Below, piece by piece: positions 1 to 64,000 of a stretch of DNA of 64,000 nt. The position numbers and the translations under genes are program-made. The stretch's first letter is position 1. Each line of letters starts with the position of its first letter. This DNA comes from Nakamurella aerolata (GTDB lineage Bacteria; Actinomycetota; Actinomycetes; Mycobacteriales; Nakamurellaceae). Location of the stretch: the NCBI RefSeq assembly GCF_013002705.1, contig NZ_JABEND010000013.1, positions 29,270 through 93,269 on the forward strand, read 5' to 3'. The notes under the pieces were generated by a model, which ran no database searches, was not told the DNA's origin, and was given only the letters and a program-made list of their open reading frames with translations.

Positions 1-1
1 C

Positions 2-526
2 TGGGGCGGCGGTGCGAGATCGACGCTGTACAACCAATTCGTTGCCGGGCTGCTCGCGACGATGGCCGACTTCACCCTGCTGTACGCCCCGAACATCAAC
101 TCCTACAAGCGGTTCGCCGACGGTTCGTTCGCCCCCACCACCATCGCCTGGGGTGAGGACAACCGCACTTGCGCGGTGCGATTGGTCGGCCGCGGCGCCT
201 CCGCCAGGCTGGAGAACCGGGTACCGGGGGCGGACGTCAACCCCTACCTGGCACTGGCGGCGATGATCGCCGGTGGTCTGCACGGCATCCAGGCGCAGCT
301 GGAACTGCCTGAACCGGTGGCGGGCAACGCTTATGCCAGCGATCTGCCTCGGGTACCGCGCACGCTGAGCGCTGCGCGGGAACGGTTCGTCGCCTCCGAA
401 CCGGCAAGGACGGCCTTCGGCGACGATGTGGTCGAGCACTACGCCAGAATGGCCGAGGTGGAGCTGGAGGCCTTCGACGCGGCCGTCACCGACTGGGAGT
501 TGCGCCGCGGCTTTGAACGATTGTGA
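2..526 (+). CDS. glutamine synthetase-like enzyme, C-terminal part (gamma-glutamyl-amine ligase)
   Basis: C-terminal 174 residues of a glutamine synthetase fold protein; the start lies before the window and the frame is open from base 2. The segment RLVGRGASARLENRVPGADV followed by NPYLALAAMIAGG is the conserved GS substrate/ATP region (NRxPGADxNPYL). Standard GlnA is about 470 residues. The genes just downstream (aldehyde dehydrogenase, SDR, gamma-glutamyl-type class I amidotransferase) form a gamma-glutamylation catabolic set as in the Puu pathway. The likely role is therefore gamma-glutamylation of a polyamine, monoamine or ethanolamine rather than glutamine supply. That substrate assignment is inference from context; the catalytic N-terminal half is not in view. 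Confidence 0.85.
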   Translation, partial: WGGGARSTLYNQFVAGLLATMADFTLLYAPNINSYKRFADGSFAPTTIAWGEDNRTCAVRLVGRGASARLENRVPGADVNPYLALAAMIAGGLHGIQAQLELPEPVAGNAYASDLPRVPRTLSAARERFVASEPARTAFGDDVVEHYARMAEVELEAFDAAVTDWELRRGFERL

Positions 527-668
527 ACTGCTGACCGGCGCTAAACCGTGCTGAACAGTGCTGAACAGCGCTGAGACGGTGCTGACCCACCGGCAGCCAC
601 CAGCGTGACGGCACCTCCCCCGAACTCCATGGCCCACCATCCACCCCCACGATTTCGAGAGGCACCGC
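527..668. repeat. short imperfect repeats between puuA-like and ALDH genes
   Basis: Directly after the stop codon the motif GTGCTGAACA/GCGCTGA recurs about six times with roughly 10-bp spacing between 528 and 590. The remainder up to the ALDH start holds a GAGAGG ribosome-binding site near 657. No gene is seen here. Confidence 0.6.
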
Positions 669-2021
669 GTGACCACGCTGATCAACCCGGCGACCGAACA
701 ACCACTGCCGCAACAGGTTCCGGCCAGCAACCTGGCCGAGACCGACGCCGCGATCGCCAGGGCCGCCGAGGCCTGGCCGGCCTGGGCGGCTCTGGCGCCG
801 GGTGAGCGGGCCCGGTTGCTGCGCGGCTTCGCCGCCGTCGTCGACGCGCACATCGACGAGCTGGCACAGCTGGAGGTGGCCAACGCCGGGCACACCATCG
901 GCAACGCCAGGTGGGAGGCCGGCAACGTTCGCGATTGCCTGAACTACTACGCCGGCGCCCCGGAACGCCTGGTGGGCAAGCAGATCCCGGTTCCCGGTGG
1001 CACCGATGTCACCTTCCACGAACCGCTCGGCGTTGTCGGGGTGATTGTTCCGTGGAACTTCCCGATGCCGATCGCCGCCTGGGGTTTCGCGCCTGCCCTT
1101 GCCGCCGGGAACACGGTGGTGCTCAAGCCGGCCGAGCTGACCCCGCTCACCGCACTGCGGCTCGCCGAGCTCGCCACCATGGCCGGAATCCCTGACGGGG
1201 TGTTCACGGTGATCCCCGGCCGCGGCGCCGTTGTCGGCGAGCGGTTCGTCACCCATCCCGACATTGCCAAGGTGGTGTTCACCGGTTCGACCAGCGTCGG
1301 CAAGCAGATCATGGCGGGCTGCGCGGCCCAGCTGAAACCGGTGACTCTCGAACTCGGCGGGAAGAGCGCGAACGTCATCTTCGACGACGCCGACCTGGCC
1401 GCCGCAGCCGCCAGCGCACCGTCCGCGGTGTTCGACAATGCCGGGCAGGATTGCTGCGCACGATCGCGGATCCTGGTGCAGCGCACCGTGTATTCGCAGT
1501 TCCTCGACCGGTTCCAGCAGGCCGTCGCCGATGTCAAGGTGCTCGATCCCGCTGACGAACGCAGCGAGATGGGCCCGTTGGTTTCGGCCCAGCAGCGCGA
1601 GTCGGTGCAGCGCTACCTCGGCGCAGCATCGGTGGCGTTCACCGGCCGCGCTCCCGACGGGCCGGGGTGGTGGCTGCCGCCGACCGTCGTCGAGTCCCGG
1701 TCCACCACAGAGCCGATCTGGCGGGAGGAAGTCTTCGGCCCGGTCGTCGCGGTGCTGCCGTTCGACGACGAGCAGGAAGCCGTTGCGCTGGCCAATGATT
1801 CGGAGTACGGCCTGTCCGGGTCGATCTTCACCAGCGATGTCGGCCGGGCGCTGCGGGTGAGCCGCGGCATCCGCAGCGGCAACCTGTCGGTGAACAGCCA
1901 CTCGTCGGTGCGTTACTGGACGCCGTTCGGCGGTTACAAGCACAGCGGTATCGGCCGGGAGCTCGGTCCGGACGCACCGTATGCCTTCACCGAAGAGAAG
2001 AACGTCTTCATCGCGCACTGA
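669..2021 (+). CDS. aldehyde dehydrogenase (gamma-glutamyl-aminobutyraldehyde / betaine-aldehyde type)
   Basis: NAD(P)-dependent aldehyde dehydrogenase of 450 residues, slightly short for the ALDH superfamily (about 480). Visible signatures: PWNFPM near residue 128, ELGGKSANVIF with the general-base Glu, and the catalytic cysteine in NAGQDCCARSR near residue 264. The C-terminal FGGYKHSGIGRE is also typical. GTG start at 669 with a GAGAGG box 7-12 bases upstream. It follows the GS-like gene and is followed 50 bases later by an SDR and a gamma-glutamyl hydrolase. It therefore probably oxidises the gamma-glutamyl-aminoaldehyde of the same pathway (PuuC step). Family certain; substrate inferred. 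Confidence 0.9.
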   Translation: MTTLINPATEQPLPQQVPASNLAETDAAIARAAEAWPAWAALAPGERARLLRGFAAVVDAHIDELAQLEVANAGHTIGNARWEAGNVRDCLNYYAGAPERLVGKQIPVPGGTDVTFHEPLGVVGVIVPWNFPMPIAAWGFAPALAAGNTVVLKPAELTPLTALRLAELATMAGIPDGVFTVIPGRGAVVGERFVTHPDIAKVVFTGSTSVGKQIMAGCAAQLKPVTLELGGKSANVIFDDADLAAAAASAPSAVFDNAGQDCCARSRILVQRTVYSQFLDRFQQAVADVKVLDPADERSEMGPLVSAQQRESVQRYLGAASVAFTGRAPDGPGWWLPPTVVESRSTTEPIWREEVFGPVVAVLPFDDEQEAVALANDSEYGLSGSIFTSDVGRALRVSRGIRSGNLSVNSHSSVRYWTPFGGYKHSGIGRELGPDAPYAFTEEKNVFIAH

Positions 2022-2071
2022 CCTGCTCGGCACATCCGTTGAACGTCAAGCAGTCTCGAAAGGATCTTGCA

Positions 2072-2875
2072 ATGTCAGCACCTTCCACCGCTCGACCCGG
2101 CCGACTCGACGGGAAGGTCGCCGTCGTCACCGGTGGTGCCTCGGGGATTGGCCTCGCCAGCGTCAGGCGGTTCGTCGATGAGGGCGCCAGGGTGGTGATC
2201 GGCGACCTCGCCGACGATGCCGGCGGCCAGCTGGCCGAGCAGCTCGGCGGCCCGGAGGTGGCCCGGTACGTGCATGTTGACGTCACCGAGCCGGAGCAGG
2301 TGGCCGAGCTGTTCCGGGTGGCTAGTGACGAGTTCGGTTCGGTCGACATCGCTTTCAACAACGCGGGTATCAGTCCGCCGGAGGACGATTCGATCCTGGA
2401 CACCGACCTGGCGGCCTGGCGCAAGGTGCAGGACGTCAACCTGACCTCGGTGTACCTGTGCTGCAAGGCGGTGCTGCCGTACATGCTGGAGCAGGGCCGC
2501 GGCTCGATCATCAACACGGCTTCGTTCGTCGCGGTGATGGGCGCCGCCACCTCGCAGATCTCCTACTCCGCCTCGAAGGGTGGGGTGCTGTCGATGTCAA
2601 GGGAACTCGGTGTGCAGTTCGCCCGGCAGGGCGTTCGGGTTAACGCGTTGTGCCCAGGACCGGTGAATACGCCGCTGCTGCAGGAACTTTTCGCCGCCGA
2701 TCCGGAGCGGGCCGAGCGGAGGTTGGTGCACGTGCCGATGGGCCGGTTCGCCGAACCGGCCGAGATTGCCAACGCTGTGCTGTTTCTCGCCTCCGACGAG
2801 TCGTCGTTCATCACCGCCAATGCGTTCCTGGTGGACGGGGGCATCACCGGCGCATACGTCACCCCGATCTCGTGA
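2072..2875 (+). CDS. SDR family NAD(P)-dependent oxidoreductase
   Basis: Classical short-chain dehydrogenase, 267 residues. N-terminal cofactor motif TGGASGIG (TGxxxGxG), NNAG in the middle, catalytic Ser and YSASKGG (YxxxK), and the C-terminal DGG typical of the family. The ATG at 2072 is chosen over an in-frame TTG at 2039 because AAAGGA lies 7 bases before it. Its stop overlaps the start of the next gene, so the two are translationally coupled. Its place in the gamma-glutamylation operon suggests an alcohol/aldehyde step on the same substrate, which the canonical PuuABCD set lacks. Substrate unknown. Confidence 0.88.
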   Translation: MSAPSTARPGRLDGKVAVVTGGASGIGLASVRRFVDEGARVVIGDLADDAGGQLAEQLGGPEVARYVHVDVTEPEQVAELFRVASDEFGSVDIAFNNAGISPPEDDSILDTDLAAWRKVQDVNLTSVYLCCKAVLPYMLEQGRGSIINTASFVAVMGAATSQISYSASKGGVLSMSRELGVQFARQGVRVNALCPGPVNTPLLQELFAADPERAERRLVHVPMGRFAEPAEIANAVLFLASDESSFITANAFLVDGGITGAYVTPIS

Positions 2876-3603
2876 CGGCCGCCGCTGCCGGCGGCCAGCC
2901 GTTGGTGGGCCTGTCGTGTTATCGGGAACCGGCGCGCTGGGGAGTGTGGGACACCGCAGCGGATCTGCTGCCGACCGACTATGCGGACATGGTGGTGCGG
3001 GGTGGCGGTCTGCCGGTGCTGCTGCCGGCCGCTGACCGCCTGGCCGGCGCCCTGGCGACCGCGGCGGCCGCTGCGGTGAACCGGCTGGACGCGTTGGTGA
3101 TCACCGGCGGCGCGGACGTCGACCCGACCAGGTACGGAGCTGCCGCCGGCCCGCTGACCGATCCGCCGCGCACCGACCGGGACGCCTGGGAGCTGGCGCT
3201 GATCGCCGCCGCCGACGCCGCCGGGCTACCGCTGCTCGGCGTCTGCCGCGGTATGCAGTTGATGGCCGTTGCCGGCGGCGGGACGCTGCACCAGCACGTC
3301 CCGGAGTTGTTGCGGGGCAGCACTGTTCACTCGCCGGGTGGCGACCGGTACGGCAGCGTCGAGATCGCTGTGCAGGCCGGCTCAGCGGTGGCAGCCGCGG
3401 TCGGCGACGGCGTGCGGGCCGCTTGCCATCACCACCAGGCGGTTGCCACCCACCCGGGATTCACCGCGGTCGCCCGCAGCGCGGACGGGGTGCTTGAGGC
3501 CATCGAGCGGCCGGGCGGCCGCTTCTGCATTGCGGTGCAGTGGCATCCGGAAACTGGGCGCGACGCCCGGCTCTTCCAGGCGCTGGTCGACGCCGGCCGC
3601 TGA
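2872..3603 (+). CDS. gamma-glutamyl-gamma-aminobutyrate hydrolase family (class I glutamine amidotransferase-like)
   Basis: Predicted PuuD-like hydrolase of 243 residues that releases glutamate from a gamma-glutamyl amide. The GTG at 2872 overlaps the SDR stop (GTGA). ITGGADVDP is the family signature, the nucleophile is the Cys in GVCRGMQ, and the C-terminal His-Glu pair lies in VQWHPE. An internal HHHQAV is also typical. Last gene of the operon; the following gene is convergent with a 23-base gap. The family assignment is strong, and it is the best single argument that the upstream GS-like enzyme works in amine or GABA catabolism. Confidence 0.9.
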   Translation: MTAAAAGGQPLVGLSCYREPARWGVWDTAADLLPTDYADMVVRGGGLPVLLPAADRLAGALATAAAAAVNRLDALVITGGADVDPTRYGAAAGPLTDPPRTDRDAWELALIAAADAAGLPLLGVCRGMQLMAVAGGGTLHQHVPELLRGSTVHSPGGDRYGSVEIAVQAGSAVAAAVGDGVRAACHHHQAVATHPGFTAVARSADGVLEAIERPGGRFCIAVQWHPETGRDARLFQALVDAGR

Positions 3604-3626
3604 CCGGGCAGCCCAGCCTTCCAGGG

Positions 3627-4841
3627 TCAGACGTTGAACCTGTCGCGCAGGCCCTGAAACCTGAACTGCTGCACGTGATACGGCCAGAGAGTCCCGGTGT
3701 TCCACTGAGAGACGGCCAGGTGGAAGTCGTTGAGGGACGAGCCGGGAATCACGAACCCGCCGTAGAGCTGCGCGACCCCGGTGACCGATTCGTTGTCCCA
3801 CGGAGCAATCTGCAACAGCGTGGTGCGCACCGCCTTGGTCAGATCGGAGGTCGGCTGGTCGAACACCATGGCGTCGATCCGGTAGTCGCCGACGTCGTCG
3901 CGGGAGGCGTGGAAGGTGAACAGCCACTTGCCGTCGACGGGTCGCAGCGTCATCTCGCCGAACCGGCCGCCCAGCACCGGCGTCGGCGGGTTACCCCATT
4001 GCCAGCCGGTGCCGGAGGTGAAGCCCCACGGCTGATATCGCCTCGGGTCGAGAATGTGCTGTTGCGGCACCCGGGACAGGATGATCCCGCTGTCCCTGGC
4101 GAAGGTGCTGCTCAGGATATAGACCATGCCGTCGGCCGGATTGACCGCCCAGGTCAACTGCTGGAACATCCTGCCCCACTTGCCGAATCCATCGGCGTCG
4201 GCACCTTGGGACGGGATGCGGCAACCAAGGTGCCAGCTCCGGCCGTTGTCGTCCGAGTACCAGTTCTCGGTCCGCCGCACGTTCGGGAAGTCGCCGTCGA
4301 CCACCATCACGTGAACAACGAGGCGACTGCCGACGGCGATGATGTCCGACGGCAGGATGGTGGTGAAGCGCGGCGCGATCTGGTCGTACTCGATCAGCGA
4401 TCGGGCCGCCCCGTTCGGATCCCGATCGGCTCCGACGGCACCGTCGAACACCACCTTCGAGTTCAGGTCGGTGGTGCTGGAATACAGGCCGACCGGCGCT
4501 CGATGGAAGGTGCCGTCCGAGGTGTCCTCGGCGAAGGTGTCGCCGAAGATGAAGAGCATTCGGCCATCGGGCGTCCGGATCGGCATCCCGAGATCGGTGC
4601 CGCCGACCCGGAATCGGCCGGTGTTGGCCGTGCCGGTGAGGTCGCCGATGAAGGTCGCCGTCAAACCATCCGTGGTCGGCGCGCTCTGCCCCGGCACCCG
4701 CCCTGCCGCCGCGGCCGCCGGGCCGGCGCCCAGCACCAGCCCGCCGACCGAGGCTCCCATGGTCAGCGCTGCCCCGCGCAGAAAGGCGGACCGGGTGAGG
4801 CCAGATGTCGGCCCGGCCGCGGCCCCGCGTTCATCCCTCAT
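3627..4841 (-). CDS. secreted DUF4185-domain protein
   Basis: 404 residues. The N-terminus carries a basic region, TRSAFLRG and a hydrophobic stretch ending in a run of alanines. It resembles a Tat signal peptide, but only one arginine of the twin pair is present. The mature part has repeated FGDTF / MLFIFGDT and WGNPP-like blade motifs of DUF4185 (beta-propeller, glycosidase-like fold, no proven reaction). The ATG at 4841 is chosen because AAGGGA lies 6 bases upstream; an in-frame ATG at 4847 overlaps the preceding stop but has no spaced ribosome-binding site. It is the second gene of a two-gene minus-strand unit with an LGFP-repeat protein, so a cell-envelope role is likely. Confidence 0.75.
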   Translation of the reverse strand: MRDERGAAAGPTSGLTRSAFLRGAALTMGASVGGLVLGAGPAAAAAGRVPGQSAPTTDGLTATFIGDLTGTANTGRFRVGGTDLGMPIRTPDGRMLFIFGDTFAEDTSDGTFHRAPVGLYSSTTDLNSKVVFDGAVGADRDPNGAARSLIEYDQIAPRFTTILPSDIIAVGSRLVVHVMVVDGDFPNVRRTENWYSDDNGRSWHLGCRIPSQGADADGFGKWGRMFQQLTWAVNPADGMVYILSSTFARDSGIILSRVPQQHILDPRRYQPWGFTSGTGWQWGNPPTPVLGGRFGEMTLRPVDGKWLFTFHASRDDVGDYRIDAMVFDQPTSDLTKAVRTTLLQIAPWDNESVTGVAQLYGGFVIPGSSLNDFHLAVSQWNTGTLWPYHVQQFRFQGLRDRFNV

Positions 4842-4843
4842 GA

Positions 4844-5605
4844 TCATCCCTTGTAGGCCGGGTCGACGAACTCTGCAGAGCCGATCCGCGGCCAATAGAT
4901 GTTGGCGCCCTCGAAGTCCTGCTCGAAGGCGTCCGCCGGCTGCCCCGGTTTCGCGTAGGACGCGGCGGTCAGGTACTCATCGCCCAGCGGAAAGCCGGTC
5001 AGCCACGGCGATCCGGGCCCGAACGGCACCCCACGCTCCCAGCCGGACGCGGCGTAGAAGGCGCGGATCACGCCCCTGACGATCCACGCCCTGCCCTGGT
5101 TCGGGTTGTAGTAGATGGAGGCGGGCAGGTCGGTCCCGGCGAAATGCTGGAACGCGCCACGGCCGTCCGGGGTCATGGCGTGGTCGGTGACCGGGAATCC
5201 GAGATCGCCCTGCTCCCAGCCGACGCTGCCGTACTTGTCCAGAATCAACCCGGTTGACCAGAACGCTTCGGGTTGGCCGTCCCGGTAGAAGAAAGTGCCA
5301 CGCTCGAATCGCTGACCAGCGCCCAACTCTCGGGCCACCCGATACTCGTCGGACACCGGCCAGCCGAGCGGACCCTGCTCCCAGCCCCGCCCTTGCGCGT
5401 TGCGGACCGTCCCCCACTTGTCGAAGATCAAGCCGCGCGTGAAGAACGCCTCGGCCGAGGAGTCCTTGAGGTAGAACACGGCACGCTCGCACGTCTGGTA
5501 CACCCCGCCGACCACCGACCTCCGGTCGGAGGTGACGGCACCGAAAACAGCTTCGCCGCCCGCGGACACGTACTTGTCGCGGATCGGACCTTCCAGCTGC
5601 GGCAT
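4844..5605 (-). CDS. LGFP-repeat protein
   Basis: 253 residues built from about four LGFP-type repeats of roughly 50 residues: [38 protein letters not shown] and TGFPLGDEY are the diagnostic cores. LGFP repeats occur in actinobacterial cell-wall-associated proteins and esterases. No catalytic domain and no clear signal peptide are visible at the chosen ATG (5605, behind GGGAGG at a short 4-base spacing). An upstream in-frame extension exists but looks non-coding. Its stop overlaps the DUF4185 gene start region, indicating co-transcription. Confidence 0.78.
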
Positions 5606-5796
5606 ACATCCTCCCGGATCTGGACGTCCGCCGGAGGTTAACACCGCCGGAGCAAGCGCGCAGCCGCGCCGACCTGACGCCGAACACCGTTGCACCGAAC
5701 GGCAGCTGGCACACCAGCGGCATGGCGTGCCGTCGAACGGAGCCCGACACCCCCGCGCGCTGGCGCGCACCGCCGGCGATGCCGCACAGTAGAGCC

Positions 5797-7194
5797 ATGC
5801 CGCTGGTCGCCGGGATCGACTCGTCCACCCAATCGTGCAAGGTCAGCATCCGCGACGCCGAGTCCGGGGCGCAGCTGCGCAGCGGTGCCGCTCCGCATCC
5901 CGCTGGCACCGAGGTCCACCCGCAGGCGTGGTGGGATGCGCTGCGGCAGGCCGTTTCCGACGCCGGCGGCCTCGACGACGTCGCCGCGGTGTCGGTGGGC
6001 GGGCAGCAGCACGGCATGGTGGCGCTCGACGGCGACGGGCAGGTGATCCGCCCGGCGCTGCTGTGGAACGACACCCGGAGCGCGCAGGCCGCCGAGCAAC
6101 TGATCGCCGAGGTCGGTGCCGCGCAGTACGCGCAGCGCATCGGGGTGGTTCCGGTGGCGTCGTTCACCTGCAGCAAGCTGCGCTGGTTGCGCGACGCCGA
6201 ACCGGAGAACGCGGCGCAGGTGGCGGCGGTGGCGCTTCCGCACGACTGGCTGAGTTGGCGGCTCCGCGGTTTCGGCCCGGAGCAGCCGCTGGGCCCGGCG
6301 CTTTCGCAGCTGGCCACCGATCGGTCGGATGCGTCCGGCACCGGCTACTTCGACCCGGCTCGCAACAGGTACGACGCTGAGCTGTTCGCCCTTGCGCTCG
6401 GCCATGACGCCGTGCTGCCAAGGGTTCTCGGGCCGGCCGAGCCGGCCGGGGAGCTGCCCGGCGGTGCCGCGATGGCACCTGGTGCCGGCGACAATGCGGC
6501 CGCCGCATTGGGTTTGCAGCTGGCGACCACCGACACGGCGGTATCGATCGGCACCAGCGGAACCGTGTTCGCTCCCACCGAGGTGCCGGTGCACGACCCG
6601 ACCGGGACGGTGGCCGGTTTCGCCGACGCCCGCGGCGGGTTCCTGCCGCTGACCGCCGCGCTGAACGCCGCGCGGGTCATCGACACCGTCGCCGCCGTGC
6701 TCGGCGTCGACCGAGACACGTTGGCGCACTTGGCCTCCGAGGCGCCGCCAGGCGCGCAGGGGGTGGTGCTGATCCCGCACTTCGAGGGCGAGCGGACCCC
6801 GAACCTGCCGGCCGCCAGGGCCAGCTGGCACGGCCTGAGCATGGCCAACAGCACCCCCGCCAACCTGGCAAGGGCCGCCTTCGAGGGGATGCTGGCCAAC
6901 ATCAACATCGGCGTGCAGGCGGTACGAGCGGTCGGCGCCGCCACCGACCGCATCATCCTGATCGGCGGCGGCGCCCGCAGCGCGCTGACCGGGCGGGTGG
7001 CGGCGCAGGTGTTCGGCGTCGACATCGTGGTGCCGGAGCCGGGCGAGTACGTCGCCAGAGGCGCCGCCTTCCAGGCCGCATGGACGCTGCTCGGAGCCCC
7101 GCCACCGTGGCCGGCACCAGCGAGTGAGCTGATTCCCGCCGACCCTGAACCGTTGATATCAGAGCAGTTCCGCCGATACCTGCCGCATCGGTAG
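5797..7194 (+). CDS. xylB: xylulokinase (FGGY carbohydrate kinase)
   Basis: 465 residues, close to the usual 480-500. N-terminal [12 protein letters not shown] is the phosphate-1 motif of the FGGY/actin-like fold. [11 protein letters not shown] and LWNDTRS are the xylulokinase-type sugar-binding region, and ILIGGGARS near the C-terminus is the adenosine motif. The ATG at 5797 begins exactly at the conserved fold. It stands alone between the LGFP gene (divergent) and a siderophore reductase (convergent, 67 bases away), with no isomerase or transporter nearby, so the sugar may be xylulose or a related ketose. Confidence 0.88.
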
Positions 7195-7261
7195 CCCGTG
7201 CCGGACCGGCCGCCGGGCGCCGGGGCTCCAAGTTGCGGCGCCGAAGCTGTGCACAACTCTG

Positions 7262-8086
7262 TTACAGCACAACGCCGATCGGCTCGCGCTTCTCGGCCTG
7301 GAAGCGATCTTCGGTGCGGCCGTAGGCCCAGTAGCCCGACAGCGAAAGGTCGCTGCGCGGAACCTGGCGCGCCTTCATCACGTCACGGATGGCCTTCATG
7401 CACTCCCGCTCACCATGAGCGAACACCTGCACCCGACCGGACGGCCACGGATGCGCAGCCACCGCGTCGGACAACACCGTCGAGGTGCCGGCGACCGTCG
7501 AACCCCGGTGCAGCCAACGGATGTCGAACCCGCGTGGCGCCCGCAGCGGCAGCTCGTCGTCCGGCCCGTACACCTCGAGGTAGGCGGTACCGACGGCGTC
7601 CGGCAGCTGGTCCGCCAGCTCCTCAAGGGCGGCCGCCACCGCGGGCAGCGCCGACTCGTCGCCGGCAAGGAGATGAGCGTCGGCGGCGGGGTCAGGACGG
7701 TAGGCGCCACCGGGGCCGGAGAACGCCACCAGGTCGCCCGGCTTGGCCGCGGCCGCCCACGGACCGGCGATGCCGTCGTCCCCGTGCACCACAAAATCGA
7801 TAGCAAGACTATCCGCACCGACCGAGCGGATGGTGTACGTCCTGGTGACCGGCAGGTCCTCCGGCGGCAGCTGCTCGCGCAGCACGTCCAGGTCGTACGG
7901 CGGGATCAGCCCCAGCTCCGGCTTGGCGAAATGAATCTTCACGTAGTGATCGGTCTGCCCGTTGTCGGCAAACTCGGCCAGCGCCGGGCCGCCGATGTGC
8001 ACCCGGACCAGGTGCTCGGTGAGCCGCTCGGTGGCGATCACCTCCATCACCATCGTGCGGCGCTTGCGGCGGGTCGGTGCGGTCAT
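7262..8086 (-). CDS. siderophore-interacting protein (FAD-dependent ferric-siderophore reductase)
   Basis: 274 residues, standard for the SIP/ViuB family. RTYTIR is the FAD-binding motif, HGDDGIAGPW is the typical loop after it, and LAGDESALPA begins the NAD(P)-binding-like SIP domain; GYWAYGRTE near the C-terminus is also family-specific. ATG at 8086 with AGGAG six bases upstream. Such reductases release iron from imported siderophores in the cytoplasm. A DtxR/IdeR-like box lies about 60 bases upstream (8145-8163), so iron repression is expected. Confidence 0.9.
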   Translation of the reverse strand: MTAPTRRKRRTMVMEVIATERLTEHLVRVHIGGPALAEFADNGQTDHYVKIHFAKPELGLIPPYDLDVLREQLPPEDLPVTRTYTIRSVGADSLAIDFVVHGDDGIAGPWAAAAKPGDLVAFSGPGGAYRPDPAADAHLLAGDESALPAVAAALEELADQLPDAVGTAYLEVYGPDDELPLRAPRGFDIRWLHRGSTVAGTSTVLSDAVAAHPWPSGRVQVFAHGERECMKAIRDVMKARQVPRSDLSLSGYWAYGRTEDRFQAEKREPIGVVL

Positions 8087-8144
8087 GCGGATCTCCTGTG
8101 CAACGTGATCGGTGAGCTCCGGGCGCCAGCAACGGTACCCGCTC

Positions 8145-8163
8145 CCAACTTAGGATAACCTTA
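8145..8163 (-). promoter_or_regulatory. putative DtxR/IdeR-type iron box
   Basis: CCAACTTAGGATAACCTTA agrees with the 19-bp iron-box consensus TTAGGTTAGGCTAACCTAA at 13 positions, including the central AGG-TAACCT core. It lies 59-77 bases upstream of the siderophore reductase start, a fitting operator position. The binding protein is inferred. Confidence 0.5.
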
Positions 8164-8211
8164 CTTGTGATGGAGAACGTCATGAGCGCGGATGGGAGCG
8201 TCGCTCGGGCA

Positions 8212-8255
8212 CGACGATGCCCGCGCCGGCAGGCTGCCTGGCACGGGCATCGTCG
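8212..8255 (-). terminator. stem-loop after the secreted protein gene
   Basis: Perfect 12-bp inverted repeat CGACGATGCCCG / CGGGCATCGTCG with a 20-base loop that can pair further. It lies 20-64 bases downstream of the minus-strand gene ending at 8276. There is no T-run; strong T-less hairpins are common terminators in actinobacteria. Confidence 0.55.
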
Positions 8256-8275
8256 AACAGACTGCCGACAACTGC

Positions 8276-9016
8276 TCAGGCGCCGCAGGTTCCCGCTCCC
8301 GCACCGGCCCCGCAGAAGGTGTTGCCGGCGACGGTCAGCACACCGTTCTTGAGGGTCACCGGGTAGGTGTGGGCGATCGCCAGGCGGTTGGTGTGCGTCA
8401 GGTAGACGGTGACGCTCTGGCTGCCGTCGCGGTTGCTGCGCAGGAAGCCCTCGGCGGTCTGCTGCTCCGCCGGGTCACCCACCGGCACGCTGTAGTTGCG
8501 GAAGCTGAACTTCACCTGGCCGTTGCCGGCGATGCTGAGGTGCCGGCCGTGACCGTCCCAGTTGCCCACCAGGCCGGCGAAGTGGGTGGCCAGCGGACCG
8601 GGCCGGAAGCCCGGGTGGTTGGTGTCGATGTTCTTGTACGACCCCACCGGCAGCGAGCCGACCTGGGAATAGGTGACCTTGGCCCGCAGCACGGTGCCGT
8701 TGATCGCCTTGGCCTGGAAGACGACCTGCTGTCCGGTGCCCGAGGTGCGGGTGATCACCCCAAGGATCGAGATGGTCCATGACGTGCTGCCGTCTTGGAT
8801 TCGCCCCTCGAACGGCTTCATCGTCCTGTCGTTGACGGGGGTGCTCTGCGCGGCGGCCACCGCCGCGACACGGGTCGGTGCCGGGTTGCCGGCCAGCGCC
8901 GGACTGGTGGCCAACCCGGCAACGCCGAGGCCGACGGTGCCGGTCAAGGCGGCCAGCGCGACGGTCCTGCTGATCTTGCTGCGGAGCGTGGTGGTGATGC
9001 GGACTGCGGTGCTCAT
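8276..9016 (-). CDS. secreted hypothetical protein
   Basis: 246 residues with a clear Sec signal peptide: basic start, hydrophobic core VALAALTGTVGLGVAGL, cleavage near SPALAG (about residue 43). The mature part is about 200 residues and rich in Thr/Gly/Val beta-strand patterns, e.g. DGSTSWTISILGVI and YSQVGSLPVGSY. I recognise no domain. ATG at 9016 with AAAGGA six bases upstream. A strong hairpin follows the gene. Exported; function unknown. Confidence 0.7.
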   Translation of the reverse strand: MSTAVRITTTLRSKISRTVALAALTGTVGLGVAGLATSPALAGNPAPTRVAAVAAAQSTPVNDRTMKPFEGRIQDGSTSWTISILGVITRTSGTGQQVVFQAKAINGTVLRAKVTYSQVGSLPVGSYKNIDTNHPGFRPGPLATHFAGLVGNWDGHGRHLSIAGNGQVKFSFRNYSVPVGDPAEQQTAEGFLRSNRDGSQSVTVYLTHTNRLAIAHTYPVTLKNGVLTVAGNTFCGAGAGAGTCGA

Positions 9017-9331
9017 ATCGATTCCTTTGCTAGGTATATGGTGTTCCCTGTTGGTGGCTGGAGATATGCGGTCCCGGACTGCTAAGTGAGCCTTGGCGGA
9101 CCTGATCCCTTGCGGGATTTGGTGTTTGGGATAACGCGTGCTGCGAACTGCGGTGCCGACCTTGCGCGCTTGGTGACCTCGGTATGACGCCGTACCCGCT
9201 CCGGGGTTGTTCCCGTTGCGACACTTAGGTCAGAAAATTTTTCCCTGCTGGCCGCGCAGGCCCGGGCCACGCTCCCGGGGCCTGGCCGGGGTCGCGCGCC
9301 GGGGCCGGGCCGGCGCCGACAGCGACGCCGG

Positions 9332-9411
9332 CGGTCTCGTCCTGCGAGGTCGATGCGGTCAGCGGCTAGGCTGGAGCTGCCCCGCGCGCCGGTTGTGGCG
9401 CGACGAGACCG
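9332..9411 (+). ncRNA. leader hairpin domain 1 upstream of ABC importer
   Basis: A 10-bp perfect inverted repeat CGGTCTCGTC / GACGAGACCG (9332-9341 with 9402-9411) encloses 60 bases that contain another 6-bp stem CGCGCC / GGCGCG (9385-9390 with 9397-9402). Taken with the domain at 9417-9519 it suggests a structured mRNA leader. I did not find a cobalamin B12 box or another named riboswitch core. Confidence 0.45.
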
Positions 9412-9416
9412 CTCCT

Positions 9417-9519
9417 GACGTGGGACGGCTGGGCGGCCTGGATCAGGCCATCACCGGCGCCGTGTGCGCCGCTGTCCGCTCGCCGCTGCCCCGACCCGGG
9501 CAGCAGTGCGTCCCACGTC
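9417..9519 (+). ncRNA. multi-branched structured leader (possible riboswitch) just before the RBS
   Basis: An 11-bp perfect closing stem GACGTGGGACG / CGTCCCACGTC pairs 9417-9427 with 9509-9519 and ends two bases before the GGAAAG ribosome-binding site. Inside are three further perfect hairpins: 9435-9449 (GGCCTG/CAGGCC), 9456-9470 (GGCGC/GCGCC) and 9485-9504 (GCTGCCC/GGGCAGC). The result is a four-way junction of about 100 bases, an architecture typical of metabolite-sensing leaders. Class unknown; covariation is needed. Confidence 0.5.
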
Positions 9520-9532
9520 CGGAAAGCCGCTC

Positions 9533-10762
9533 ATGTTCGCTCGATCCCACCTTTCCCCGTCCGTCCGATTCCGTCGAGGCCCAGTCGCGCTGGTCGCGCT
9601 GGTCGCGTTGGCGGTCGTGCTCGCCGGCTGCGGATCGGCGCCAACGCCCGCTGCCGGCAGCAGCGGTTCCAGCGGCATCAGTACCAGCGGCAGCAGTACC
9701 AGCGGCAGCGGTGCCAGCGGCAGCGGTCCCGACGGCGCGGGTCCGGCCACCGAACCAGCCGGCGGTGCGGCGGGCAGTGGTGCGGCTAGCAGCGGTGCGG
9801 CTAGCAGCGGCGCCCCCAGCAGTGCCGGTGCCAGCGGCGCCCCCAGCGGTGCCGGTGCCAGCGGCGCCGCCGGCAACTACCGGCCGGTGACGGTGAACAA
9901 CTGCGGCTTCTCCGAAACGTTCACCGCGCCACCACAACGCGTCGTGGTGATCAAGTCGACCAGCCTGGAGATGCTGCTCGCGCTGGGACTGGGCGACCGG
10001 ATCGTCGGGACGGCGTTCTTGGACGGGCCGGTACCGCCGGAGCAACGGGCCGCCGCCGAGCGCATTCCGCAGCTGGCACAACAGGTTCCGGGCCGGGAAG
10101 CGCTGCTGGGCGCCACGCCCGACCTGGTGTACGCCGGATGGGAATCGAACCTCACCGACCAAGGTGCGGGCAACCGGGAAGGACTGCTGGCCGACGGGGT
10201 GCGCAGCTACGTCTCGCCGGCCGCCTGCAAGAACAAGAAGTACCAGCCGGACCCGCTCACCTTCGACACCGTGAACAACGAGATCAGGGAGCTGGCCGCC
10301 ATTTTCGGGGTGCCAGAGCGCGCCGAGGCGCTGATCGCGAAGAACACCGCGACGCTGGCCGCCGTCAAGAAGAAGGTGGCGGCGCGTTCCGGCCCGGCAC
10401 CCAGAGTGCTGTGGTACTCCTCCGGCAGTGACCAGCCTTACGTCGGCGCCGGGATCGGCGCCCCGGCGATGATCATGCGAGAACTGGGCTGGCAGAACAT
10501 CTTCGCCGATGTGTCCGACACCTGGGCCAGCGTCTCCTGGGAGCAGGTGGTGGCGGCCGATCCGCAGCTGATCGTGCTGGTCGACGCCACCTGGAACACC
10601 GCAGCGAAGAAGAAGGCGCAGTTGGCGGCCGGACCGGCCAAGGATGTCGACGCCGTCCGCAACCAGCGTTACCTCACCGTCCGCTTCCCGGCGACCGAGG
10701 CGGGCGTCGCCAACGTCGAAGCCGTCAGCACGCTGGCGGAGCAGTGGCAGCAGCTGCCGTGA
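9533..10762 (+). CDS. ABC transporter substrate-binding lipoprotein, 'F420-0 transporter' / BtuF-FhuD type
   Basis: 409 residues. Signal peptide with lipobox VLAGC, then about 85 residues of low-complexity Ser/Gly/Ala linker (repeats such as SGSSTSGSGASGSG), then a class III (TroA/BtuF-like) binding domain. NNCGFSETF, LGLGDRIVGTAF.DGPVP, DLVYAGWESN and SPAACK...YQPDPLTFD match what I know of the subfamily named 'putative F420-0 ABC transporter substrate-binding protein' in actinobacteria. That ligand name rests on genome correlation, not biochemistry; a corrinoid or siderophore is possible. ATG at 9533 with GGAAAG six bases upstream, behind a structured leader. Coupled to permease and ATPase. 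Confidence 0.82.
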   Translation: MFARSHLSPSVRFRRGPVALVALVALAVVLAGCGSAPTPAAGSSGSSGISTSGSSTSGSGASGSGPDGAGPATEPAGGAAGSGAASSGAASSGAPSSAGASGAPSGAGASGAAGNYRPVTVNNCGFSETFTAPPQRVVVIKSTSLEMLLALGLGDRIVGTAFLDGPVPPEQRAAAERIPQLAQQVPGREALLGATPDLVYAGWESNLTDQGAGNREGLLADGVRSYVSPAACKNKKYQPDPLTFDTVNNEIRELAAIFGVPERAEALIAKNTATLAAVKKKVAARSGPAPRVLWYSSGSDQPYVGAGIGAPAMIMRELGWQNIFADVSDTWASVSWEQVVAADPQLIVLVDATWNTAAKKKAQLAAGPAKDVDAVRNQRYLTVRFPATEAGVANVEAVSTLAEQWQQLP

Positions 10763-11838
10763 CCAGCGCAAGCACCGACGTCCGCGGGCCGAGGGCACCG
10801 GCCCACAAACCGGGCGGCACAACGCTTTCCGGACGGCGGCGCCGGGGCTGGCTGGTCGGAGCGCTGGCGCTGCTGGCCCTGCTGGCATCCGTCGCGCTGG
10901 CCACCGGCATCGGTTCGGTGAGCATCGGCCCCGGCCAGGTGTGGACGGTGATCGCGCACCAGCTCGGCCTCGGCGACGCGGCCCCGACACCGCAACAACA
11001 CAGCATCGTCTGGAACATCAGGCTGCCGAGGGTGTTGACCGCGGCACTGGTCGGGGCGGCGTTGGCGGTGTGCGGTGCGGTGATGCAGACGCTCACCCGC
11101 AACGACCTGGCCGACCCCTACCTGCTTGGCCTGTCTTCGGGAGCCGCCCTCGGCGCGGTGTCGGTGCTGCTGCTCGGGTTGAGCGTCGCGCTGCCGATGG
11201 CGGCGTTCGCCGGGGCGGTGCTGGCGCTGGCAGCCACCCTCGCGCTGTCCAGGGGCTCGGCGGCCGGTGGTGTCGGCAAGGTGGTGCTGGCCGGAGTTGC
11301 TGTGGCACAGATCTTTTCGGCCGTCACCAGCGTTGTCATCTTTGTGACTGCCAGCAATGATGCCTACCGCGAGGTGCTGTCGTGGCTGATGGGCTCGCTG
11401 GGCGGCTCGCGCTGGTCGCTGCTGCTGCCGGCGGTGCCCATCGTGCTCGCCGGGGTCGCCGTGCTGGTGGCGCACAGCCGCGACCTGGACGCCTTCGCCT
11501 TCGGTGACACCGCCGCCGAATCGCTGGGGGTGGCGGCCGGGCGGACCCGGCTGGTGCTGATGCTCACGGTGGCCGTGCTGACCGGTACCGCGGTGGCCGT
11601 CAGCGGCGCGATCGGCTTTGTGGGTCTGGTGCTGCCACACCTGGTGCGGATGATCGTCGGGGTGACGCACGCTCGGCTGCTGGTGCTGCTGGTACCGATC
11701 GGTGCGGTGTTCATGATCTGGGCAGATACCGCTGCTCGCACCGCTTTCGGGGCGCAGGAGATTCCCGTGGGCGTGGTGACCGGCCTGGTGGGCGCGCCGG
11801 TGTTCGCGTTGATTCTGCTGCGCAGGTGGCAGCGATGA
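10759..11838 (+). CDS. FecCD/BtuC-type ABC permease
   Basis: 359 residues with about ten hydrophobic segments. RLPRVLTAALVGAALAVCGA, DLADPYLLGLSSGAALGA, GAIGFVGLVLPHLVR and the C-terminal IPVGVVTGLVGAPVFALIL are hallmark FecCD sequences. The GTG at 10759 overlaps the binding-protein stop (GTGA); an in-frame GTG at 10744 is possible but would overlap more. Predicted inner-membrane channel of the importer with the flanking lipoprotein and ATPase. Confidence 0.9.
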   Translation: MTSASTDVRGPRAPAHKPGGTTLSGRRRRGWLVGALALLALLASVALATGIGSVSIGPGQVWTVIAHQLGLGDAAPTPQQHSIVWNIRLPRVLTAALVGAALAVCGAVMQTLTRNDLADPYLLGLSSGAALGAVSVLLLGLSVALPMAAFAGAVLALAATLALSRGSAAGGVGKVVLAGVAVAQIFSAVTSVVIFVTASNDAYREVLSWLMGSLGGSRWSLLLPAVPIVLAGVAVLVAHSRDLDAFAFGDTAAESLGVAAGRTRLVLMLTVAVLTGTAVAVSGAIGFVGLVLPHLVRMIVGVTHARLLVLLVPIGAVFMIWADTAARTAFGAQEIPVGVVTGLVGAPVFALILLRRWQR

Positions 11839-12656
11839 CGCTCTCTGTGGACGAGGTGACTTCCCGCGCCGGGACCGCCGCTGAGCTGCGGGCAGCCGAG
11901 CTGGTGGTGTACCCGGCCCGCTCCGGCGACCGCGGGCCGGCCCTGCTGCGCGGGGTCAGCATGACGGCGCGGCCGGCCGGCGTCACCGGGTTGATCGGCC
12001 CGAACGGGGCCGGCAAGACCACCCTGCTGCGCAGTCTGGCCGGGCTGCAACCGATCAGCAGCGGCGAGGTGCTGCTGGGCGCGCGGCCCTTGCACCGGGT
12101 GCCCCGCCGGCAGCGGGCCCGGCTGCTGGCACTGTTGCAGCAACAGGCCGAGACGGAGCTGCCACTGGCGGTGCTCGACGTGGTGCTGCTCGGCCGGATT
12201 CCGCACCGGGGCCGGTGGCAACCGGTCGGCGACCGCGACACCACGGTCGCGGCGCAGGCGCTGCGCGCCGTCGGGATGGAGAGCTTCGCCGAGCGCCGCT
12301 GGGCGTCGCTGTCCGGCGGCGAACGGCAGCGCGTACAACTGGCCAGAGCGCTGGCGCAGCAACCCGAGGTGCTGCTGCTGGACGAACCGACCAACCACCT
12401 CGACCTCCGCGCCCAATGGGAAATCCTTGCGCTGGCAAGGGATTCCGGCCGCACCGTGATAGCCGCGCTGCACGATCTGAACCTGGCAGCGGCGTTCTGC
12501 GACCACCTCGTCGTGCTGGAGCACGGCACCGTCGCGGCGGCCGGACCACCGGCCGAGATACTGTCTGCCGGCCTGGTCGAGCAGGTGTACGGCGTGCGGC
12601 CCGAGGTGCTGCACACCGCTGCGGGCCGGCCGGTCTTCGCGCCGCCGGCCCCCTGA
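11835..12656 (+). CDS. ABC importer ATPase (BtuD/FecE type)
   Basis: 273 residues. Walker A GPNGAGKTTLLRSL near residue 56, signature LSGGERQRVQLARAL, Walker B VLLLDEPTNHLDL and H-loop AALHDLNLA. The ATG at 11835 overlaps the permease stop (ATGA). It completes the three-gene importer operon 9533-12656, which sits after the siderophore reductase and is consistent with uptake of an iron chelate, corrinoid or F420-0-like cofactor. Confidence 0.92.
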   Translation: MTLSVDEVTSRAGTAAELRAAELVVYPARSGDRGPALLRGVSMTARPAGVTGLIGPNGAGKTTLLRSLAGLQPISSGEVLLGARPLHRVPRRQRARLLALLQQQAETELPLAVLDVVLLGRIPHRGRWQPVGDRDTTVAAQALRAVGMESFAERRWASLSGGERQRVQLARALAQQPEVLLLDEPTNHLDLRAQWEILALARDSGRTVIAALHDLNLAAAFCDHLVVLEHGTVAAAGPPAEILSAGLVEQVYGVRPEVLHTAAGRPVFAPPAP

Positions 12657-12725
12657 ACTCGCGGCGCATCAATCGGTTTCGCGCCGCTCGGAGATGCCGA
12701 CCGGCCGTGTCGTCCCGCGGTGGGT

Positions 12726-13226
12726 TCAGCCGAGCGGATCAGCCGTGTCGATCAGCCCGAACGCCCGCAGCTCGGTGCGCACCTCGTCGACCTCCTCCGG
12801 CAGCGCGTCGGGATCGCCGCTGAACCGCGGCCACCACGCGGCGACCCAGCCGGCCAGCGCGGCGCGCTCGTCGTCGGTGAAACCGGCGGGTTCGGCGCGA
12901 CCGATCGAGCGGACGGTCAGCTCGGGGTCGGTCCAGAGGATGTCGGCGGCCGTACCCTCCAATACCCGCGGCAGCACATGCCGCAGTTCCGCGACGCCGC
13001 CCCAGGTGCCGGCGTTCATCAGCAACCGCCCGACCAGATCCATCGGCAGCTCCCGGACCGGTGTGGAGCGCAGCGCCGCGTCGTCCTCCGGGTCGATGCA
13101 GTGCGCGCAATAGTCCTCACCGGCCCGGCCGACCGCGGCGATCCGCCGCGCGGCAAACGCGGCATAGGCGTTGTCGACAGCTGCCCGCAGGTCCGCGGGC
13201 AGCTCAGCGTCCCGCTCGTCCGGCAT
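12726..13226 (-). CDS. conserved hypothetical protein
   Basis: 166 residues, soluble, acidic. The ATG at 13226 begins a region with coding character; the open frame upstream of it is arginine-rich and looks non-coding. CAHCIDPEDD near residue 47 and LLMNAGTWGG near residue 73 stand out. Together with AWWPRFSGDPDALPEEVDE towards the end they resemble small uncharacterised actinobacterial proteins. I cannot assign a domain. Single gene, convergent with the importer operon. Confidence 0.6.
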   Translation of the reverse strand: MPDERDAELPADLRAAVDNAYAAFAARRIAAVGRAGEDYCAHCIDPEDDAALRSTPVRELPMDLVGRLLMNAGTWGGVAELRHVLPRVLEGTAADILWTDPELTVRSIGRAEPAGFTDDERAALAGWVAAWWPRFSGDPDALPEEVDEVRTELRAFGLIDTADPLG

Positions 13227-13327
13227 ACTCCGCACTGTAGTGACGCGATCAGCCCGATCCAGCCAGCTGACGCTGTCGTTTCCTGACCGGACTGCGTTGC
13301 CGCGGAGCATTCCGCACCGACCCGGAG

Positions 13328-13885
13328 TCACAACCCGGTCGCGCCGTCGATCGACTCGCGGATGATGTCGGCATGGCCGGCGTGCCTTGCGGTCTCTTCG
13401 ATCATGTGGAACATCACGTAGCGCACGTTGCACTCGATGATGTCGGCGCGGGCGCAGCGGCTGCCGAGTTCGCGCTCGGCGACGATGGCATCGGATTCGG
13501 TGATCGCCTCGCGGTATCTACCGACCCAGAACTGGACGGTGTCAGTCTGGTCGACGATGAGGTCAACATCGGGTGGTTCCGGGCGGACCTCGGGCCAGCC
13601 GTCCGCGGCCGGCAACCCGGCCATCACCACCGCGAACCAGCGGTGTTCCCACGTGGCGGCATGTTTGAGCAGACCGAGCAGCGACAATGTGCTCGCCGTT
13701 GGCGCCGTCGCGGCCTCGGCGTCGGTGAGACCGACCACTGTGCGAATCAACCCTTCCCGCTGCCAGCCCAAAAAGCCGGTGAGTGCGGCACGTTCGGACT
13801 CGTGCAGGAACTGGGTGTCGGCCACGCCGGTCACAGTACGCAGCCACCAGCGGCCGGGTGCGAGTCGCAGCGGGCGCCTCATCAT
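13328..13885 (-). CDS. DinB/DUF664 family protein
   Basis: 185 residues from ATG 13885 (GAGG nine bases upstream), or about 165 from GTG 13825, where the conserved part begins (TQFLHESERAALTGFLGWQR). The pattern LLKHAATWEHRWF, ITESDAI and the C-terminal MFHMIEETARHAGHADIIRE carries the three histidines expected of the DinB metal-binding four-helix bundle. DUF664 members are proposed thiol (mycothiol/bacillithiol) S-transferases. Exact start uncertain; family clear. Confidence 0.8.
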   Translation of the reverse strand: MMRRPLRLAPGRWWLRTVTGVADTQFLHESERAALTGFLGWQREGLIRTVVGLTDAEAATAPTASTLSLLGLLKHAATWEHRWFAVVMAGLPAADGWPEVRPEPPDVDLIVDQTDTVQFWVGRYREAITESDAIVAERELGSRCARADIIECNVRYVMFHMIEETARHAGHADIIRESIDGATGL

Positions 13886-13938
13886 GCGCACGTGCCGCCT
13901 CGGCACCGCTGACAACTGGGCATAGTCGAGAGCCATAC

Positions 13939-13961
13939 GCCCACTTAGAGCACAAGTGGGC
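13939..13961. terminator. inverted repeat between WYL regulator and DinB gene
   Basis: Perfect 8-bp stem GCCCACTT / AAGTGGGC with a 7-base loop, 66-88 bases downstream of the minus-strand regulator stop at 14027 and upstream of the DinB start. It could be a terminator or an operator; no T-run. Confidence 0.4.
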
Positions 13962-14026
13962 TTAGCGTCATGCACGCCGCACCGGTTGGCGACAGCGTCC
14001 CGCGCAAGGCGCGCGAAGCCGGACTC

Positions 14027-15052
14027 TCAGAACTCGGCCAGCGCGGCCAACTGCCGGCCGAAGCTGATGAGTGAGCCGCGCAGCTCTGCCGGCGCCCAGT
14101 CGAGGGTCACCGTTCCCGCTTGAGACTGCAACTGGGCCAACAACAATGCCAGCCACGGCCAGCTGTCCACCTGCAGCACCACCCTGGTGCGGTCGCGGCC
14201 CAGCGGGACCAACTCGGCGTCGTGGTAGCGCACCACGTCGGCGACGGTGTCCGCCGCAGCGGCCACGTCGACCGACACCGGGCGTTTGCGGCGGTTGATG
14301 CCGGACCGCAGGTACTCCAGCGCCGACTCGGCCGGCAGCTCCCGGGCCGCGGCCGGTGCACCGGTACGCAGCAGGTCCGTCATCCGGTCCAATCGGAACA
14401 GCCGCCAGTCGCCGCGGCCGACGTCCCAGCCGACCAGGTACCAGCGCAGCAGGTGGTGTACCTGCCGGTGCGGTTCCACCCGGCGGTGGCTGCTCGCCGC
14501 GCCGGGCCCGGCCCGCCCCGAGCGGTATTCGAAGGTGACGATCTCGCCGGCCGCGATCGCCTGGGCCAGCGTGCTGAGGGTGGCCGCCGACACCGCAGGG
14601 GCGGCGGCCCGGCTGGTCTCCAGACTGGCCCTGATCGCCGCCACCTGCTGCCGCAGCCGGGTCGGCAGCAGCTGATCGAGCTTGCCGTACGCCCTGGTAG
14701 CCGCGGCGTCCACCCGGCCGGGGGCCGGCTCGGAACCGTTGCCGCGCAACCCCTCAGCGCCGTCGGCCAGCGGCGCAGTGCTCGCCAGTGACGCCAGTCC
14801 CAGCAGCGTTGCCACCGCCTCGTCGTCGTCCAGCACCAGCGGCGGCATGCTGCGGCCCGCCACCAACCGGTAGTGCCCGCCCGGACCCGGCTGGGTGTCG
14901 ACCAGATACCCGTAGCCGCGCAACCGCTGCACGTCCCGGCGCAGGGTCCGCCCGCTCACCCCGAGCCGGTCGGCGAGCTCGTCGCCGGCGAATGCGCGAC
15001 CGGTCTGCAGCGCGGACAGCAGGGCCAGCATGCGCTCGGTGACATCGGCCAT
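14027..15052 (-). CDS. WYL-domain transcriptional regulator (DeoR-like HTH)
   Basis: 341 residues. Residues 1-65 form an HTH_11/DeoR winged helix (ERMLALLSAL, ELADRLGVSGRTLRRDVQRL). The C-terminal half is a WYL domain with YRSGR, HHLLRWYLVGWDVGRGDWRLFRLDRM. ATG at 15052, starting exactly at the HTH. Divergent from the UvrA-like ATPase gene 61 bases away, which is therefore its most likely target. WYL domains sense nucleic acids or small ligands. Confidence 0.88.
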   Translation of the reverse strand: MADVTERMLALLSALQTGRAFAGDELADRLGVSGRTLRRDVQRLRGYGYLVDTQPGPGGHYRLVAGRSMPPLVLDDDEAVATLLGLASLASTAPLADGAEGLRGNGSEPAPGRVDAAATRAYGKLDQLLPTRLRQQVAAIRASLETSRAAAPAVSAATLSTLAQAIAAGEIVTFEYRSGRAGPGAASSHRRVEPHRQVHHLLRWYLVGWDVGRGDWRLFRLDRMTDLLRTGAPAAARELPAESALEYLRSGINRRKRPVSVDVAAAADTVADVVRYHDAELVPLGRDRTRVVLQVDSWPWLALLLAQLQSQAGTVTLDWAPAELRGSLISFGRQLAALAEF

Positions 15053-15113
15053 GGCCCGATGGTGCCGCACATTGCGGCCAGAATCCGGCCGCAACTGCTC
15101 ATACGGTGCCGGC

Positions 15114-17393
15114 ATGCCAACTCCGAGCCGTCCGCACCGTTCGATCGTGATCCGTGGCGCCAGCACCAACAACCTGGCCGGCCTGGACGTCGACCTGCCC
15201 CGCAACGCTTTGGTGGTGGTGGTCGGTGTCTCCGGGTCGGGCAAGTCGTCGCTGGTCTTCGACACCATCGCCGCCGAGGCGGGCTTCCAGCTGAACGAGA
15301 CGTTCCCGCCGTTCGCTCGGAACCGGCTCCCGAAATGGACACGGCCGCAGGTGGACCGGATCGGTGGGCTGTCGCCGGTGATCGTCGTCGACCAGCGCCG
15401 GCTCGGCGGCAATGCCCGCTCGACGGTCGGCACCATCACCGACACCTGGAGCTACCTGCGGCTGATCTTCTCCCGCCTCAGCAGCCCGCACGTCGGCGAG
15501 TCGAACCACTTCTCGTTCAACGATCCGGCCGGGATGTGCCCCGCCTGCTCCGGATTGGGCGAGGTGCTGGTGAGCGCTGTCGACAGGATGCTGGACTGCG
15601 ACAAGTCGCTGGCCGACCGCGCGGTGCTGCTGCCCGGCTTCGGCAACGGCCAGTACTGGATGCGCTACTACGCCGACACCGGGGCGTTCCCGCTCGAGGT
15701 GCCGCTGCGGGAATGGCCGGCCCAGCTGGTGCAGGCGCTGCTGTACGGCCACAGCGCACCGCAAGGGTCACCGGCCACGCCGAAGGTCAAGCTGCCCAAG
15801 AATTTCGAAGGCGTCGTTGAGCGCTTCGACCGCATCTACCTGCACACCTCCGATCAGCTCTCCGAGCGCAAACAGCGCACCATCAACGAGTTCACCCGCA
15901 CCGGTGTCTGCGGTGACTGCCACGGCGACCGGCTGGCCGAGCCGGCACGCACCGCCACCGTCGACGGGCGCACCATCGGTGAGCTGGCCAGGCTGGAGTT
16001 GGCCGAGCTGATTCGGTTCGTCGAAAAGCTGGAGAACACCAAGACCCAGCGGGTCGCCGGGGTGCGACCGGCGATCGAGGCGCTGCTGGAGTTGCTGCGG
16101 GCGCTGGTGACGATCGGCCTCGGCTACGTGACGCTGTCCCGCCCCACCACCAGCCTCTCCGGAGGTGAGTCGCAGCGCATCAAAACGGTGCGGCACCTGG
16201 GATCCAGCCTCACCGAGATGCTGTACGTGATCGACGAGCCGACGGTTGGGCTGCACCCGGCCGACGTCGACCGGATGGTGACGCTGCTGAAACAGTTGCG
16301 GGACAACGGCAACAGCGTCTTGGTGGTGGAGCACGACCCGGCCGTGATGGCACAGGCCGATCAGATCGTCGAGATCGGTCCAGGTGCCGGCGCCGACGGC
16401 GGGCGGCTGGTGTTCCAGGGCAGTTTCCGGCAGCTGCAGCGCTCGTCCGGCCCGACCGGAACGGCGCTGCGTGCGCAGCCGGCCGTCACCAGCACCCCGC
16501 GGACATCGACCGGAACGCTCACCATCGCCGGGGCGAAGCGGAACAACCTGCGGGACGTCACCGTCGACATACCCACCGGCGTGCTCACGGTGTTCACCGG
16601 GGTCGCCGGATCGGGGAAGTCGTCGCTGGCTGCCGAGTTGGCGGCGCAGCACGCGGCCACGGTGATCTCCCAGCGCCCGGTCAGCGCCAACCGCCGCTCG
16701 ACGCCGATCAGCTACACCGGGATCGGCCCGGCGATCCGGCGATTGTTCGCCGCCCGCAACGGGGTTGGCGCCGGGTTGTTCAGCGCCAACTCCGCCGGCG
16801 CCTGCCCGGACTGCAAGGGCCTCGGCGTGATCTACACCGACCTGGCCTTCATGGACGGCCAGGAGGTGGTCTGCGAGACCTGCAATGGCCGGCGCTTCAC
16901 CCCCGAGGTGCTGGGCTACACGGTGGACGGGCTCTCGATCGCCGACGTCGACGAGCTGACCGTCACCCAGGCGCTGAAAGCGTTGCCGGACAAGCAGATT
17001 CAGCACGGATTGCGGCAACTGCACGACGTTGGGCTCGGCTACCTGCGGTTGGGACAGTCACTGTCGACACTGTCCGGTGGCGAGGCGCAGCGGGTGAAGA
17101 TCGCCAAGGAGCTGCGAGAAGCCCGGCCCGGCAACCTGTATCTGCTGGACGAGCCGACCACCGGGCTGCATCTGAGCGACATCGACACGCTGGTCGGGCT
17201 GCTGTCGGCGCTGGTGGACGGCGGTCACACCGTTGTGGTGATCGAGCACAACCTCGACGTGATCCGACAGGCCGATCACCTCATCGACCTCGGGCCCGGT
17301 CCGGGCCGGCACGGTGGAACCGTGCTGTACTCCGGCCCGGTCGCCGGCTATCGCGGCGCCGACACCCCCACCGGCCGCGCCCTGGCCACCTGA
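15114..17393 (+). CDS. UvrA-like ABC ATPase (UvrA2/short form)
   Basis: 759 residues against about 950 for canonical UvrA; the UvrB-binding insert seems missing or reduced, as in UvrA2-type proteins. Two nucleotide-binding halves: Walker A GVSGSGKSSL (about residue 40) and GVAGSGKSSL (about 500); signatures LSGGESQRIK and LSGGEAQRVK; Walker B motifs VIDEPTVGLHP and LLDEPTTGLHL. Zinc-type CxxC pairs are seen in CPACSGLG and in CPDCKGLG/CETCNGR. UvrA2 proteins are linked to tolerance of DNA-binding drugs. ATG at 15114, divergent from a WYL regulator; single-gene unit. Confidence 0.88.
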   Translation: MPTPSRPHRSIVIRGASTNNLAGLDVDLPRNALVVVVGVSGSGKSSLVFDTIAAEAGFQLNETFPPFARNRLPKWTRPQVDRIGGLSPVIVVDQRRLGGNARSTVGTITDTWSYLRLIFSRLSSPHVGESNHFSFNDPAGMCPACSGLGEVLVSAVDRMLDCDKSLADRAVLLPGFGNGQYWMRYYADTGAFPLEVPLREWPAQLVQALLYGHSAPQGSPATPKVKLPKNFEGVVERFDRIYLHTSDQLSERKQRTINEFTRTGVCGDCHGDRLAEPARTATVDGRTIGELARLELAELIRFVEKLENTKTQRVAGVRPAIEALLELLRALVTIGLGYVTLSRPTTSLSGGESQRIKTVRHLGSSLTEMLYVIDEPTVGLHPADVDRMVTLLKQLRDNGNSVLVVEHDPAVMAQADQIVEIGPGAGADGGRLVFQGSFRQLQRSSGPTGTALRAQPAVTSTPRTSTGTLTIAGAKRNNLRDVTVDIPTGVLTVFTGVAGSGKSSLAAELAAQHAATVISQRPVSANRRSTPISYTGIGPAIRRLFAARNGVGAGLFSANSAGACPDCKGLGVIYTDLAFMDGQEVVCETCNGRRFTPEVLGYTVDGLSIADVDELTVTQALKALPDKQIQHGLRQLHDVGLGYLRLGQSLSTLSGGEAQRVKIAKELREARPGNLYLLDEPTTGLHLSDIDTLVGLLSALVDGGHTVVVIEHNLDVIRQADHLIDLGPGPGRHGGTVLYSGPVAGYRGADTPTGRALAT

Positions 17394-17516
17394 CCTGGCC
17401 GGCTGACCCGGCCCGGCGGGACCGGCCCGGCGTCCTGGGCCCTGCGTCCTGGGTACGGGAGAGCACAGCGGGTGGGCGCGGCGCGGTCCTGGACAACGCT
17501 TGGCAGGATGGGCAGT

Positions 17517-18803
17517 ATGCGCAGCCCGGTGCCCGATTACCTGCAGCAGATCCTCGACGAGTGCGGCGGCGACACCTCGGGTGCCACCGCCGACTACATT
17601 CCCGAGCTGGCCGCGGCCGATCCCGACCTGCTCGGGGTGTGCCTGTCCACCATCGACGGCACCAGGTACGAGGCCGGCGATGCCGAGGTCGCGGTGTCGA
17701 TCCAGTCGATCTCGAAGCCGTTCGCCTATGCGCTGGCGATCGCCGAGCACGGACTGGATCACGTATTGCAGCGGGTCGGTGTTGAACCCAGCGGCGAGGC
17801 GTTCAACGAACTGTCGCTGGAACGGGACTCCGGCCGGCCGCTGAATCCGATGATCAACGCCGGCGCGCTCACCACCCACGCGTTGATCGGGCCACCGGAC
17901 GCCGACGCCGAACAGCGCTTTGAGCTGGTGCGGCAAGGGCTTTCGGCCTTCGCCGGCCGAGAGCTGGAGGTGGACGAGGCCGTCTACTCCTCGGAGCTGG
18001 ACACCGCCTACCGGAACATCGCCATCGCCAACATGCTGCGCAGCTACGGCGTCATCGACCATGAGCCGATGGATGTGGTGGCGGGCTACACCCGGCAGTG
18101 CTCGGTGCTGGTCACCAGCCGTGACCTTGCCGCGATGGCCGCGACGCTGGCCAACGGAGGGGTGCAGCCGAGCACCGGCGAGCAGGTGGTCGAACGGTCG
18201 GTGGTGCGGCAGGTGTTGAGCGTGATGATGACCTGCGGCATGTACGACGCCGCCGGCGACTGGATGTCCACCATCGGTTTCCCGGCGAAAAGTGGTGTCT
18301 CCGGCGGGATTCTCGGCGTTCTTCCCGGCCAGGTGGGCATCGCGACGCTGTCGCCGCGGCTGGATGACCACGGCAACAGCGTGCGCGGGGTGCAGCTGTG
18401 TTCGCGGATGTCCAGCGACATGGGCATGCACATCATGGAGCCGCCGGAGCCGGCCAGGGCGGTGGTGCGGCGCGACCGGGTGTTGCGCGGCCCGACCGGT
18501 CGCCGGGTGCGGGTACTCAGCCTGCAGGGCGCGATCCAGTTCAGCGGCGCCGAGCTGGCCCTGCACACCCTGCAGGACGGGCTGGACGGTGTCGACCGGC
18601 TGGTGCTCGACCTGCGCAGGGTGGCTTCGCTCAACGACGTCGCCCAGCGCATGCTGGCCGAAGCCGTCCGCCGGGTGCAGGCCGACAACATCGCTGTGAC
18701 CGTGCTGGACCCGGAGCGCAGGCTGCCGGAACCCGCTGCGGGACAACCGGTTCCGGAGTACGCGGACGACCTCACCGGGTACGCCGACCACGCCAGGGAG
18801 TAG
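17517..18803 (+). CDS. glsA: glutaminase A with C-terminal STAS domain
   Basis: 428 residues. Residues 1-305 are a serine-dependent beta-lactamase-like glutaminase: SIQSISKPF holds the catalytic Ser-x-x-Lys, and NPMINAGA, YRNIAIANML and SGVSGGILGVLPG are family blocks. Residues about 315-410 form a STAS domain (GAIQFSGAELALHTLQDGL, LVLDLRRVASL), as in anti-sigma antagonists and sulfate transporters. It hydrolyses glutamine to glutamate and ammonia in the cytoplasm; STAS fusion may give nucleotide or partner control. ATG at 17517 after AGGA. Confidence 0.9.
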   Translation: MRSPVPDYLQQILDECGGDTSGATADYIPELAAADPDLLGVCLSTIDGTRYEAGDAEVAVSIQSISKPFAYALAIAEHGLDHVLQRVGVEPSGEAFNELSLERDSGRPLNPMINAGALTTHALIGPPDADAEQRFELVRQGLSAFAGRELEVDEAVYSSELDTAYRNIAIANMLRSYGVIDHEPMDVVAGYTRQCSVLVTSRDLAAMAATLANGGVQPSTGEQVVERSVVRQVLSVMMTCGMYDAAGDWMSTIGFPAKSGVSGGILGVLPGQVGIATLSPRLDDHGNSVRGVQLCSRMSSDMGMHIMEPPEPARAVVRRDRVLRGPTGRRVRVLSLQGAIQFSGAELALHTLQDGLDGVDRLVLDLRRVASLNDVAQRMLAEAVRRVQADNIAVTVLDPERRLPEPAAGQPVPEYADDLTGYADHARE

Positions 18804-18809
18804 GTCGGC

Positions 18810-18917
18810 CGCCTCACCCTGCTGCGCCGCCTCACCCTGCTGCGCCGCCTCACCCTGCTGCCCTGCCTCACTCTGCTGCGCTGCCCCACCATGCTGTGCT
18901 GTCTCACCCTCCTGGGG
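18810..18917. repeat. six tandem 18-bp units
   Basis: CGCCTCACCCTGCTGCGC is repeated at 18810, 18828, 18846, 18864, 18882 and 18900, exact in the first two units and decaying to the right. It begins six bases after the glsA stop and overlaps the last 14 bases of the convergent dioxygenase gene, including its stop codon. Confidence 0.9.
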
Positions 18918-19933
18918 CGCCCTGCCCGGGTGCGCCGGCCGGCGCACCGCCGCCGGTCGGTGTGGTGCCGGTGTCCACCCCGGCGACCAGGCTGGCCCGG
19001 AAGCCGGCGGTGAGATTTCCGGTGACGGTGGCGAGCTGGTGCGCGCCGCCGTCGTCACCGAAGACGTTGTCGCTGCCGAGGCTGAGCCCGGCGAGGTTAC
19101 CGACCGACTGCTGGTAGCCGTCGGTGGCGTACACCTGCTCGCAGATGTGCTGCGGCAGCGCCATTTGCGACGTCGCGATCGCGTTACCGGCATCGCTGAT
19201 CGAGGCGCGGTTTGGATAGACCTCGAAATGCACGTGCGGCCACCGCCCTGAGTAGCAGGCCGGGAAGATGCTGGTGAAGCTCACCGTTCCGGTCTGGTCG
19301 GTGAGCTGCACCCCGCGCAGGTAGTTCTCGTTCTCGATCCCGGTGCCGTACAGCGAGTATGCCCCGTCCCGGTTGCAGTGCCAGGCATACACCGCCGCGT
19401 CGGCGAACGGTGCACCGCCGTTGGCCAGGTCAAGAATGGTGAACGCAAAGACGAACGGGACGCCCGGTGCCGTCGCCGACCCGGTGCCGAAGCTGGAGCG
19501 GATGTCGCTGCGGACGATGCCGGACTCGGTCAGCACGTCCGGCCCGTTCGAGCCGTCTCCCGGGTACGGGCCGGCCGTCTCGTCCGGGATCTCGGTGAGA
19601 CCGGCCGAACCGCTTGCCGCGCTGCTGGATCCGCTGCCGGCCGATGCGCTGCTGCCCGTGCCGGTACTGCTCGACGTACCAGTGCTGCCCGACGTAACAG
19701 TGCTGCCCGACCTACCGGTGCTGCCGGCCTGGACGGCGCCACAGGCCGCCAGGGCGGCAGCCCCGGCGCCGAGGCCGAGCGCGCAGCACGCGCCGCCGGT
19801 TCAGCACCGTGCCGATGTCGAATTGCAGTCCCTGGTCCACCACCTCCTCGTCCGGGCGGGGCAGTGGCCGGCCCTGATACGAAGGCCCTGCTGGGAACTG
19901 GTCTTGGCCTGGTCCTGGCGTCGGTTCGGTCAT
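18904..19933 (-). pseudogene. secreted intradiol ring-cleavage dioxygenase-like protein, frameshifted in the signal peptide
   Basis: The gene starts at ATG 19933 (AAGGA seven bases upstream). It encodes a proline-rich N-terminus, then a twin-arginine region LNRRRVL, and then loses frame near 19783-19790. Removing one base joins it to ALGLGAGAAALAACG, a perfect Tat/lipobox continuation. A Ser/Gly/Thr repeat linker and the dioxygenase domain (ETAGPYPGDGSNGPDVL, AWHCNRDGAYSLYG, FPACYSGRWPHVHFEVY with its metal-ligand Tyr/His) follow, ending at 18904. Such proteins are extracytoplasmic members of the protocatechuate dioxygenase family. Either a decayed gene or a one-base consensus error; the rest of the frame is intact for about 300 codons, which favours a recent or artefactual change. 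Confidence 0.78.
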
Positions 19934-20172
19934 CGTCGAATCCTTGGGTCGGAGAAGCATCCGTGGGGAAAAACGTTGTCCCCGATGGTGTTCGCCGTTG
20001 CTGTCGGACGGCTGTGCGTTGCCGGAGCTGAGCCTGTGGTTCCCTCGGCGGCCGCTCGGCCCGGGCGAGCCAGATGTTGCGCACCTCGACGATGCTGTGC
20101 CCGGCCGTCCCCAGACCCTTCGGCGCTGCGGGGCCGATGGTGGCAAGCGGCCGGGTCACCTAGGCTGGCGAG

Positions 20173-20487
20173 GTGCAGCGCAGCTTCTCCGGCGAGATCT
20201 GGTACTGGCGCGGGCCATCGCCGTTCCACTTCGTCACCGTGCCGGACGACGTTGCCGCACAACTGGAATCGCTGTCGCCACTGGTCAGTTACGGCTGGGG
20301 GATGATCCCCGCCGAGGTGCGGATCGGCGGCACCGACTACTCCACCGCGCTGTGGCCGAAGAACGGCGGTTACATCGTCCCGATCAAGGATGCGGTGCGC
20401 CGGGCCGAGTCGATCGACCAGGGCGACACCGTCAGCATGCGGCTCACCGTCCGCGAAGAGCCGCCGCGACCACGCCGCCGCGGCTGA
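20173..20487 (+). CDS. DUF1905 domain protein
   Basis: 104 residues. FSGEIWYWRGPSPFHFVTVP and GWGMIPAEVRIG...TALWPKNGGYIVPIKDAVR match the DUF1905 beta-barrel domain, and DTVSMRLTV is the usual end. GTG start at 20173, little room for alternatives. Function unknown. It faces a second DUF1905-type gene 36 bases away on the other strand. Confidence 0.75.
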   Translation: MQRSFSGEIWYWRGPSPFHFVTVPDDVAAQLESLSPLVSYGWGMIPAEVRIGGTDYSTALWPKNGGYIVPIKDAVRRAESIDQGDTVSMRLTVREEPPRPRRRG

Positions 20488-20523
20488 CCCGGCGTCGGCA
20501 AGACGCGCTGACCGGTGCAGAGT

Positions 20524-20958
20524 TCAGCGCAGGGCGGCGAGCACCCTGTCCACCCGGCGTCGCCGGGTCTCCGCCGCCTTCGCGCCGGTCACCAGCTCGA
20601 CATGCCCGCGCTGCTTGCTGAAGGACAGCGCGTCGAAGGCGGCTTGCAACCCCGCGGTGTTCAGCGCATCGGCCAGATCGTCCGGAACGTTGACGGTGCG
20701 TTCGGCGGTGTCCAGCGCCAACCCGACGGTGATGGTGTCGCCGGCGGAAACACCTGCGGCGGTGCGGTTCTCGGCGCTCAGCGGCAGCATGAACACCCCG
20801 CCGTACACGGCAACCGTACTGCGGTAGCGGTGCCGGCCGATGTGCACCGTCACCTTCGGCTTCTTTCCCGAGCCCAGCTCGGCGACCACCTCGGGCGGAA
20901 CCTGAAACCCGGTGGCCGTCTTGCCGTGCAGTTCCAGCGTCGTGGTAAAGCGGATCAT
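20524..20958 (-). CDS. DUF1905 / YdeI-OmpD-associated family protein
   Basis: 144 residues. Residues 1-90 are a DUF1905 barrel (FTTTLELHGKTATGFQVP, VAVYGGVFMLPLSAENR, GDTITVGLALD). Residues 95-144 are the helical YdeI/OmpD-associated tail (PDDLADAL, AFDALSFSKQRGHVELV, AAETRRRRVDRVL), once called bacteriocin-protection-like. ATG at 20958. Convergent with its shorter paralogue at 20173; biochemical role unknown. Confidence 0.8.
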   Translation of the reverse strand: MIRFTTTLELHGKTATGFQVPPEVVAELGSGKKPKVTVHIGRHRYRSTVAVYGGVFMLPLSAENRTAAGVSAGDTITVGLALDTAERTVNVPDDLADALNTAGLQAAFDALSFSKQRGHVELVTGAKAAETRRRRVDRVLAALR

Positions 20959-21075
20959 CCGATCAGTATGAGCCGGCTCACGCTGCGACCTGTCGATGTC
21001 ACACCAGGGCGCCGGCCGGTGTCCTGATGCCGTATCCCGATCAGACCGATCACCCCGAGCCGTCCAGGAGCAACC

Positions 21076-21666
21076 ATGAGCAATCCTCGCATTCCCGCCG
21101 CGAAAGTCACCGGACTGTACGGAAGGGTGGTCAGCATCGTTTCCCGGCGGCTGCTCGGCCGCGTTCCCGAGCCGTTGGGCATCTACTTCCACAACCGCAA
21201 GGTGCTCGGCAGCTACCTGTCTATCAGCCAGAAGTCCCAGCGCTGGAACGCCTGCGACGCCGGCTTGAAGTCGTACGCGCACATGGCGGTGGCCGCCCAA
21301 CTGGGTTGCAGCTGGTGTCTGGACTTCGGCTACTTCGAGGCCTTCAATAAGAATCTGAACCTGGACAAGGCGCGGGAAGTGCCGCGTTGGCGCGAATCCA
21401 CGGTGTTCACCGAACTGGAGCGGGACGTGCTCAGCTATGCCGAAGCGATGACGCTGTCGCCGCCGCAGGTGGACGAGGCGTTGTCGGCCCGGCTCCTCGG
21501 TGCGCTCGGTGCGCCCGCCCTGGTGGAACTCACCGCGTTGATCGCGCTGGCCAACTTCTATGCACGATCCAACGTCGCGTTCGGCATCGAATCGGAGGGT
21601 TACGCCGACGCCTGCCAACTGCGTCCGCTCGCCGCCGCGCCGCAGGCTGCCGGCGTGCCGTCGTGA
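21076..21666 (+). CDS. carboxymuconolactone decarboxylase (AhpD-like) family protein
   Basis: 196 residues. The AhpD-type redox motif appears as CSWCLDFG (CxxC) near residue 77, followed by the usual helical bundle and ANFYARSNVAFGIESEG. ATG at 21076 behind AGGAGC. The next gene is an ECF41-type sigma factor whose start overlaps this stop. ECF41 sigma factors typically sit beside carboxymuconolactone decarboxylases, oxidoreductases or epimerases, so this is its probable co-regulated partner. Likely a thiol-disulfide or peroxide-related enzyme. Confidence 0.85.
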   Translation: MSNPRIPAAKVTGLYGRVVSIVSRRLLGRVPEPLGIYFHNRKVLGSYLSISQKSQRWNACDAGLKSYAHMAVAAQLGCSWCLDFGYFEAFNKNLNLDKAREVPRWRESTVFTELERDVLSYAEAMTLSPPQVDEALSARLLGALGAPALVELTALIALANFYARSNVAFGIESEGYADACQLRPLAAAPQAAGVPS

Positions 21667-22604
21667 TCATGAATCGCCGCAACAGTTTCGGGAGTTCTCC
21701 GGACGAGCGTGCCGGCGACCCACCGGGTGCCGGCACCGGCACCGACGTGTTCGTCACCCACCGCAGCCTGCTGTTCACCGTTGCGTATGAGCTGCTGGGT
21801 TCCGCCGCCGACGCCGAGGACGTGGTGCAGGAGACCTGGTTACGCTGGTCCGCCGCCGCGCGGGACGAGGTCCGCGAGCCGCGTGCCTACCTGGTGCGGA
21901 TCGTCACCAGGCAGGCGCTCAACCGGCTCCGCACCCTGGCCCGCCGCCGCGAGGACTACGTGGGCGACTGGCTGCCGGAACCGCTGCTCACCAGCCCCGA
22001 CCTCGCCGACGACGTCGAACTCGCCGAAAGCGTTTCGCTGGCAATGTTGACGGTGCTGGAGACGCTCACCCCCACGGAGCGGGCGGTGTTCGTCCTGCAC
22101 GAGGTGTTCGGCGAGTCCTACGACGACATCGCCGCTGCCATCGACAAGCAGCCGGCCGCCGTCCGGCAACTCGCGCACCGGGCCCGCGAGCACGTGGCGG
22201 CGCGGCGACCGCGGCAGCGGGTCAGCGCGGCGCAACAACGAGCCGTCATGCAGAGCTTCGTGCAGGCGGTCAACAGCGGCGACCTGGCCGGCCTGGTCGA
22301 CGCGCTGGCCCCCGACGTGGTGCTGACCACCGACGGTGGCGGGCTGAAGAAGTCCGCGCTCCGCCCGATTGTCGGCGTCGACAAGGTGCTGCGGTTCCTG
22401 CTCGCCGTGACGCCGACCGGGCCGGCGATCAGGGCAAGCACGCTGACGGTGAACGGTGAGCCGGCACTGCGGATCGATATCGACGGCGCGGTGGACTCCA
22501 TCGTCACCGCCGAGATCGTCGACGGCGCCGTGACCGGGCTGTATGCCGTGCGCAACCCGGAGAAGCTCACCGCACTCGCCGACGAGGTGCCGCTCAGCAG
22601 GTGA
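21663..22604 (+). CDS. ECF41-family RNA polymerase sigma factor with SnoaL-like C-terminal domain
   Basis: 313 residues from GTG 21663 (overlap GTGA with the previous gene; ATG 21669 is an alternative). Region 2 includes AYELLGSAADAEDVVQETWLRW, region 4 LTPTERAVFVLHEVFGESYDDIAAAI. After the linker a roughly 110-residue NTF2/SnoaL-like domain begins (AQQRAVMQSFVQAVNSGDLAGLVDALAPDVVLTTDGGG), the hallmark of ECF41. This extension tunes sigma activity in place of an anti-sigma factor. It probably drives its own operon. Confidence 0.9.
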   Translation: MIMNRRNSFGSSPDERAGDPPGAGTGTDVFVTHRSLLFTVAYELLGSAADAEDVVQETWLRWSAAARDEVREPRAYLVRIVTRQALNRLRTLARRREDYVGDWLPEPLLTSPDLADDVELAESVSLAMLTVLETLTPTERAVFVLHEVFGESYDDIAAAIDKQPAAVRQLAHRAREHVAARRPRQRVSAAQQRAVMQSFVQAVNSGDLAGLVDALAPDVVLTTDGGGLKKSALRPIVGVDKVLRFLLAVTPTGPAIRASTLTVNGEPALRIDIDGAVDSIVTAEIVDGAVTGLYAVRNPEKLTALADEVPLSR

Positions 22605-22634
22605 GCTCGGTGTGCTTGGTGTGCTTGCTGGCCG

Positions 22635-23738
22635 TCAATGAGCAGGGTCGGCCAGCGCAGGAAGCAGCCGACCCGAGAAAAACTGTTGGTAGCCAAGCTG
22701 ATCCGGGCCGAGGAACCGCAGCTCCAGCTCGTCGGCGCCGGCGTCCAACAGCTGCCGGATGCGGGCCACATGCGGTTCCGGCGTGTCCCCGACCACCACC
22801 TTGGGCGCCAACTCGGCCGGATCGGTGGCGCGCAGCAGCTGCTCGAAATCGCGGGTGGTGCGCACCTCGGCGCTGGGATACCGCACCGCAAGATTCGGTG
22901 CGTCGGCCAGCGCCGCGGCAGCGCCCGCTTCGTCCGTCGGGCGCACCAGCGCGTGGTGCGAGCGGACCACCAGTTGCAGCGACGCCGGATCCCGGCCGGC
23001 CGCCTCCGCACCGGCGCGCATCCGCTCGCCCAGCAACCGCACCTGCGCGGGATCGGACGACTCGGTGAGAATGCCGTCGGCGACCGCCCCCGCGCGCCGG
23101 GCGGTGACCGGCCCCGACGTCGCCACCAGCACCGCGGGCCGCTGCCCCGACAGCGTCCATAGCCGACTCTGCTCCAGCGTGAAATGCTCGCCGCTGTGCC
23201 GGATCTCCTTGCCGGAGAACAGTTTCCGGATGATCTCCAACGCCTCGAACATCCTGGCGATGCGCTGCGGCGGCTCCGGCCAGTAGCTGCCGGCCAGATG
23301 CTCGTTGATCAACTCACCGGCGCCGAGCACCAGCCGGTGCCCGCCCGGGTACAGGTCGGCCAGCGTCGCCGACGCCTGCGCCACCACCGCGGGATGCATC
23401 CGGTGGGACACCCCAATGACGCCGGGGTGCACCGCCAACGGTTCCGCCGGCGCCGCTGTCGCTTGCGCGGCTTGCCCGGCCGCTGGGAGTTGGGTGGCTT
23501 GGCCGGCTGGCGCTGTGGCTTGCGCGGCTGCTGGCGCTGTGGCTTGGGCGGCTGCCGCCGCGACGGCCCAGACGAAGGGGGCCTGGCCCTGCGCAGCCGT
23601 CCACGGCGCAAACCGGTCAGACAGCACCACACCATCGAAGCCGTTGCGTGCAGCGGCCGTCGCCAACTCGACCGCCGCCCGTGGTGCGGTGCGCTCCAGC
23701 GCGATCACGATGCAAAAGCGAGTCACACCGGCCATCAT
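22635..23738 (-). CDS. LLM-class F420-dependent oxidoreductase with internal Ala/Gln-rich insert
   Basis: 367 residues of the bacterial-luciferase-like TIM barrel. LSDRFAPWTAAQGQAPFVWAV, HPAVVAQASATLADLYPGGHRLVLGAGE, NEHLAGSYWPEP and FGD-like EIRHSGEHF point to the glucose-6-phosphate dehydrogenase-like F420 subgroup. Between residues about 63 and 100 the usual strand-loop (where relatives read roughly RVELMTYVTCP) is replaced by a low-complexity Ala/Gln/Thr/Pro segment with repeats of QATAPA. This is a core barrel position, so activity may be altered. ATG/ATG start at 23738/23735. Confidence 0.83.
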   Translation of the reverse strand: MMAGVTRFCIVIALERTAPRAAVELATAAARNGFDGVVLSDRFAPWTAAQGQAPFVWAVAAAAAQATAPAAAQATAPAGQATQLPAAGQAAQATAAPAEPLAVHPGVIGVSHRMHPAVVAQASATLADLYPGGHRLVLGAGELINEHLAGSYWPEPPQRIARMFEALEIIRKLFSGKEIRHSGEHFTLEQSRLWTLSGQRPAVLVATSGPVTARRAGAVADGILTESSDPAQVRLLGERMRAGAEAAGRDPASLQLVVRSHHALVRPTDEAGAAAALADAPNLAVRYPSAEVRTTRDFEQLLRATDPAELAPKVVVGDTPEPHVARIRQLLDAGADELELRFLGPDQLGYQQFFSGRLLPALADPAH

Positions 23739-23925
23739 GCGGCATCCCAGCAGCGGGCCAACGAGGTTCCCGACCCGATCCGGGGCCTCCCGCCGGCGCC
23801 GAGTGAGTTGCTGAACTCATGAAGAGCTGGCGGAACCCGAGGTGGCTCCGGCAATGCTCCGTGTGGCGGAGCATTGCCTGAGCCTCGCGCTGCGGTCACC
23901 GGGAGGAGGGAGGAAAGAGGGCAGG

Positions 23926-23999
23926 GGAAAAATCGGCGGCTGGAAATGCGTTTGCGCTGGTGGGATTCCGGGGCGAGACATCGAGGCGCCGATTTTTCC
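23926..23999. repeat. 13-bp perfect inverted repeat, 48-bp spacer
   Basis: GGAAAAATCGGCG (23926-23938) and CGCCGATTTTTCC (23987-23999). The right arm belongs to a 24-bp direct repeat found again at 24131. Could be a stem-loop or the ends of a very short element. Confidence 0.8.
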
Positions 24000-24154
24000 A
24001 CTGACGGCGGGCACCGATCGGCACCCTCACGCACCGCAAGACCGACGCACCGAGGACCGGCACCGAACCAACAACGGAAAAATGTGCAGCTCGACGCGAT
24101 GTTGCGAAAACTGACCTGCGGCAACATCATTCGAGGCGCCGATTTTTCCGCTGA
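23981..24154. repeat. 24-bp direct repeat, two copies exactly 150 bp apart
   Basis: TCGAGGCGCCGATTTTTCCN-CTGA type sequence at 23981-24004 and 24131-24154, identical at 23 of 24 positions. It contains the palindromic GGCGCC followed by a T5 run. Confidence 0.85.
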
Positions 24155-24207
24155 GCTCCACCTCGCTGGCGCTTCACCTCCCTGGCACAGCACCCCACCG
24201 GCACTGC

Positions 24208-24255
24208 GGGTCACTGGCACGGCGGGTCACTGGCACGGCGCGTCACTGGTACTGC
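24208..24255. repeat. 16-bp tandem repeat, three units
   Basis: GGGTCACTGGCACGGC at 24208 and 24224 (identical) and a diverged copy at 24240, upstream of the zinc-finger gene. Confidence 0.85.
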
Positions 24256-24364
24256 CCGGCCCCTGGCACCAACGCCGACGTACCCGGCTCGGTGCGCACA
24301 CCGCTGGTGGTGGCCGGCCACCGACTTGTTGCCGGGCCTTCGGGTCGGCAGTAGCGTCCAGGTC

Positions 24365-24742
24365 ATGGCCGATCAGCGGGATACCTCAACGAGTTCAGAC
24401 GCCGACACTCAGGCGATCAACCCGAGCGTGCCGCCCAGCGGCCCCGGCTGTGTCGAGTGCGACGAGTCCGGCAGCTGGTGGGTGCACCTGCGTCGGTGCG
24501 CGGCGTGCGGACACGTCGGCTGCTGCGACAGTTCACCGAACAAGCACGCCACCGCCCACTACCGCGAAACCGGGCACCCGGTGATCGCCAGCTACGAGCC
24601 CGGCGAAGACTGGTTCTACGACTACCGCACCGAGGAACTCACCGAGGGCGTGCCACTCGCCCCGCCGGAGAGCCACCCGGAGGACCAGTCGGTTCCCGGC
24701 CCCGCCGACCGAGTGCCGCCCAACTGGCGCGACTACCTGTGA
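24365..24742 (+). CDS. UBP-type zinc finger protein
   Basis: 125 residues. GCVECDESGSWWVHLRRCAACGHVGCCD followed by HATAHYRETGHPVI gives the Cys/His spacing of a zf-UBP domain (residues about 27-85). The tail DWFYDYRTEELTEG...PPNWRDYL is common in actinobacterial stand-alone zf-UBP proteins. In eukaryotes the fold binds the ubiquitin C-terminus; the bacterial role is unknown. ATG at 24365. The stop codon lies inside the first unit of a 96-bp tandem repeat. Confidence 0.88.
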   Translation: MADQRDTSTSSDADTQAINPSVPPSGPGCVECDESGSWWVHLRRCAACGHVGCCDSSPNKHATAHYRETGHPVIASYEPGEDWFYDYRTEELTEGVPLAPPESHPEDQSVPGPADRVPPNWRDYL

Positions 24743-25028
24743 GCCGACAGCGAGCGGAGGCAACGAGGTCCGGAGCGAGGAACGAGCGCAGGATCGAGGC
24801 CCGCAGCGAGCGCGGAGGCGAACAATCCAGCCCTGTGAGCCGACAGCGAGCGGAGGCAACGAGGTCCGGAGCGAGGAACGAGCGCAGGATCGAGGCCCGC
24901 AGCGAGCGCGGAGGCGAACAATCCAGCCCTGTGAGCCGACAGCGAGCGGAGGCAAAACGAGGTCCGGAGCGAGGAACGAGCGCAGGATCGAGGCCCGCAG
25001 CGAGCGCGGAGGCGAACAATCCAGCACT
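24739..25028. repeat. 96-bp tandem repeat, three copies, spanning a stop and a start codon
   Basis: Units begin at 24739, 24835 and 24931 (the third is 98 bp because of an extra AA) and a partial fourth GTGAGCC begins at 25029. The first unit contains the zf-UBP stop codon and the fourth begins with the GTG start of the GMC oxidoreductase. The first two units are identical. The unit is rich in GAGCGAG/GGAGGC motifs and has no stop in one plus-strand frame (32-residue repeat), but that frame has no sign of being a gene. Confidence 0.95.
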
Positions 25029-26941
25029 GTGAGCCAGAACGATCCGGCTCGCTACGACTTTGTGGTGGTCGGGTCGGGCGCCGGTGGTGGCCCGCTGGCC
25101 GCGAACCTGGCGCTGGCGGGGTTCAGCGTGCTGGTGCTCGAGGCCGGCGGCGACCACAGCTGCCCGTACTACGAGATCCCGATCATGCAGGCGTATGCCA
25201 GCGAGGACGCCGACATGCGGTGGGACTTCTTCGTCCGGCACAGCGACGACGAGCCCACCCAGCGGGCCGACAGCAAGTTCCAGCCCGATCACGACGGGGT
25301 TTGGTACCCGCGCGGCAGCACTCTCGGTGGCAGCACCGCGATCAGCGCGATGGTCATCATCTACCCGCATGCCAGGGATTGGGACGATCTGGCCGAGCTG
25401 ACCGGCGACCCGTCGTGGAACGCCGAGCACATGCGCACGCTGTTCCACCGGCTCGAGGCCTGGCGCGGGGTGGACGCCGAACCGCTGCCCGGTGACGATG
25501 CCGCGACTCGTGACCGCAAGGCCGCCCACGGGCGCGACGGCTGGCTCGGCACCACCCGCGCCAACCCGAAAGTCGGTGGGCGGGAACCGATGTTTCTGGA
25601 CATCATCGGTGCGATGGAGCGGACCAGCAGGGACCGCTTCGGCATCCCGGAACAGGTGTCGCTGCCGCGCGACCCGAACGCGGCCGACACTCCGCAGGAC
25701 TACCAGGGCATGGCGTTCATCCCGGTGGCGGTGCGCGACGGGCACCGCAACGGCAGCCGGGAACGGCTGCAGCAGGTGGCGGCGCAGCACCCGGATCGGC
25801 TGCAGGTTCAGCTGGACGCCCTGGTCACCAGGGTGTTGTTCGACGGCGCCAGAGCGATCGGTGTCGAGTACCTCACCGGCGCCGGGCTGTACCGCGCCAC
25901 CGCGGCGGACGCGCCCCATTCCGGCGACGCCGCAACGTCTTCCGGGCATCCCGCTGCACGGCAGGCCTATGCCGACAAGGAGGTGATTCTGGCAGGCGGC
26001 GCCTACAACACGCCGCAGCTGCTGATGTTGTCCGGCATCGGCCCGCGCGACGAACTTGACCGCCTCGGCATCGACACCCTGGTCGACGCTCCCGGGGTCG
26101 GCACCAACCTGCACGACCGCTACGAAATGGCCGTCGTGGCCGAAACCGACCGGGACTACCCGATTTTCGCCGGCTCGGCGCTTGATGTGCCGTCCGACCC
26201 GAACAGCTCGGATCCGCTGTTCGCCGAATGGCAGGACGACGCCGGCGGCCCGTACAGCACAACGGCTCGCTCGCCGCGATCATCGCCCGGTCGTCGGTGG
26301 CCGGAGCCGACAAAGCAGGTGCGGCGGACAACTCTGGGCCCACCGCCTCCGACCTGATCATCTTCTCGCTGCCGATCGACTTTCACGGCTACTACCCCGG
26401 CTACTCCCACGACGCGGTGCGCGAACACAACCGGCTGTCGGTGCTGGTCCTCAAGGGACACACCAACAATCGCGCAGGGACGGTGACGCTGGCGTCCGCC
26501 GACCCGCGCGACGTCCCGGTGATCCGATTCCGCTACTTCTCGGAGGGCTCAGACGGCTGGCAGGACGACCTTGAGGGCGTGGTCGACGGAATCGAGATCG
26601 CCCGCGACGTGATCGGGCATCTCACCGAGATGAGCACGACGGAACTCATCCCGGGCGCGCAGGTCGACACCAGGGACAAGCTGAAAACCTTTGTACGGCA
26701 ACAGGCGTGGGGGCACCACGCCTGCGGCACCGCGAAGATCGGCCGGGACGACGACCCGATGGCCGTGCTGGACGGTGACTTCCGCGTCCGTGGGGTGCAG
26801 AACCTGCGGGTGGTTGACGCCTCGGTGTTCCCCGACATTCCCGGTTTCTTCATCGCCTCGGCGGTGTACCTGATCAGCGAGAAGGCTTCGGACGCCATCG
26901 CTGCCGAGTACCGGGCCGCGCGCGCACCCGCTGGGAGGTAA
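25029..26941 (+). pseudogene. GMC-family FAD oxidoreductase, interrupted by a frameshift
   Basis: A choline-dehydrogenase/cholesterol-oxidase-like protein of about 637 residues if repaired. The first part (25029 to about 26258) has the FAD motif VVGSGAGGGPLAANLALAGF, GSTLGGSTAIS and the LAGGAYNTPQLLMLSGIGP signature. The second part continues in another frame from about 26260 with HNGSLAAIIARSS and ends with the catalytic-site WGHHACGTAKIG and the second FAD contact VVDASVFPDIPGFFIASAVYLI. The break lies in CGTACAGCACAACGG: adding one C restores PYSHNGS. GTG start at 25029 inside a repeat copy. All other motifs are intact, so this is either very recent decay or a consensus error. Confidence 0.85.
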
Positions 26942-26998
26942 CGCTTCTCGGCGGCAGCGGCGACAAAGTAGCCGCGGCGGCAAGACGGCAGCCGCGGC

Positions 26999-27580
26999 TC
27001 AGCCGTAGGTGTCGCGTGGGCCTCGCCCGGGAATGTGCCGCGGCCCGAAACGCCACGACGGGGCGGCCGGGCCGGTGGCCTTGATGCGCTTGACGGCGCC
27101 GCGGCCGACAGCGTCGTTGATGGTGCCCAGCAGCTGTGGCGACAGCATGCGCAGCTGGGCGGCCCATGCCGTGGATTCGCAGCTGACGGTGAGTTCACCG
27201 TCGACCAGGTTGACCGGGGTGGCGTGCTCGGCAATGCCCGGCCCGACAATGTCGGCCCAGCGGCCCAGCAGGTTGGCTTTGGTGAGATCCGTTGCGGCGC
27301 CTGAGTTCTTGACGAATCCGCGCAGCGCAAGCCCGAGCGGTTGCGGATCGCGGCGATCGGGGCCGGCCGCAGCCCAGCGTTTGCGCCGCAGCCGGGCCTG
27401 CAGCCCGGCCGAGGTGCCGTCGCCGCGTGGCGACCTGGCCCGCGGCCCGCGCGCGGCCGCCCGTTCCATTGCCGCCTGCAACGCCCGCCGCGCCGGGTCC
27501 GACGGCCGCGGCGCCGATGCTGCGGTCTCCGGCCTCTTCTCGGATTCCCCGTCCGGCGTCGAGTTCTCCCGGTCACCCAT
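26999..27580 (-). CDS. dciA: DUF721 / DciA-like replication protein
   Basis: 193 residues. A long charged N-terminus (about 100 residues) is followed by the DUF721 core LLGRWADIVGPGIAEHATPVNLVDGELTVSCESTAWAAQLRMLSPQLL. In actinobacteria this gene lies between recF and gyrB; DciA loads or assists the replicative helicase DnaB. ATG at 27580 chosen over GTG 27589; the start region is a triplicated CCCATGCCGAT repeat (27578-27604). recF is upstream on the same strand with one gene between them; gyrB does not follow. Confidence 0.85.
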   Translation of the reverse strand: MGDRENSTPDGESEKRPETAASAPRPSDPARRALQAAMERAAARGPRARSPRGDGTSAGLQARLRRKRWAAAGPDRRDPQPLGLALRGFVKNSGAATDLTKANLLGRWADIVGPGIAEHATPVNLVDGELTVSCESTAWAAQLRMLSPQLLGTINDAVGRGAVKRIKATGPAAPSWRFGPRHIPGRGPRDTYG

Positions 27581-27598
27581 GCCGATCACCCATGCCGA

Positions 27599-28056
27599 TC
27601 ACCCATGACGCGGCGACCAGGGACCGACGCCGCCGATCCGCTCGATCCGGTAGTGCACCAGTAGTCCGTCTGGGAAGTTCGGGTCGGGTGCTGGGTTGGG
27701 CGCCGGGAACTCGAAATCTGGCCCGACGTAACGTTTCCAAGCTTGGTGAGCAGCTCGGGGGCGCCGCCTTCGGTGACGGTGGCGGTGGCCTTGAGCACCG
27801 CGTTGCGTTCCAGATAGCCGTGATCGGAGCCCGGCGCCGGGAACGACAGTGTGCAGCGCGGATCGCGGCGCAGGTTGCGCAGCTTGAGGTAGTCGCCCAT
27901 GTGGGCGCTGACCAATTCGTCGCCGTCCCGATCGATCCAGATGCTGCTGACCTGCGGGGAGCCGTCTTTGTTGATGGTGGCGAGCATGGTGACCGGCCCG
28001 GCGTCGATCACCTCGCGCAGCGAGGCCGGCAGCGACGGGGGCAGGTGCGGCGTCAT
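27599..28056 (-). pseudogene. PPOX-class F420-dependent enzyme, frameshifted near its C-terminus
   Basis: Start at ATG 28056 (a GTG at 28089 overlapping the recF stop is an alternative). VIDAGPVTMLATINKDGSPQVSSIWIDRDGDELVSAHMGDYLKLRNLRRDPRCTLSF is the split-barrel flavin/F420-binding fold of the F420-dependent PPOX group. After ELLTKLG (about 27740) the frame turns to nonsense; with one added base the following sequence reads RYVGPDFEFPAPNP and GLLVHYRIERIGGVGPW, the expected family ending, with a stop at 27599. Repaired length about 152 residues. The gap falls in a GGAAAC run. It sits between recF and dciA. Confidence 0.8.
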
Positions 28057-28085
28057 GCCGGAAATGCTACTGCCCGTCGGGACTT

Positions 28086-29381
28086 TCACCGCTGGTCGTC
28101 GGCAGTGGCGGAGGTCTCAGCGGACGGCCGCAGCACCGGGCCGACCGGCTGTTCCGAACCAGCACGCTCCGGATCAGCACGTGTCGGATCAGCGCGTCCG
28201 GCGTCACCGCCCTCATCGGCGGCAGGCGTCGACTCACCCGGCTCCGGGTCGGCAACGGTGACGGTGCGGCCACCCAGCTCGGCGGGCACGTCGGAGGCGA
28301 CGGCGGCGGTGATGAGCACCTGCTCGGCGTCGGCGACCAGCTGGGCCAGCCGGGCCCGGCGGCCGGTGTCCAGCTCGGCGAACACGTCGTCGAGAATCAG
28401 CACAGGGTCGACGCCGTCGCTGCGCAACAGCTCGAACGCGCCCAGCCGCAGCGCCAGCGCCAGCGACCACGACTCACCATGACTGGCGTAGCCCTTGGCC
28501 GGGCCGTCGCCGAGCAGCAGCTCCAGCTCGTCCCGGTGCGGCCCCACCACGGTGATACCGCGTTCCAGTTCCACCGGCCGGCGGCGGGAAATGCGTTGCA
28601 GCATCGCCGCTGTCAGCTCGTCGGCGCCGGGAGCGGCAGCCGCGTCCGGCGGCGCGGTCAGCTCCTCGAGCACCGACGACTGGTAGCGCAGATCGACCGG
28701 CTCGGACGCCGGCGCCAGATCGGCATAGGCGGCGACCACGTACGGACGCAACTGCTGCACCAGCCGCATCCGCTCGGCCATCAGCTGGCCGCCGACGGTG
28801 GCGAGTTGGGAGTCCCACACCTCAAGGGTGGCAAGGTCCGGCTGCCCGCCGGAGCGTCGCGCCGCCACCACCGACTTCAGCAAACTGTTGCGCTGCTTGA
28901 GGATTCGGTCGTAGTCGGACTTCACCCCGGCCAGCCGCGGCGCCCGCATGATCAACGTGTCGTCCAACAGCCGGCGGCGCTCGGACGGGTCGCCGCGCAC
29001 CAGCGCCAGATCTTCCGGCGCGAACAACACGGTCCGCAGCACCCCGAGAACGTCCCGCACCCTGGTGACCGGCGCCCGGTTGATCCGGCCGCGGTTGGCC
29101 CGGCCGGCATTGATCTCCACCTCGACCAGCAGCTCCCGGCCGTCGGACACCACCGCCGCCCTGACGATGGCCTGCGCCGCGCCGCGCCGCACCAGCGCCT
29201 GGTCGGTGGACACCCGGTGCGAGCCCAGCGTCGCCAGATAGCCGACGGCCTCCACCAGGTTGGTCTTGCCGATGCCGTTGCGGCCGACGAGCACCGTCAC
29301 CCCGGCGCCCAGCGGCAGCTCGGCCGTCGGCCACGACCGGTAGTCGGCGACGGACAGATGACGGACGAACACAGCGTCCAT
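28086..29381 (-). CDS. recF: DNA replication/repair protein RecF
   Basis: 431 residues, longer than the usual 360-400 because of a Pro/Asp/Glu-rich tail after residue about 385. Walker [15 protein letters not shown] near residue 34, [28 protein letters not shown], the SMC-like signature [13 protein letters not shown] and Walker [14 protein letters not shown] are diagnostic. ATG at 29381. RecF loads RecA at gaps. Its neighbourhood is broken: dciA is nearby, but gnd lies 31 kb upstream with the RiPP cluster in between. Confidence 0.96.
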
Positions 29382-29637
29382 CTTGGCGGATCGAATCGCT
29401 CGGCGACGGCCCCGGGGGCGACGCTCTCCGGCATCCCGGGTGACCCGACCCCGTACCAACACCGACGACTTGTCCGATTAAGTGACGGCGATGGCGGTGT
29501 CGCTGCGTGTACCCCGGCCTGGTACATATTCACCCGAATTACCCTTGGATACCCCGACGCGGTGGTGCCGACGCTGGCACACTGAGTGCTGACCTAGGCC
29601 GGTTGGACGGACGCGCGGCGATCGGGGGCGAGCATTC
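29382..29637. other. divergent promoter region recF / SARP regulator, island left junction
   Basis: About 256 bp without a gene. A GGGGG stretch lies before the GTG of the regulator. No repeat or attachment site is obvious here; the composition is the same high GC as the flanks. Confidence 0.4.
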
Positions 29638-32600
29638 GTGGCTCAGCGCAGGCTCTTGTTCACTGTGCTGGGGCCATTGCGGGTTTTCGACGGCTCGACC
29701 GAACTGGCTCTGCACGGCCAGAAGGAGCAACGGGTGCTGGCCGCGCTGCTGGTGCAGGCCGGCCGATCGGTGCCGATGCATCGGCTGATCCGCTCGGTCT
29801 GGGACGAGGACCCACCCGTCACCGCCGATCATCAGGTTCGCAAGGCCATCGCGCAGCTGCGGCAGCAGTTGGCCGGCGACCCGGACGTTGCCATCCGCAC
29901 CGATTCCGCCGGTTATCGCCTCGAGTTGCCCGCCGAACGGTTGGACCTGCTGGTCTTCACCGCGGCGACGAAGGCCGCCCAGGATCCAGCGGATCCGGCC
30001 GGCGCCGCCGACCGGCTGCGGCAGGGTGTTGATCAGTGGCACGGGCCCGCGCTGGCCGGGCTGGCGTCGACGGAATTGCAAGCGGCAGCCCAACATCTCG
30101 AGGAGCTGAGGCTGGCCGCGGTCGAACAGCTCGCCGATCTCGAGGTGACCCTGCAGCGCCCGGCGGCGGCGGTGCAACTGCTGTCCGGCTTGGTGGCCGA
30201 GCACCGCACCAGGGAATCCTTGGTGGCCAGGCTGATGCTGGCGCTCGACCGGTCCGGGCGCCCCTCGGATGCGCTGCGGCTGTACGACGGGTGCCGCCGG
30301 CTGCTCGACGACGAACTCGGCGTGTCCCCCGGCGCCGAGCTGGCCGGGATGTACCAGCGCATCCTCACCGCGGATCCCGGCTCGCCGGCTGCCGCGGAGC
30401 GCGATGCCGCGCAGCCGGCGGCCACCGGCCCCGATCCCGCCCCGGCCGTCACCGATTCCCGTCAAGGCGGCGGCGACGCATCCGCCCGCCCCGCGGCAAC
30501 CGACAACCAGCAGGTAGTTGCCGGTCGGCGCCCCGACGAACGCCGCTCCCGGCTGGTGGTGCCGGTCGGTGGCGCGGTCGCCGCTACCCCGGGAGCCACC
30601 CCCATCCCGGCAGCGACACCGCCGGGCATGCCGCAGCCCGGCACGCCGCAGCCGCGGGCACTGCCACATCCCCGCGCCGGCGCGACACCCGACATCGCCA
30701 CGGCGGGTGCGCAAGCGCCAGGACGTCACCCTGCCGCCGGGACCGGACCGCAGATGCTGTCGACGCTGCCGTACGACCTTCCGGACTTCACCGGCCGGGC
30801 ACCGGAGCTGACCGCGCTGGAGATGCTGCTGCCGGAGCCCGACGTCCGGCGCACCACCATCGTGGTGTTGCAAGGCATGCCGGGCGTCGGCAAGACCGCC
30901 ATGGCGGTGCATGCGGCACATCGATGGCGCTCGCGCTACCCCGACTGCCAGTTCTTTCTCGACCTGCACGGCCTGACCGAGGGGCGGGATCGGCTGGAGC
31001 CGGAGGAGGCACTTGACCGGCTGCTGCGCTGGATCGGCGTGCCCGGCAACCAGATTCCCAACCATCCCGACGAGCGCGCCGCGCTGTGGCGAGACGGCAC
31101 GGCCGGCCTGAAGATGCTGCTGGTGCTCGACAATGCGGTGGATTCGTCGCAGGTGCGGGCGCTGATTCCCGGGTCGGACGACGCCCTGGTGATCGCTACC
31201 AGCCGGGCCGGGCTGCCCGGTCTGGACGGCTCGGTTCCGCTGCTGCTCACCCCGCCGTCCGCCGAGGACGGCCAGGCCTTCTTGGCGGCAACCCTCGGTC
31301 GGGAGCGCCTCGACGCCGAACCCGGCATGGCGGACCGACTGCTGGAATGCTGCGGTCGACTGCCGCTCGCGGTGCGGATGGCGTCGGCCCGACTGCAGGC
31401 CCGCCCGCACTGGCAGCTGGCCAAGTTGGTGGACCGGCTGCGATCCGCGGAACGGCCGCACAAAGAACTGACGGTGGAGGGCCGCGGCGTCGACGCGGCG
31501 ATCCGCTTGTCGTACAACGGGTTGAGCCCGCAGCAGCAGCGGTTCTTCCGCTTGCTGTGCCACGTCACCGACGAGACGTTCTCCCCCTACCTCGCCGCGG
31601 CCGCCGCCGGGCTGCCGACCGAGCAGGGTGAGGCGCTTCTGGAGCAACTGCTCGACGCCAGGATGATCGAGTCGCCGCGCCCGCAGCGCTACCAGTTGCA
31701 CGATCTGATGCGCAGCTTCGGCGCCGACCTGATCGACGCCGACGAGGCCGACACCGCCCAGCGGTGCTACCACGACGCGCTGCTCGCCGGCGTCCGCGCT
31801 GCCGCGGCCGCCCTGCAGCCGGATCGGGCGGCCATCGACCTTGACCTGAACGCGCCGGACGACGCGCCGACGTTCGACGGTGACGCCGCCGCCTACGCCT
31901 GGCTGGACGAGGAGTACCCGACCATCAGGGCGTCGGCGCTGCGCGCACCGGCGTTGGGTCTGCATCGCCACGCCATCGCCTATGCCAGGGAGTTGACCTA
32001 CTACCTGCAGGTTCGCGGCGCCACCTCGACCCAACTGGCGCTGCTGTCGGCGGCGGTGGCCTCGGCCCAAGCGCTCGGCGACCGCGACGAAGAGCTGCGC
32101 GGCCGGATCAACCTGTTCCCGCCGCTGTGGGGATCCGGCGACATTCAGACGGCCAGGCGGCATGCGGAGCAGGCGCTGCAACTGTCGCGGGAGCTCGGCT
32201 CCCGACGCTGGGAAGGTGTCTGCCTTGCCAATGTCGGGGTGGTGCTGCGCGGCGCCGGCCAGTTCCGCGACGCGATGCGCTACTTCCACCAGGCGCTGGC
32301 GATCCACCGAGAGGTGGGCAACAGCCGGCAGGAGAATTCGGTGCTGATCGCCATCAGCTTGGTCCTGACCGACCTTGGCGAGCACGCCCAGGCCCTGCGG
32401 ACCGCGGCCGAAGTCGAGCAGCGGGTGCGGAACCAGCCGAGCGTCAGCCGCCGGGTGATCCCGACCATCAACCTTGCGCAGTTGCAGGCGCGTCACGGTG
32501 ACGCCGAGATCGCGACCGAGTTGTACGCATCGGCGCGCCGCAGCGCAGAGTCGATCGGCATGCCGCTGGCCACTGCGCTGATCGACATCGGCATGGCTGA

Positions 32601-33066
32601 CCTGTTGGCCCGCAAGGGATTTGCCGACGAGCAGCACGCCGGCTGGCCCACCGCGGACGCCGGGCCGGTCGCTCCGGACGGATCGACAACCGATCTTGCC
32701 GCCGCCCTGCGGATGGCTCGGGCCGGTGCCCGATCGGCCGGGCAGCTGGGTGAACCGGGAGTAGAGGCGTCAGCGGCCAACACCCTCGGGCTGGTGCACT
32801 GGCGGCGCGGCGAATGGGAGCAGGCCGAGACGGCCTACCGCTTGGCCGCCGAACTGGCGCCCCGCGCTCACGAGGTCGCCGAGCACCTCACCGCGCTCGT
32901 CGGGTTGGCGTTGGTGGCGCAGGTCCAGGGCGCCGACAGCACGGATCGGTGGGCGCAGGCGACGGCGCTGGCCGGGTCGTTGGACGGCGCCTACGCCGCC
33001 AGGATCGGGCGCTGCCGGCGCGCAGCCACCGGGCGGGTGGGCACGGCGGCTGACGTCACCACCTGA
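29638..33066 (+). CDS. AfsR/SARP-family regulator with BTAD, NB-ARC and TPR domains
   Basis: 1142 residues. Residues about 5-95 are an OmpR-type winged helix (FTVLGPLRVFDG, KEQRVLAALLVQAGRSV, VRKAIAQLRQQL), about 100-245 a BTAD domain (RRLLDDELGVSPGAELAGMYQRIL), then a Pro/Ala-rich linker. An NB-ARC ATPase follows with P-loop GMPGVGKTAMA near residue 413 and LLVLDNAVDSSQV. From about 770 TPR-like repeats follow (GVVLRGAGQFRDAMRYFHQALAI). GTG start at 29638. SARP regulators activate antibiotic clusters; this is the probable pathway activator of the RiPP cluster, and tandem repeats in the precursor promoter are candidate sites. Confidence 0.9.
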   Translation: MAQRRLLFTVLGPLRVFDGSTELALHGQKEQRVLAALLVQAGRSVPMHRLIRSVWDEDPPVTADHQVRKAIAQLRQQLAGDPDVAIRTDSAGYRLELPAERLDLLVFTAATKAAQDPADPAGAADRLRQGVDQWHGPALAGLASTELQAAAQHLEELRLAAVEQLADLEVTLQRPAAAVQLLSGLVAEHRTRESLVARLMLALDRSGRPSDALRLYDGCRRLLDDELGVSPGAELAGMYQRILTADPGSPAAAERDAAQPAATGPDPAPAVTDSRQGGGDASARPAATDNQQVVAGRRPDERRSRLVVPVGGAVAATPGATPIPAATPPGMPQPGTPQPRALPHPRAGATPDIATAGAQAPGRHPAAGTGPQMLSTLPYDLPDFTGRAPELTALEMLLPEPDVRRTTIVVLQGMPGVGKTAMAVHAAHRWRSRYPDCQFFLDLHGLTEGRDRLEPEEALDRLLRWIGVPGNQIPNHPDERAALWRDGTAGLKMLLVLDNAVDSSQVRALIPGSDDALVIATSRAGLPGLDGSVPLLLTPPSAEDGQAFLAATLGRERLDAEPGMADRLLECCGRLPLAVRMASARLQARPHWQLAKLVDRLRSAERPHKELTVEGRGVDAAIRLSYNGLSPQQQRFFRLLCHVTDETFSPYLAAAAAGLPTEQGEALLEQLLDARMIESPRPQRYQLHDLMRSFGADLIDADEADTAQRCYHDALLAGVRAAAAALQPDRAAIDLDLNAPDDAPTFDGDAAAYAWLDEEYPTIRASALRAPALGLHRHAIAYARELTYYLQVRGATSTQLALLSAAVASAQALGDRDEELRGRINLFPPLWGSGDIQTARRHAEQALQLSRELGSRRWEGVCLANVGVVLRGAGQFRDAMRYFHQALAIHREVGNSRQENSVLIAISLVLTDLGEHAQALRTAAEVEQRVRNQPSVSRRVIPTINLAQLQARHGDAEIATELYASARRSAESIGMPLATALIDIGMADLLARKGFADEQHAGWPTADAGPVAPDGSTTDLAAALRMARAGARSAGQLGEPGVEASAANTLGLVHWRRGEWEQAETAYRLAAELAPRAHEVAEHLTALVGLALVAQVQGADSTDRWAQATALAGSLDGAYAARIGRCRRAATGRVGTAADVTT

Positions 33067-33070
33067 GCGG

Positions 33071-33295
33071 CTACTCCTCGACCGGGTCCAGGTGGCCGCC
33101 GCTGTCGGGTGTCGCAATGTGCGCCGCCGGGCCGCCGGACGCCACGCTGGTGACCACCGGTGCGGCCACGCCACCGCCGACCACCAGCGCCGCCACCGCG
33201 GCAACGACGGCTCGGCGGACGGTGCGCCGGGTTCGGCGCCCGCTCTGGATGGCGGGGGTTGCGGGTGCCGTGGCGACGGTGTCCTTCTCGTTCAT
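33071..33295 (-). CDS. small single-span membrane protein
   Basis: 74 residues from ATG 33295: a hydrophilic start, an arginine-rich stretch GRRTRRTVRR, one hydrophobic segment AVVAAVAALVVGGGVAAPVV and an acidic, His/Asp-rich outer tail ending in HLDPVEE. Positive-inside topology puts the tail outside. Convergent with the SARP regulator, only four bases between the stops. I recognise no family. It could be an immunity or anchor peptide of the cluster. Confidence 0.55.
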   Translation of the reverse strand: MNEKDTVATAPATPAIQSGRRTRRTVRRAVVAAVAALVVGGGVAAPVVTSVASGGPAAHIATPDSGGHLDPVEE

Positions 33296-33550
33296 GGTTG
33301 TTTCCGTCCCGTTGGAGTGACTGCGCAAGGAGCCGGCGGCGCGGCCCGAACAGCCGGCGCTGCTACCACCAGCGCCGAACCGCTCGTGGTGAACCGGACA
33401 GGTCGACCGGCCGCCGAAGACACCCACCATCCAGTCACGGCCGGATACCGGAACGTTCCCGCCGGCCCACCCGCGCCGGCCATGGATCGGTCGCCGGGAG
33501 CGGGATCGAACGGGGACCCAACCGGAACGACCCGTCGGCACCCTGCTGGC

Positions 33551-34555
33551 ATGGATTCTGCTGACCTGAATTCAGCGGGCCGGGCGGCCACCGCGACAGC
33601 GTCCCCGCACGGACCAGCCGGCCACCGGCCTGCCGTCACCCGGATCGCCGCGTCGCCCGCCAGTCACCAACGCCGCACGCTGGAGTTCTTCACCCACACC
33701 TTCACCGTGGTCGGCGACGAGCTGCCCGACCTCGGCTTCCACTTCGGCCCGCATCTGGCCCGCACCCGCAGGGCTGATTTCCAGGTCGAGATCACCGGAC
33801 CCGCCCTGCCCGGCCAGCGCGGCAGCTCCCGGGCACTGGAGCGGGAGGTCAGGGTGCGCCGGGCCGACGGCGTCAGCATGCTGCGCCGGCCGCTGGTCTC
33901 GTTACACCAGTTCCCGCCGGCGCTGCCGCCCTTTGCCGCGCTCGGCGACCGGTACGCGATCCGTCCGGCGACGGTGGTGCACCGCGGCCCGACGACGCTG
34001 GCCCTCACCGGCACCGACCCGTCCGAGTGTGCCGAGCTGGCGCTGGCGCTGTGCCGGCTGGGCTGGCGGCTGGTGTCCAGTCAACTGCTGGTGATCGACC
34101 GGCGGATCCGGCGGACGCTGGCGCTGCACACCCCGTTGCGGTTGCGCGGTGCCGCCGCTGCGGACATCGCCGCCAGCACGCCGGACGACGCCGTGCAGAC
34201 CTGCCAATCCGCGCTCACCGGGCCGACCCTGCTGGTTCGCCCTGAGGCGGTGGGCGCCATCGTCCCACTGCACGCCGAACTGCCGCTGCCGCTCGAGGTC
34301 AGGATCTGCCGCGGCCGAGCTGACCTTCCGCGGCTGCGCGGCCGCTGTGAACAACCGAGCGCGTTCTGGCCTCCGGAGGCCGCCGAGGTGGGCCGCGCGC
34401 TGAACCGGGTTTACCTGGAAATCCCCCGACCAGCGGCCGCCGACGAGGTGGCGCTCGAGATGCACCGGCAACTCAGCCGGCCGAACGCTGCGGAGCGGCT
34501 ATGCCACGACGAACGAGCTACCGTGCCGGCACCCCGTGCTGGATCGATTGCCTGA
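33551..34555 (+). CDS. HprK-like protein with degenerate P-loop (hypothetical)
   Basis: 334 residues from ATG 33551; ATG 33482 is an in-frame alternative and no ribosome-binding site decides. The middle reads ATVVHRGPTTLALTGTDPSECAELALALCRLGWRLVSSQLLVID. This has the layout of HPr-kinase-like proteins found in lasso-peptide and NHLM clusters: a strand, a P-loop, a helix, then 'G-[WF]-x-LLSDD'. Here the P-loop Gly-Lys-Ser/Thr is replaced by TGTDPSEC and the Asp pair by SSQ, so ATP chemistry is doubtful. Similarity is by pattern only. Its last 55 bases overlap the VOC gene start. Confidence 0.45.
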   Translation: MDSADLNSAGRAATATASPHGPAGHRPAVTRIAASPASHQRRTLEFFTHTFTVVGDELPDLGFHFGPHLARTRRADFQVEITGPALPGQRGSSRALEREVRVRRADGVSMLRRPLVSLHQFPPALPPFAALGDRYAIRPATVVHRGPTTLALTGTDPSECAELALALCRLGWRLVSSQLLVIDRRIRRTLALHTPLRLRGAAAADIAASTPDDAVQTCQSALTGPTLLVRPEAVGAIVPLHAELPLPLEVRICRGRADLPRLRGRCEQPSAFWPPEAAEVGRALNRVYLEIPRPAAADEVALEMHRQLSRPNAAERLCHDERATVPAPRAGSIA

Positions 34556-35256
34556 CAACGGATCCGACCGGCTTCGCCGGCTTCTTCGCGGAGCTGTTCG
34601 GCTGGACCCTTGAGGGTGAAGACGGCTACCGCTTGATCCAAGGCCGCTCCGGACTGATCGGTGGGTGCGGCCGGGCCCCGATGGGTAGCGGAGCGTCCGC
34701 CTGGACCGTCTACTACGCCAGCGCCCACCTGCCGGACGACCTGAAAACCCTGAGCGCACACGGCTTTCGGGTGGTGATGCCGGCCTGGCAGGCCGCCGCG
34801 GGGCAGCTGGCGCTGGTGGCCTGCACCGATACGGGGGTGGTGGCCGGACTGTTTCACGGCGCGCACGACGAGGGTGTAGTGGTGACCGCCGAACCCGGAA
34901 GCTGGTGCGGAACGGTGCTGTACGCCGCGCCGGAGCCGACCGCGGGTGTTACGCCCGAGCTGCTGTCGACCCTGTTGACCACCGAACCGGATGCAGCCAC
35001 CAACCCGGATGCCGGCGCCGAACCGGATGCTGCCACCGAACCGGAGGTGACTGCCGATCCGCTACTGCCGCAACGATTCTCCGGCAGCGGCCCGGCCGGC
35101 TGGGCGCCGGTGTTCGGCGTCAGCTCGCTGCCGCAGACACAGCGCCGGGCGGTCGCCGCCGGCGCCGAGGTGGTCGACGCCGATGCGGCCGGCCAGGCGC
35201 TGCTACGCGATCCCTGGGGCGCCCTCGTCGGGCTGCGAGAACTCGCACACGCTTAG
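34501..35256 (+). CDS. VOC (glyoxalase/bleomycin-resistance fold) family protein
   Basis: 251 residues, two VOC modules: residues 10-115 (TPCWIDCLTTDPTGFAGFFAELFGW, LPDDLKTLSAHGFRVVMPAW) and about 125-250 (GSWCGTVLYA, GWAPVFGVSSL, LRDPWGALVGLRE). They are joined by a repetitive linker of PDAA/TEP units. It resembles the tandem-VOC '27/30-kDa antigen' group. Bound substrate unknown; VOC proteins in antibiotic clusters often give self-protection. The ATG at 34501 lies inside the upstream gene, suggesting coupling. Confidence 0.75.
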   Translation: MPRRTSYRAGTPCWIDCLTTDPTGFAGFFAELFGWTLEGEDGYRLIQGRSGLIGGCGRAPMGSGASAWTVYYASAHLPDDLKTLSAHGFRVVMPAWQAAAGQLALVACTDTGVVAGLFHGAHDEGVVVTAEPGSWCGTVLYAAPEPTAGVTPELLSTLLTTEPDAATNPDAGAEPDAATEPEVTADPLLPQRFSGSGPAGWAPVFGVSSLPQTQRRAVAAGAEVVDADAAGQALLRDPWGALVGLRELAHA

Positions 35257-35277
35257 TGCGGCGGTCAACCGTCCCAG

Positions 35278-37998
35278 CTAACCCTTGCGGCCAAGGGCGG
35301 CGGCCAGCGCCGAGCGGCTGGTGATTTTCAGCTTGCGGTAGACGCGGTTCAGGTGGGTGTCGACGGTGCGGCGGGACAGGCACAGGGCGTCGGCCACTTC
35401 CTGATTGCTCATGCCCTTGATCACCAGGTCGGTCACCCTGGTCTCCGAGGCGGTCAGCTGCGCCGACCCAGCGGCTCGGCCCTGCTGGCCTGGTGCCGCG
35501 TCCGGCACCGATCCACCCGTCAGGACGGCGCCGAGCGCGGTGACGGCCTTGGCCTCGGCGACGTCGCCGTCGGCGGTCGCGGTGGCGGCAGCGGCGGCGA
35601 CCGCCGGGCGCAGATCCAGCCGCAACTCGGCCGCTGCCGCGGCGTCCGCAGCCCGCTGCAGCAGTTCGCTGCGGTTGCCGAGCCCGACCATGGCCGCCGC
35701 GGCCAGTGCGGGAGCCATGGCACCGGCCCCGCCCCAGCGCCGGGCCGCGGACATCGCGGCCTGCGCCGAGCGGGTGGCGCCGGCCCTGTCCTGGGCGGCG
35801 AGTTGCGCCGCCGCGGCCGCGCTCTGCCATGGCAGGCATGCCGGGTTGTGGATGCCGGCCGCGGACAGGGCGTGCCCGGCCTGCAGAAAGTACTGCGCCG
35901 CGCGCTGTGCCGCCCCCCGCCCGAGCGCTTCCTGGCCGGCGGCGAACCGCAGGTAGCCGGCGACCAGCGGATGCGGCCGGGCCAACGGGTCGACCCTGGC
36001 AAGTGCCTCCCTGGCCAGCGCCGCCTGTCCGGATTCCAGCAGCGCCAGCACGAGCACCGCGGTCGCACCCTGGGCGATGCCGCCGGCATGGGCGGCAACG
36101 GCCAGGTCCCGTGCCGCCTGCGCATCCGCGAGGCTGTCGGTGAGCTCGCCGCGGCGGCGCAGCAGCTCGGCGCGCACCAGCCGGGCGGTTGCTTCCTCGA
36201 CCGGGGCTCCCTGCGACTGTGCGGCCAGCACCACGGCATCGGCGCCGGTGAGCGCCCGCTGCGATTCGTCCGTCCAGAGCAGGGTGAGCAGGGCGGGCAG
36301 TTGATCGACGCCGGGCGGCAGTTCCCCCAGCGCCGCGGTGGCCAGCCGCTTGGCGGTGCGTCGGGCGGTGCCGGCACCGGCCAGCGCCGCCGACCACGCC
36401 GCCAGCACCGCGGCGGCCGCCGGGCCGGGGCCACCGTGGGCGGCGACCCGGCGCCACCGCGGTCCGGCGTCGGCCCCGGTCAGTACCGCGACCGCGCCGA
36501 AGCGGCACCACTGCTGCGGCAGCGCTGCGCCGGTACCGACCAGTTCGGCGGCCAGCGCGGTGAACGGCGCCGTCGCCGGGATCGAGTCGATCGCGAGCAC
36601 GGTGCTGACCAGCGGCAGCAGCGCGGTGGCCCGTTCGGCCGGGTCGGCGACCGCCTGCGCGATCCGCTCGGCATGCCGCATCGACGACGGCAGGTCGTGA
36701 TGCAACTCGACCGCGCCGATCTCCTCGGTCAACCGGCCGACCGGATCGGAGTCGGGGAGTTCGGCCGACTCGGCGATGGCCCGGCGCAGATAGCGGGAGG
36801 CGGCATCGTAATCGCCACCGCCGGCGGCGGTCCGCGCCGCCTGCTGCAGTGCGGTGACGGCCCAATCCAGTCCCGTCGGCTCGATCACCATCAGGTGCTC
36901 GGCCACGTCGGTGGCCGGGGCGCCGAATTTGGAGAGCAGTTCGGCCGCGGCCAGATGCAGCCGCTGCCGTTCCGCCAGTGGGATTCCGGCGAGCACAGCG
37001 CCGCGGAGCAGCTCGCTGCGAATGGCGACCGGCAGCCCGAGATCGACGAACCCGGCATCGGCCAGCTGCTGCCTGGCCTGCGCCGCCGCGAGCTCCCCTT
37101 GCCCAACCATCATCGAGGTGGTCACCGGGTCGGCCTGCGGGCCGAGCACCGCCATCGCCGACAGCAGCTCGGCCGCGGCCGGCCGGTCGCTGCGCAGCCA
37201 CGTCATCCTGGTGGATTCCAGGGTCTGGGCGGCGATCCGCCGCACCTCGTCGGCGCCAGGTGCGGCTCCGGACCCGGTCGTCAACCGGCGCAGAAAAGCG
37301 TTGGCCACCAACGGATTCCCGTCGCTCACCAGGTGGCACACCAGTGCCAGCTCCGGGTCGATCGGCGCCCCCAGCGCTGCCTCGGCCGCGGCGGTGGTGC
37401 AGCCAAGGCACAGCGGCTCGAGCTCGATCATGGTCGCCGGTGCCGAGTCGAGCAGCTCGGCAAGCCGGGCGCGCCCAGCGGCGTCCGACGTCGGGGCGGA
37501 GCGCACGGCGAGCACCAGCAGCAGCGGCAGATCGGTCAGCCGACGACGCAGCTGCGCCAGCACCGCAAGCGATTCCGCGTCCGCGCACTCGGCATCGTCC
37601 AGCACCATCGCGACCGGGCCCGCCCGCAGCACCTCGCGCAGCGCGCCGACGACGGACTCCCAGCACCGCCGCCTGCCCAGCGCGGACGCGCCGGCCGCCG
37701 ACAGCTGCTCCAGCGCCAGCAACGCGGGTTCCCACCGCGGGTCGTCCGACGGGATCAGCTGGGCCAGCACGGCGAGCGGCAACTCACGCTCGGCCTCCGC
37801 CGCGCGCGCCTGCAGCACCTGCCCCGGCTCACCGGCCAACGCCGCGCCGACCGCCGCCAGCAACGACGACCGGCCCATCCCGCGATCACCGGTCACCACG
37901 GCGGCCGCAGCCGCTCCGTGACGCCAGGCCTGGATGGCCTGCTCCGCGGCGTTGAGTGCCCGGCGCCGGTGCACCAGCACCTGCTCCGTCACCGGCAC
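35278..37998 (-). CDS. LAL-type LuxR-family regulator with AAA domain
   Basis: 906 residues. N-terminal ATPase-like domain with GDRGMGRSSLL at the P-loop, where Lys is replaced by Arg, and MVLDDAECAD as Walker B. A long alanine-rich helical-repeat middle follows. The C-terminal LuxR HTH (residues about 845-905) reads LTASETRVTDLVIKGMSNQEVADALCLSRRTVDTHLNRVYRKLKI. LAL regulators control secondary-metabolite clusters. Start ATG 37998, four bases after the stop of a small membrane protein gene on the same strand, so both form one operon, divergent from the cyclodehydratase gene. Confidence 0.9.
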   Translation of the reverse strand: MPVTEQVLVHRRRALNAAEQAIQAWRHGAAAAAVVTGDRGMGRSSLLAAVGAALAGEPGQVLQARAAEAERELPLAVLAQLIPSDDPRWEPALLALEQLSAAGASALGRRRCWESVVGALREVLRAGPVAMVLDDAECADAESLAVLAQLRRRLTDLPLLLVLAVRSAPTSDAAGRARLAELLDSAPATMIELEPLCLGCTTAAAEAALGAPIDPELALVCHLVSDGNPLVANAFLRRLTTGSGAAPGADEVRRIAAQTLESTRMTWLRSDRPAAAELLSAMAVLGPQADPVTTSMMVGQGELAAAQARQQLADAGFVDLGLPVAIRSELLRGAVLAGIPLAERQRLHLAAAELLSKFGAPATDVAEHLMVIEPTGLDWAVTALQQAARTAAGGGDYDAASRYLRRAIAESAELPDSDPVGRLTEEIGAVELHHDLPSSMRHAERIAQAVADPAERATALLPLVSTVLAIDSIPATAPFTALAAELVGTGAALPQQWCRFGAVAVLTGADAGPRWRRVAAHGGPGPAAAAVLAAWSAALAGAGTARRTAKRLATAALGELPPGVDQLPALLTLLWTDESQRALTGADAVVLAAQSQGAPVEEATARLVRAELLRRRGELTDSLADAQAARDLAVAAHAGGIAQGATAVLVLALLESGQAALAREALARVDPLARPHPLVAGYLRFAAGQEALGRGAAQRAAQYFLQAGHALSAAGIHNPACLPWQSAAAAAQLAAQDRAGATRSAQAAMSAARRWGGAGAMAPALAAAAMVGLGNRSELLQRAADAAAAAELRLDLRPAVAAAAATATADGDVAEAKAVTALGAVLTGGSVPDAAPGQQGRAAGSAQLTASETRVTDLVIKGMSNQEVADALCLSRRTVDTHLNRVYRKLKITSRSALAAALGRKG

Positions 37999-38002
37999 GA
38001 GT

Positions 38003-38188
38003 CTAGTGACGGGCGTCCGTCCCGCGCCTCGTCATCGAGGTGAACACGAAGAACGCCGCCACCAGGATTCCGCCGACGGCCGCCACCCAGCCCACCCACT
38101 CCGACTTGGTGACGGCGACCAGCGCCACGATCAGGCCGAAGCTGACCGGCACGATCAACCGCAGATTTCGTAGGCCCTGCCCCTGCAT
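38003..38188 (-). CDS. small two-span membrane protein
   Basis: 61 residues from ATG 38188 (AAAGGAG five bases upstream). Two hydrophobic helices, LIVPVSFGLIVALVAV and GWVAAVGGILVAAFFVF, separated by TKSEW, with a basic C-terminal tail MTRRGTDARH. No family recognised. First gene of the LAL regulator operon; it might sense or protect the membrane. Confidence 0.65.
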   Translation of the reverse strand: MQGQGLRNLRLIVPVSFGLIVALVAVTKSEWVGWVAAVGGILVAAFFVFTSMTRRGTDARH

Positions 38189-38471
38189 GCCCACTCCTTT
38201 GTTCGCCCGGCGGCGTCCGTCCGACACGAACACCGTCCGTTGCTCGATGGTCGGCCAGTACCCGGCGGGCGGCCAGCCACCCGCCGACGATTACGTACTC
38301 GCCGGCTCATTACGTACGCATCGCGTAGCCCGGCCGCGGTCGGCACCGAAACCGCGGCGAAGGCGTTGCCGTCGCCGCCGCCGGTGGCGACGGTCTAACA
38401 GGGAGTACCTGCCGGGGAGCAGGACTCGTCCGCCGACCGCACCGGTCCAGCCCGCGATTACGGAGTCGTCC
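38189..38471. promoter_or_regulatory. divergent promoter region of the cyclodehydratase operon
   Basis: Contains two copies of ATTACGTAC (38290-38298 and 38309-38317, 19 bp apart), each with the palindrome GTAC/TACGTA. They lie 155-180 bases upstream of the YcaO gene and 100-130 upstream of the divergent operon. Candidate operator for the LAL or SARP regulator; direct evidence is limited to the repeats. Confidence 0.4.
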
Positions 38472-40805
38472 ATGCACACTCAGCCCCGGTTGAAGGCCAA
38501 CTACCAGGTCGAGGTTGTCGACGGCCGGCGGGTGTTCCTGCTCGCGGAGGGCAAGCACTTCGTCCTCGACAACCCGGTGGTGGCCGCGCTGGTGCCACTG
38601 CTGGACGGCAGCCACACGGTGATGGACCTGGTGGCGCGTCTGGCGCCGGTGGTCGGCCCGGCCCAGAGTTTCGCGGCGCTGCGCACCCTCGAGGCCGGCG
38701 GCCACCTGGCCGAGGGCAGCCTCGCCGGGGCGGCCGGCGCGCTGGACGAGGCCGAGCTGGCCTGGTGGGACATTCACGAGCTCACCCCCAGCGACGAACC
38801 CGCGACCGTGCAGCTGGCGGCGGTCGGTGCGGCCGACGCGGTCGCCGCCGACGTGCGGGACGGGCTGCTGCGGGCCGGTGTGCGGGTGCAGTCCGCCACC
38901 GTCGACGAGTTGTCGGCGCAGCCCGGCGGCGCGCTGCCCGTTGTGCTGGTGGACGACTACCTCGACCCGGCGCTCGACGGGCTGAACCGCGCCTTCCTCA
39001 CCGCTGAGCAGCCCTGGCTGATTGCCAGGCCGCTGGGCCGGGAGTTGTGGCTCGGTCCGCTGCTGACGCCGGGAAGCACCGGCTGCTGGGCCTGCCTCGA
39101 ACAGCGCATCACCGGCAATCGACAGGTGGAGCGCTACCTGGCCGGCCGAGCCGACCGCACCGGGGCAGGCGGACGCCACCGCGACGCCGAACGCCGGGCC
39201 GGCGCCGTCGCCGCGCACCCGGTGACGGCCAGACATCCGGCCGCGGTGCAGGTGTTCACCGGGCTGCTCGGCGCCGAGCTGGTGCGGCGGCAGTCCGGGG
39301 CCGGCGGCGGCACGCTCGACGGTCGGCTGGTCACCATCGACCTGAAAACCCTCGCCGTCGACGAGCACCAGCTGATTGCCCAGCCGCAGTGCCGACGGTG
39401 CGGCGACCCGGCACTGGTCAGCCAGCGCAGCCCGAAAGTGGTGCTGAGCCCCGCGCAAGCCAGTCACACCACCGACGGCGGGTTCCGGGTCCAGCCGCCG
39501 CAGCAGACCTTCGACCGGTTGAGCAAACACATCAGCCCGGTGCTCGGCGCTGTCACCGTGCTGTCGGCGCACGACGTCGGCGGCAACGGCGTCACCTACA
39601 GCTTCACCGCCGGACACAACTTCGCCATGGTCAACGACAACATGGATCTGTTGCGCCGCAACCTGCGTGGGCAGTCCGGCGGCAAGGGGCGCACCGAGAT
39701 CCAGGCCAAGGTCAGCGCCATCTGCGAGGCCGTCGAACGGTACTGCGCGGTGTGGCGCAGCGACGAGCCGGTGGTCAGGTCGAGTTTCGCCGCACTCGGA
39801 GCCGGCGAGGCGGTGCACCCGGCCGACCTGCTGCTGTTCTCGGATCGGCAGCAGGCCAACGCCGCCGCCTGGAACGCCGACCCGGCAAACCGGCTGCACC
39901 TGGTGCCGGAACCGTTCGACCAGAACCGGCCGATCGACTGGTCACGGGCGTGGTCGCTGACCAACTCCACCGAACGGCTGGTCCCCGCCGGGATCGCCTG
40001 GTACGGCCACCCCGACCTGGCCGAGCACTTCTACTGCGTCGGCGACTCCAACGGGTCGGCAGCCGGCAACACCATCGAAGAGGCTGTGCTGCAAGGCTTT
40101 TGCGAGCTCGCCGAGCGGGACGCGGTGGCGATCTGGTGGTACAACCGGCTCCGTCGCCGCGGTTTCGACCTGGCGTCGCTGGACGACCCGTACGTGCGCA
40201 CCCTGCAACAGTTCTACGCCGGGATGGGCCGGGACATCTGGGTGCTGGACATCACCACCGATCTGGGTATCCCGACGTTCGTCGCCGGCTCGCACCGCGA
40301 CCACGCCGTGCAGGACGTGATGGTGGGCTTCGGCGCCCACCCGGACGCCAGGACCGCCCTGTTCCGGGCGTTGACCGAGCTCAACCAGTTCCTGCCGTTC
40401 GTCGACCAGCGCGACGACGACGGCAACACCATCTACCGCACCGACGATCTGGAAACTCTGGACTGGTGCCGAACGGCCAGGGTCGAGGACCAGCCGTGGC
40501 TGCTGCCCGACCCGGGACAACCACCGGCGACGTTGGCCGACTTCGCCGAACTCGGTACCAGCGATCTCGCCGACACCGTGCAGTGGTGCGTGAACCGGGC
40601 CGCCGAGGTGGACGTCGAGGTGATGGTGCTGAACCAGACCCGTCCGGAGATCGAGCTGAGCGTGGTGAAGGTACTGGCGCCCGGATTGCGGCACTTCTGG
40701 CGGCGGCTGGGGCCGGGCCGGCTGTACGACGTCCCGGTGGCCATGGGCTGGCGCGCAGAACCCCTTGACGAGTCGGCCCTGAACCCTTACAGCGTCTTCT
40801 TTTAG
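38472..40805 (+). CDS. ThiF-like/YcaO fusion azoline-forming cyclodehydratase (TOMM biosynthesis)
   Basis: 777 residues. Residues 1-85 look like a leader-binding (RRE/PqqD-like) winged helix. Residues 90-320 are a degenerate E1/ThiF-like (ocin-ThiF) region with two cysteine pairs, GCWACLEQR near 203 and CRRCGDP near 306, expected to bind zinc. From 350 on is the YcaO domain with ATP-site motifs VSAICEAVERY (about 413) and EEAVLQGFCELAERDA (about 536). It ends in LNPYSVFF, the usual TOMM-YcaO tail type. It uses ATP to turn Cys (Ser/Thr) of the precursor into azolines. ATG at 38472. First gene of a five-gene operon with SagB and the export trio. Confidence 0.92.
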   Translation: MHTQPRLKANYQVEVVDGRRVFLLAEGKHFVLDNPVVAALVPLLDGSHTVMDLVARLAPVVGPAQSFAALRTLEAGGHLAEGSLAGAAGALDEAELAWWDIHELTPSDEPATVQLAAVGAADAVAADVRDGLLRAGVRVQSATVDELSAQPGGALPVVLVDDYLDPALDGLNRAFLTAEQPWLIARPLGRELWLGPLLTPGSTGCWACLEQRITGNRQVERYLAGRADRTGAGGRHRDAERRAGAVAAHPVTARHPAAVQVFTGLLGAELVRRQSGAGGGTLDGRLVTIDLKTLAVDEHQLIAQPQCRRCGDPALVSQRSPKVVLSPAQASHTTDGGFRVQPPQQTFDRLSKHISPVLGAVTVLSAHDVGGNGVTYSFTAGHNFAMVNDNMDLLRRNLRGQSGGKGRTEIQAKVSAICEAVERYCAVWRSDEPVVRSSFAALGAGEAVHPADLLLFSDRQQANAAAWNADPANRLHLVPEPFDQNRPIDWSRAWSLTNSTERLVPAGIAWYGHPDLAEHFYCVGDSNGSAAGNTIEEAVLQGFCELAERDAVAIWWYNRLRRRGFDLASLDDPYVRTLQQFYAGMGRDIWVLDITTDLGIPTFVAGSHRDHAVQDVMVGFGAHPDARTALFRALTELNQFLPFVDQRDDDGNTIYRTDDLETLDWCRTARVEDQPWLLPDPGQPPATLADFAELGTSDLADTVQWCVNRAAEVDVEVMVLNQTRPEIELSVVKVLAPGLRHFWRRLGPGRLYDVPVAMGWRAEPLDESALNPYSVFF

Positions 40806-40894
40806 TCAGGAGATTGTTCCGCCGACTCCCACTGAACGGCAGAACCCTTGCACCCCAACAGCATCAACCGTTACCGCTACAGAAGGGCAGTCCG

Positions 40895-42460
40895 ATGACG
40901 AGCACTCAGACCGACCCGGTGGTCGACTCCGGCCGCGCCGGGCCGGACGCTGCGCTGGTGCATCGGCTGCGCGATGGGGTCACCGTGCAGCCGGGCAACG
41001 GCAGGTGGCGGGTCGGCTCCGACAGCACCGGCTGGCTCGGCGTCGACGGCACGGCGCCGCCCGCAGCAGCCGTGCTCACTGCGCTGCAGCAGCCGGGCGT
41101 CACCGAACCCGAGCTGACCGGCAGGGTGCTCGCCGCGCACGACGAGAACGCTTTGCTGGGCATGCATCTGCTGCTGGCCCGACTGGGCGCCGCCGGCCTG
41201 CTCGAGCATGCCGTGGCCGACCGGACCGGCGCCGCGCAGGCCACGCTGGTGGTCGCCGGACGCGGACCGGCAACGCTGGCCGCTGTTCCCGGCGCGGACG
41301 AGCGGCTCGCTCTGGCCGACAACGTGTCGATCACGGCGGTGGACGGCAACTTTCACGCCGCGGTCCCGCGCCACCATCTGGCGGTGCGGCTCGCCCCGCG
41401 CTGGGGGGCGGTGCTGCCGCAGCTGCAGCAGCCGCGCTCGGCACAGGAACTGCTCGGCCTGCTGTCCGAGCAGCCGGCGGCCGAGGTGGACCGTGCTGCC
41501 CTGCTCGGCCTGCTGCGGCTGGCACGCACCGCCGGCCTGGTCACGGTGGCCGCCGCCGAGCCGGCAGCGTCGCCGGCACCGGCAGAGTCGCTGCGGCAGT
41601 GGGAGTTCGCCGATATCTGGATGCACAGCCGCTCGCGCAGCCCGCGCACCGTTGCGGGCTACGGCGGCACCTACACCGGCCGCGGCCGGCGGCAGCCGGA
41701 GCCGGCCGTCCGGCCCAGCTTCGACGGCGCCACCGTCCCGCTGCCGACGCCCGACCTCGAGCAGTTGCGGGCCACCGACCCCTCGCTCACCGACGTCATC
41801 GAACGGCGCCGGTCCTGGCGCACCCAAGACCCCGACCATCCGCTGACGGTCGGGCAACTGGGCGAGCTGCTGTACCGCACGCAACGGCTGCGCCGCACCT
41901 TCCGCGACGGGGCGGGGGCCGAGGTGGCTGACCGCCCGTACCCATCCGGCGGGGCCAGCCACGAGTTGGAGATCTACCCGCTGATCACCAACGTGACCGG
42001 CATCAACCCCGGCCTGTGGCACTACGACTCGTCGCGGCACCGGCTGCAGTTGGTGCGCGCCGAGCACGGCGCGTTGACCGGCCTGGTGGCCCGTGCAAGG
42101 GCGGCGGCAGTGATGCGGACCGACCCGCAGGTAGTCCTGCTGGTGACAGCCAGGTTCGGGCGGGTGATGTTCAAGTACCAATCCATTGCCTACCCCTTGA
42201 TCCTGAAACACGTTGGGGTGCTGTACCAAACATTGTCGTTGGCCGCCACCGCCATGAGGTTGAGCCTGTGCCCGCTCGGTGGCGGCGATGCCGATCTGTT
42301 CGCCGCCGCCAGCGGGATCGACTACTACACCGAGGGCACTGTCGGCGAGTTGGTGCTCGGCAGCCGGCCGGTGGGCGCCGGCGACGTCGACACCGACTGG
42401 ACGGGCGAGGCCGGGTCAGGGCAGGGCCCCGCTACCGCTGCGGGTGGGCCGTCGTCATGA
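40895..42460 (+). CDS. SagB-type azoline dehydrogenase
   Basis: 521 residues. The C-terminal 220 residues are a nitroreductase-like FMN domain (ERRRSWRTQDP, YPSGGASHELEIYPLITNVTGINPGLWHYD, FKYQSIAYPLILKHVGVLYQTLSLAATAM, CPLGGGD). The first 290 residues are a poorly conserved extension that may bind the precursor. It oxidises azolines to aromatic azoles with FMN. ATG at 40895 is preferred because GAAGGG lies 7 bases upstream; an in-frame TTG at 40814 follows too closely on AGGAG. Its stop overlaps the HlyD gene start. Confidence 0.92.
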   Translation: MTSTQTDPVVDSGRAGPDAALVHRLRDGVTVQPGNGRWRVGSDSTGWLGVDGTAPPAAAVLTALQQPGVTEPELTGRVLAAHDENALLGMHLLLARLGAAGLLEHAVADRTGAAQATLVVAGRGPATLAAVPGADERLALADNVSITAVDGNFHAAVPRHHLAVRLAPRWGAVLPQLQQPRSAQELLGLLSEQPAAEVDRAALLGLLRLARTAGLVTVAAAEPAASPAPAESLRQWEFADIWMHSRSRSPRTVAGYGGTYTGRGRRQPEPAVRPSFDGATVPLPTPDLEQLRATDPSLTDVIERRRSWRTQDPDHPLTVGQLGELLYRTQRLRRTFRDGAGAEVADRPYPSGGASHELEIYPLITNVTGINPGLWHYDSSRHRLQLVRAEHGALTGLVARARAAAVMRTDPQVVLLVTARFGRVMFKYQSIAYPLILKHVGVLYQTLSLAATAMRLSLCPLGGGDADLFAAASGIDYYTEGTVGELVLGSRPVGAGDVDTDWTGEAGSGQGPATAAGGPSS

Positions 42461-43269
42461 TGTTCCGGTTCAAGGCCCTGCAGAAGATGCGGGAGCCCGA
42501 CGAGCTCGACTCCCCCACGCTGCTGGCCTCACCGCGCGGCTGGATCGCCACCTTCGTCATCGGTTTCGTGATCTGTGCGGCCTTCACCTGGTCGGTGGTC
42601 GGCAGGCTGCCGGTGTCGGTGTCGGCGCCGGGGCTGCTCACCTATCCGCAAGGCACCGTCACCGTCGAGAGTCCGCTCGACGGGGTGGTTTCCAGGTTGG
42701 CCGTCCGCCCCGGACAGAGCATCGCCGAGGGTGCGCCGCTGGCCACCGTCACCACCGCCGACGGCCGCACGGTGCCGATTCCCAGCCCGTTCGCCGGCAC
42801 CGTCGTCGGCCAATCGGCAAGTGACGCACAGATTCTCGCGCGCGGCGACGCGCTGGTCACCGTTGAACGCCGGGCGAGCCCCTCGGAGCCGATGGTCGCC
42901 ATGCTGTTCGCGGACGAGGCCGCCTACGCCGGTTTGCAGACCGGGCAGCAGGTCACCCTGAACGTCGCGACGGCGCCGTCCGCCCGGTTCGGGCTGCTGC
43001 GCGGCGCGGTGCGGTCGAGCAGCCCCTACCCGCTGACCAGGGCGCAGGTGGCGGCGCTGGTCGGTGGCGACCTGGCGGCCGAGCAGTACGTGAAATCCGG
43101 TGCGCCCCACCTGGTTCTGGTGTCGCTCGATGCAGATCCCAGTACCGCCAGCGGGTTTGCCTGGACCAGCAAATCTGGTCCGCCGATGCCGCTGCGTTCG
43201 CAGGTGCTGGTGACCGGCACCATCGCGGTCGGCTCGCAGACCCCGCTGAGCATGGTCTTCGGTGGTTGA
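42457..43269 (+). CDS. NHLM-type HlyD-family secretion adaptor
   Basis: 270 residues: cytoplasmic start MMFRFKALQKM, one membrane span (about residues 27-48), then a lipoyl/HlyD-like barrel (GTVTVESPLDGVVSRLAVRPGQSIAEGAPLATV, IPSPFAGTVVG) and a C-terminal beta domain. It is shorter than coiled-coil HlyD proteins and fits the NHLM subgroup that accompanies the two ABC proteins encoded next. The ATG at 42457 overlaps the sagB stop (ATGA). Confidence 0.88.
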   Translation: MMFRFKALQKMREPDELDSPTLLASPRGWIATFVIGFVICAAFTWSVVGRLPVSVSAPGLLTYPQGTVTVESPLDGVVSRLAVRPGQSIAEGAPLATVTTADGRTVPIPSPFAGTVVGQSASDAQILARGDALVTVERRASPSEPMVAMLFADEAAYAGLQTGQQVTLNVATAPSARFGLLRGAVRSSSPYPLTRAQVAALVGGDLAAEQYVKSGAPHLVLVSLDADPSTASGFAWTSKSGPPMPLRSQVLVTGTIAVGSQTPLSMVFGG

Positions 43270-43317
43270 GACGATGGCGGGTGCTCACCACACGCCGCGG
43301 ACCCCGGCGGGCCGGCC

Positions 43318-45573
43318 ATGACGAGCACGCTGCAACGCGCGCCGGAGCAGACCACCGGGCGGCACCGGACCCGCGCCCGCGGGCCTCGGGTACGGCGCCG
43401 GCGCCGCTACACCGTCCCCACCGTGATCCAGATGGAGGCGGTGGAATGTGGCGCGGCGTCGTTGGCGATGGTGCTCGGTCACTACGGCAAACACGTCCCG
43501 CTGGAGGAGCTGCGCCGGGTCTGTGGGGTCAGCCGGGACGGCTCCAAGGCCTCCAGCCTGCTGCGGGCCGCCCGGTCGTACGGGTTGCAGGCCAAGGGAT
43601 TCCAGACCGAGGCGGAGGACCTGGCCGACCTCGACGGCCCTGCCATCATCTTCTGGGCCTTCCAGCACTTCATGGTGGTGGAAGGTGTGCACACCAGCCG
43701 CGGCCATCGGTACGTCGCGGTGAACGACCCGGCCTCTGGTCCCCGGCTGATTCCGTGGGAGGAGTTCGACAGCGGCTTCACCGGGGTGGTGCTCACCTTC
43801 TCCCCCGGTGAGTCGTTCGTTCCCGGCGGCCAGCAACCGTCGTTGCGGCGGGCGCTGTGGCAACGCCGGTTGCCCACCGGCCGGGCACTGCCCCTGGTGC
43901 TGATCGCCAGCCTGCTGCTGGTGATCCCCGGCCTGGTGGTGCCGGCCTTCTCCAAGGTCTTCATCGATCGCATTCTCGGTGCCGGGCAACACTCCATGCT
44001 GCCGGTACTGCTGCTGGCCATGGCGGTGGCCGCGATCTGCACCTTCGTGCTGACCAGCGTGCAGCGGCAGTACCTGCTCAGGCTGGAAGTGCGGATGGCG
44101 CTGGTCAGTTCGGCCCGTTTCGTTCGGCGGCTGCTGCGCATGCCCGTCGACTTCTACCTGCAGCGCCGCCCCGCCGAGGTCTCCCAGCGGGTGACGGCCA
44201 ACGACACCGTCGCCCAGATTCTGTCCCGCGATCTTGCGGTGACGGTGGTCGACCTGATGCTTGTGGTGTTCTATGCGGCGCTGCTGGTGCGTTACGACGC
44301 GCTGCTCGGGCTGATCGGCATCGGGATGGCGATCCTCAACATCGTGGTGCTGCGGCTGGTGGCGCGCAGCCGCACCAACGCGGTGGCCGCGTTGCGCGCC
44401 GATCGGGGAAACCTCACGGCCACAACGTTTCACACCCTGCAGATGATCGAGACGGTCAAGGCGTCCGGATCGGAACCCGACTCGTTCGCACGCTGGTCGG
44501 GCTTTCTGGCCAAGGTGGTCTCGGCCAAGCAGCGCCTTGGGATTCCGTCGGCCTACCTGACCGTCGCGCCACCGCTGATCGCCGCCGCGAACACCGGTCT
44601 GGTGTTGCTGATCGGTGGCCTGCGGGTGGTGGACGGAGCGATCACCGTCGGCATCCTGATGGCCTTCCAGACCCTGCTGATGGGTCTGTCCCGACCGGTG
44701 ACGGCGCTGACCAACCTCGGTGGCCGGCTGCAGGACATCTCGGCCGATGTCCGGCGGCTCTACGACGTCGAGCTCTACCCCACCGACGAGTCGTTCGATC
44801 GTCCCGGCACGGCCGACCGCGGCCGGCTGGCCGGCCAACTGCGGCTGGACGCGGTGACGTTCGGCTACAACCCGCTGGCCGAACCAATTCTGTCCGACCT
44901 GTCCATCGACCTGGCGCCGGGCCACCGGGTGGCCCTGGTCGGGGGTTCCGGATCCGGGAAGTCGACCGTCGGCCGGCTCATCAACGGGCTGTTCACCCCG
45001 TGGTCCGGATCGATCACCTTCGACGGCGTTCCCCGCACCGAGTTGCCGCGCCGGGTGCTGGCGCAATCGGTGGCGTACGTGGACCAGGAGATCGCGCTGT
45101 TCGAGGGTTCGGTGCGGGACAACCTGACGCTGTGGGACGACGCGGTGCCCGATGAGGTGGTGGTGCAAGCACTTCGGGACGCCGAGGTGTACGACGTCGT
45201 CGCCGAACGCGCCGGTGGCATCCACAGCCTGGTCGAGGAGGACGGCAGGAACTTCTCCGGCGGCCAGCGGCAACGGCTGGAGGTGGCAAGGGCGCTCACC
45301 GCCCAACCGACGCTGCTGGTGCTCGACGAGGCCACCAGCGCGCTGGACGCCGAGACCGAGGCCCGCATCATCGACAACCTCAGGCGCCGCGGCTGCAGCT
45401 GCGTCACCATCGCGCATCGATTGTCGACCGTCAGGGACGCCGACGAGATCATCGTGCTGGAAGCCGGGCGGATCGTCGAACGCGGCACCCACGACGAGCT
45501 GCTGGCCGCGGACGGCAGCTACGCCCATCTGATCAGCACCGAGGTGGCCGCCACCGGCGCCCCTACCTCCTGA
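43318..45573 (+). CDS. NHLM bacteriocin-type ABC exporter with C39 leader peptidase
   Basis: 751 residues. N-terminal C39 protease: QMEAVECGAASLAMVLGHYG with catalytic Cys44, the His in FQHFMVVEGV and the Asp in AVNDPASG. Then six membrane spans (about 180-450) and an ATPase with GGSGSGKSTVG near 541, FSGGQRQRLEVARAL and LLVLDEATSALDAE. It should cut the NHLP leader after a double-glycine-type site (AAGG in one precursor, AAGD in the other) and export the product. ATG at 43318, 48 bases after the adaptor gene. Confidence 0.94.
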   Translation: MTSTLQRAPEQTTGRHRTRARGPRVRRRRRYTVPTVIQMEAVECGAASLAMVLGHYGKHVPLEELRRVCGVSRDGSKASSLLRAARSYGLQAKGFQTEAEDLADLDGPAIIFWAFQHFMVVEGVHTSRGHRYVAVNDPASGPRLIPWEEFDSGFTGVVLTFSPGESFVPGGQQPSLRRALWQRRLPTGRALPLVLIASLLLVIPGLVVPAFSKVFIDRILGAGQHSMLPVLLLAMAVAAICTFVLTSVQRQYLLRLEVRMALVSSARFVRRLLRMPVDFYLQRRPAEVSQRVTANDTVAQILSRDLAVTVVDLMLVVFYAALLVRYDALLGLIGIGMAILNIVVLRLVARSRTNAVAALRADRGNLTATTFHTLQMIETVKASGSEPDSFARWSGFLAKVVSAKQRLGIPSAYLTVAPPLIAAANTGLVLLIGGLRVVDGAITVGILMAFQTLLMGLSRPVTALTNLGGRLQDISADVRRLYDVELYPTDESFDRPGTADRGRLAGQLRLDAVTFGYNPLAEPILSDLSIDLAPGHRVALVGGSGSGKSTVGRLINGLFTPWSGSITFDGVPRTELPRRVLAQSVAYVDQEIALFEGSVRDNLTLWDDAVPDEVVVQALRDAEVYDVVAERAGGIHSLVEEDGRNFSGGQRQRLEVARALTAQPTLLVLDEATSALDAETEARIIDNLRRRGCSCVTIAHRLSTVRDADEIIVLEAGRIVERGTHDELLAADGSYAHLISTEVAATGAPTS

Positions 45574-45591
45574 CAACCGAAAGAGCCTGCC

Positions 45592-48513
45592 GTGACTACT
45601 CTTTCCGACACCCTCGACCTGAGGTCGCACACCACAGCGTTGCCGCTGACCGGGCAACCGATCCTGGTGCTGGACCGAGCGGACACCCTGACGCTGGTGG
45701 AGGCCGGGCACCTCGACCTGTTCGCGGTGCCGGTGCGGGACGGCCGTCCGGCGGGGCGCTGGACGTTCCTGGCGCGGATCGGGGCCGGCGGTCTGATTCC
45801 CGGCGGGGTACCAGGTCCGTTGCATCAGCTGATCGCGCGGCCCAGCCTTGACGCCAGGCTGTCGACCATTGCCGCCGCCGACCTCGCCCGCATGGTTGGG
45901 CCCGAGATCGCCCACGTGGTGAGCGGCATCGACCGGGTGATCTCCGAGCTGGCCCACTCGTTGCGCGGCGGGCTGCCGCCCCGCGAGTTCGTTCCGGTGT
46001 CCCGCCCCACCGCGCAGCAACCACAACAAGCACAGCAAGCACAGCCGCCGCTGACGGTCGGTGCCGGCGAGGCCATCAGGTCCATCGACGGTGTGCTGTG
46101 GGTGGACATCGAGTCGGGGTGTGCCGAGATCGGGGATGCCGCCGGCGACACTGTCGAAGGCAGACAACGGGTTTGCCTGACCGAGCGGGACTGGCTCACC
46201 GCCACCGAACCGACCACCTTGACGGTGCAGTCGACCAGAGATCTCGCCGTCGGCGGCGAGCTGTGGCACGCCGTGGTGACGCACATGCTGCGCACCCTGC
46301 AGTTCATCGATATCAGGGTGTGCCGCAGGGATTCCGAGGAGCGGGCGGCGATGCGACGCCGGGCGGAGCTGGACGCGCAGGCCATGCCGTCCACCGCCAC
46401 CCGGTTCGAATCGCTGCTGCGGGAAACCGAATCGGCCATCTCCACCACCAAGGTGAGCGGCTCCGACAGCGCCCTTGACGCCGCCAAGCAGGTCGCGGCC
46501 GAGCTGGGTTTCCAGGTGCGGCCGCCGGTCGCCGGTTCGGTGCTCGGGCGGCACCACGACGAGGTGTCAGCGATCGCGCTGGCCTCCGGGGTGCGGACCA
46601 GAACCATCCGGTTGGGAACGGGTTGGTGGCGTTCGGATGTCGGGCCGTTCGTCGCCTTCCGCAAACAGACAGGCGAGCCGGTCGCGGCGATCCGGGTGGG
46701 CGGCCGGTACGTGCTCAGGCAGGCGGGCGACAGCACCCCGGTCACCGCAAAGGTCGCCGGCGAGTTGGACAACCGCGGCACCGTGCTCTACCCGTCGCTC
46801 CCGCCGGAGGTGCGCGGCGTCAAAGGGTTGCTGCGGTTCGGCTTGTCCGGCAACAAGTCCGACTACTGGCGCTTCGGGCTGATGGCGACACTGGTCGCCG
46901 GGATCGGTCTGTTGACGCCGCTGATGACAGGGCAGGTGCTCGGCACGTTCGTGGCCAGGGCCGACCGCAGCCTGATCGTTCAGGGCTCGCTGCTGGTGAT
47001 CGCGGCCGCGCTGGTGGTGGCGGTGCTGTCGGTGGTGCAGAACTTCGCGGTGCTGCGGATCGAGAGCCGGGCGTCGGAGAAGATGCAGGCCGGGGTGTGG
47101 AACCGGCTGCTGTCGTTGCCTGCGGCCTTCTTCGCCAGGTATTCGACCGGCTCGCTCGGCACCGCGGTGATGGGCGTCAACGCCGCCCAGGAGTTGTTGT
47201 CCGGCATGGTGATCACCGCGACGCTCGGGTTGATCACCGGGCTGGCCAACCTGGTGCTGGTGTTCTTCATCGACGTGAAGCTGGCGTTGGTGGGCGCCGG
47301 GTTGTTGCTGGTGGCGGTGGCCGCCGCCTGGGTCGCCACCAGGCTGGACATCCGGCGGCAGCAGGCCGCGTACCAGGCGGGGCGGCAGGTCGCGTCACGG
47401 GTGTTCCAGCTGCTCACCGCGGTGCCCAAGCTACGGGTCGCCGCCGCGGAGGACAGGGCGTTCGGGGTCTGGGCCGACGAGTTCGCCGCCGAGCGCAGTC
47501 TCACCACCGCGTCCCGCCGCATCGAGAACCGGATGGCGGTGTTCAACGCCGGCTTCCCGATCGTCTGCTCCATCGTGTTGTTCGCGGTGGTCGGCGGTTC
47601 GGTACCCGGATCGGTGTCGGTGACAACGTTTCTGGCCTTCCTGGCAGCGTTCACCATTCTGATGTCGGCGACGGTGCAGTTCACCACCGCGGCGATCACC
47701 GCCATCGCGGTGGTGCCGATGTTTCAGCAGCTGACTCCGATTCTGAGCACCGAGCCCGAGATCGACGCCGGCAAGGCCGATCCGGGTGAGCTGTCCGGGC
47801 GGGTCACCCTGTCGGAGGTCTCGTTCCGGTACGGGGACGGCCCTGCGGTGCTCGACCGGGTCAGCTTTTCGGTGGACGCCGGTGAGTTCGTCGCGGTTGT
47901 CGGCCCGTCCGGATCCGGGAAGTCAACCCTGCTGCGGCTGCTGCTGGGCTTCGAGCGGCCCGGATCCGGTGCGGTGCTGTACGACGGCCAGGACCTGGCC
48001 GATCTCGATGTCGGCGCGGTCCGCCGGCAGTGCGGCGTGGTGCTGCAGCACGGCGGGCTGTTCGCCGGCGACATCAAGAGCAACATCATCGGTTCCACCA
48101 CCTACAGCGTCGAGGACGCTTGGGCGGCAGCGGAAATGAGCGGTATCGCCGCCGACATCAAGGCCATGCCGATGGGGATGAACACGGTGCTGAGCGAGGG
48201 CACCAGCGCCCTGTCCGGCGGGCAACGCCAGCGGTTGATGATCGCCAGGGCACTGATCGGGCGGCCCCGCATCGTCTACTTCGACGAGGCCACCAGCGCG
48301 CTGGACAACCCGACGCAGTTGACCGTCGCGGAGGCCACCCACCGGCTCAACGCCTCCAGAATCGTGGTGGCGCATCGGCTGACCACCATCATGGGCGCGG
48401 ACCGCATCATCGTGCTGGACAAGGGAAAGATCGTCCAACAGGGCAGCTACGCCGAGCTGATGGCCGACGCCGACGGCCTGTTCGCGCAGTTGGCCCGGCG
48501 GCAGACCTCGTGA
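45592..48513 (+). CDS. second NHLM ABC transporter (permease-ATPase with N-terminal cyclic-nucleotide-like domain)
   Basis: 973 residues. The first 250 residues are a cNMP-like sensing region with no protease residues, the middle a degenerate accessory domain, then six spans (about 420-700). The ATPase has GPSGSGKSTLLRLL near 772, LSGGQRQRLMIARAL and IVYFDEATSALDN. This is the usual partner of the C39-containing exporter in NHLM clusters, and the two may act as a heterodimer. GTG start at 45592, 18 bases after the previous stop; last gene of the operon. Confidence 0.92.
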   Translation: MTTLSDTLDLRSHTTALPLTGQPILVLDRADTLTLVEAGHLDLFAVPVRDGRPAGRWTFLARIGAGGLIPGGVPGPLHQLIARPSLDARLSTIAAADLARMVGPEIAHVVSGIDRVISELAHSLRGGLPPREFVPVSRPTAQQPQQAQQAQPPLTVGAGEAIRSIDGVLWVDIESGCAEIGDAAGDTVEGRQRVCLTERDWLTATEPTTLTVQSTRDLAVGGELWHAVVTHMLRTLQFIDIRVCRRDSEERAAMRRRAELDAQAMPSTATRFESLLRETESAISTTKVSGSDSALDAAKQVAAELGFQVRPPVAGSVLGRHHDEVSAIALASGVRTRTIRLGTGWWRSDVGPFVAFRKQTGEPVAAIRVGGRYVLRQAGDSTPVTAKVAGELDNRGTVLYPSLPPEVRGVKGLLRFGLSGNKSDYWRFGLMATLVAGIGLLTPLMTGQVLGTFVARADRSLIVQGSLLVIAAALVVAVLSVVQNFAVLRIESRASEKMQAGVWNRLLSLPAAFFARYSTGSLGTAVMGVNAAQELLSGMVITATLGLITGLANLVLVFFIDVKLALVGAGLLLVAVAAAWVATRLDIRRQQAAYQAGRQVASRVFQLLTAVPKLRVAAAEDRAFGVWADEFAAERSLTTASRRIENRMAVFNAGFPIVCSIVLFAVVGGSVPGSVSVTTFLAFLAAFTILMSATVQFTTAAITAIAVVPMFQQLTPILSTEPEIDAGKADPGELSGRVTLSEVSFRYGDGPAVLDRVSFSVDAGEFVAVVGPSGSGKSTLLRLLLGFERPGSGAVLYDGQDLADLDVGAVRRQCGVVLQHGGLFAGDIKSNIIGSTTYSVEDAWAAAEMSGIAADIKAMPMGMNTVLSEGTSALSGGQRQRLMIARALIGRPRIVYFDEATSALDNPTQLTVAEATHRLNASRIVVAHRLTTIMGADRIIVLDKGKIVQQGSYAELMADADGLFAQLARRQTS

Positions 48514-48607
48514 TCGGCTGCGTTGTTGTCCGGCTGCCTTGTTTGATCGGCTGCTCTTGTCGCTCGGCTGGTGACGGCGTTGCCGGCCAGCAGTGCCGGC
48601 GCCCTGC

Positions 48608-48649
48608 TGTTCAGTAACGGCTGTTCAGTAACCGTTGTTCAGTAACGTC
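48608..48649. repeat. 14-bp tandem repeat, three units, between convergent genes
   Basis: TGTTCAGTAACGGC, TGTTCAGTAACCGT and TGTTCAGTAACGTC at 48608, 48622 and 48636; the last touches the stop of the small membrane protein gene. AACGG and CCGTT can also pair. The upstream 48514-48607 is full of TCGGCTG repeats. No gene. Confidence 0.85.
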
Positions 48650-48881
48650 AGTAGCGGCGCCGGCGGACCAGCAGGAAGCCGCCGACCAGCAGCACCAGCC
48701 CGGCCAGCCCGTAGATGATGGCCAGCGTGGTGTTGGCCGGTTTGGAACTGGCGTTGAGCACCGCGAGCACCAGGCCGACCAGACCCGCGATGAACAGGAA
48801 GATCGCCACAAAGATCTTGACGTTCGGGTTGGTTGTCGGATGGGCGTTGGTGGTGGATCCGGCGCGTTGACTGGTTGACAT
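48648..48881 (-). CDS. small two-span membrane protein
   Basis: 77 residues from ATG 48881 with an excellent AAGGAG six bases upstream. Hydrophilic start rich in Ser/Thr/Asn, spans IFVAIFLFIAGLVGLVLAVL and IIYGLAGLVLLVGGFLLV, basic end RRRRY. No family recognised. It follows the methyltransferase gene on the same strand (75 bases), so it belongs to the P450-methyltransferase unit and is a candidate immunity or scaffold protein. Confidence 0.7.
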   Translation of the reverse strand: MSTSQRAGSTTNAHPTTNPNVKIFVAIFLFIAGLVGLVLAVLNASSKPANTTLAIIYGLAGLVLLVGGFLLVRRRRY

Positions 48882-48955
48882 GGTCTGCTCCTTCAGTTGA
48901 ATCATTGGCGGGACAACACCTTTGGCGGAAGGGTTGGCGGTAGCACGATCAGCGG

Positions 48956-49789
48956 TTATCGGTTCGGCCGGCGTCCCACCGCGGTGAAGCCGAGCAGCAT
49001 CACCCAGGCCTGCGGGTCGGCGGCGAATCGGCTCCAGGCCGCGGCTGCCTGCGCGAGTTCGGCGACGGTGAGTTCGCCGGTGGCGACCAGCGGTGCCAGT
49101 CGGTCGGGGCCGAGGTGCACCGCGAAGTCGGCGGTCGGACGATTGTCGTTGGTGGTGACATAGCTGTGCAACGCCACGTCGACGCAACCCGCCGCCGTGA
49201 GCAGTCTGGTCAATCGTCTTGCTACCAGCCGGTTTCCGCCGTCGCCCTGCTGTGCCCGCTGCAGCGCGCGGTACACCCCGGTGAGCTCCGGTTGGAACGG
49301 CTCGGCCACTCCCCACAGCGCTGCGTCCACGTCCGTCACCAGCAGCAGACCGCCGGGACGGAGCACCCTGACCGCCTCGGACAGTGCCGGGGCTGGGGCG
49401 TTCAGGTGCTGCACCACGAAGCGCAGCAGCACCGCGTCGGCGCTGGAGTCCGGCAGCGGCAATGCCGCCGCATCCGCCACCAGGGTGTGGTCGGCGCCGG
49501 CCCGCGGGTCGAGCAGCTCGGGGTCGATATCCACCGCGGTCAGCGTCAGGCCGGGGAAGTCCCTGCGCAGCAGCCGGGTCACCGCGCCGTTGCCGGCGCC
49601 CACCTCCACCAGCTCCCGGCACCGGTCGAGACCGAGCCGGCGTAGGAGCGAGAGTTCCTGCGGCCAGGACAGTTCCGCCTGCGCGGCCAATCGCCGGTGC
49701 TCCGCGGCCAGACCGCCGGGCACGGTGGCGGCGGCCCGGTACGAACCGGCGCGAGCCGGGGTGACCGTCGCGGAGGTCGTCACCGTCAT
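48956..49789 (-). CDS. class I SAM-dependent methyltransferase
   Basis: 277 residues. Motif I LVEVGAGNGAVTRLL (about residues 61-75), motif II LTAVDIDPELL, motif III ADAVLLRFVVQHL, and LRPGGLLLVTDVD. It belongs to the broad Methyltransf_11/25 group; the methyl acceptor cannot be read from sequence. ATG at 49789, 38 bases after the P450 stop. Likely N- or O-methylates the RiPP product; alpha-N-methylation of an azole peptide would fit known chemistry but is only inference. Confidence 0.88.
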   Translation of the reverse strand: MTVTTSATVTPARAGSYRAAATVPGGLAAEHRRLAAQAELSWPQELSLLRRLGLDRCRELVEVGAGNGAVTRLLRRDFPGLTLTAVDIDPELLDPRAGADHTLVADAAALPLPDSSADAVLLRFVVQHLNAPAPALSEAVRVLRPGGLLLVTDVDAALWGVAEPFQPELTGVYRALQRAQQGDGGNRLVARRLTRLLTAAGCVDVALHSYVTTNDNRPTADFAVHLGPDRLAPLVATGELTVAELAQAAAAWSRFAADPQAWVMLLGFTAVGRRPNR

Positions 49790-49827
49790 TGCCTCACCGT
49801 CATTGTGTCGTCACCGTGCTGGGCCCG

Positions 49828-51291
49828 TCACCGGCGTTGCACCGTCATCGGCATGCCGCCGCGCGGCCGCAGCGTCACCAGCGCCTCCGGTTCCACCTCG
49901 GTGCCGGCGCGTAGCCGCAGCCGCAGCCTGGACACCAGGGTGGCCAACACCAGGGTGGCCTCAAGTAGGGCGAAATGCTGTCCGATACAGATCCTTTCGC
50001 CGCCACCGAACGGCAAGTAGGCGTGTGGTGTCAGCTGCGCCGGGTCCGCGAAGCGATCGGGGTCGAAGCGTTCGGGGTGCGGCCAGTACCGCGGATCGCG
50101 GTGCAGCACCCACTGGCTCACGCACACCAGATCACCGGCCTCCACCCGGTACCCGTCAAGGCGGTCGGGGCCGATCGCGCGGCGCGAGGTCAACCAGATC
50201 GGTGGATACAGTCGCAATGCTTCCCGGATGACTCTGCCGCACAGCGGGAGCCGGGCGAGATCGGCGGCGGTGGGCAGCCGCGGACCAGCAGCGGTGCCGA
50301 GGACACGGTCCACCTCGTTCTCCAGCCGCATGCGCCAGTCCGGGTGCCGGTCGAGCAGAAAAACCGACCAGGTCAACGATTTCGCCGTGGTTTCGTGGCC
50401 CGCCATGATCAGCGTCAGCACCTGGTCGAGCAGCTCCCGCTCGGTGAGCGTCGATTCTCCGGCCATCATCGCTGTCAGCAGATCCCCGCCCGCCGAGTCC
50501 GGCTGCGGGGTCTGCTCCGCGGTGGTGCGGCGGGCGGCGATCAGCGTTGTGGTGACCAGTTCCAGGAATCCCTTTGCCTGCTCGAAGGACAGTCGAGACG
50601 GGCCGGCCCCACCCGGATCGGTGACCGCATCGTGGCCGATGTAGCTGTTGACCGCGTCCACCGCGCGACCGAAGCCGTCACCGACGCCGTCCAGTCGCAT
50701 CGACAGGATCGCTTCCACCACGATGCGTAACGTCAGCGACGTGAACTGGTGGTCCACCGCGACCTCGGTTTCCGGCGGCGCCAGTGCCAACCGGTCGGCC
50801 AGGGCCGCCGCCGCCTGGGTCATCAAGGTGTCGAATTGACGTACCCGATGCGGGCGGAAGGCCGGAGCGGCGGTCTGGCGTTGCTTCGACCATTCCGCGC
50901 CGGTGCTGGTGAGAAGTCCGTTGCCGAGCAAGGGACGAAGCATGTGGTCGTCGGGGGTGTCGAGCTTGGTGTAGTTGGCGCCGTTGCCGGTCAGCAGCTG
51001 CCTGGCCAGGTCCGGCCGGTGCACCACGATGACGGTGTCGGCATCGACCTGGTGGCTGGTGACATCGCCGTAGCGCCGGTGCAGATCGGTGACGAAGCCC
51101 AGTGGATCGGTACGCATCTGTGCGATGCTCAACCGACCCGGCCCCGGCGGCCGCGCGGCGCTGTGCCGGCCGCCGGACTCTTGCCCGAGCTGCTGGTCCG
51201 CAGAGCTGCGGGTCGGCGGTAGTGCCGCAGACCTACTGCGCCGCAATGGGTGCAGCCCGGCCGCGGCCGTCGACGGAGAGGTCATCGTCAT
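49828..51291 (-). CDS. cytochrome P450
   Basis: 487 residues, longer than typical 400-residue bacterial P450s and similar to the CYP4/CYP102-like group. I-helix AGHETTAKSLTW, ExxR in IREALRLYPP, and heme loop FGGGERICIGQHFALLEATL with the Cys ligand near residue 435. The N-terminal 50 residues are disordered, Ser/Gly-rich. ATG at 51291 (ATG 51285 also possible). First gene of the minus-strand P450-methyltransferase-membrane protein unit, divergent from the precursor genes. It probably hydroxylates or cross-links the peptide. Confidence 0.93.
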   Translation of the reverse strand: MTMTSPSTAAAGLHPLRRSRSAALPPTRSSADQQLGQESGGRHSAARPPGPGRLSIAQMRTDPLGFVTDLHRRYGDVTSHQVDADTVIVVHRPDLARQLLTGNGANYTKLDTPDDHMLRPLLGNGLLTSTGAEWSKQRQTAAPAFRPHRVRQFDTLMTQAAAALADRLALAPPETEVAVDHQFTSLTLRIVVEAILSMRLDGVGDGFGRAVDAVNSYIGHDAVTDPGGAGPSRLSFEQAKGFLELVTTTLIAARRTTAEQTPQPDSAGGDLLTAMMAGESTLTERELLDQVLTLIMAGHETTAKSLTWSVFLLDRHPDWRMRLENEVDRVLGTAAGPRLPTAADLARLPLCGRVIREALRLYPPIWLTSRRAIGPDRLDGYRVEAGDLVCVSQWVLHRDPRYWPHPERFDPDRFADPAQLTPHAYLPFGGGERICIGQHFALLEATLVLATLVSRLRLRLRAGTEVEPEALVTLRPRGGMPMTVQRR

Positions 51292-51358
51292 CGGATCACC
51301 CGTTTTCGGTGCTGGTCTTCGTTGCTAGGTCGGTGGGGCTGTTGTTCTCGTGTGGTTG

Positions 51359-51426
51359 GACGTCTGCTGTGGTTCGACGTCTGCTGTGGTTCGACGTCTG
51401 CTGTGGTTCGACGTCTGCTGTGGTTC
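51359..51426. repeat. 17-bp tandem repeat, four exact units (possible regulator iterons)
   Basis: GACGTCTGCTGTGGTTC at 51359, 51376, 51393 and 51410, with a partial TGTGGTTG before the first and a partial GACAGC after the last. Lies 68 bases from the P450 start. Exact repeats in a promoter region suggest a multi-site operator, or simple slippage expansion. Confidence 0.93.
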
Positions 51427-51701
51427 GACAGCAATTGTCGGCCGGGGCACGGACTTTGCACCATCGGTCGGCCTACCTCACTTGGGTCCGCGATCACGTA
51501 GGCCGACCAGCCGGATTGCGTAACGCCGGCCGCCTGACTCGGCTGACAGCTGCGCGAAAGTGACGGCCCGGCAAGCGATACCGGTAGGCATACCGACGAG
51601 GCAATAGCCGCGGGCGCAGGCCGTCACCGACATCGGTACGCAATCGACGGTGAAGTGTTGGCAGCCGGCGGTGGTCACCGCATCGTTGGTGGTGCCGGCG
51701 C

Positions 51702-51744
51702 TTTACCCCGATTGGTTTTACCTCGATTGGTTTTACCCCGATTG
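51702..51744 (+). repeat. 15-bp repeat upstream of the precursor genes
   Basis: CGATTGGTTTTACCTC (51709), CGATTGGTTTTACCCC (51724) and a partial CGATTG (51739), period 15. They lie 65-107 bases upstream of precursor 1. SARP activators bind direct heptamer repeats just upstream of the -35 region, so this is a plausible site, although the known SARP period is 11 or 22 bp. Confidence 0.8.
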
Positions 51745-51808
51745 TCGAAAGCCCCATCACCACCTGGTTCACACCGGGTCTGCACCCTCGATCGCTAAGG
51801 AGATCGTC

Positions 51809-52180
51809 ATGACTCTGAGCCCCAAGGAACGGGCCGAATTCGTCAACAACTACACCCGCGCACTGATCAGTGCGTGGTCGAGTGAGGAGTTCTCACAGCG
51901 GCTCGCCCAAGACCCGCGGGCCGCGCTGGCCGAGTCGGGCATCGAACTGCCGGCCAACTCCACCGTCGACATTGTCCGGGCCATCCCGGACGGCCCCCGC
52001 GAGGGCAGCGTCGACATTCAGGTCGAGCTGTACGAACGCGGCCTGGAGAACGGTCACTTCGAGTTCCGCATCCCCGAGGTGCCCCAGGTGGACACCGCCG
52101 AGCTGTCGGAAAGCGATCTGGAAGGTGTCGCCGCCGGCGACATCAACTGCTGCTGCTGCCCCTGCTGCTGCTGCACCTGA
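51809..52180 (+). CDS. NHLP-leader precursor peptide 1, core CCCC-P-CCCC-T
   Basis: 123 residues. Residues 1-110 are a nitrile-hydratase-alpha-like leader (ERAEFVNNYTRALISAWSSEEF, RLAQDPRAALAESGIELP, then a beta-rich part ending in ESDLEGVAAGD). The end is INCCCCPCCCCT: eight cysteines (114-117, 119-122), one Pro and a terminal Thr. The leader itself has no Cys. AAGGAG six bases before ATG 51809. Substrate for the YcaO/SagB pair: up to eight thiazol(in)es, with cleavage after AAG or AAGD by the C39 exporter. I know no described product with this core. Confidence 0.93.
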   Translation: MTLSPKERAEFVNNYTRALISAWSSEEFSQRLAQDPRAALAESGIELPANSTVDIVRAIPDGPREGSVDIQVELYERGLENGHFEFRIPEVPQVDTAELSESDLEGVAAGDINCCCCPCCCCT

Positions 52181-52351
52181 TCCGGCTCCGGCACGTCGAG
52201 GGCGGGGCGGCACCGGTGACCCGCCGAGCCTCCCCGCCCTCGCCACGTCTGGACCCGGCACCAGGTGTCTGCCCCGCTCAGCAAGGGCCCTATTAGCTGC
52301 GCGCCGATGTTCCTGCCCCCAGCCCGCTCCGCTACCCGAGGACCGACCGAC

Positions 52352-52759
52352 ATGACTACCTTGACCGCAGCCGAACGCGCCGCGTTCGCCACCGCCTACA
52401 CCAAGACCCTGATCAACGCCTGGTCCGACGAGGCCTTCGCCGACAGACTCCAGCAGCGACCCGCCGAGACCCTGACGGCCGCCGGGATCGCCGTGCCGGA
52501 CGGCACAACCGTTGCGCTGCAACGGGTAGCCGCCGCCGAGCCCGTCGACGGTGAACCCACCGGAGTCCAGGCCCAGCTGGCTGCCTACGAACGGAGCGCC
52601 GCGACCGGGCACTTTGTGTTCTATCTGCCCGATGCCCCGCAGATCGACAGGGCCGAACTCGCCGAGAGTGAGCTCTCGTCGGTGGCTGCCGGCGGCATCT
52701 GGGACCCGTACTGCTGCTCCTGCTGCCCGAGTTGCTGCAGCGCCAGCGGCAGCGGCTGA
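52352..52759 (+). CDS. NHLP-leader precursor peptide 2, Cys/Ser-rich core
   Basis: 135 residues. The leader (1-115) is clearly homologous to precursor 1 (ERAAFATAYTKTLINAWSDEAFADRL, ETLTAAGIAVPDGTTV, AELAESELSSVAAGG) and ends in a canonical AAGG. The core is IWDPYCCSCC followed by PSCCSASGSG: six Cys as CC-S-CC-PS-CC, then a Ser/Gly tail. ATG at 52352 with GAGGA nine bases upstream. It lies 171 bases after precursor 1 on the same strand. Two divergent cores on one leader type suggest two products or a two-component product. Confidence 0.93.
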   Translation: MTTLTAAERAAFATAYTKTLINAWSDEAFADRLQQRPAETLTAAGIAVPDGTTVALQRVAAAEPVDGEPTGVQAQLAAYERSAATGHFVFYLPDAPQIDRAELAESELSSVAAGGIWDPYCCSCCPSCCSASGSG

Positions 52760-52760
52760 T

Positions 52761-52820
52761 CCCATCCATTCGGGTCCCATGCATTCACGTCCCATGCATT
52801 CACGTCCCATGCGTTCAGGC
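52761..52820. repeat. 15-bp tandem repeat, four contiguous units
   Basis: Units CCCATCCATTCGGGT, CCCATGCATTCACGT (twice, identical) and CCCATGCGTTCAGGC from 52761, starting one base after the precursor 2 stop and ending just before the ribosome-binding site of the ABC gene. ATGCAT is palindromic. Confidence 0.93.
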
Positions 52821-52840
52821 ACGTCTCGGGAGGATCGCTC

Positions 52841-53845
52841 ATGCCAACACCCGCAACACCGATGAGCGCCGGTGCCGGCACCGGGCCGGACGGCGACGAC
52901 CCGGTGGTCGTCAGCGGCCTGCGCAAGTCCTACGGGCCCTTTCGCGCGGTGGATGACCTGGACCTACGGGTGCGGCGCGGCGAAGTACTGGCGTTGCTGG
53001 GCCCCAATGGTGCCGGGAAGACCACCACCGTCGAGATCCTGCAGGGCTTTCGCCGCCGCGACGGCGGGCGGGTGTCGGTGCTGGGCTGCGACCCGGCGCA
53101 CGACCGTCGGGGATGGCGGGCCCGCATCGGTGTGGTACCGCAAAGTACCGGCGGCTACGACGATCTGACGGTCAGCGACGTGTTGCGGCACTTCACCGCG
53201 CTGTACCCGCGCCCGCTGCCGGTCGGGCGACTGCTCGAGATGGTGGGACTCGCGGCCAAGGCCAATGTCAGGGCCTCGACGCTGTCCGGTGGTCAGCAGC
53301 GCCGCCTTGACGTTGCGGTCGGGGTGGCCGGTGACCCTGAGCTGATCTTTCTCGACGAACCGACCACCGGCCTTGACCCGGCGGCGCGCCGGGAGGCGTG
53401 GGAGCTGGTCCGGTTCTTCGCCGGTCGCGGCGCCACCACCCTGCTGACCACGCACTACCTCGACGAGGCGCAGGCGCTGGCCGATCGAGCGGCCGTCATC
53501 GTCGGCGGGCGGGTGGTGGAATGTGGCCCGGTCGACCGCCTCGGAGCGGCGCACCGATCCGGCGCCACCATCAGCTTCCGGCTCAGCCGCGGTCAGTCAG
53601 CGAGCTCGGTACGCGCGCTTTTCCCGCAGCTGGCCGTCGACGGTGCCGGCCAGGTCAGCTGGGAGAGCACCGCCCCCACCGGCGATCTCGGCCGGCTGCT
53701 GGCCTGGGCCGAGCAGCACCGGTTGGGTGAGATCACCGACCTGCAGTTGCGTCGCCCCAGTCTTGAGGACAACTACCTGAGGATCGTCGCCGAGCACACC
53801 GGCCAGCCCCCGGCAGCCGACCTGGCTGGGGTGAGGGCATCATGA
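52841..53845 (+). CDS. ABC exporter ATPase (DrrA type)
   Basis: 334 residues. Walker A LLGPNGAGKTTTVEIL, signature STLSGGQQRRLDVAVGV, Walker B LIFLDEPTTGLDP, then TTHYLDEAQALADR. The roughly 100-residue C-terminal extension is typical of DrrA-like drug exporters. ATG at 52841 with GGGAGG seven bases upstream. The partner permease gene overlaps its stop. Possible roles: export of the mature peptide or self-resistance, in addition to the NHLM exporter. Confidence 0.92.
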   Translation: MPTPATPMSAGAGTGPDGDDPVVVSGLRKSYGPFRAVDDLDLRVRRGEVLALLGPNGAGKTTTVEILQGFRRRDGGRVSVLGCDPAHDRRGWRARIGVVPQSTGGYDDLTVSDVLRHFTALYPRPLPVGRLLEMVGLAAKANVRASTLSGGQQRRLDVAVGVAGDPELIFLDEPTTGLDPAARREAWELVRFFAGRGATTLLTTHYLDEAQALADRAAVIVGGRVVECGPVDRLGAAHRSGATISFRLSRGQSASSVRALFPQLAVDGAGQVSWESTAPTGDLGRLLAWAEQHRLGEITDLQLRRPSLEDNYLRIVAEHTGQPPAADLAGVRAS

Positions 53846-54738
53846 CCAGCTCGACGCAGCCGCGGCTGCTCCCCGCCGACTTTTCGATGCGCGGGCGGAG
53901 TGCGGAGTCCGGCAGATCCGCTGCGACGCCGCCGGTTCGGCCACCGGGACTGCTGCGCACCACACTCGCGCGGTCGCGGGTCGAGCTGCTCGCCGTGTTC
54001 CGCAGCCGGCAGTCGCTGGTGTTCACCATGCTCTTCCCGGTGTTGATGCTGGTGATTCTCGGCTCCATCTTCAGCGGGACCGTGCAGGGCACGAACGTCG
54101 AGTTCCGGCAGGTGTTCATCGCCGGGGTGTTGGCCGCTGGGGTGATGAGCGTGGCGTTCTCCGGTCTGGCCATGAACATCGCCGTCGAACGCGACCGCGG
54201 CCTGATCCGCCGACTCGGTGTTTCACCGATGCCGCGAGCGGCCTATTTTCTCGGCAAACTGGTCAGGGTCGCCGTGACGACCTTGCTGGAAACCCTTGTG
54301 TTGCTTGCCATTGCCGTTCTCGCCTTCCACCTGCCGCTGCCGGCGGACGCCCAGCATTACCTCACCCTGGCGTGGGTCCTTCCGCTGGGAACGACGGCAT
54401 GTGCCCTGCTGGCGGTGGCCTACAGCTCGCTGATCCCGCACGCCGGCGCCGCCGCCGCGATCGTCACCCCACCCTTCATCGCGCTGCAGTTCATTTCCGG
54501 AGTGTTCTTCCCCTTCGGCCAGCTGCCGTCGTGGATGCAGACCGTTGCCGCGTTCTTCCCGCTCAAGTGGCTGGCTCAGGGCTTTCGCTACGTGTTCCTG
54601 CCGGTCGGCTTTCAGCGGGTGGAGCCGGCCGGCAACTGGGAACTGGGGCACATCGCGCTGGTTCTCGGGATCTGGGCGGTGGCGATGTTGGTGGTCAGCC
54701 TGCTGACGTTCCGGTGGAAGTCGACGCGTGTGCACTGA
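53842..54738 (+). CDS. ABC-2 type permease (DrrB type)
   Basis: 298 residues with six hydrophobic segments; RQSLVFTMLFPVLMLVILGSIFSG, VFIAGVLAAGVMSVAFSGLAMNIAVERDRGLIRRLGVSPMPRAAYFLGKL and VFFPFGQLPSWMQTVAAFFPLKWLAQGFRYVFLP are diagnostic of ABC2_membrane proteins. The ATG at 53842 overlaps the ATPase stop (ATGA). Forms the exporter with the preceding ATPase. Confidence 0.92.
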   Translation: MTSSTQPRLLPADFSMRGRSAESGRSAATPPVRPPGLLRTTLARSRVELLAVFRSRQSLVFTMLFPVLMLVILGSIFSGTVQGTNVEFRQVFIAGVLAAGVMSVAFSGLAMNIAVERDRGLIRRLGVSPMPRAAYFLGKLVRVAVTTLLETLVLLAIAVLAFHLPLPADAQHYLTLAWVLPLGTTACALLAVAYSSLIPHAGAAAAIVTPPFIALQFISGVFFPFGQLPSWMQTVAAFFPLKWLAQGFRYVFLPVGFQRVEPAGNWELGHIALVLGIWAVAMLVVSLLTFRWKSTRVH

Positions 54739-54798
54739 GCCGCCGCCGCGCCTGCGGCCATCCCGGCCACCAGTACCGATCAAGATAGGAAGACGTCG

Positions 54799-55764
54799 AT
54801 GATTACTCCGTACGGTTGGTTCCTGATCGGCTTTCTCGACGGGATTCCGCAGGGGGTGAGCCCGCTGCAGTTGGGCGGCCGGGCGCTGATCGCGGTTCGG
54901 GAGGCCGAACGGGTCAGGATCTTCGACGGGCGATGTCCGCACCGCGGGGCACATCTCGGCTACGGCGGGGTGCTCACCGACAACAACTGCGTGCTGTGTC
55001 CCTTTCACGGCAAGCACATTCAGCTCGGCGCACCGGACAAGCGACTCGGGATTGCCGAGCACCAGGTGGCGGTGGCCGGGGCCGCGGTGTTCGTCCGCAT
55101 CGGTGACGGAGCGAGCGCCGACCGCGGGTTCAGCACGGTGCTCACCGAACTCAGCAGCGCCGCCATGGTGGTGTCTGCGGTGGAGCTGGAGGTGCGGGTG
55201 CCGTCGGGTTATGTGGTGGAGAATGCCTTTGACATCGACCACTTCCGGGCCGTGCACAAGGTGCCGCAGATCCGCGGCATGAACTGTGTCGCCGGTCCCG
55301 ACGGCGAACTGACCATCCGCACCGAGTTCGTCACCGCCGATGCGCCGTGGCGAGCGGAGGCGGCTCGGCTGCAGGGCGCTGCCAGCCGAACGGCGGAGAT
55401 CAAACGCAGCAACAGTTTTCTGGCAAGGGCGTACAGCCCGCACCTGGTGCTGACCGAGTTCGACGACGGAAACTCCTCGAGCATCATCGTCACCGGCGGC
55501 GTGCCGCTCGCCGACGGCCGGACGTTGGCCCGGGTGGCAGTCGCGGTGCCGGACGGGGACATCACCGCTCTGGCCGGGCTGGTGGCGGGCGCCCGGAAGG
55601 CGCTCGGGGAGGATCTGGTGGTGTGGGAGCACCTGGACACCGATGGTCCGGAGCGGCTGGATTCAAGGGACAACGCCGTCCTCGCCTTCCGATCGTTCTG
55701 CGGTGAGTTCGAGCTTGCCGCCGCGGCTATGGCCGGTGCCCGGTGGACCGACGGTGTGGCGTGA
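54799..55764 (+). CDS. Rieske non-heme iron oxygenase
   Basis: 321 residues. Rieske cluster ligands CPHRGAH (Cys46, His48) and CPFHGKH (Cys67, His70). The mononuclear iron motif ENAFDIDHFRAVH (D-x2-H-x4-H pattern) follows near residue 145. Architecture is like KshA/single-component oxygenases; no reductase gene lies nearby, so electrons must come from elsewhere. ATG at 54799 behind AGGAAG. The stop overlaps the hydrolase start. Likely hydroxylates or desaturates the peptide product; target unknown. Rare in RiPP clusters. Confidence 0.9.
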   Translation: MITPYGWFLIGFLDGIPQGVSPLQLGGRALIAVREAERVRIFDGRCPHRGAHLGYGGVLTDNNCVLCPFHGKHIQLGAPDKRLGIAEHQVAVAGAAVFVRIGDGASADRGFSTVLTELSSAAMVVSAVELEVRVPSGYVVENAFDIDHFRAVHKVPQIRGMNCVAGPDGELTIRTEFVTADAPWRAEAARLQGAASRTAEIKRSNSFLARAYSPHLVLTEFDDGNSSSIIVTGGVPLADGRTLARVAVAVPDGDITALAGLVAGARKALGEDLVVWEHLDTDGPERLDSRDNAVLAFRSFCGEFELAAAAMAGARWTDGVA

Positions 55765-56600
55765 TGAGCAGCGCCCAGGACGTGGACGTCACGTCGGGGA
55801 GCGCACCGTTGGCGGTGCGGCACGGTGGTGACCGCAGCGGACCCGCCCTGCTGTGGCTGCACGGGTACACCATGGATTCCTCACTGTGGCAACAGATCTG
55901 GCAGCTGATGCCGCGGTGGCATCACGTTGCTGTTGACCTTCCAGGACATGGCGACTCGGCGCCCATCCCTCCCGGCCTCAGCCTCGACGCACTGGCCGAC
56001 ACCGTTGCCGGCGTGGCCGCCGACCATCAGGCGCGGCACTGCGTCGCACTGTGCTTCGGCTCCTGCGTTGCGCTGCAGTGGGCCATCCGGCACCCGGAAT
56101 CCGTCGACCAGTTGTCCATCGCCGCACCCACCCTCGGCGGGGTGTTGGCCGAGCCGGAGGCGGCGGCCAGGTACAAGCAACTGGCCATGTTGAAACGGTT
56201 CGCCGGCCCGGGTGAGCAGATGGCCGGGTTGTGGATGAGCAGTCCCCCCAACATCTTTCGCGGCGTCAGCCGCTATCCGGAGGCGGCCGAGCGAGTGCGG
56301 CAGGTACTGACCAGGCATCGCTGGGACGAGCTCGTCAGCGGCGCCATGGGGCGGCTCACCGGCAGTGTTCAGACACCGGAGATGCTGGGGGGCATCCGCA
56401 CCCCGCTGCAGGTGATTGTCGGAACCGAAGATCTTGATTCCATGCTGGTCAACGCTGCCACCCTGCAGGCGGCCGTGGGAACGGCAACGGTGCACCGGCT
56501 TGACGGTGTCGGACACCTCCCGCCGATCGAGGTACCGACAACGGTGGCACCGCTGCTCGGCGCATTCTTCGGCTTCCCCGGCGACGCTGCAGCCGAGTGA
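55764..56600 (+). CDS. alpha/beta-hydrolase with cysteine at the nucleophile position
   Basis: 278 residues. Oxyanion region LLWLHGYTMDSSLW, VAVDLPGHGDSAP, nucleophile elbow HCVALCFGSCVALQWAIRHP, acid region VIVGTEDLDSML and C-terminal GVGHLPP with the catalytic His. Aligned to the usual G-x-S-x-G elbow, the Ser is replaced by Cys97 (A-L-C-F-G), as in dienelactone hydrolase and some Cys-type thioesterases. The ATG at 55764 overlaps the Rieske stop. Possible peptide trimming, macrocyclisation or (thio)ester chemistry. Confidence 0.85.
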   Translation: MSSAQDVDVTSGSAPLAVRHGGDRSGPALLWLHGYTMDSSLWQQIWQLMPRWHHVAVDLPGHGDSAPIPPGLSLDALADTVAGVAADHQARHCVALCFGSCVALQWAIRHPESVDQLSIAAPTLGGVLAEPEAAARYKQLAMLKRFAGPGEQMAGLWMSSPPNIFRGVSRYPEAAERVRQVLTRHRWDELVSGAMGRLTGSVQTPEMLGGIRTPLQVIVGTEDLDSMLVNAATLQAAVGTATVHRLDGVGHLPPIEVPTTVAPLLGAFFGFPGDAAAE

Positions 56601-56675
56601 GCGCGGGTCGGCTGTGCACCGCCGAGTCAGGACAGCCGAGTGAGCGGAGCGCTAGTGAGCGCGGCCGGCTGACCG

Positions 56676-56699
56676 CAACCGGCAGGCCGCGGCCGGTTG
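56676..56699. terminator. hairpin between convergent genes
   Basis: Perfect 8-bp stem CAACCGGC / GCCGGTTG with an 8-base loop, located between the hydrolase stop (56600) and the radical SAM stop (56732). Suitable as a bidirectional terminator. Confidence 0.5.
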
Positions 56700-56731
56700 A
56701 GCCGAATGTCGCGCGAGGGCAAAAGATGCCG

Positions 56732-58789
56732 TCAGGCAACAGCTTCGGCCCGCCCGAAGATGATGCGGGTGTCGGCGTCGAAGTGCAGCCGGCGGGCGCC
56801 CCGCAGCAGCGACATCGCGTAGGCGGTGTTCCAGTACCCCACCCGGTCCGGTCGCGCGGTGGAACGCCCGGACACCACCGGTGCCGACGGGTCGTAGTCC
56901 CACTCGGGCAGCACGGCGAAGTCCCGCAGGATGTTCAGCGCCCTGCCGCTGACGGCGAACATGCCGGTGAGTGGCCGGGTGGAATTGCCTGCGCGCCACA
57001 TGGTTCCACCGACCACGTCGAGTGAATGCAGGCCGGGCAGATCACCGATGCCGTCCGTCCCGGCGAGGTCGAAGGTGTCGACCAACAGCTGGGTCGCCTC
57101 CTTCAGAATCGCCCGGTGCCGCTCCGCGTCGTCCATCACCAGGTACATCTCTGCCTGGTAGTGGAGCTCTTCCAGCACGCTCTTGCGATCGCCGAGAATC
57201 GCGTCGATCGGCTGGTAGTCGATGGAGAACGGGTGCCGCAACGACTGTTCGTGATGGCGCTGCACGGCCGACAGTTCCGGACAGGAAGCCAGACCGACCT
57301 GATCGGTGTGATCCATCAGGGTGCTCACCATGTCGACGATCCGCACCCCGCTGATCGCCGAGAGGTACAGCAGGGTGCAGCGCATCGCCGCCTTGACCCA
57401 CAGCGACGTCGCGGCGAACATTCGCATTCCGCGCACCCAGCCGTCGAAGCTCATCTGCGGGTGTCCGACCACCACGTCGGCGACCAGCGACGGGTCGGAG
57501 ATGTCGCACGGCATGTGCCGCGCGGTCAGCGGGTGCAGTTTGCCGAAGGTGTCCGAGGCGTACTCGGTGTTGTTCAACAGCACCAGCGGATACACCACCG
57601 GGCAGCCGCCGGCCTGCAGCACCTCCTCGACCCCGTCGAGATGCACCGGCAGCGGTTCCCCCGGCAGACCCCAGATCAGATCCGTGTAGGTCGGGATTCC
57701 GCGCTCTCTGAACTCGACCTGAAGCTTTCGATACCGATCCAGTTTGATGTTCGAGCGGTGCGCGATGTCCAGGGTCTGCTGGTCGAACGACTGCGCCGAC
57801 AAGGTGATCGCACCGGCCATCCGATGCCGGTGCAGCACGGTGGCGATCTCGACCACCTTGGAACTCGAGTTCTTCGCCCAGTTGGTCATGAACGTCAGTT
57901 GTTTGCCGTACTTCTGACACAGCCGGACGAACATCTCGGCGATCTGCAGGTCGCGGCCCAGGATGCCGAAGTTCGCGTCCGCCACGAACAGGCTGGTGCC
58001 GGGCCGGGCCAGCCGGACGATCCGGTCCAGCTCCGCCTCGATGCGCTCCAGCGAGAACTGCCTGACCTTGGACTTGGTGGCCCCACCCCAGAAGCAGAAG
58101 GCACAGGAATAGGGACATCCACGGTTGGTCTCGTAGATGATCAACCGGGTGTGCGCCAACGCCTCGTCCGAATACACGTCGGTGAGGATCGGCGAGGGCA
58201 CGTCGTCCAGGTCGACGATGCGGCCGCCGTCCGGGGTGGTGGCCACCTGGCCGTCGACGTCCCGGTAGCTGATGCCGCCGATGTCGGCCAGCTCACCGTT
58301 GTCGAGCAGAGCGGCGTGCAGCACCTCGCGGAACCGCAGCTCGCCCTCGCCGTGCACCAACACATCCGTCCACGGTGCCTGTTCGAACAAGGCTTGCTGC
58401 TGATTGGTGACGTCGTTCCCGCCAAAGACGATGAGGCACCGGGGGAATCGCTCTTTCACCCTGCGGGCCAGCTCCACCGCCTGCGGCCGGTTCCAGAAGT
58501 ACACGGTGAAGGCGACGACCGACGGATCGCGCATGCTCTGCAGGACCCGGCGGTAGCCGTCCTCCACCAGGGTGTCGGCGGTCGGTTCGATGTGCTTGTG
58601 CACGTCCAGCGCGGCATCGAGCGCCGGGTCGGTGCGGATCACCGCGTGCAGGTAGCCGAGGATGGCCGAGTAGTTGTGCTCTTCCAGCATGGTCATCTCG
58701 ACCAGATGCACCTCGTGCCTGGTCCGCTCCGGCAGCGTGACGGCGGCCGTCCGCCTGGTCCAGGGTTGTCCCAGCTGCACTGCTGCCAC
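56732..58789 (-). CDS. B12-binding-domain radical SAM enzyme
   Basis: 685 residues from GTG 58789 (GAGG seven bases upstream). Residues about 25-170 are a cobalamin-binding-like Rossmann domain (HLVEMTMLEEHNYSAILGYL, VVAFTVYFWNRPQAVELA, IVFGGNDVT, VHGEGE); a DxHxxG motif is not seen, as in many class B enzymes. Radical SAM cluster RGCPYSCAFCFWGG (C-x3-C-x2-C) near 226, then an elongated C-terminal part. Class B relatives methylate unactivated carbons. It is convergent with the Rieske-hydrolase operon and likely C-methylates the peptide core or leader-attached residues. Confidence 0.9.
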   Translation of the reverse strand: MAAVQLGQPWTRRTAAVTLPERTRHEVHLVEMTMLEEHNYSAILGYLHAVIRTDPALDAALDVHKHIEPTADTLVEDGYRRVLQSMRDPSVVAFTVYFWNRPQAVELARRVKERFPRCLIVFGGNDVTNQQQALFEQAPWTDVLVHGEGELRFREVLHAALLDNGELADIGGISYRDVDGQVATTPDGGRIVDLDDVPSPILTDVYSDEALAHTRLIIYETNRGCPYSCAFCFWGGATKSKVRQFSLERIEAELDRIVRLARPGTSLFVADANFGILGRDLQIAEMFVRLCQKYGKQLTFMTNWAKNSSSKVVEIATVLHRHRMAGAITLSAQSFDQQTLDIAHRSNIKLDRYRKLQVEFRERGIPTYTDLIWGLPGEPLPVHLDGVEEVLQAGGCPVVYPLVLLNNTEYASDTFGKLHPLTARHMPCDISDPSLVADVVVGHPQMSFDGWVRGMRMFAATSLWVKAAMRCTLLYLSAISGVRIVDMVSTLMDHTDQVGLASCPELSAVQRHHEQSLRHPFSIDYQPIDAILGDRKSVLEELHYQAEMYLVMDDAERHRAILKEATQLLVDTFDLAGTDGIGDLPGLHSLDVVGGTMWRAGNSTRPLTGMFAVSGRALNILRDFAVLPEWDYDPSAPVVSGRSTARPDRVGYWNTAYAMSLLRGARRLHFDADTRIIFGRAEAVA

Positions 58790-59114
58790 CGCGGCGCCTC
58801 CTCGACTCGATACCTGCCCCGATTCAGCCAGCAGCGAGCCATCGCGCGGAAGTAGTCTCACCTCGGTTACGCAGTTGCCGGGCCGGGCGGTACGCAAGGT
58901 GACGTACCGCCGGTCGGTAGCCAGGCAGCCGTGCCGCCGCCGACCGACCCGAAAGCGCCGACGCCCGCCACCGTTCGGCTGTTCGCACCCTCCGGTTATC
59001 CACCGGCCGGGCCGCAGCCAGGCGCGGGGGTGGCTCGGGGTGGCGCGGCTGCGGGCCGCCGAGGTGAACGCACTGGCCACCATGGACGCGCTGCCGGACT
59101 GAGTCAGTTTTCCC

Positions 59115-59161
59115 GGCTCAGATGTTGCCGGCTCAGCTGCTCCTGGCTCAGATGTTGCCGG
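59115..59161. repeat. 17-bp direct repeat, period 30, duplicating a gene end
   Basis: GGCTCAGATGTTGCCGG occurs at 59115-59131 and 59145-59161. The second copy contains the last codons and stop of the VOC gene; the first is its duplicate in the downstream flank. Confidence 0.85.
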
Positions 59162-59912
59162 CCAGTTCTTCCTTGGGCGGGAAGACGCAGAACTCGTTGC
59201 CCTGGGGGTCGGCCATCACGGTCCAGTTGGCAGCCTCGTTCGGCCCGCGGAGCACCGTCGCGCCGCGCGACTGCAGCTCGTCCACCGCATTGTTGTTCAG
59301 CGCCAACACATCCCAGTGCCAGCGGTTCTTGACTTGCTTGGGGTCGGCGACCGGGACGAACTTGAACACCAGCTGATCCATGCCGGCCGCCCCCCGCAGA
59401 TGACGCGGGCGACCGTCGTCCGCGTCGGTGAGCTCGCCGCCGATGACGCCCTGCCACCATGACGCCAGCTGCTCCGGCTCGGCGCTGTCCACCAGCAGCG
59501 CGAACACCTCGGCCGGCGCACCGCCGGTGCCCGTGCCGGCGCCAGCGCCGGCACTCGACGGGGGGAAGACGCAGAACTCGTTGCCGCCCGGATCGGCCAT
59601 CACGGTGAACGATGCGTTCTTGTCCGGTTGATCGGCGACCACGGTGGCGCCCCGTTGCTGCAGCGCTGCGGTGTCGCCGTAAACGTCGACGTGCACCCGA
59701 TTCTTGCCGGTTTTCGCCTCGAGGACCGGATTCACCCACCACTTGCGCAGCGGCACACCGTCCACCGCGAGGATCCCGTACGGGTTCTTGTCGTCGTAGC
59801 GGCCGCCGAGCGCCGAGGCCCAGAAGTGCGCGGTGGCAGGCGGATCCATCGCATCGATCACCAGATCTTTGATGGTCGTCAGGGAGGTTCCGGTCTGGTC
59901 CGGACTGGTCAC
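59148..59912 (-). CDS. tandem VOC (glyoxalase-fold) protein
   Basis: 254 residues, two similar VOC modules: residues 10-115 (LVIDAMDPPATAHFWASALGG, NRVHVDVYGD, SFTVMADPGGNEFCVFP) and about 130-250 (VFALLVDSAEPEQLASWWQGVIGG, KNRWHWDVLA, NWTVMADPQGNEFCVFP). GTG at 59912 with AGGAG six bases upstream. It resembles standalone tandem glyoxalase-like proteins; its substrate is unknown. It marks the right edge of the inserted island next to gnd and could be a second resistance-type VOC protein. Confidence 0.82.
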   Translation of the reverse strand: MTSPDQTGTSLTTIKDLVIDAMDPPATAHFWASALGGRYDDKNPYGILAVDGVPLRKWWVNPVLEAKTGKNRVHVDVYGDTAALQQRGATVVADQPDKNASFTVMADPGGNEFCVFPPSSAGAGAGTGTGGAPAEVFALLVDSAEPEQLASWWQGVIGGELTDADDGRPRHLRGAAGMDQLVFKFVPVADPKQVKNRWHWDVLALNNNAVDELQSRGATVLRGPNEAANWTVMADPQGNEFCVFPPKEELAGNI

Positions 59913-60250
59913 GACGTTCTCCTGTCGATGGTGCGGCTGGCCGCGGCCCCCGGGGCACGGGGCCTGGTGGCGCTGCGCCGGGTGCTCGTCACTCATCCTG
60001 CAACGATTTGCCGCACCCGACATCTCGAGCCGTGCGCTGGGCGACAGCCGCACGCCTGGACATCACAGCTGAGATCGCACGTCACAGCCGAGTTTGTCAA
60101 CAATTCCAGCTGTGATGCGCAAGCTCAGCTGTGATGTGGCATGTGGGCGTGGCGGCTGGGGGCGCGGCGGCTGGGTCTTCTGGCTGGGAACTTCCGGCTG
60201 GGAGCTGCCGGCTGTGATCAGTCGGCTGAGTGATCGGCCGTCCTGCCCGA
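59913..60250. other. 338-bp intergenic region with inverted and direct repeats
   Basis: Contains a perfect 13-bp inverted repeat CATCACAGCTGAG (60061-60073) / CTCAGCTGTGATG (60124-60136) with a 50-bp spacer that holds a further CAGCTGTGATG. From 60145 to 60230 the motif CGGCTGGG recurs about five times just beyond the gnd stop. No gene is seen. Confidence 0.75.
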
Positions 60251-61156
<906 letters not shown>

Positions 61157-61499
61157 TGCTACTCCTGGTTCCGCCGTCGTCCCGGCGTGCTGTTCGATGG
61201 TCCGCTGTTGGGGATCCGGTTGGGGCATTCTGTTGGGATTGTTCTTGTTGATGATTCGGTGCCTGCTGGTCACGGGTGAGCCGGCTGCGACGCCCGCTCG
61301 TCGAGGCCGCCGCCGGTCACCCGAGTCTCGGGTTTGACTGTAGACACCACCGCTCGGCCCCGCGCAGCGGCTCAGGTGCACAGCGCAGCCACGCCGACGC
61401 GGCGGTCGGGCCGGCAGAGTCGGACGGGCGCTCCAGCCGGACGGGCGCTGCAGTGAGTTGAGCGCCGCAGCCGGGCGGGCGCTGGTGCGGGGTGTGTGC
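61157..61499. other. 343-bp intergenic region upstream of gnd
   Basis: Promoter region of gnd plus the 3' flank of the GH76 gene. A short hairpin ACCCGA-GTC-TCGGGT followed by TTT lies at 61319-61333. Repeats of GGACGGGCGCT and GCCGGGCGGGCGC occur at 61425-61480. No gene is seen. Confidence 0.55.
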
Positions 61500-62780
61500 T
61501 CAGTCGTCGGGGGCTTTCGGCGCAGCGGACCCAGTGGGCACCGTTGGTTCAACACGCGCAGCAGGCGCCGTGCCCACGGTGGGCACCGCTGGTTGAGCAG
61601 GTTCGGTGGGCGCGATCGGGACGGCCTGGTCCGACCCGGCGGGAAACCCGGACACCTGCGGCCCCGAGGTCGGCGGTGTTGTGGTGGTGGCCGGCGGCAG
61701 CTGCGGTGGCGGCTGGGCGGCAACGATCAGGTCGACGGCGCTCTGTTGGGCGGCCACGGTGGGGAACTGCACCGGCCCGGCCCAGTGCAGCCCGTAGGTG
61801 CCGTCCGGCCGGCGGTTCTTGTCGTACGCGGTGGTGGCCTGCTTGGTGAGGTAGTCCGAGTACGGGCGGTCGGTGAGCGCCGCATTCAGTTCACCGAGGT
61901 TGCGCACATAGATGCCCTTGAAGCTGGGGCCGTCGATGTCGCAGCCGGTGGCCTCGCACGGCTCGGTGAGAATGCCGTCGGACTGGATGGCCTCGTTGCT
62001 GGTGGAGGCGTCGGCAAGCTCCCGGGCCCGCACCAGATACTGGTCGTCGCCGGTCGCCTTGTTCAGCGTCACCAGAGCACCCAGAATCACGCCCTGGTTG
62101 TAGGTCCAGGTGGTGCCGCCATTGTTGCGGCAGTTCTTCAGACCGTCGTTAACCATGTTGTCCGCGTTGATCATGCCGCTGCGCTCGAACCAGTTCCACA
62201 CCTGCAGCGCCTGGTTTAGGTAGCGGGTGTCGCCCTCGATCCGGTTGTGCAGCTGGGCCGCCGCCTGGATGAACAGCTCGTTGGCTATGGCGTTCTTGTA
62301 GGTGCGGTCGGTGGTCCACCACAGCCCGCCGCCGCAGACGTCGTCGCGGTAACGCCACATGAAGTCGACGCCGCGCTGCGCGGTGGCGAGATACTGCCGG
62401 TTGCCGGTGATGTCGTAGGCCCGGATCCAGGTGAGGGCCCACCAGCCGGTGTCGTCGATCAGCTCGTTGATGAAGTTGCCGCGCAACGCGTTTCGCTTCT
62501 TGGCGTAGGTATTGCCGAGCACCCACAGGTAGCGCTGGTCGCCGGTGACGACCATGTACTCCGCCAGCGCACGGAGCGCGTTCGCCGAGTTCCACCAGCC
62601 GGTCGCCGGCCACACTCCGCTGCTCGGGTCGTACGAACGCATCAGCACGTCGACAGCGGGTTGGTCGGACGGCGCGTGGCCGCTGCATCCGGACAGCAGC
62701 ATGCTCACCGACAGCGCGACCGCGCCGACGGCGCTGCGGGTTCGGCTGCGCCGTCGGCGCGGGCGCGTTGGCGTCCGCAT
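61500..62780 (-). CDS. glycoside hydrolase family 76 lipoprotein (alpha-1,6-mannanase-like)
   Basis: 426 residues. Very basic start PRRRRSRTR, hydrophobic core and lipobox LLSGC (Cys near residue 32). The GH76 domain (about 45-350) has the catalytic Asp pair in ELIDDTGWWALTW, and CGGGLWWTTDRTYKNAIANELF, WTYNQGVILGAL and FKGIYVRNL are family blocks. A Pro/Thr/Ala-rich tail with repeats of PTVPTG/TGSAAP follows. Probably acts on mannan of the cell envelope, outside the membrane. ATG at 62780; divergent from the next lipoprotein gene. Confidence 0.88.
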   Translation of the reverse strand: MRTPTRPRRRRSRTRSAVGAVALSVSMLLSGCSGHAPSDQPAVDVLMRSYDPSSGVWPATGWWNSANALRALAEYMVVTGDQRYLWVLGNTYAKKRNALRGNFINELIDDTGWWALTWIRAYDITGNRQYLATAQRGVDFMWRYRDDVCGGGLWWTTDRTYKNAIANELFIQAAAQLHNRIEGDTRYLNQALQVWNWFERSGMINADNMVNDGLKNCRNNGGTTWTYNQGVILGALVTLNKATGDDQYLVRARELADASTSNEAIQSDGILTEPCEATGCDIDGPSFKGIYVRNLGELNAALTDRPYSDYLTKQATTAYDKNRRPDGTYGLHWAGPVQFPTVAAQQSAVDLIVAAQPPPQLPPATTTTPPTSGPQVSGFPAGSDQAVPIAPTEPAQPAVPTVGTAPAARVEPTVPTGSAAPKAPDD

Positions 62781-62923
62781 GGCCTCACCCTTTCTCGCGC
62801 CTTCGCGCGTTCTCACGCTGCCGTGCCGTGACGATGTGCTGCTCCCGGCTTGACAGCAGCAGTCGGTGTCGCTGCGGTGCAGCGGGGCTGCGGGCACATC
62901 GGCGGTCTGCTGGAATGGGGCGC

Positions 62924-63946
62924 ATGCGCGACAGCACCGTCCGGCCGACCGCGGTGCGCGCCCGCTCGGTGAGCAGCCGCCGACTGCTCTTCACGCTACT
63001 TCTCGCCGCCGCCGTGGTGTGCGGCGGCTGCGACACCATGTCCGGTCCCGACCAGACCACCGATCCGACCACGGCCACCACCCAGCCGTCCGGCACCGCT
63101 GTCCCCACCGGCGGCCCGTCCGAGAGCGGTGCTCCCACAACGGTGGGCACTAGTGAGAGCGGTGCTCCGACCAGTTACCCACCGGACGAGAGCCCGCGCT
63201 TCGTCGATTTCCGGCAGACCGCGCCGGGTAGCGCGCAGGGACGACGCATCGGGCTGATCAGCGCCGGCCGCACCGACCCGTATGCAGCTCAGGTGCTCAC
63301 CTCGATCACCGAGCAGGCCGACATTGCGGGCGCCGAGCTGACCACCTGCGACGCCGGCCCCACCGGCGAACGGGCGTTGGCCTGCGGGCGCCGGCTGGCC
63401 AGCCAGAACCTGGACGGCGTTGTGGTGTTTCTGCCCGGTCTGACGGTGCCGGGGTTCTGCGCCCAACTACCGGCCGACACCACGCTGATCGCGGTGGACA
63501 GCACCGTCGGCTCCTGCCAGACCAGCCGGATCGGCGTCAACGACAGTTGGGCCGGGCTCACCACCGGCGTCGGGCTGGGCGACTATGCGCAGCAACAGTG
63601 GCAATGCCGGTACGACGCCGTCATCGTGCTGACCGACAGCACCCAGGGGCGACCGGCGGCCGCCAGAGCGTCCGGCATCCGGCAGGGGTTGGCCAGCAGT
63701 TGCCCGAATCCGCAGCCAAGCCCGCCGGAACCACCCGACACCGGAGCCGGGGGACCGTCGTCCGGAGCGGATTCAGTGCCGACGCCCGCCCCGGCGCCGG
63801 CATCCGGATCGGCAGCGCCGCCCACCTCCGGTCTCACCGCACCAGCAACCACTGCACCAGCAACCACAGAACCAGCAACTGAAGCGTCACGGGTTTGGTA
63901 CCGGTCGTGTTGTGTGGGCCGGCTCTGGTTGGAGCACGGTCAGTAG
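62924..63946 (+). CDS. periplasmic-binding-protein-like lipoprotein, 3' end replaced by IS sequence
   Basis: 340 residues from ATG 62924 (ATG 62915 also possible). Signal peptide with lipobox VCGGC, a Thr/Ser/Pro linker with repeats of SESGAPT, then a sugar-binding-protein fold (RIGLISAGRTDPYAAQVLTSITEQADIAGAELTTCDA, LASQNLDGVVVFLPGL, LIAVDSTVGSC, YDAVIVLTDSTQGRPAAARASGIRQGL). It becomes Pro/Ala/Thr repeats and ends in RVWYRSCCVGRLWLEHGQ. The last residues read through the antisense of a transposase end, so the natural C-terminus has been cut off by an insertion near 63880. Confidence 0.7.
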   Translation: MRDSTVRPTAVRARSVSSRRLLFTLLLAAAVVCGGCDTMSGPDQTTDPTTATTQPSGTAVPTGGPSESGAPTTVGTSESGAPTSYPPDESPRFVDFRQTAPGSAQGRRIGLISAGRTDPYAAQVLTSITEQADIAGAELTTCDAGPTGERALACGRRLASQNLDGVVVFLPGLTVPGFCAQLPADTTLIAVDSTVGSCQTSRIGVNDSWAGLTTGVGLGDYAQQQWQCRYDAVIVLTDSTQGRPAAARASGIRQGLASSCPNPQPSPPEPPDTGAGGPSSGADSVPTPAPAPASGSAAPPTSGLTAPATTAPATTEPATEASRVWYRSCCVGRLWLEHGQ

Positions 63947-64000
63947 TCGATCGTAGTGGGCTTGTTCGTACTCGGCGGGTGGCTGGTAGTGCAGCCGGCT
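63887..64000 (-). mobile_element. IS3-family-type transposase (OrfB), C-terminal fragment at window edge
   Basis: Minus-strand frame open from the window end to TGA at 63887-63889, 37 residues visible: SRLHYQPPAEYEQAHYDRLL and a Pro-rich end TTRPVPNP. RLH-x-PPAEYE-x-x-HY is the conserved C-terminal motif of IS3/IS150-type DDE transposases. The left IS end must lie within a few dozen bases below 63887; I cannot fix the terminal repeat because the other end is outside the window. Confidence 0.78.

Follow-up and report, generated by a model that had tools for sequence, protein, structure and literature searches.

A predicted NHLP-led azole-peptide gene cluster with two cysteine-rich precursors in Nakamurella aerolata

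We have found in Nakamurella aerolata a 31-kb block that encodes a full maturation and export set for NHLP-led azole peptides, as predicted from sequence, together with two precursors. We consider it quite probable that this is a horizontally acquired cluster in which an RRE-ThiF-YcaO enzyme and a SagB oxidase make consecutive thiazoles from the Cys runs of both precursors. It is best filed as a widespread variant of the azole-containing NHLP peptides (NHLP-TOMM). Positions refer to the window, the whole 64,000-nucleotide stretch of DNA that was analysed.

Results

The genes recF and gnd are separated by 30,869 bases (~30.9 kb) in this genome and are adjacent in all 13 congeneric genomes examined, so that the block occupies a gap that these congeners are without. 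An initial sequence-only reading had placed a cluster at 29638-59912. Every gene that it named was found there, although the natural limits are better set at recF and gnd (29382-60250). The set is found again among relatives drawn from 29 fetched genomes, which, with the gap in the congeners, argues against a chance assembly, and the block was likely acquired horizontally as a biosynthetic cluster. Signs of mobile-element insertion were sought and not met: no 12-mer or longer, direct or inverted, is shared between 29201-29700 and 59851-60400, no tRNA occurs in the window, and GC content (block, 70.1%; left, 69.9%; right, 68.6%) displays no shift pointing to insertion. No Rfam family was detected in 29300-60400. 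Around the precursors, a promoter scan found none, and the one terminator-like site was at chance level.

Table 1. Features of the recF-gnd block, with positions in the window
Feature	Position	Strand	Basis
Whole block between recF and gnd	29382..60250	.	gnd and recF adjacent in 13/13 fetched congeners
SARP/AfsR-type regulator (BTAD, NB-ARC, TPR)	29638..33066	+	Pfam, NCBIfam
Function-unassigned conserved protein	33551..34555	+	In 6/29 relative clusters (tblastn, alignment)
VOC/glyoxalase-like protein (KbpA-like)	34501..35256	+	PF18029; NCBIfam KbpA below cut-off
LuxR-type large ATPase regulator	35278..37998	-	Pfam AAA_16 and GerE
RRE-ThiF-YcaO fused cyclodehydratase	38472..40805	+	Pfam, NCBIfam; whole-length match to LynD, TruD, MusD
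SagB azoline oxidase	40895..42460	+	Pfam, NCBIfam; match to CyaGox
NHLM HlyD-type adaptor	42457..43269	+	TIGR03794 just below cut-off
NHLM ABC1 exporter with C39 peptidase	43318..45573	+	TIGR03796 over cut-off
NHLM ABC2 exporter	45592..48513	+	TIGR03797 over cut-off
Small membrane protein	48648..48905	-	In 19/29 relative clusters
SAM-dependent methyltransferase	48956..49783	-	Pfam; relatives comparison
Cytochrome P450	49828..51117 (start uncertain, up to 51291)	-	Pfam
Precursor A, core DINCCCCPCCCCT	51809..52180	+	NHLP-type leader, homologue alignment
Precursor B, core GIWDPYCCSCCPSCCSASGSG	52352..52759	+	NHLP-type leader, four homologues
DrrA-like ABC ATPase	52862..53845	+	Pfam, NCBIfam, relatives comparison
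DrrB-like ABC-2 permease	53842..54738	+	Pfam, NCBIfam, relatives comparison
Rieske oxygenase	54799..55764	+	Pfam
Alpha/beta hydrolase with Cys nucleophile	55764..56600	+	Pfam
B12-binding radical SAM enzyme (KedN5-like)	56732..58789	-	Pfam, NCBIfam
Second VOC protein	59148..59912	-	Pfam

Both the YcaO/SagD part of the fused cyclodehydratase (TIGR03604, 245.5 bits; cut-off 219.25) and its leader-binding/ThiF part (TIGR03882, 111.4 bits; cut-off 36.9) scored over the family cut-offs. Its reading frame most likely starts at 38472. This is the single YcaO of the genome, and its plasmid-borne relatives are all less than 60% identical to it. A C-terminal PxPxP tail was present in 0 of 120 members of the YcaO family, which was counted against the azole reading. 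SagB (TIGR03605, 147.6 bits; cut-off 78.4) belongs to a group in which the Lys-Tyr pair is kept in 25/25 sequences. Among the export proteins, ABC1 (TIGR03796, 985.3 bits; cut-off 853.3), with a C39 triad kept in 27/27, and ABC2 (TIGR03797, 790.3 bits; cut-off 709.4) score over their family cut-offs; the adaptor is below its own but related (TIGR03794, 139.3 bits; cut-off 156.2). All catalytic motifs checked were intact save the hydrolase nucleophile.

The two precursors score below the cut-off of the NHLP leader family TIGR03793 (42.3 and 36.4 bits; cut-off 50.9). A profile built from 29 precursor sequences matched nitrile hydratase alpha chains and, with an E of 1.1e-6, the solved NHLP leader 8tb1. 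In a Foldseek search with a model of precursor A, nitrile hydratases and 8tb1 again ranked highest, but the matches were weak (best E 0.048); no match had an E of 0.001 or better, and the search was not leaned on. Precursor A ends in CCCCPCCCCT, with eight Cys in ten residues, and precursor B in GIWDPYCCSCCPSCCSASGSG. The pattern CCPC(C/S)(C/S/T)(C/S) is kept in 61 of 62 precursor A homologues (precursor A counted in) while the leader drifts; conservation is 87.6% in the core and 54.6% in the leader (378 pairs). Precursor B, which shares its conserved core with four further sequences, displays the same trend (84.8% and 46.4%; 10 pairs). Ser or Thr stands for Cys at some core positions of the precursor A homologues, which fits azole formation. 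Ahead of the predicted cleavage site, L(X)4L occurs in 27 of 28 precursor A rows (M(X)4L in the other) and as LAESEL in precursor B, and both precursors share an AAG site. Some of the homologues are already covered by a newer Pfam entry, PF27793.

The tailoring proteins retain their expected residues: the heme Cys of the P450 is kept in 26/26 sequences, the Rieske ligands and two iron-site His in 22/22, and the CxxxCxxC of the B12-radical SAM enzyme in 6/6. The best match of the latter is KedN5-type (NF033712, 324.3 bits; cut-off 700), which on sequence grounds makes it a relative, not a member, of the KedN5 C-methyltransferase subfamily. The protein initially read as a Cys-type hydrolase does have a Cys nucleophile, but it is an alpha/beta hydrolase with Ser in 21/21 relatives and Cys only here. 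The DrrA-like (214.1 bits; cut-off 312.45) and DrrB-like (53.6 bits; cut-off 223) proteins are related to their namesakes. Matches to the LuxR-type regulator exceed 100 bits in 20 of the 29 relatives. Of the two VOC proteins, the KbpA-like one is found in 10 of 29 relative clusters and has a possible role in self-protection; the second, although inside the block, is found in none of the 29. The function-unassigned protein had no Pfam or PDB match, and its single-sequence model was useless (mean pLDDT 35.7).

Far from standing alone, the cluster is one branch of a family spanning several actinobacterial families. Most of the 29 relatives are of two types: 21 are of a Rieske type, in which a second P450 and an FAD oxidase always occur, and five are of a B12-radical SAM type, with an enzyme 44-48% identical to the one here. 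Only the present cluster combines Rieske and B12-radical SAM enzymes. Compared with the Rieske type, its nearest, it lacks the second P450 and FAD oxidase: both are absent from the window, and the rest of the genome gave no more than weak, partial matches to them.

Assignment to NHLP-TOMM follows from the 8tb1/nitrile hydratase match of the leaders (despite TIGR03793 scores below cut-off), the C/D cyclodehydratase and SagB dehydrogenase, the export trio (adaptor at 139 vs 156 bits) and the L(X)4L of both precursors. For the enzymes that define other classes, 19 island proteins were scanned against Pfam and NCBIfam, the small proteins at 33071-33295, 38003-38188 and 48648-48905 being left out. 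No Lan-type family was matched among them and no [4+2] cyclase, which bears out the initial view that the cluster is neither a lanthipeptide nor a thiopeptide cluster; dehydrazoles were set aside as no LanMbC dehydratase occurred among the 19. Classical proteusins (polytheonamide-like) feature a PoyD-like radical SAM epimerase. None was found, the sole radical SAM protein among the 19 being the KedN5-like enzyme with its B12 domain.

Discussion

In the accessible text of the reports on NHLP-type TOMM clusters (Haft 2010, PMC2887384; Cox 2015, PMC4603692), the NHLP leader, fused cyclodehydratase, SagB-type dehydrogenase, NHLM adaptor and two ABC proteins are as here, and NHLP-Burk precursors likewise come as tandem pairs. 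The poly-Cys core CCCCPCCCCT and the Rieske, P450 and B12-radical SAM tailoring set the present cluster apart, and that text describes no such product. Nostatin A, a known azole-containing NHLP peptide, shares with it an NHLP precursor, YcaO-type azole formation (predicted here) and a B12-radical SAM enzyme, there a C-methyltransferase; its core AASCQTTASSACTTPSCLSSASTASSNSCS, Lan dehydratases and PoyD-like epimerase, as given in the sections available (PMC11583998), were not found here. The MprC/MprD/MprE system, as far as the accessible account goes (PMC12455567), has an NHLP leader whose L(X)4L docks on the RRE of the YcaO enzyme, a flavin oxidase and thiazoles formed at 20 Da for each Cys; it differs in its ten precursors (MprE1-10) and their cores, and the present tailoring set is not described in that account. 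Dehydrazoles/carnazolamide, from the available part of PMC10676384, resemble our cluster in NHLP leader, Cys-rich C-terminus, YcaO, dehydrogenase and methyltransferase, and differ in the defining LanMbC dehydratase, radical SAM epimerase and S8 peptidase, none of which was found here. The claim that the cluster is undescribed stands as far as the open-access papers searched, none of which printed the core or combined 'Rieske' with 'YcaO'; MIBiG and most subscription papers lay outside that search. The likely product appears to be undescribed.

The chemistry, step order, cleavage sites and activity set out here are predictions built on gene content, motifs and conservation. The nitrile-hydratase-like leader, of ~110 residues and carrying L(X)4L by the cleavage site, would be bound by the RRE domain; YcaO would convert Cys to thiazoline and SagB thiazoline to thiazole. 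Up to eight rings could form in precursor A, giving a rod of the structure (thiazole)4-Pro-(thiazole)4-Thr and a calculated mass loss of up to 160.21 Da (DINCCCCPCCCCT, 1382.338 to 1222.129), and up to six in precursor B, with a loss of up to 120.16 Da (GIWDPYCCSCCPSCCSASGSG, 2084.687 to 1964.529). Four enzymes, the P450, the Rieske oxygenase, the methyltransferase and the B12-radical SAM enzyme, would next introduce oxidations or methylations into the peptides. Export would run through ABC1, ABC2 and the adaptor, with cleavage behind AAG by the C39 domain of ABC1 on the way. Self-protection would fall to DrrAB and perhaps to a VOC protein. In precursor A, the stretch from AAG to the first Cys varies and may be removed by trimming; in precursor B, GIWDPY is conserved and so probably remains part of the product.

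A cluster in decay would make a simpler product or none. The missing second P450 and FAD oxidase of the Rieske type and the Ser-to-Cys change peculiar to this hydrolase would suit such a history, which we nevertheless consider unlikely, given gene calls free of frameshifts, the intact state of all other motifs checked, the conserved precursor B core and the presence of a B12-radical SAM enzyme from the other cluster type. Eight Cys in ten residues could also plausibly coordinate copper, zinc or another metal if left wholly or partly as free thiols; with intact YcaO and SagB genes adjoining the precursors, and Ser or Thr replacing Cys in homologues, this seems to us very improbable. Precursor B poses a separate question, as it keeps W-x-x-Y in 5/5 sequences and spaces its Cys residues differently (CCSCCPSCC). 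YcaO might act on precursor A only, with B modified at Trp/Tyr by the P450 or the B12-radical SAM enzyme and carrying thiols or disulfides. The common leader family, docking motif and AAG site, and a genome with one YcaO, make azoles confined to A an improbable outcome. Our preferred reading keeps thiazole formation on both precursors.

A bolder and doubtful extension of that reading is a two-peptide polythiazole system, in which A is a stiff rod of two Pro-joined thiazole tetrads, its core ranking with the best conserved of actinobacterial azole peptides, and B a WDPY-headed partner acting together with it. VOC proteins would shield the producer by sequestering the thiazoles, much as bleomycin-binding proteins do with bleomycin.

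As a rule, the core of a RiPP evolves faster than its leader. Both precursors here depart from that rule, with a core much better conserved than the leader, which points to products held constant by strong selection. To our knowledge, no ribosomal product has a thiazole run as dense as that of precursor A would be if all eight Cys were cyclised. Records of Streptomyces, Kitasatospora, Nonomuraea and Microbispora carry precursor A homologues, so the product may be reachable by culture. The family contains two tailoring sets, one of second P450, FAD oxidase and Rieske oxygenase and one of B12-radical SAM enzyme, and the cluster described here, with parts of both, is a natural experiment.

Conservation of the precursor pair

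The pair of poly-Cys cores encoded between recF and gnd is unusually conserved. Among the 62 proteins listed for precursor A (itself counted), CCPC(C/S)(C/S/T)(C/S) was present in 61, the exact CCCCPCCCC in 32 and a C-terminal Thr in 49. Identities were compared over 28 rows hand-picked for diversity; these rows were gathered by similarity to A, which inflates the absolute values, but the core-leader contrast lies within the same rows, with mean identities of 87.6% for the ten-residue core (378 pairs), 54.6% for the leader and 23.4% for the intervening stretch (363 pairs). Part of the precursor A homologues bear PF27793, so this precursor family has already been noticed by Pfam. Precursor B, for which four homologues were found, displayed 84.8% identity in the core versus 46.4% in the leader (ten pairs); GGIWDPYCCSCCPSCCSA was unchanged in four of the five B sequences, and the remaining one reads GGEWGSYCCSCCPSCCSA.

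The contig of the B homologue P0186 (217,897) is as long as that of P0001, the closest YcaO relative, and that of the B homologue P0185 (7,617) is as long as that of the A homologue P0124. Because of these equal lengths, A and B presumably travel together. Eight of the 29 relative clusters likewise carry two precursors. In the relative G030, a poly-Cys precursor with the core end CACCCPCCCT is partnered with another NHLP precursor that has a hydrophobic core lacking Cys (VSSEVDVNIVVIAIVI), and ten more genomes of that genus each gave a strong precursor match plus a second match.

Strong profile matches (E below 1e-25) were found in 3 of 396 phylum genomes and 8 of 394 class genomes sampled (own counted in each), and in 19 of 394 and 14 of 297 genomes of two families; a second precursor profile matched strongly in 12 of 397 genomes of the order (own counted). 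These counts indicate that the precursor family is widespread yet sparse. Organisms in the protein searches included Streptomyces, Kitasatospora, Nonomuraea, Microbispora, Sphaerisporangium and Yinghuangia.

Gene content and enzyme motifs

A complete NHLP-led thiazole-peptide cluster had been proposed by the sequence-only reading, and its gene list was matched by gene calls and by Pfam and NCBIfam names; the cluster is real. The run encodes a SARP/AfsR-type and a LuxR-type large regulator, an RRE-ThiF-YcaO fusion, SagB, an NHLM adaptor, NHLM ABC1 with a C39 peptidase, NHLM ABC2, a DrrA/DrrB-like exporter, two NHLP-type precursors and two VOC proteins. Tailoring candidates are a methyltransferase, a P450, a Rieske oxygenase, an alpha/beta hydrolase and a B12-binding radical SAM enzyme. 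The host genome (4.35 Mb, 95% complete), in which the window spans C5:29270-93269, has a single YcaO gene. Coordinates are listed in the table.

Positions of features in the window and in compared genomes
Feature	Position	Strand	Remark
Gene run	29638-59912		Coding-potential gene calls
Unknown-function protein	33551-34555		6/29 relatives; no Pfam or PDB match
VOC protein	34501		10/29 relatives
YcaO fusion	38472-40805		C-terminus NPYSVFF
Tandem repeat	51351-51429		4.6 copies of 17 bp; intergenic, near precursors
Tandem repeat	51702-51744		2.9 copies of 15 bp; directly upstream of precursor A
Precursor A	51809-52180	+	L(X)4L motif
Precursor B	52352-52759	+	L(X)4L motif
Tandem repeat	52760-52817		3.9 copies of 15 bp; downstream of precursor B
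Hydrolase	55764-56600		Nucleophile elbow Cys in window only; Ser in 21/21 relatives
VOC protein	59148		0/29 relatives
Locus of the precursor pairing, G030 (L168)	19227-19607	-	
NHLP-like ORF array, congener G013	G013:C11:290769-294369		Several ORFs, weak matches
NHLP-like ORF array, congener G009	G009:C16:250453-251752		Several ORFs, weak matches

The YcaO protein aligned with LynD, TruD and MusD along its entire length. A PxPxP tail is known from other azoline-forming YcaO enzymes; among the best 120 of 297 homologues found, all had an NxxxVFF-like tail and none a PxP tail. SagB was alignable with CyaGox. The following motifs were conserved: SagB Lys-Tyr (25/25 sequences), C39 Cys, His and Asp (27/27), radical SAM CxxxCxxC (6/6), the P450 heme Cys (26/26), and the Rieske ligands and two iron-site His (22/22 each). 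The intergenic tandem repeats around the precursors are possible regulator sites.

A hybrid tailoring set

Besides our own, 36 genomes (phylum, class and two families) matched strongly, and 29 regions were fetched; a region on a 6-kb contig was omitted, as were six from a genus that already had representatives. The Rieske oxygenase, hydrolase, a second P450 and an FAD amine-oxidase-like protein occurred in 21 of the 29, always all four together. Five others carried a B12-radical SAM enzyme 44-48% identical to that of the window and none of those four proteins at comparable score. The B12-radical SAM match was weaker in G932 (203 bits) and faint in G030 (54 bits); the 16-kb contig of G245 had none of the five enzymes. 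A small membrane protein recurred in 19 of the 29 relatives and the LuxR regulator in 20 (>100 bits).

No relative (0/29) combined Rieske and B12-radical SAM enzymes. The window has both together with the hydrolase, and its tailoring set is a hybrid; the second P450 and FAD oxidase are absent from it, with only weak partial matches in the rest of the genome. The YcaO tree grouped the window with 16 of the 17 Rieske-type rows included, in a supported clade, adjoining P0001-P0003 (support 97/92; only 93/60 for the join with P0001 and P0002 alone), and the five B12-radical SAM rows formed a separate clade. Based on tree placement and tailoring gene content, the window resembles a Rieske-type cluster that had part of its tailoring set swapped.

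Of 17 genomes of the genus searched for gnd, 13 of the 16 others carried an ortholog with 71% identity or more, and their surroundings were fetched; G001, G005 and G007, with distant gnd only, were left out of this comparison. In all 13, gnd was followed by recF with at most about 250 bases separating the matches; the spacing in the window is 30,869 bases. The best YcaO-fusion match in the 16 congeners was 40% identical (G004). Insertion is the simplest reading of the gap. Neither marking repeats nor a tRNA were found at the block ends in the window sequence, and base composition did not differ between block and flanks. The NHLP-like ORF arrays of G013 and G009 apparently represent a different cluster.

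Relation to known systems and proposed working

NHLP-TOMM clusters as a kind have been described (Haft 2010, PMC2887384; Cox 2015, PMC4603692), as have the NHLP-derived azole peptides nostatin A (PMC11583998), Mpr peptides (PMC12455567) and carnazolamide (PMC10676384). In the passages considered, none of these systems shows the core or tailoring set of the window. Within the open literature searched, no paper printed CCCPCCCC, CCCCPCCC or CCCCPCCCC or paired 'Rieske' with 'YcaO', and the polythiazole/tetrathiazole matches listed (titles and abstracts) included no such cluster. The product is provisionally undescribed, since most subscription journals and MIBiG lie outside this scope.

The L(X)4L motif matters for docking onto a YcaO enzyme, according to the Mpr work (PMC12455567). 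Alongside the genes, motifs, conservation and gap observed directly here, a likely working can be proposed in which the precursor leader would dock on the cyclodehydratase, and up to eight thiazoles may form in precursor A and up to six in B. Cluster enzymes would then tailor the peptides before putative cleavage after AAG and export, and the producer would protect itself from the product.
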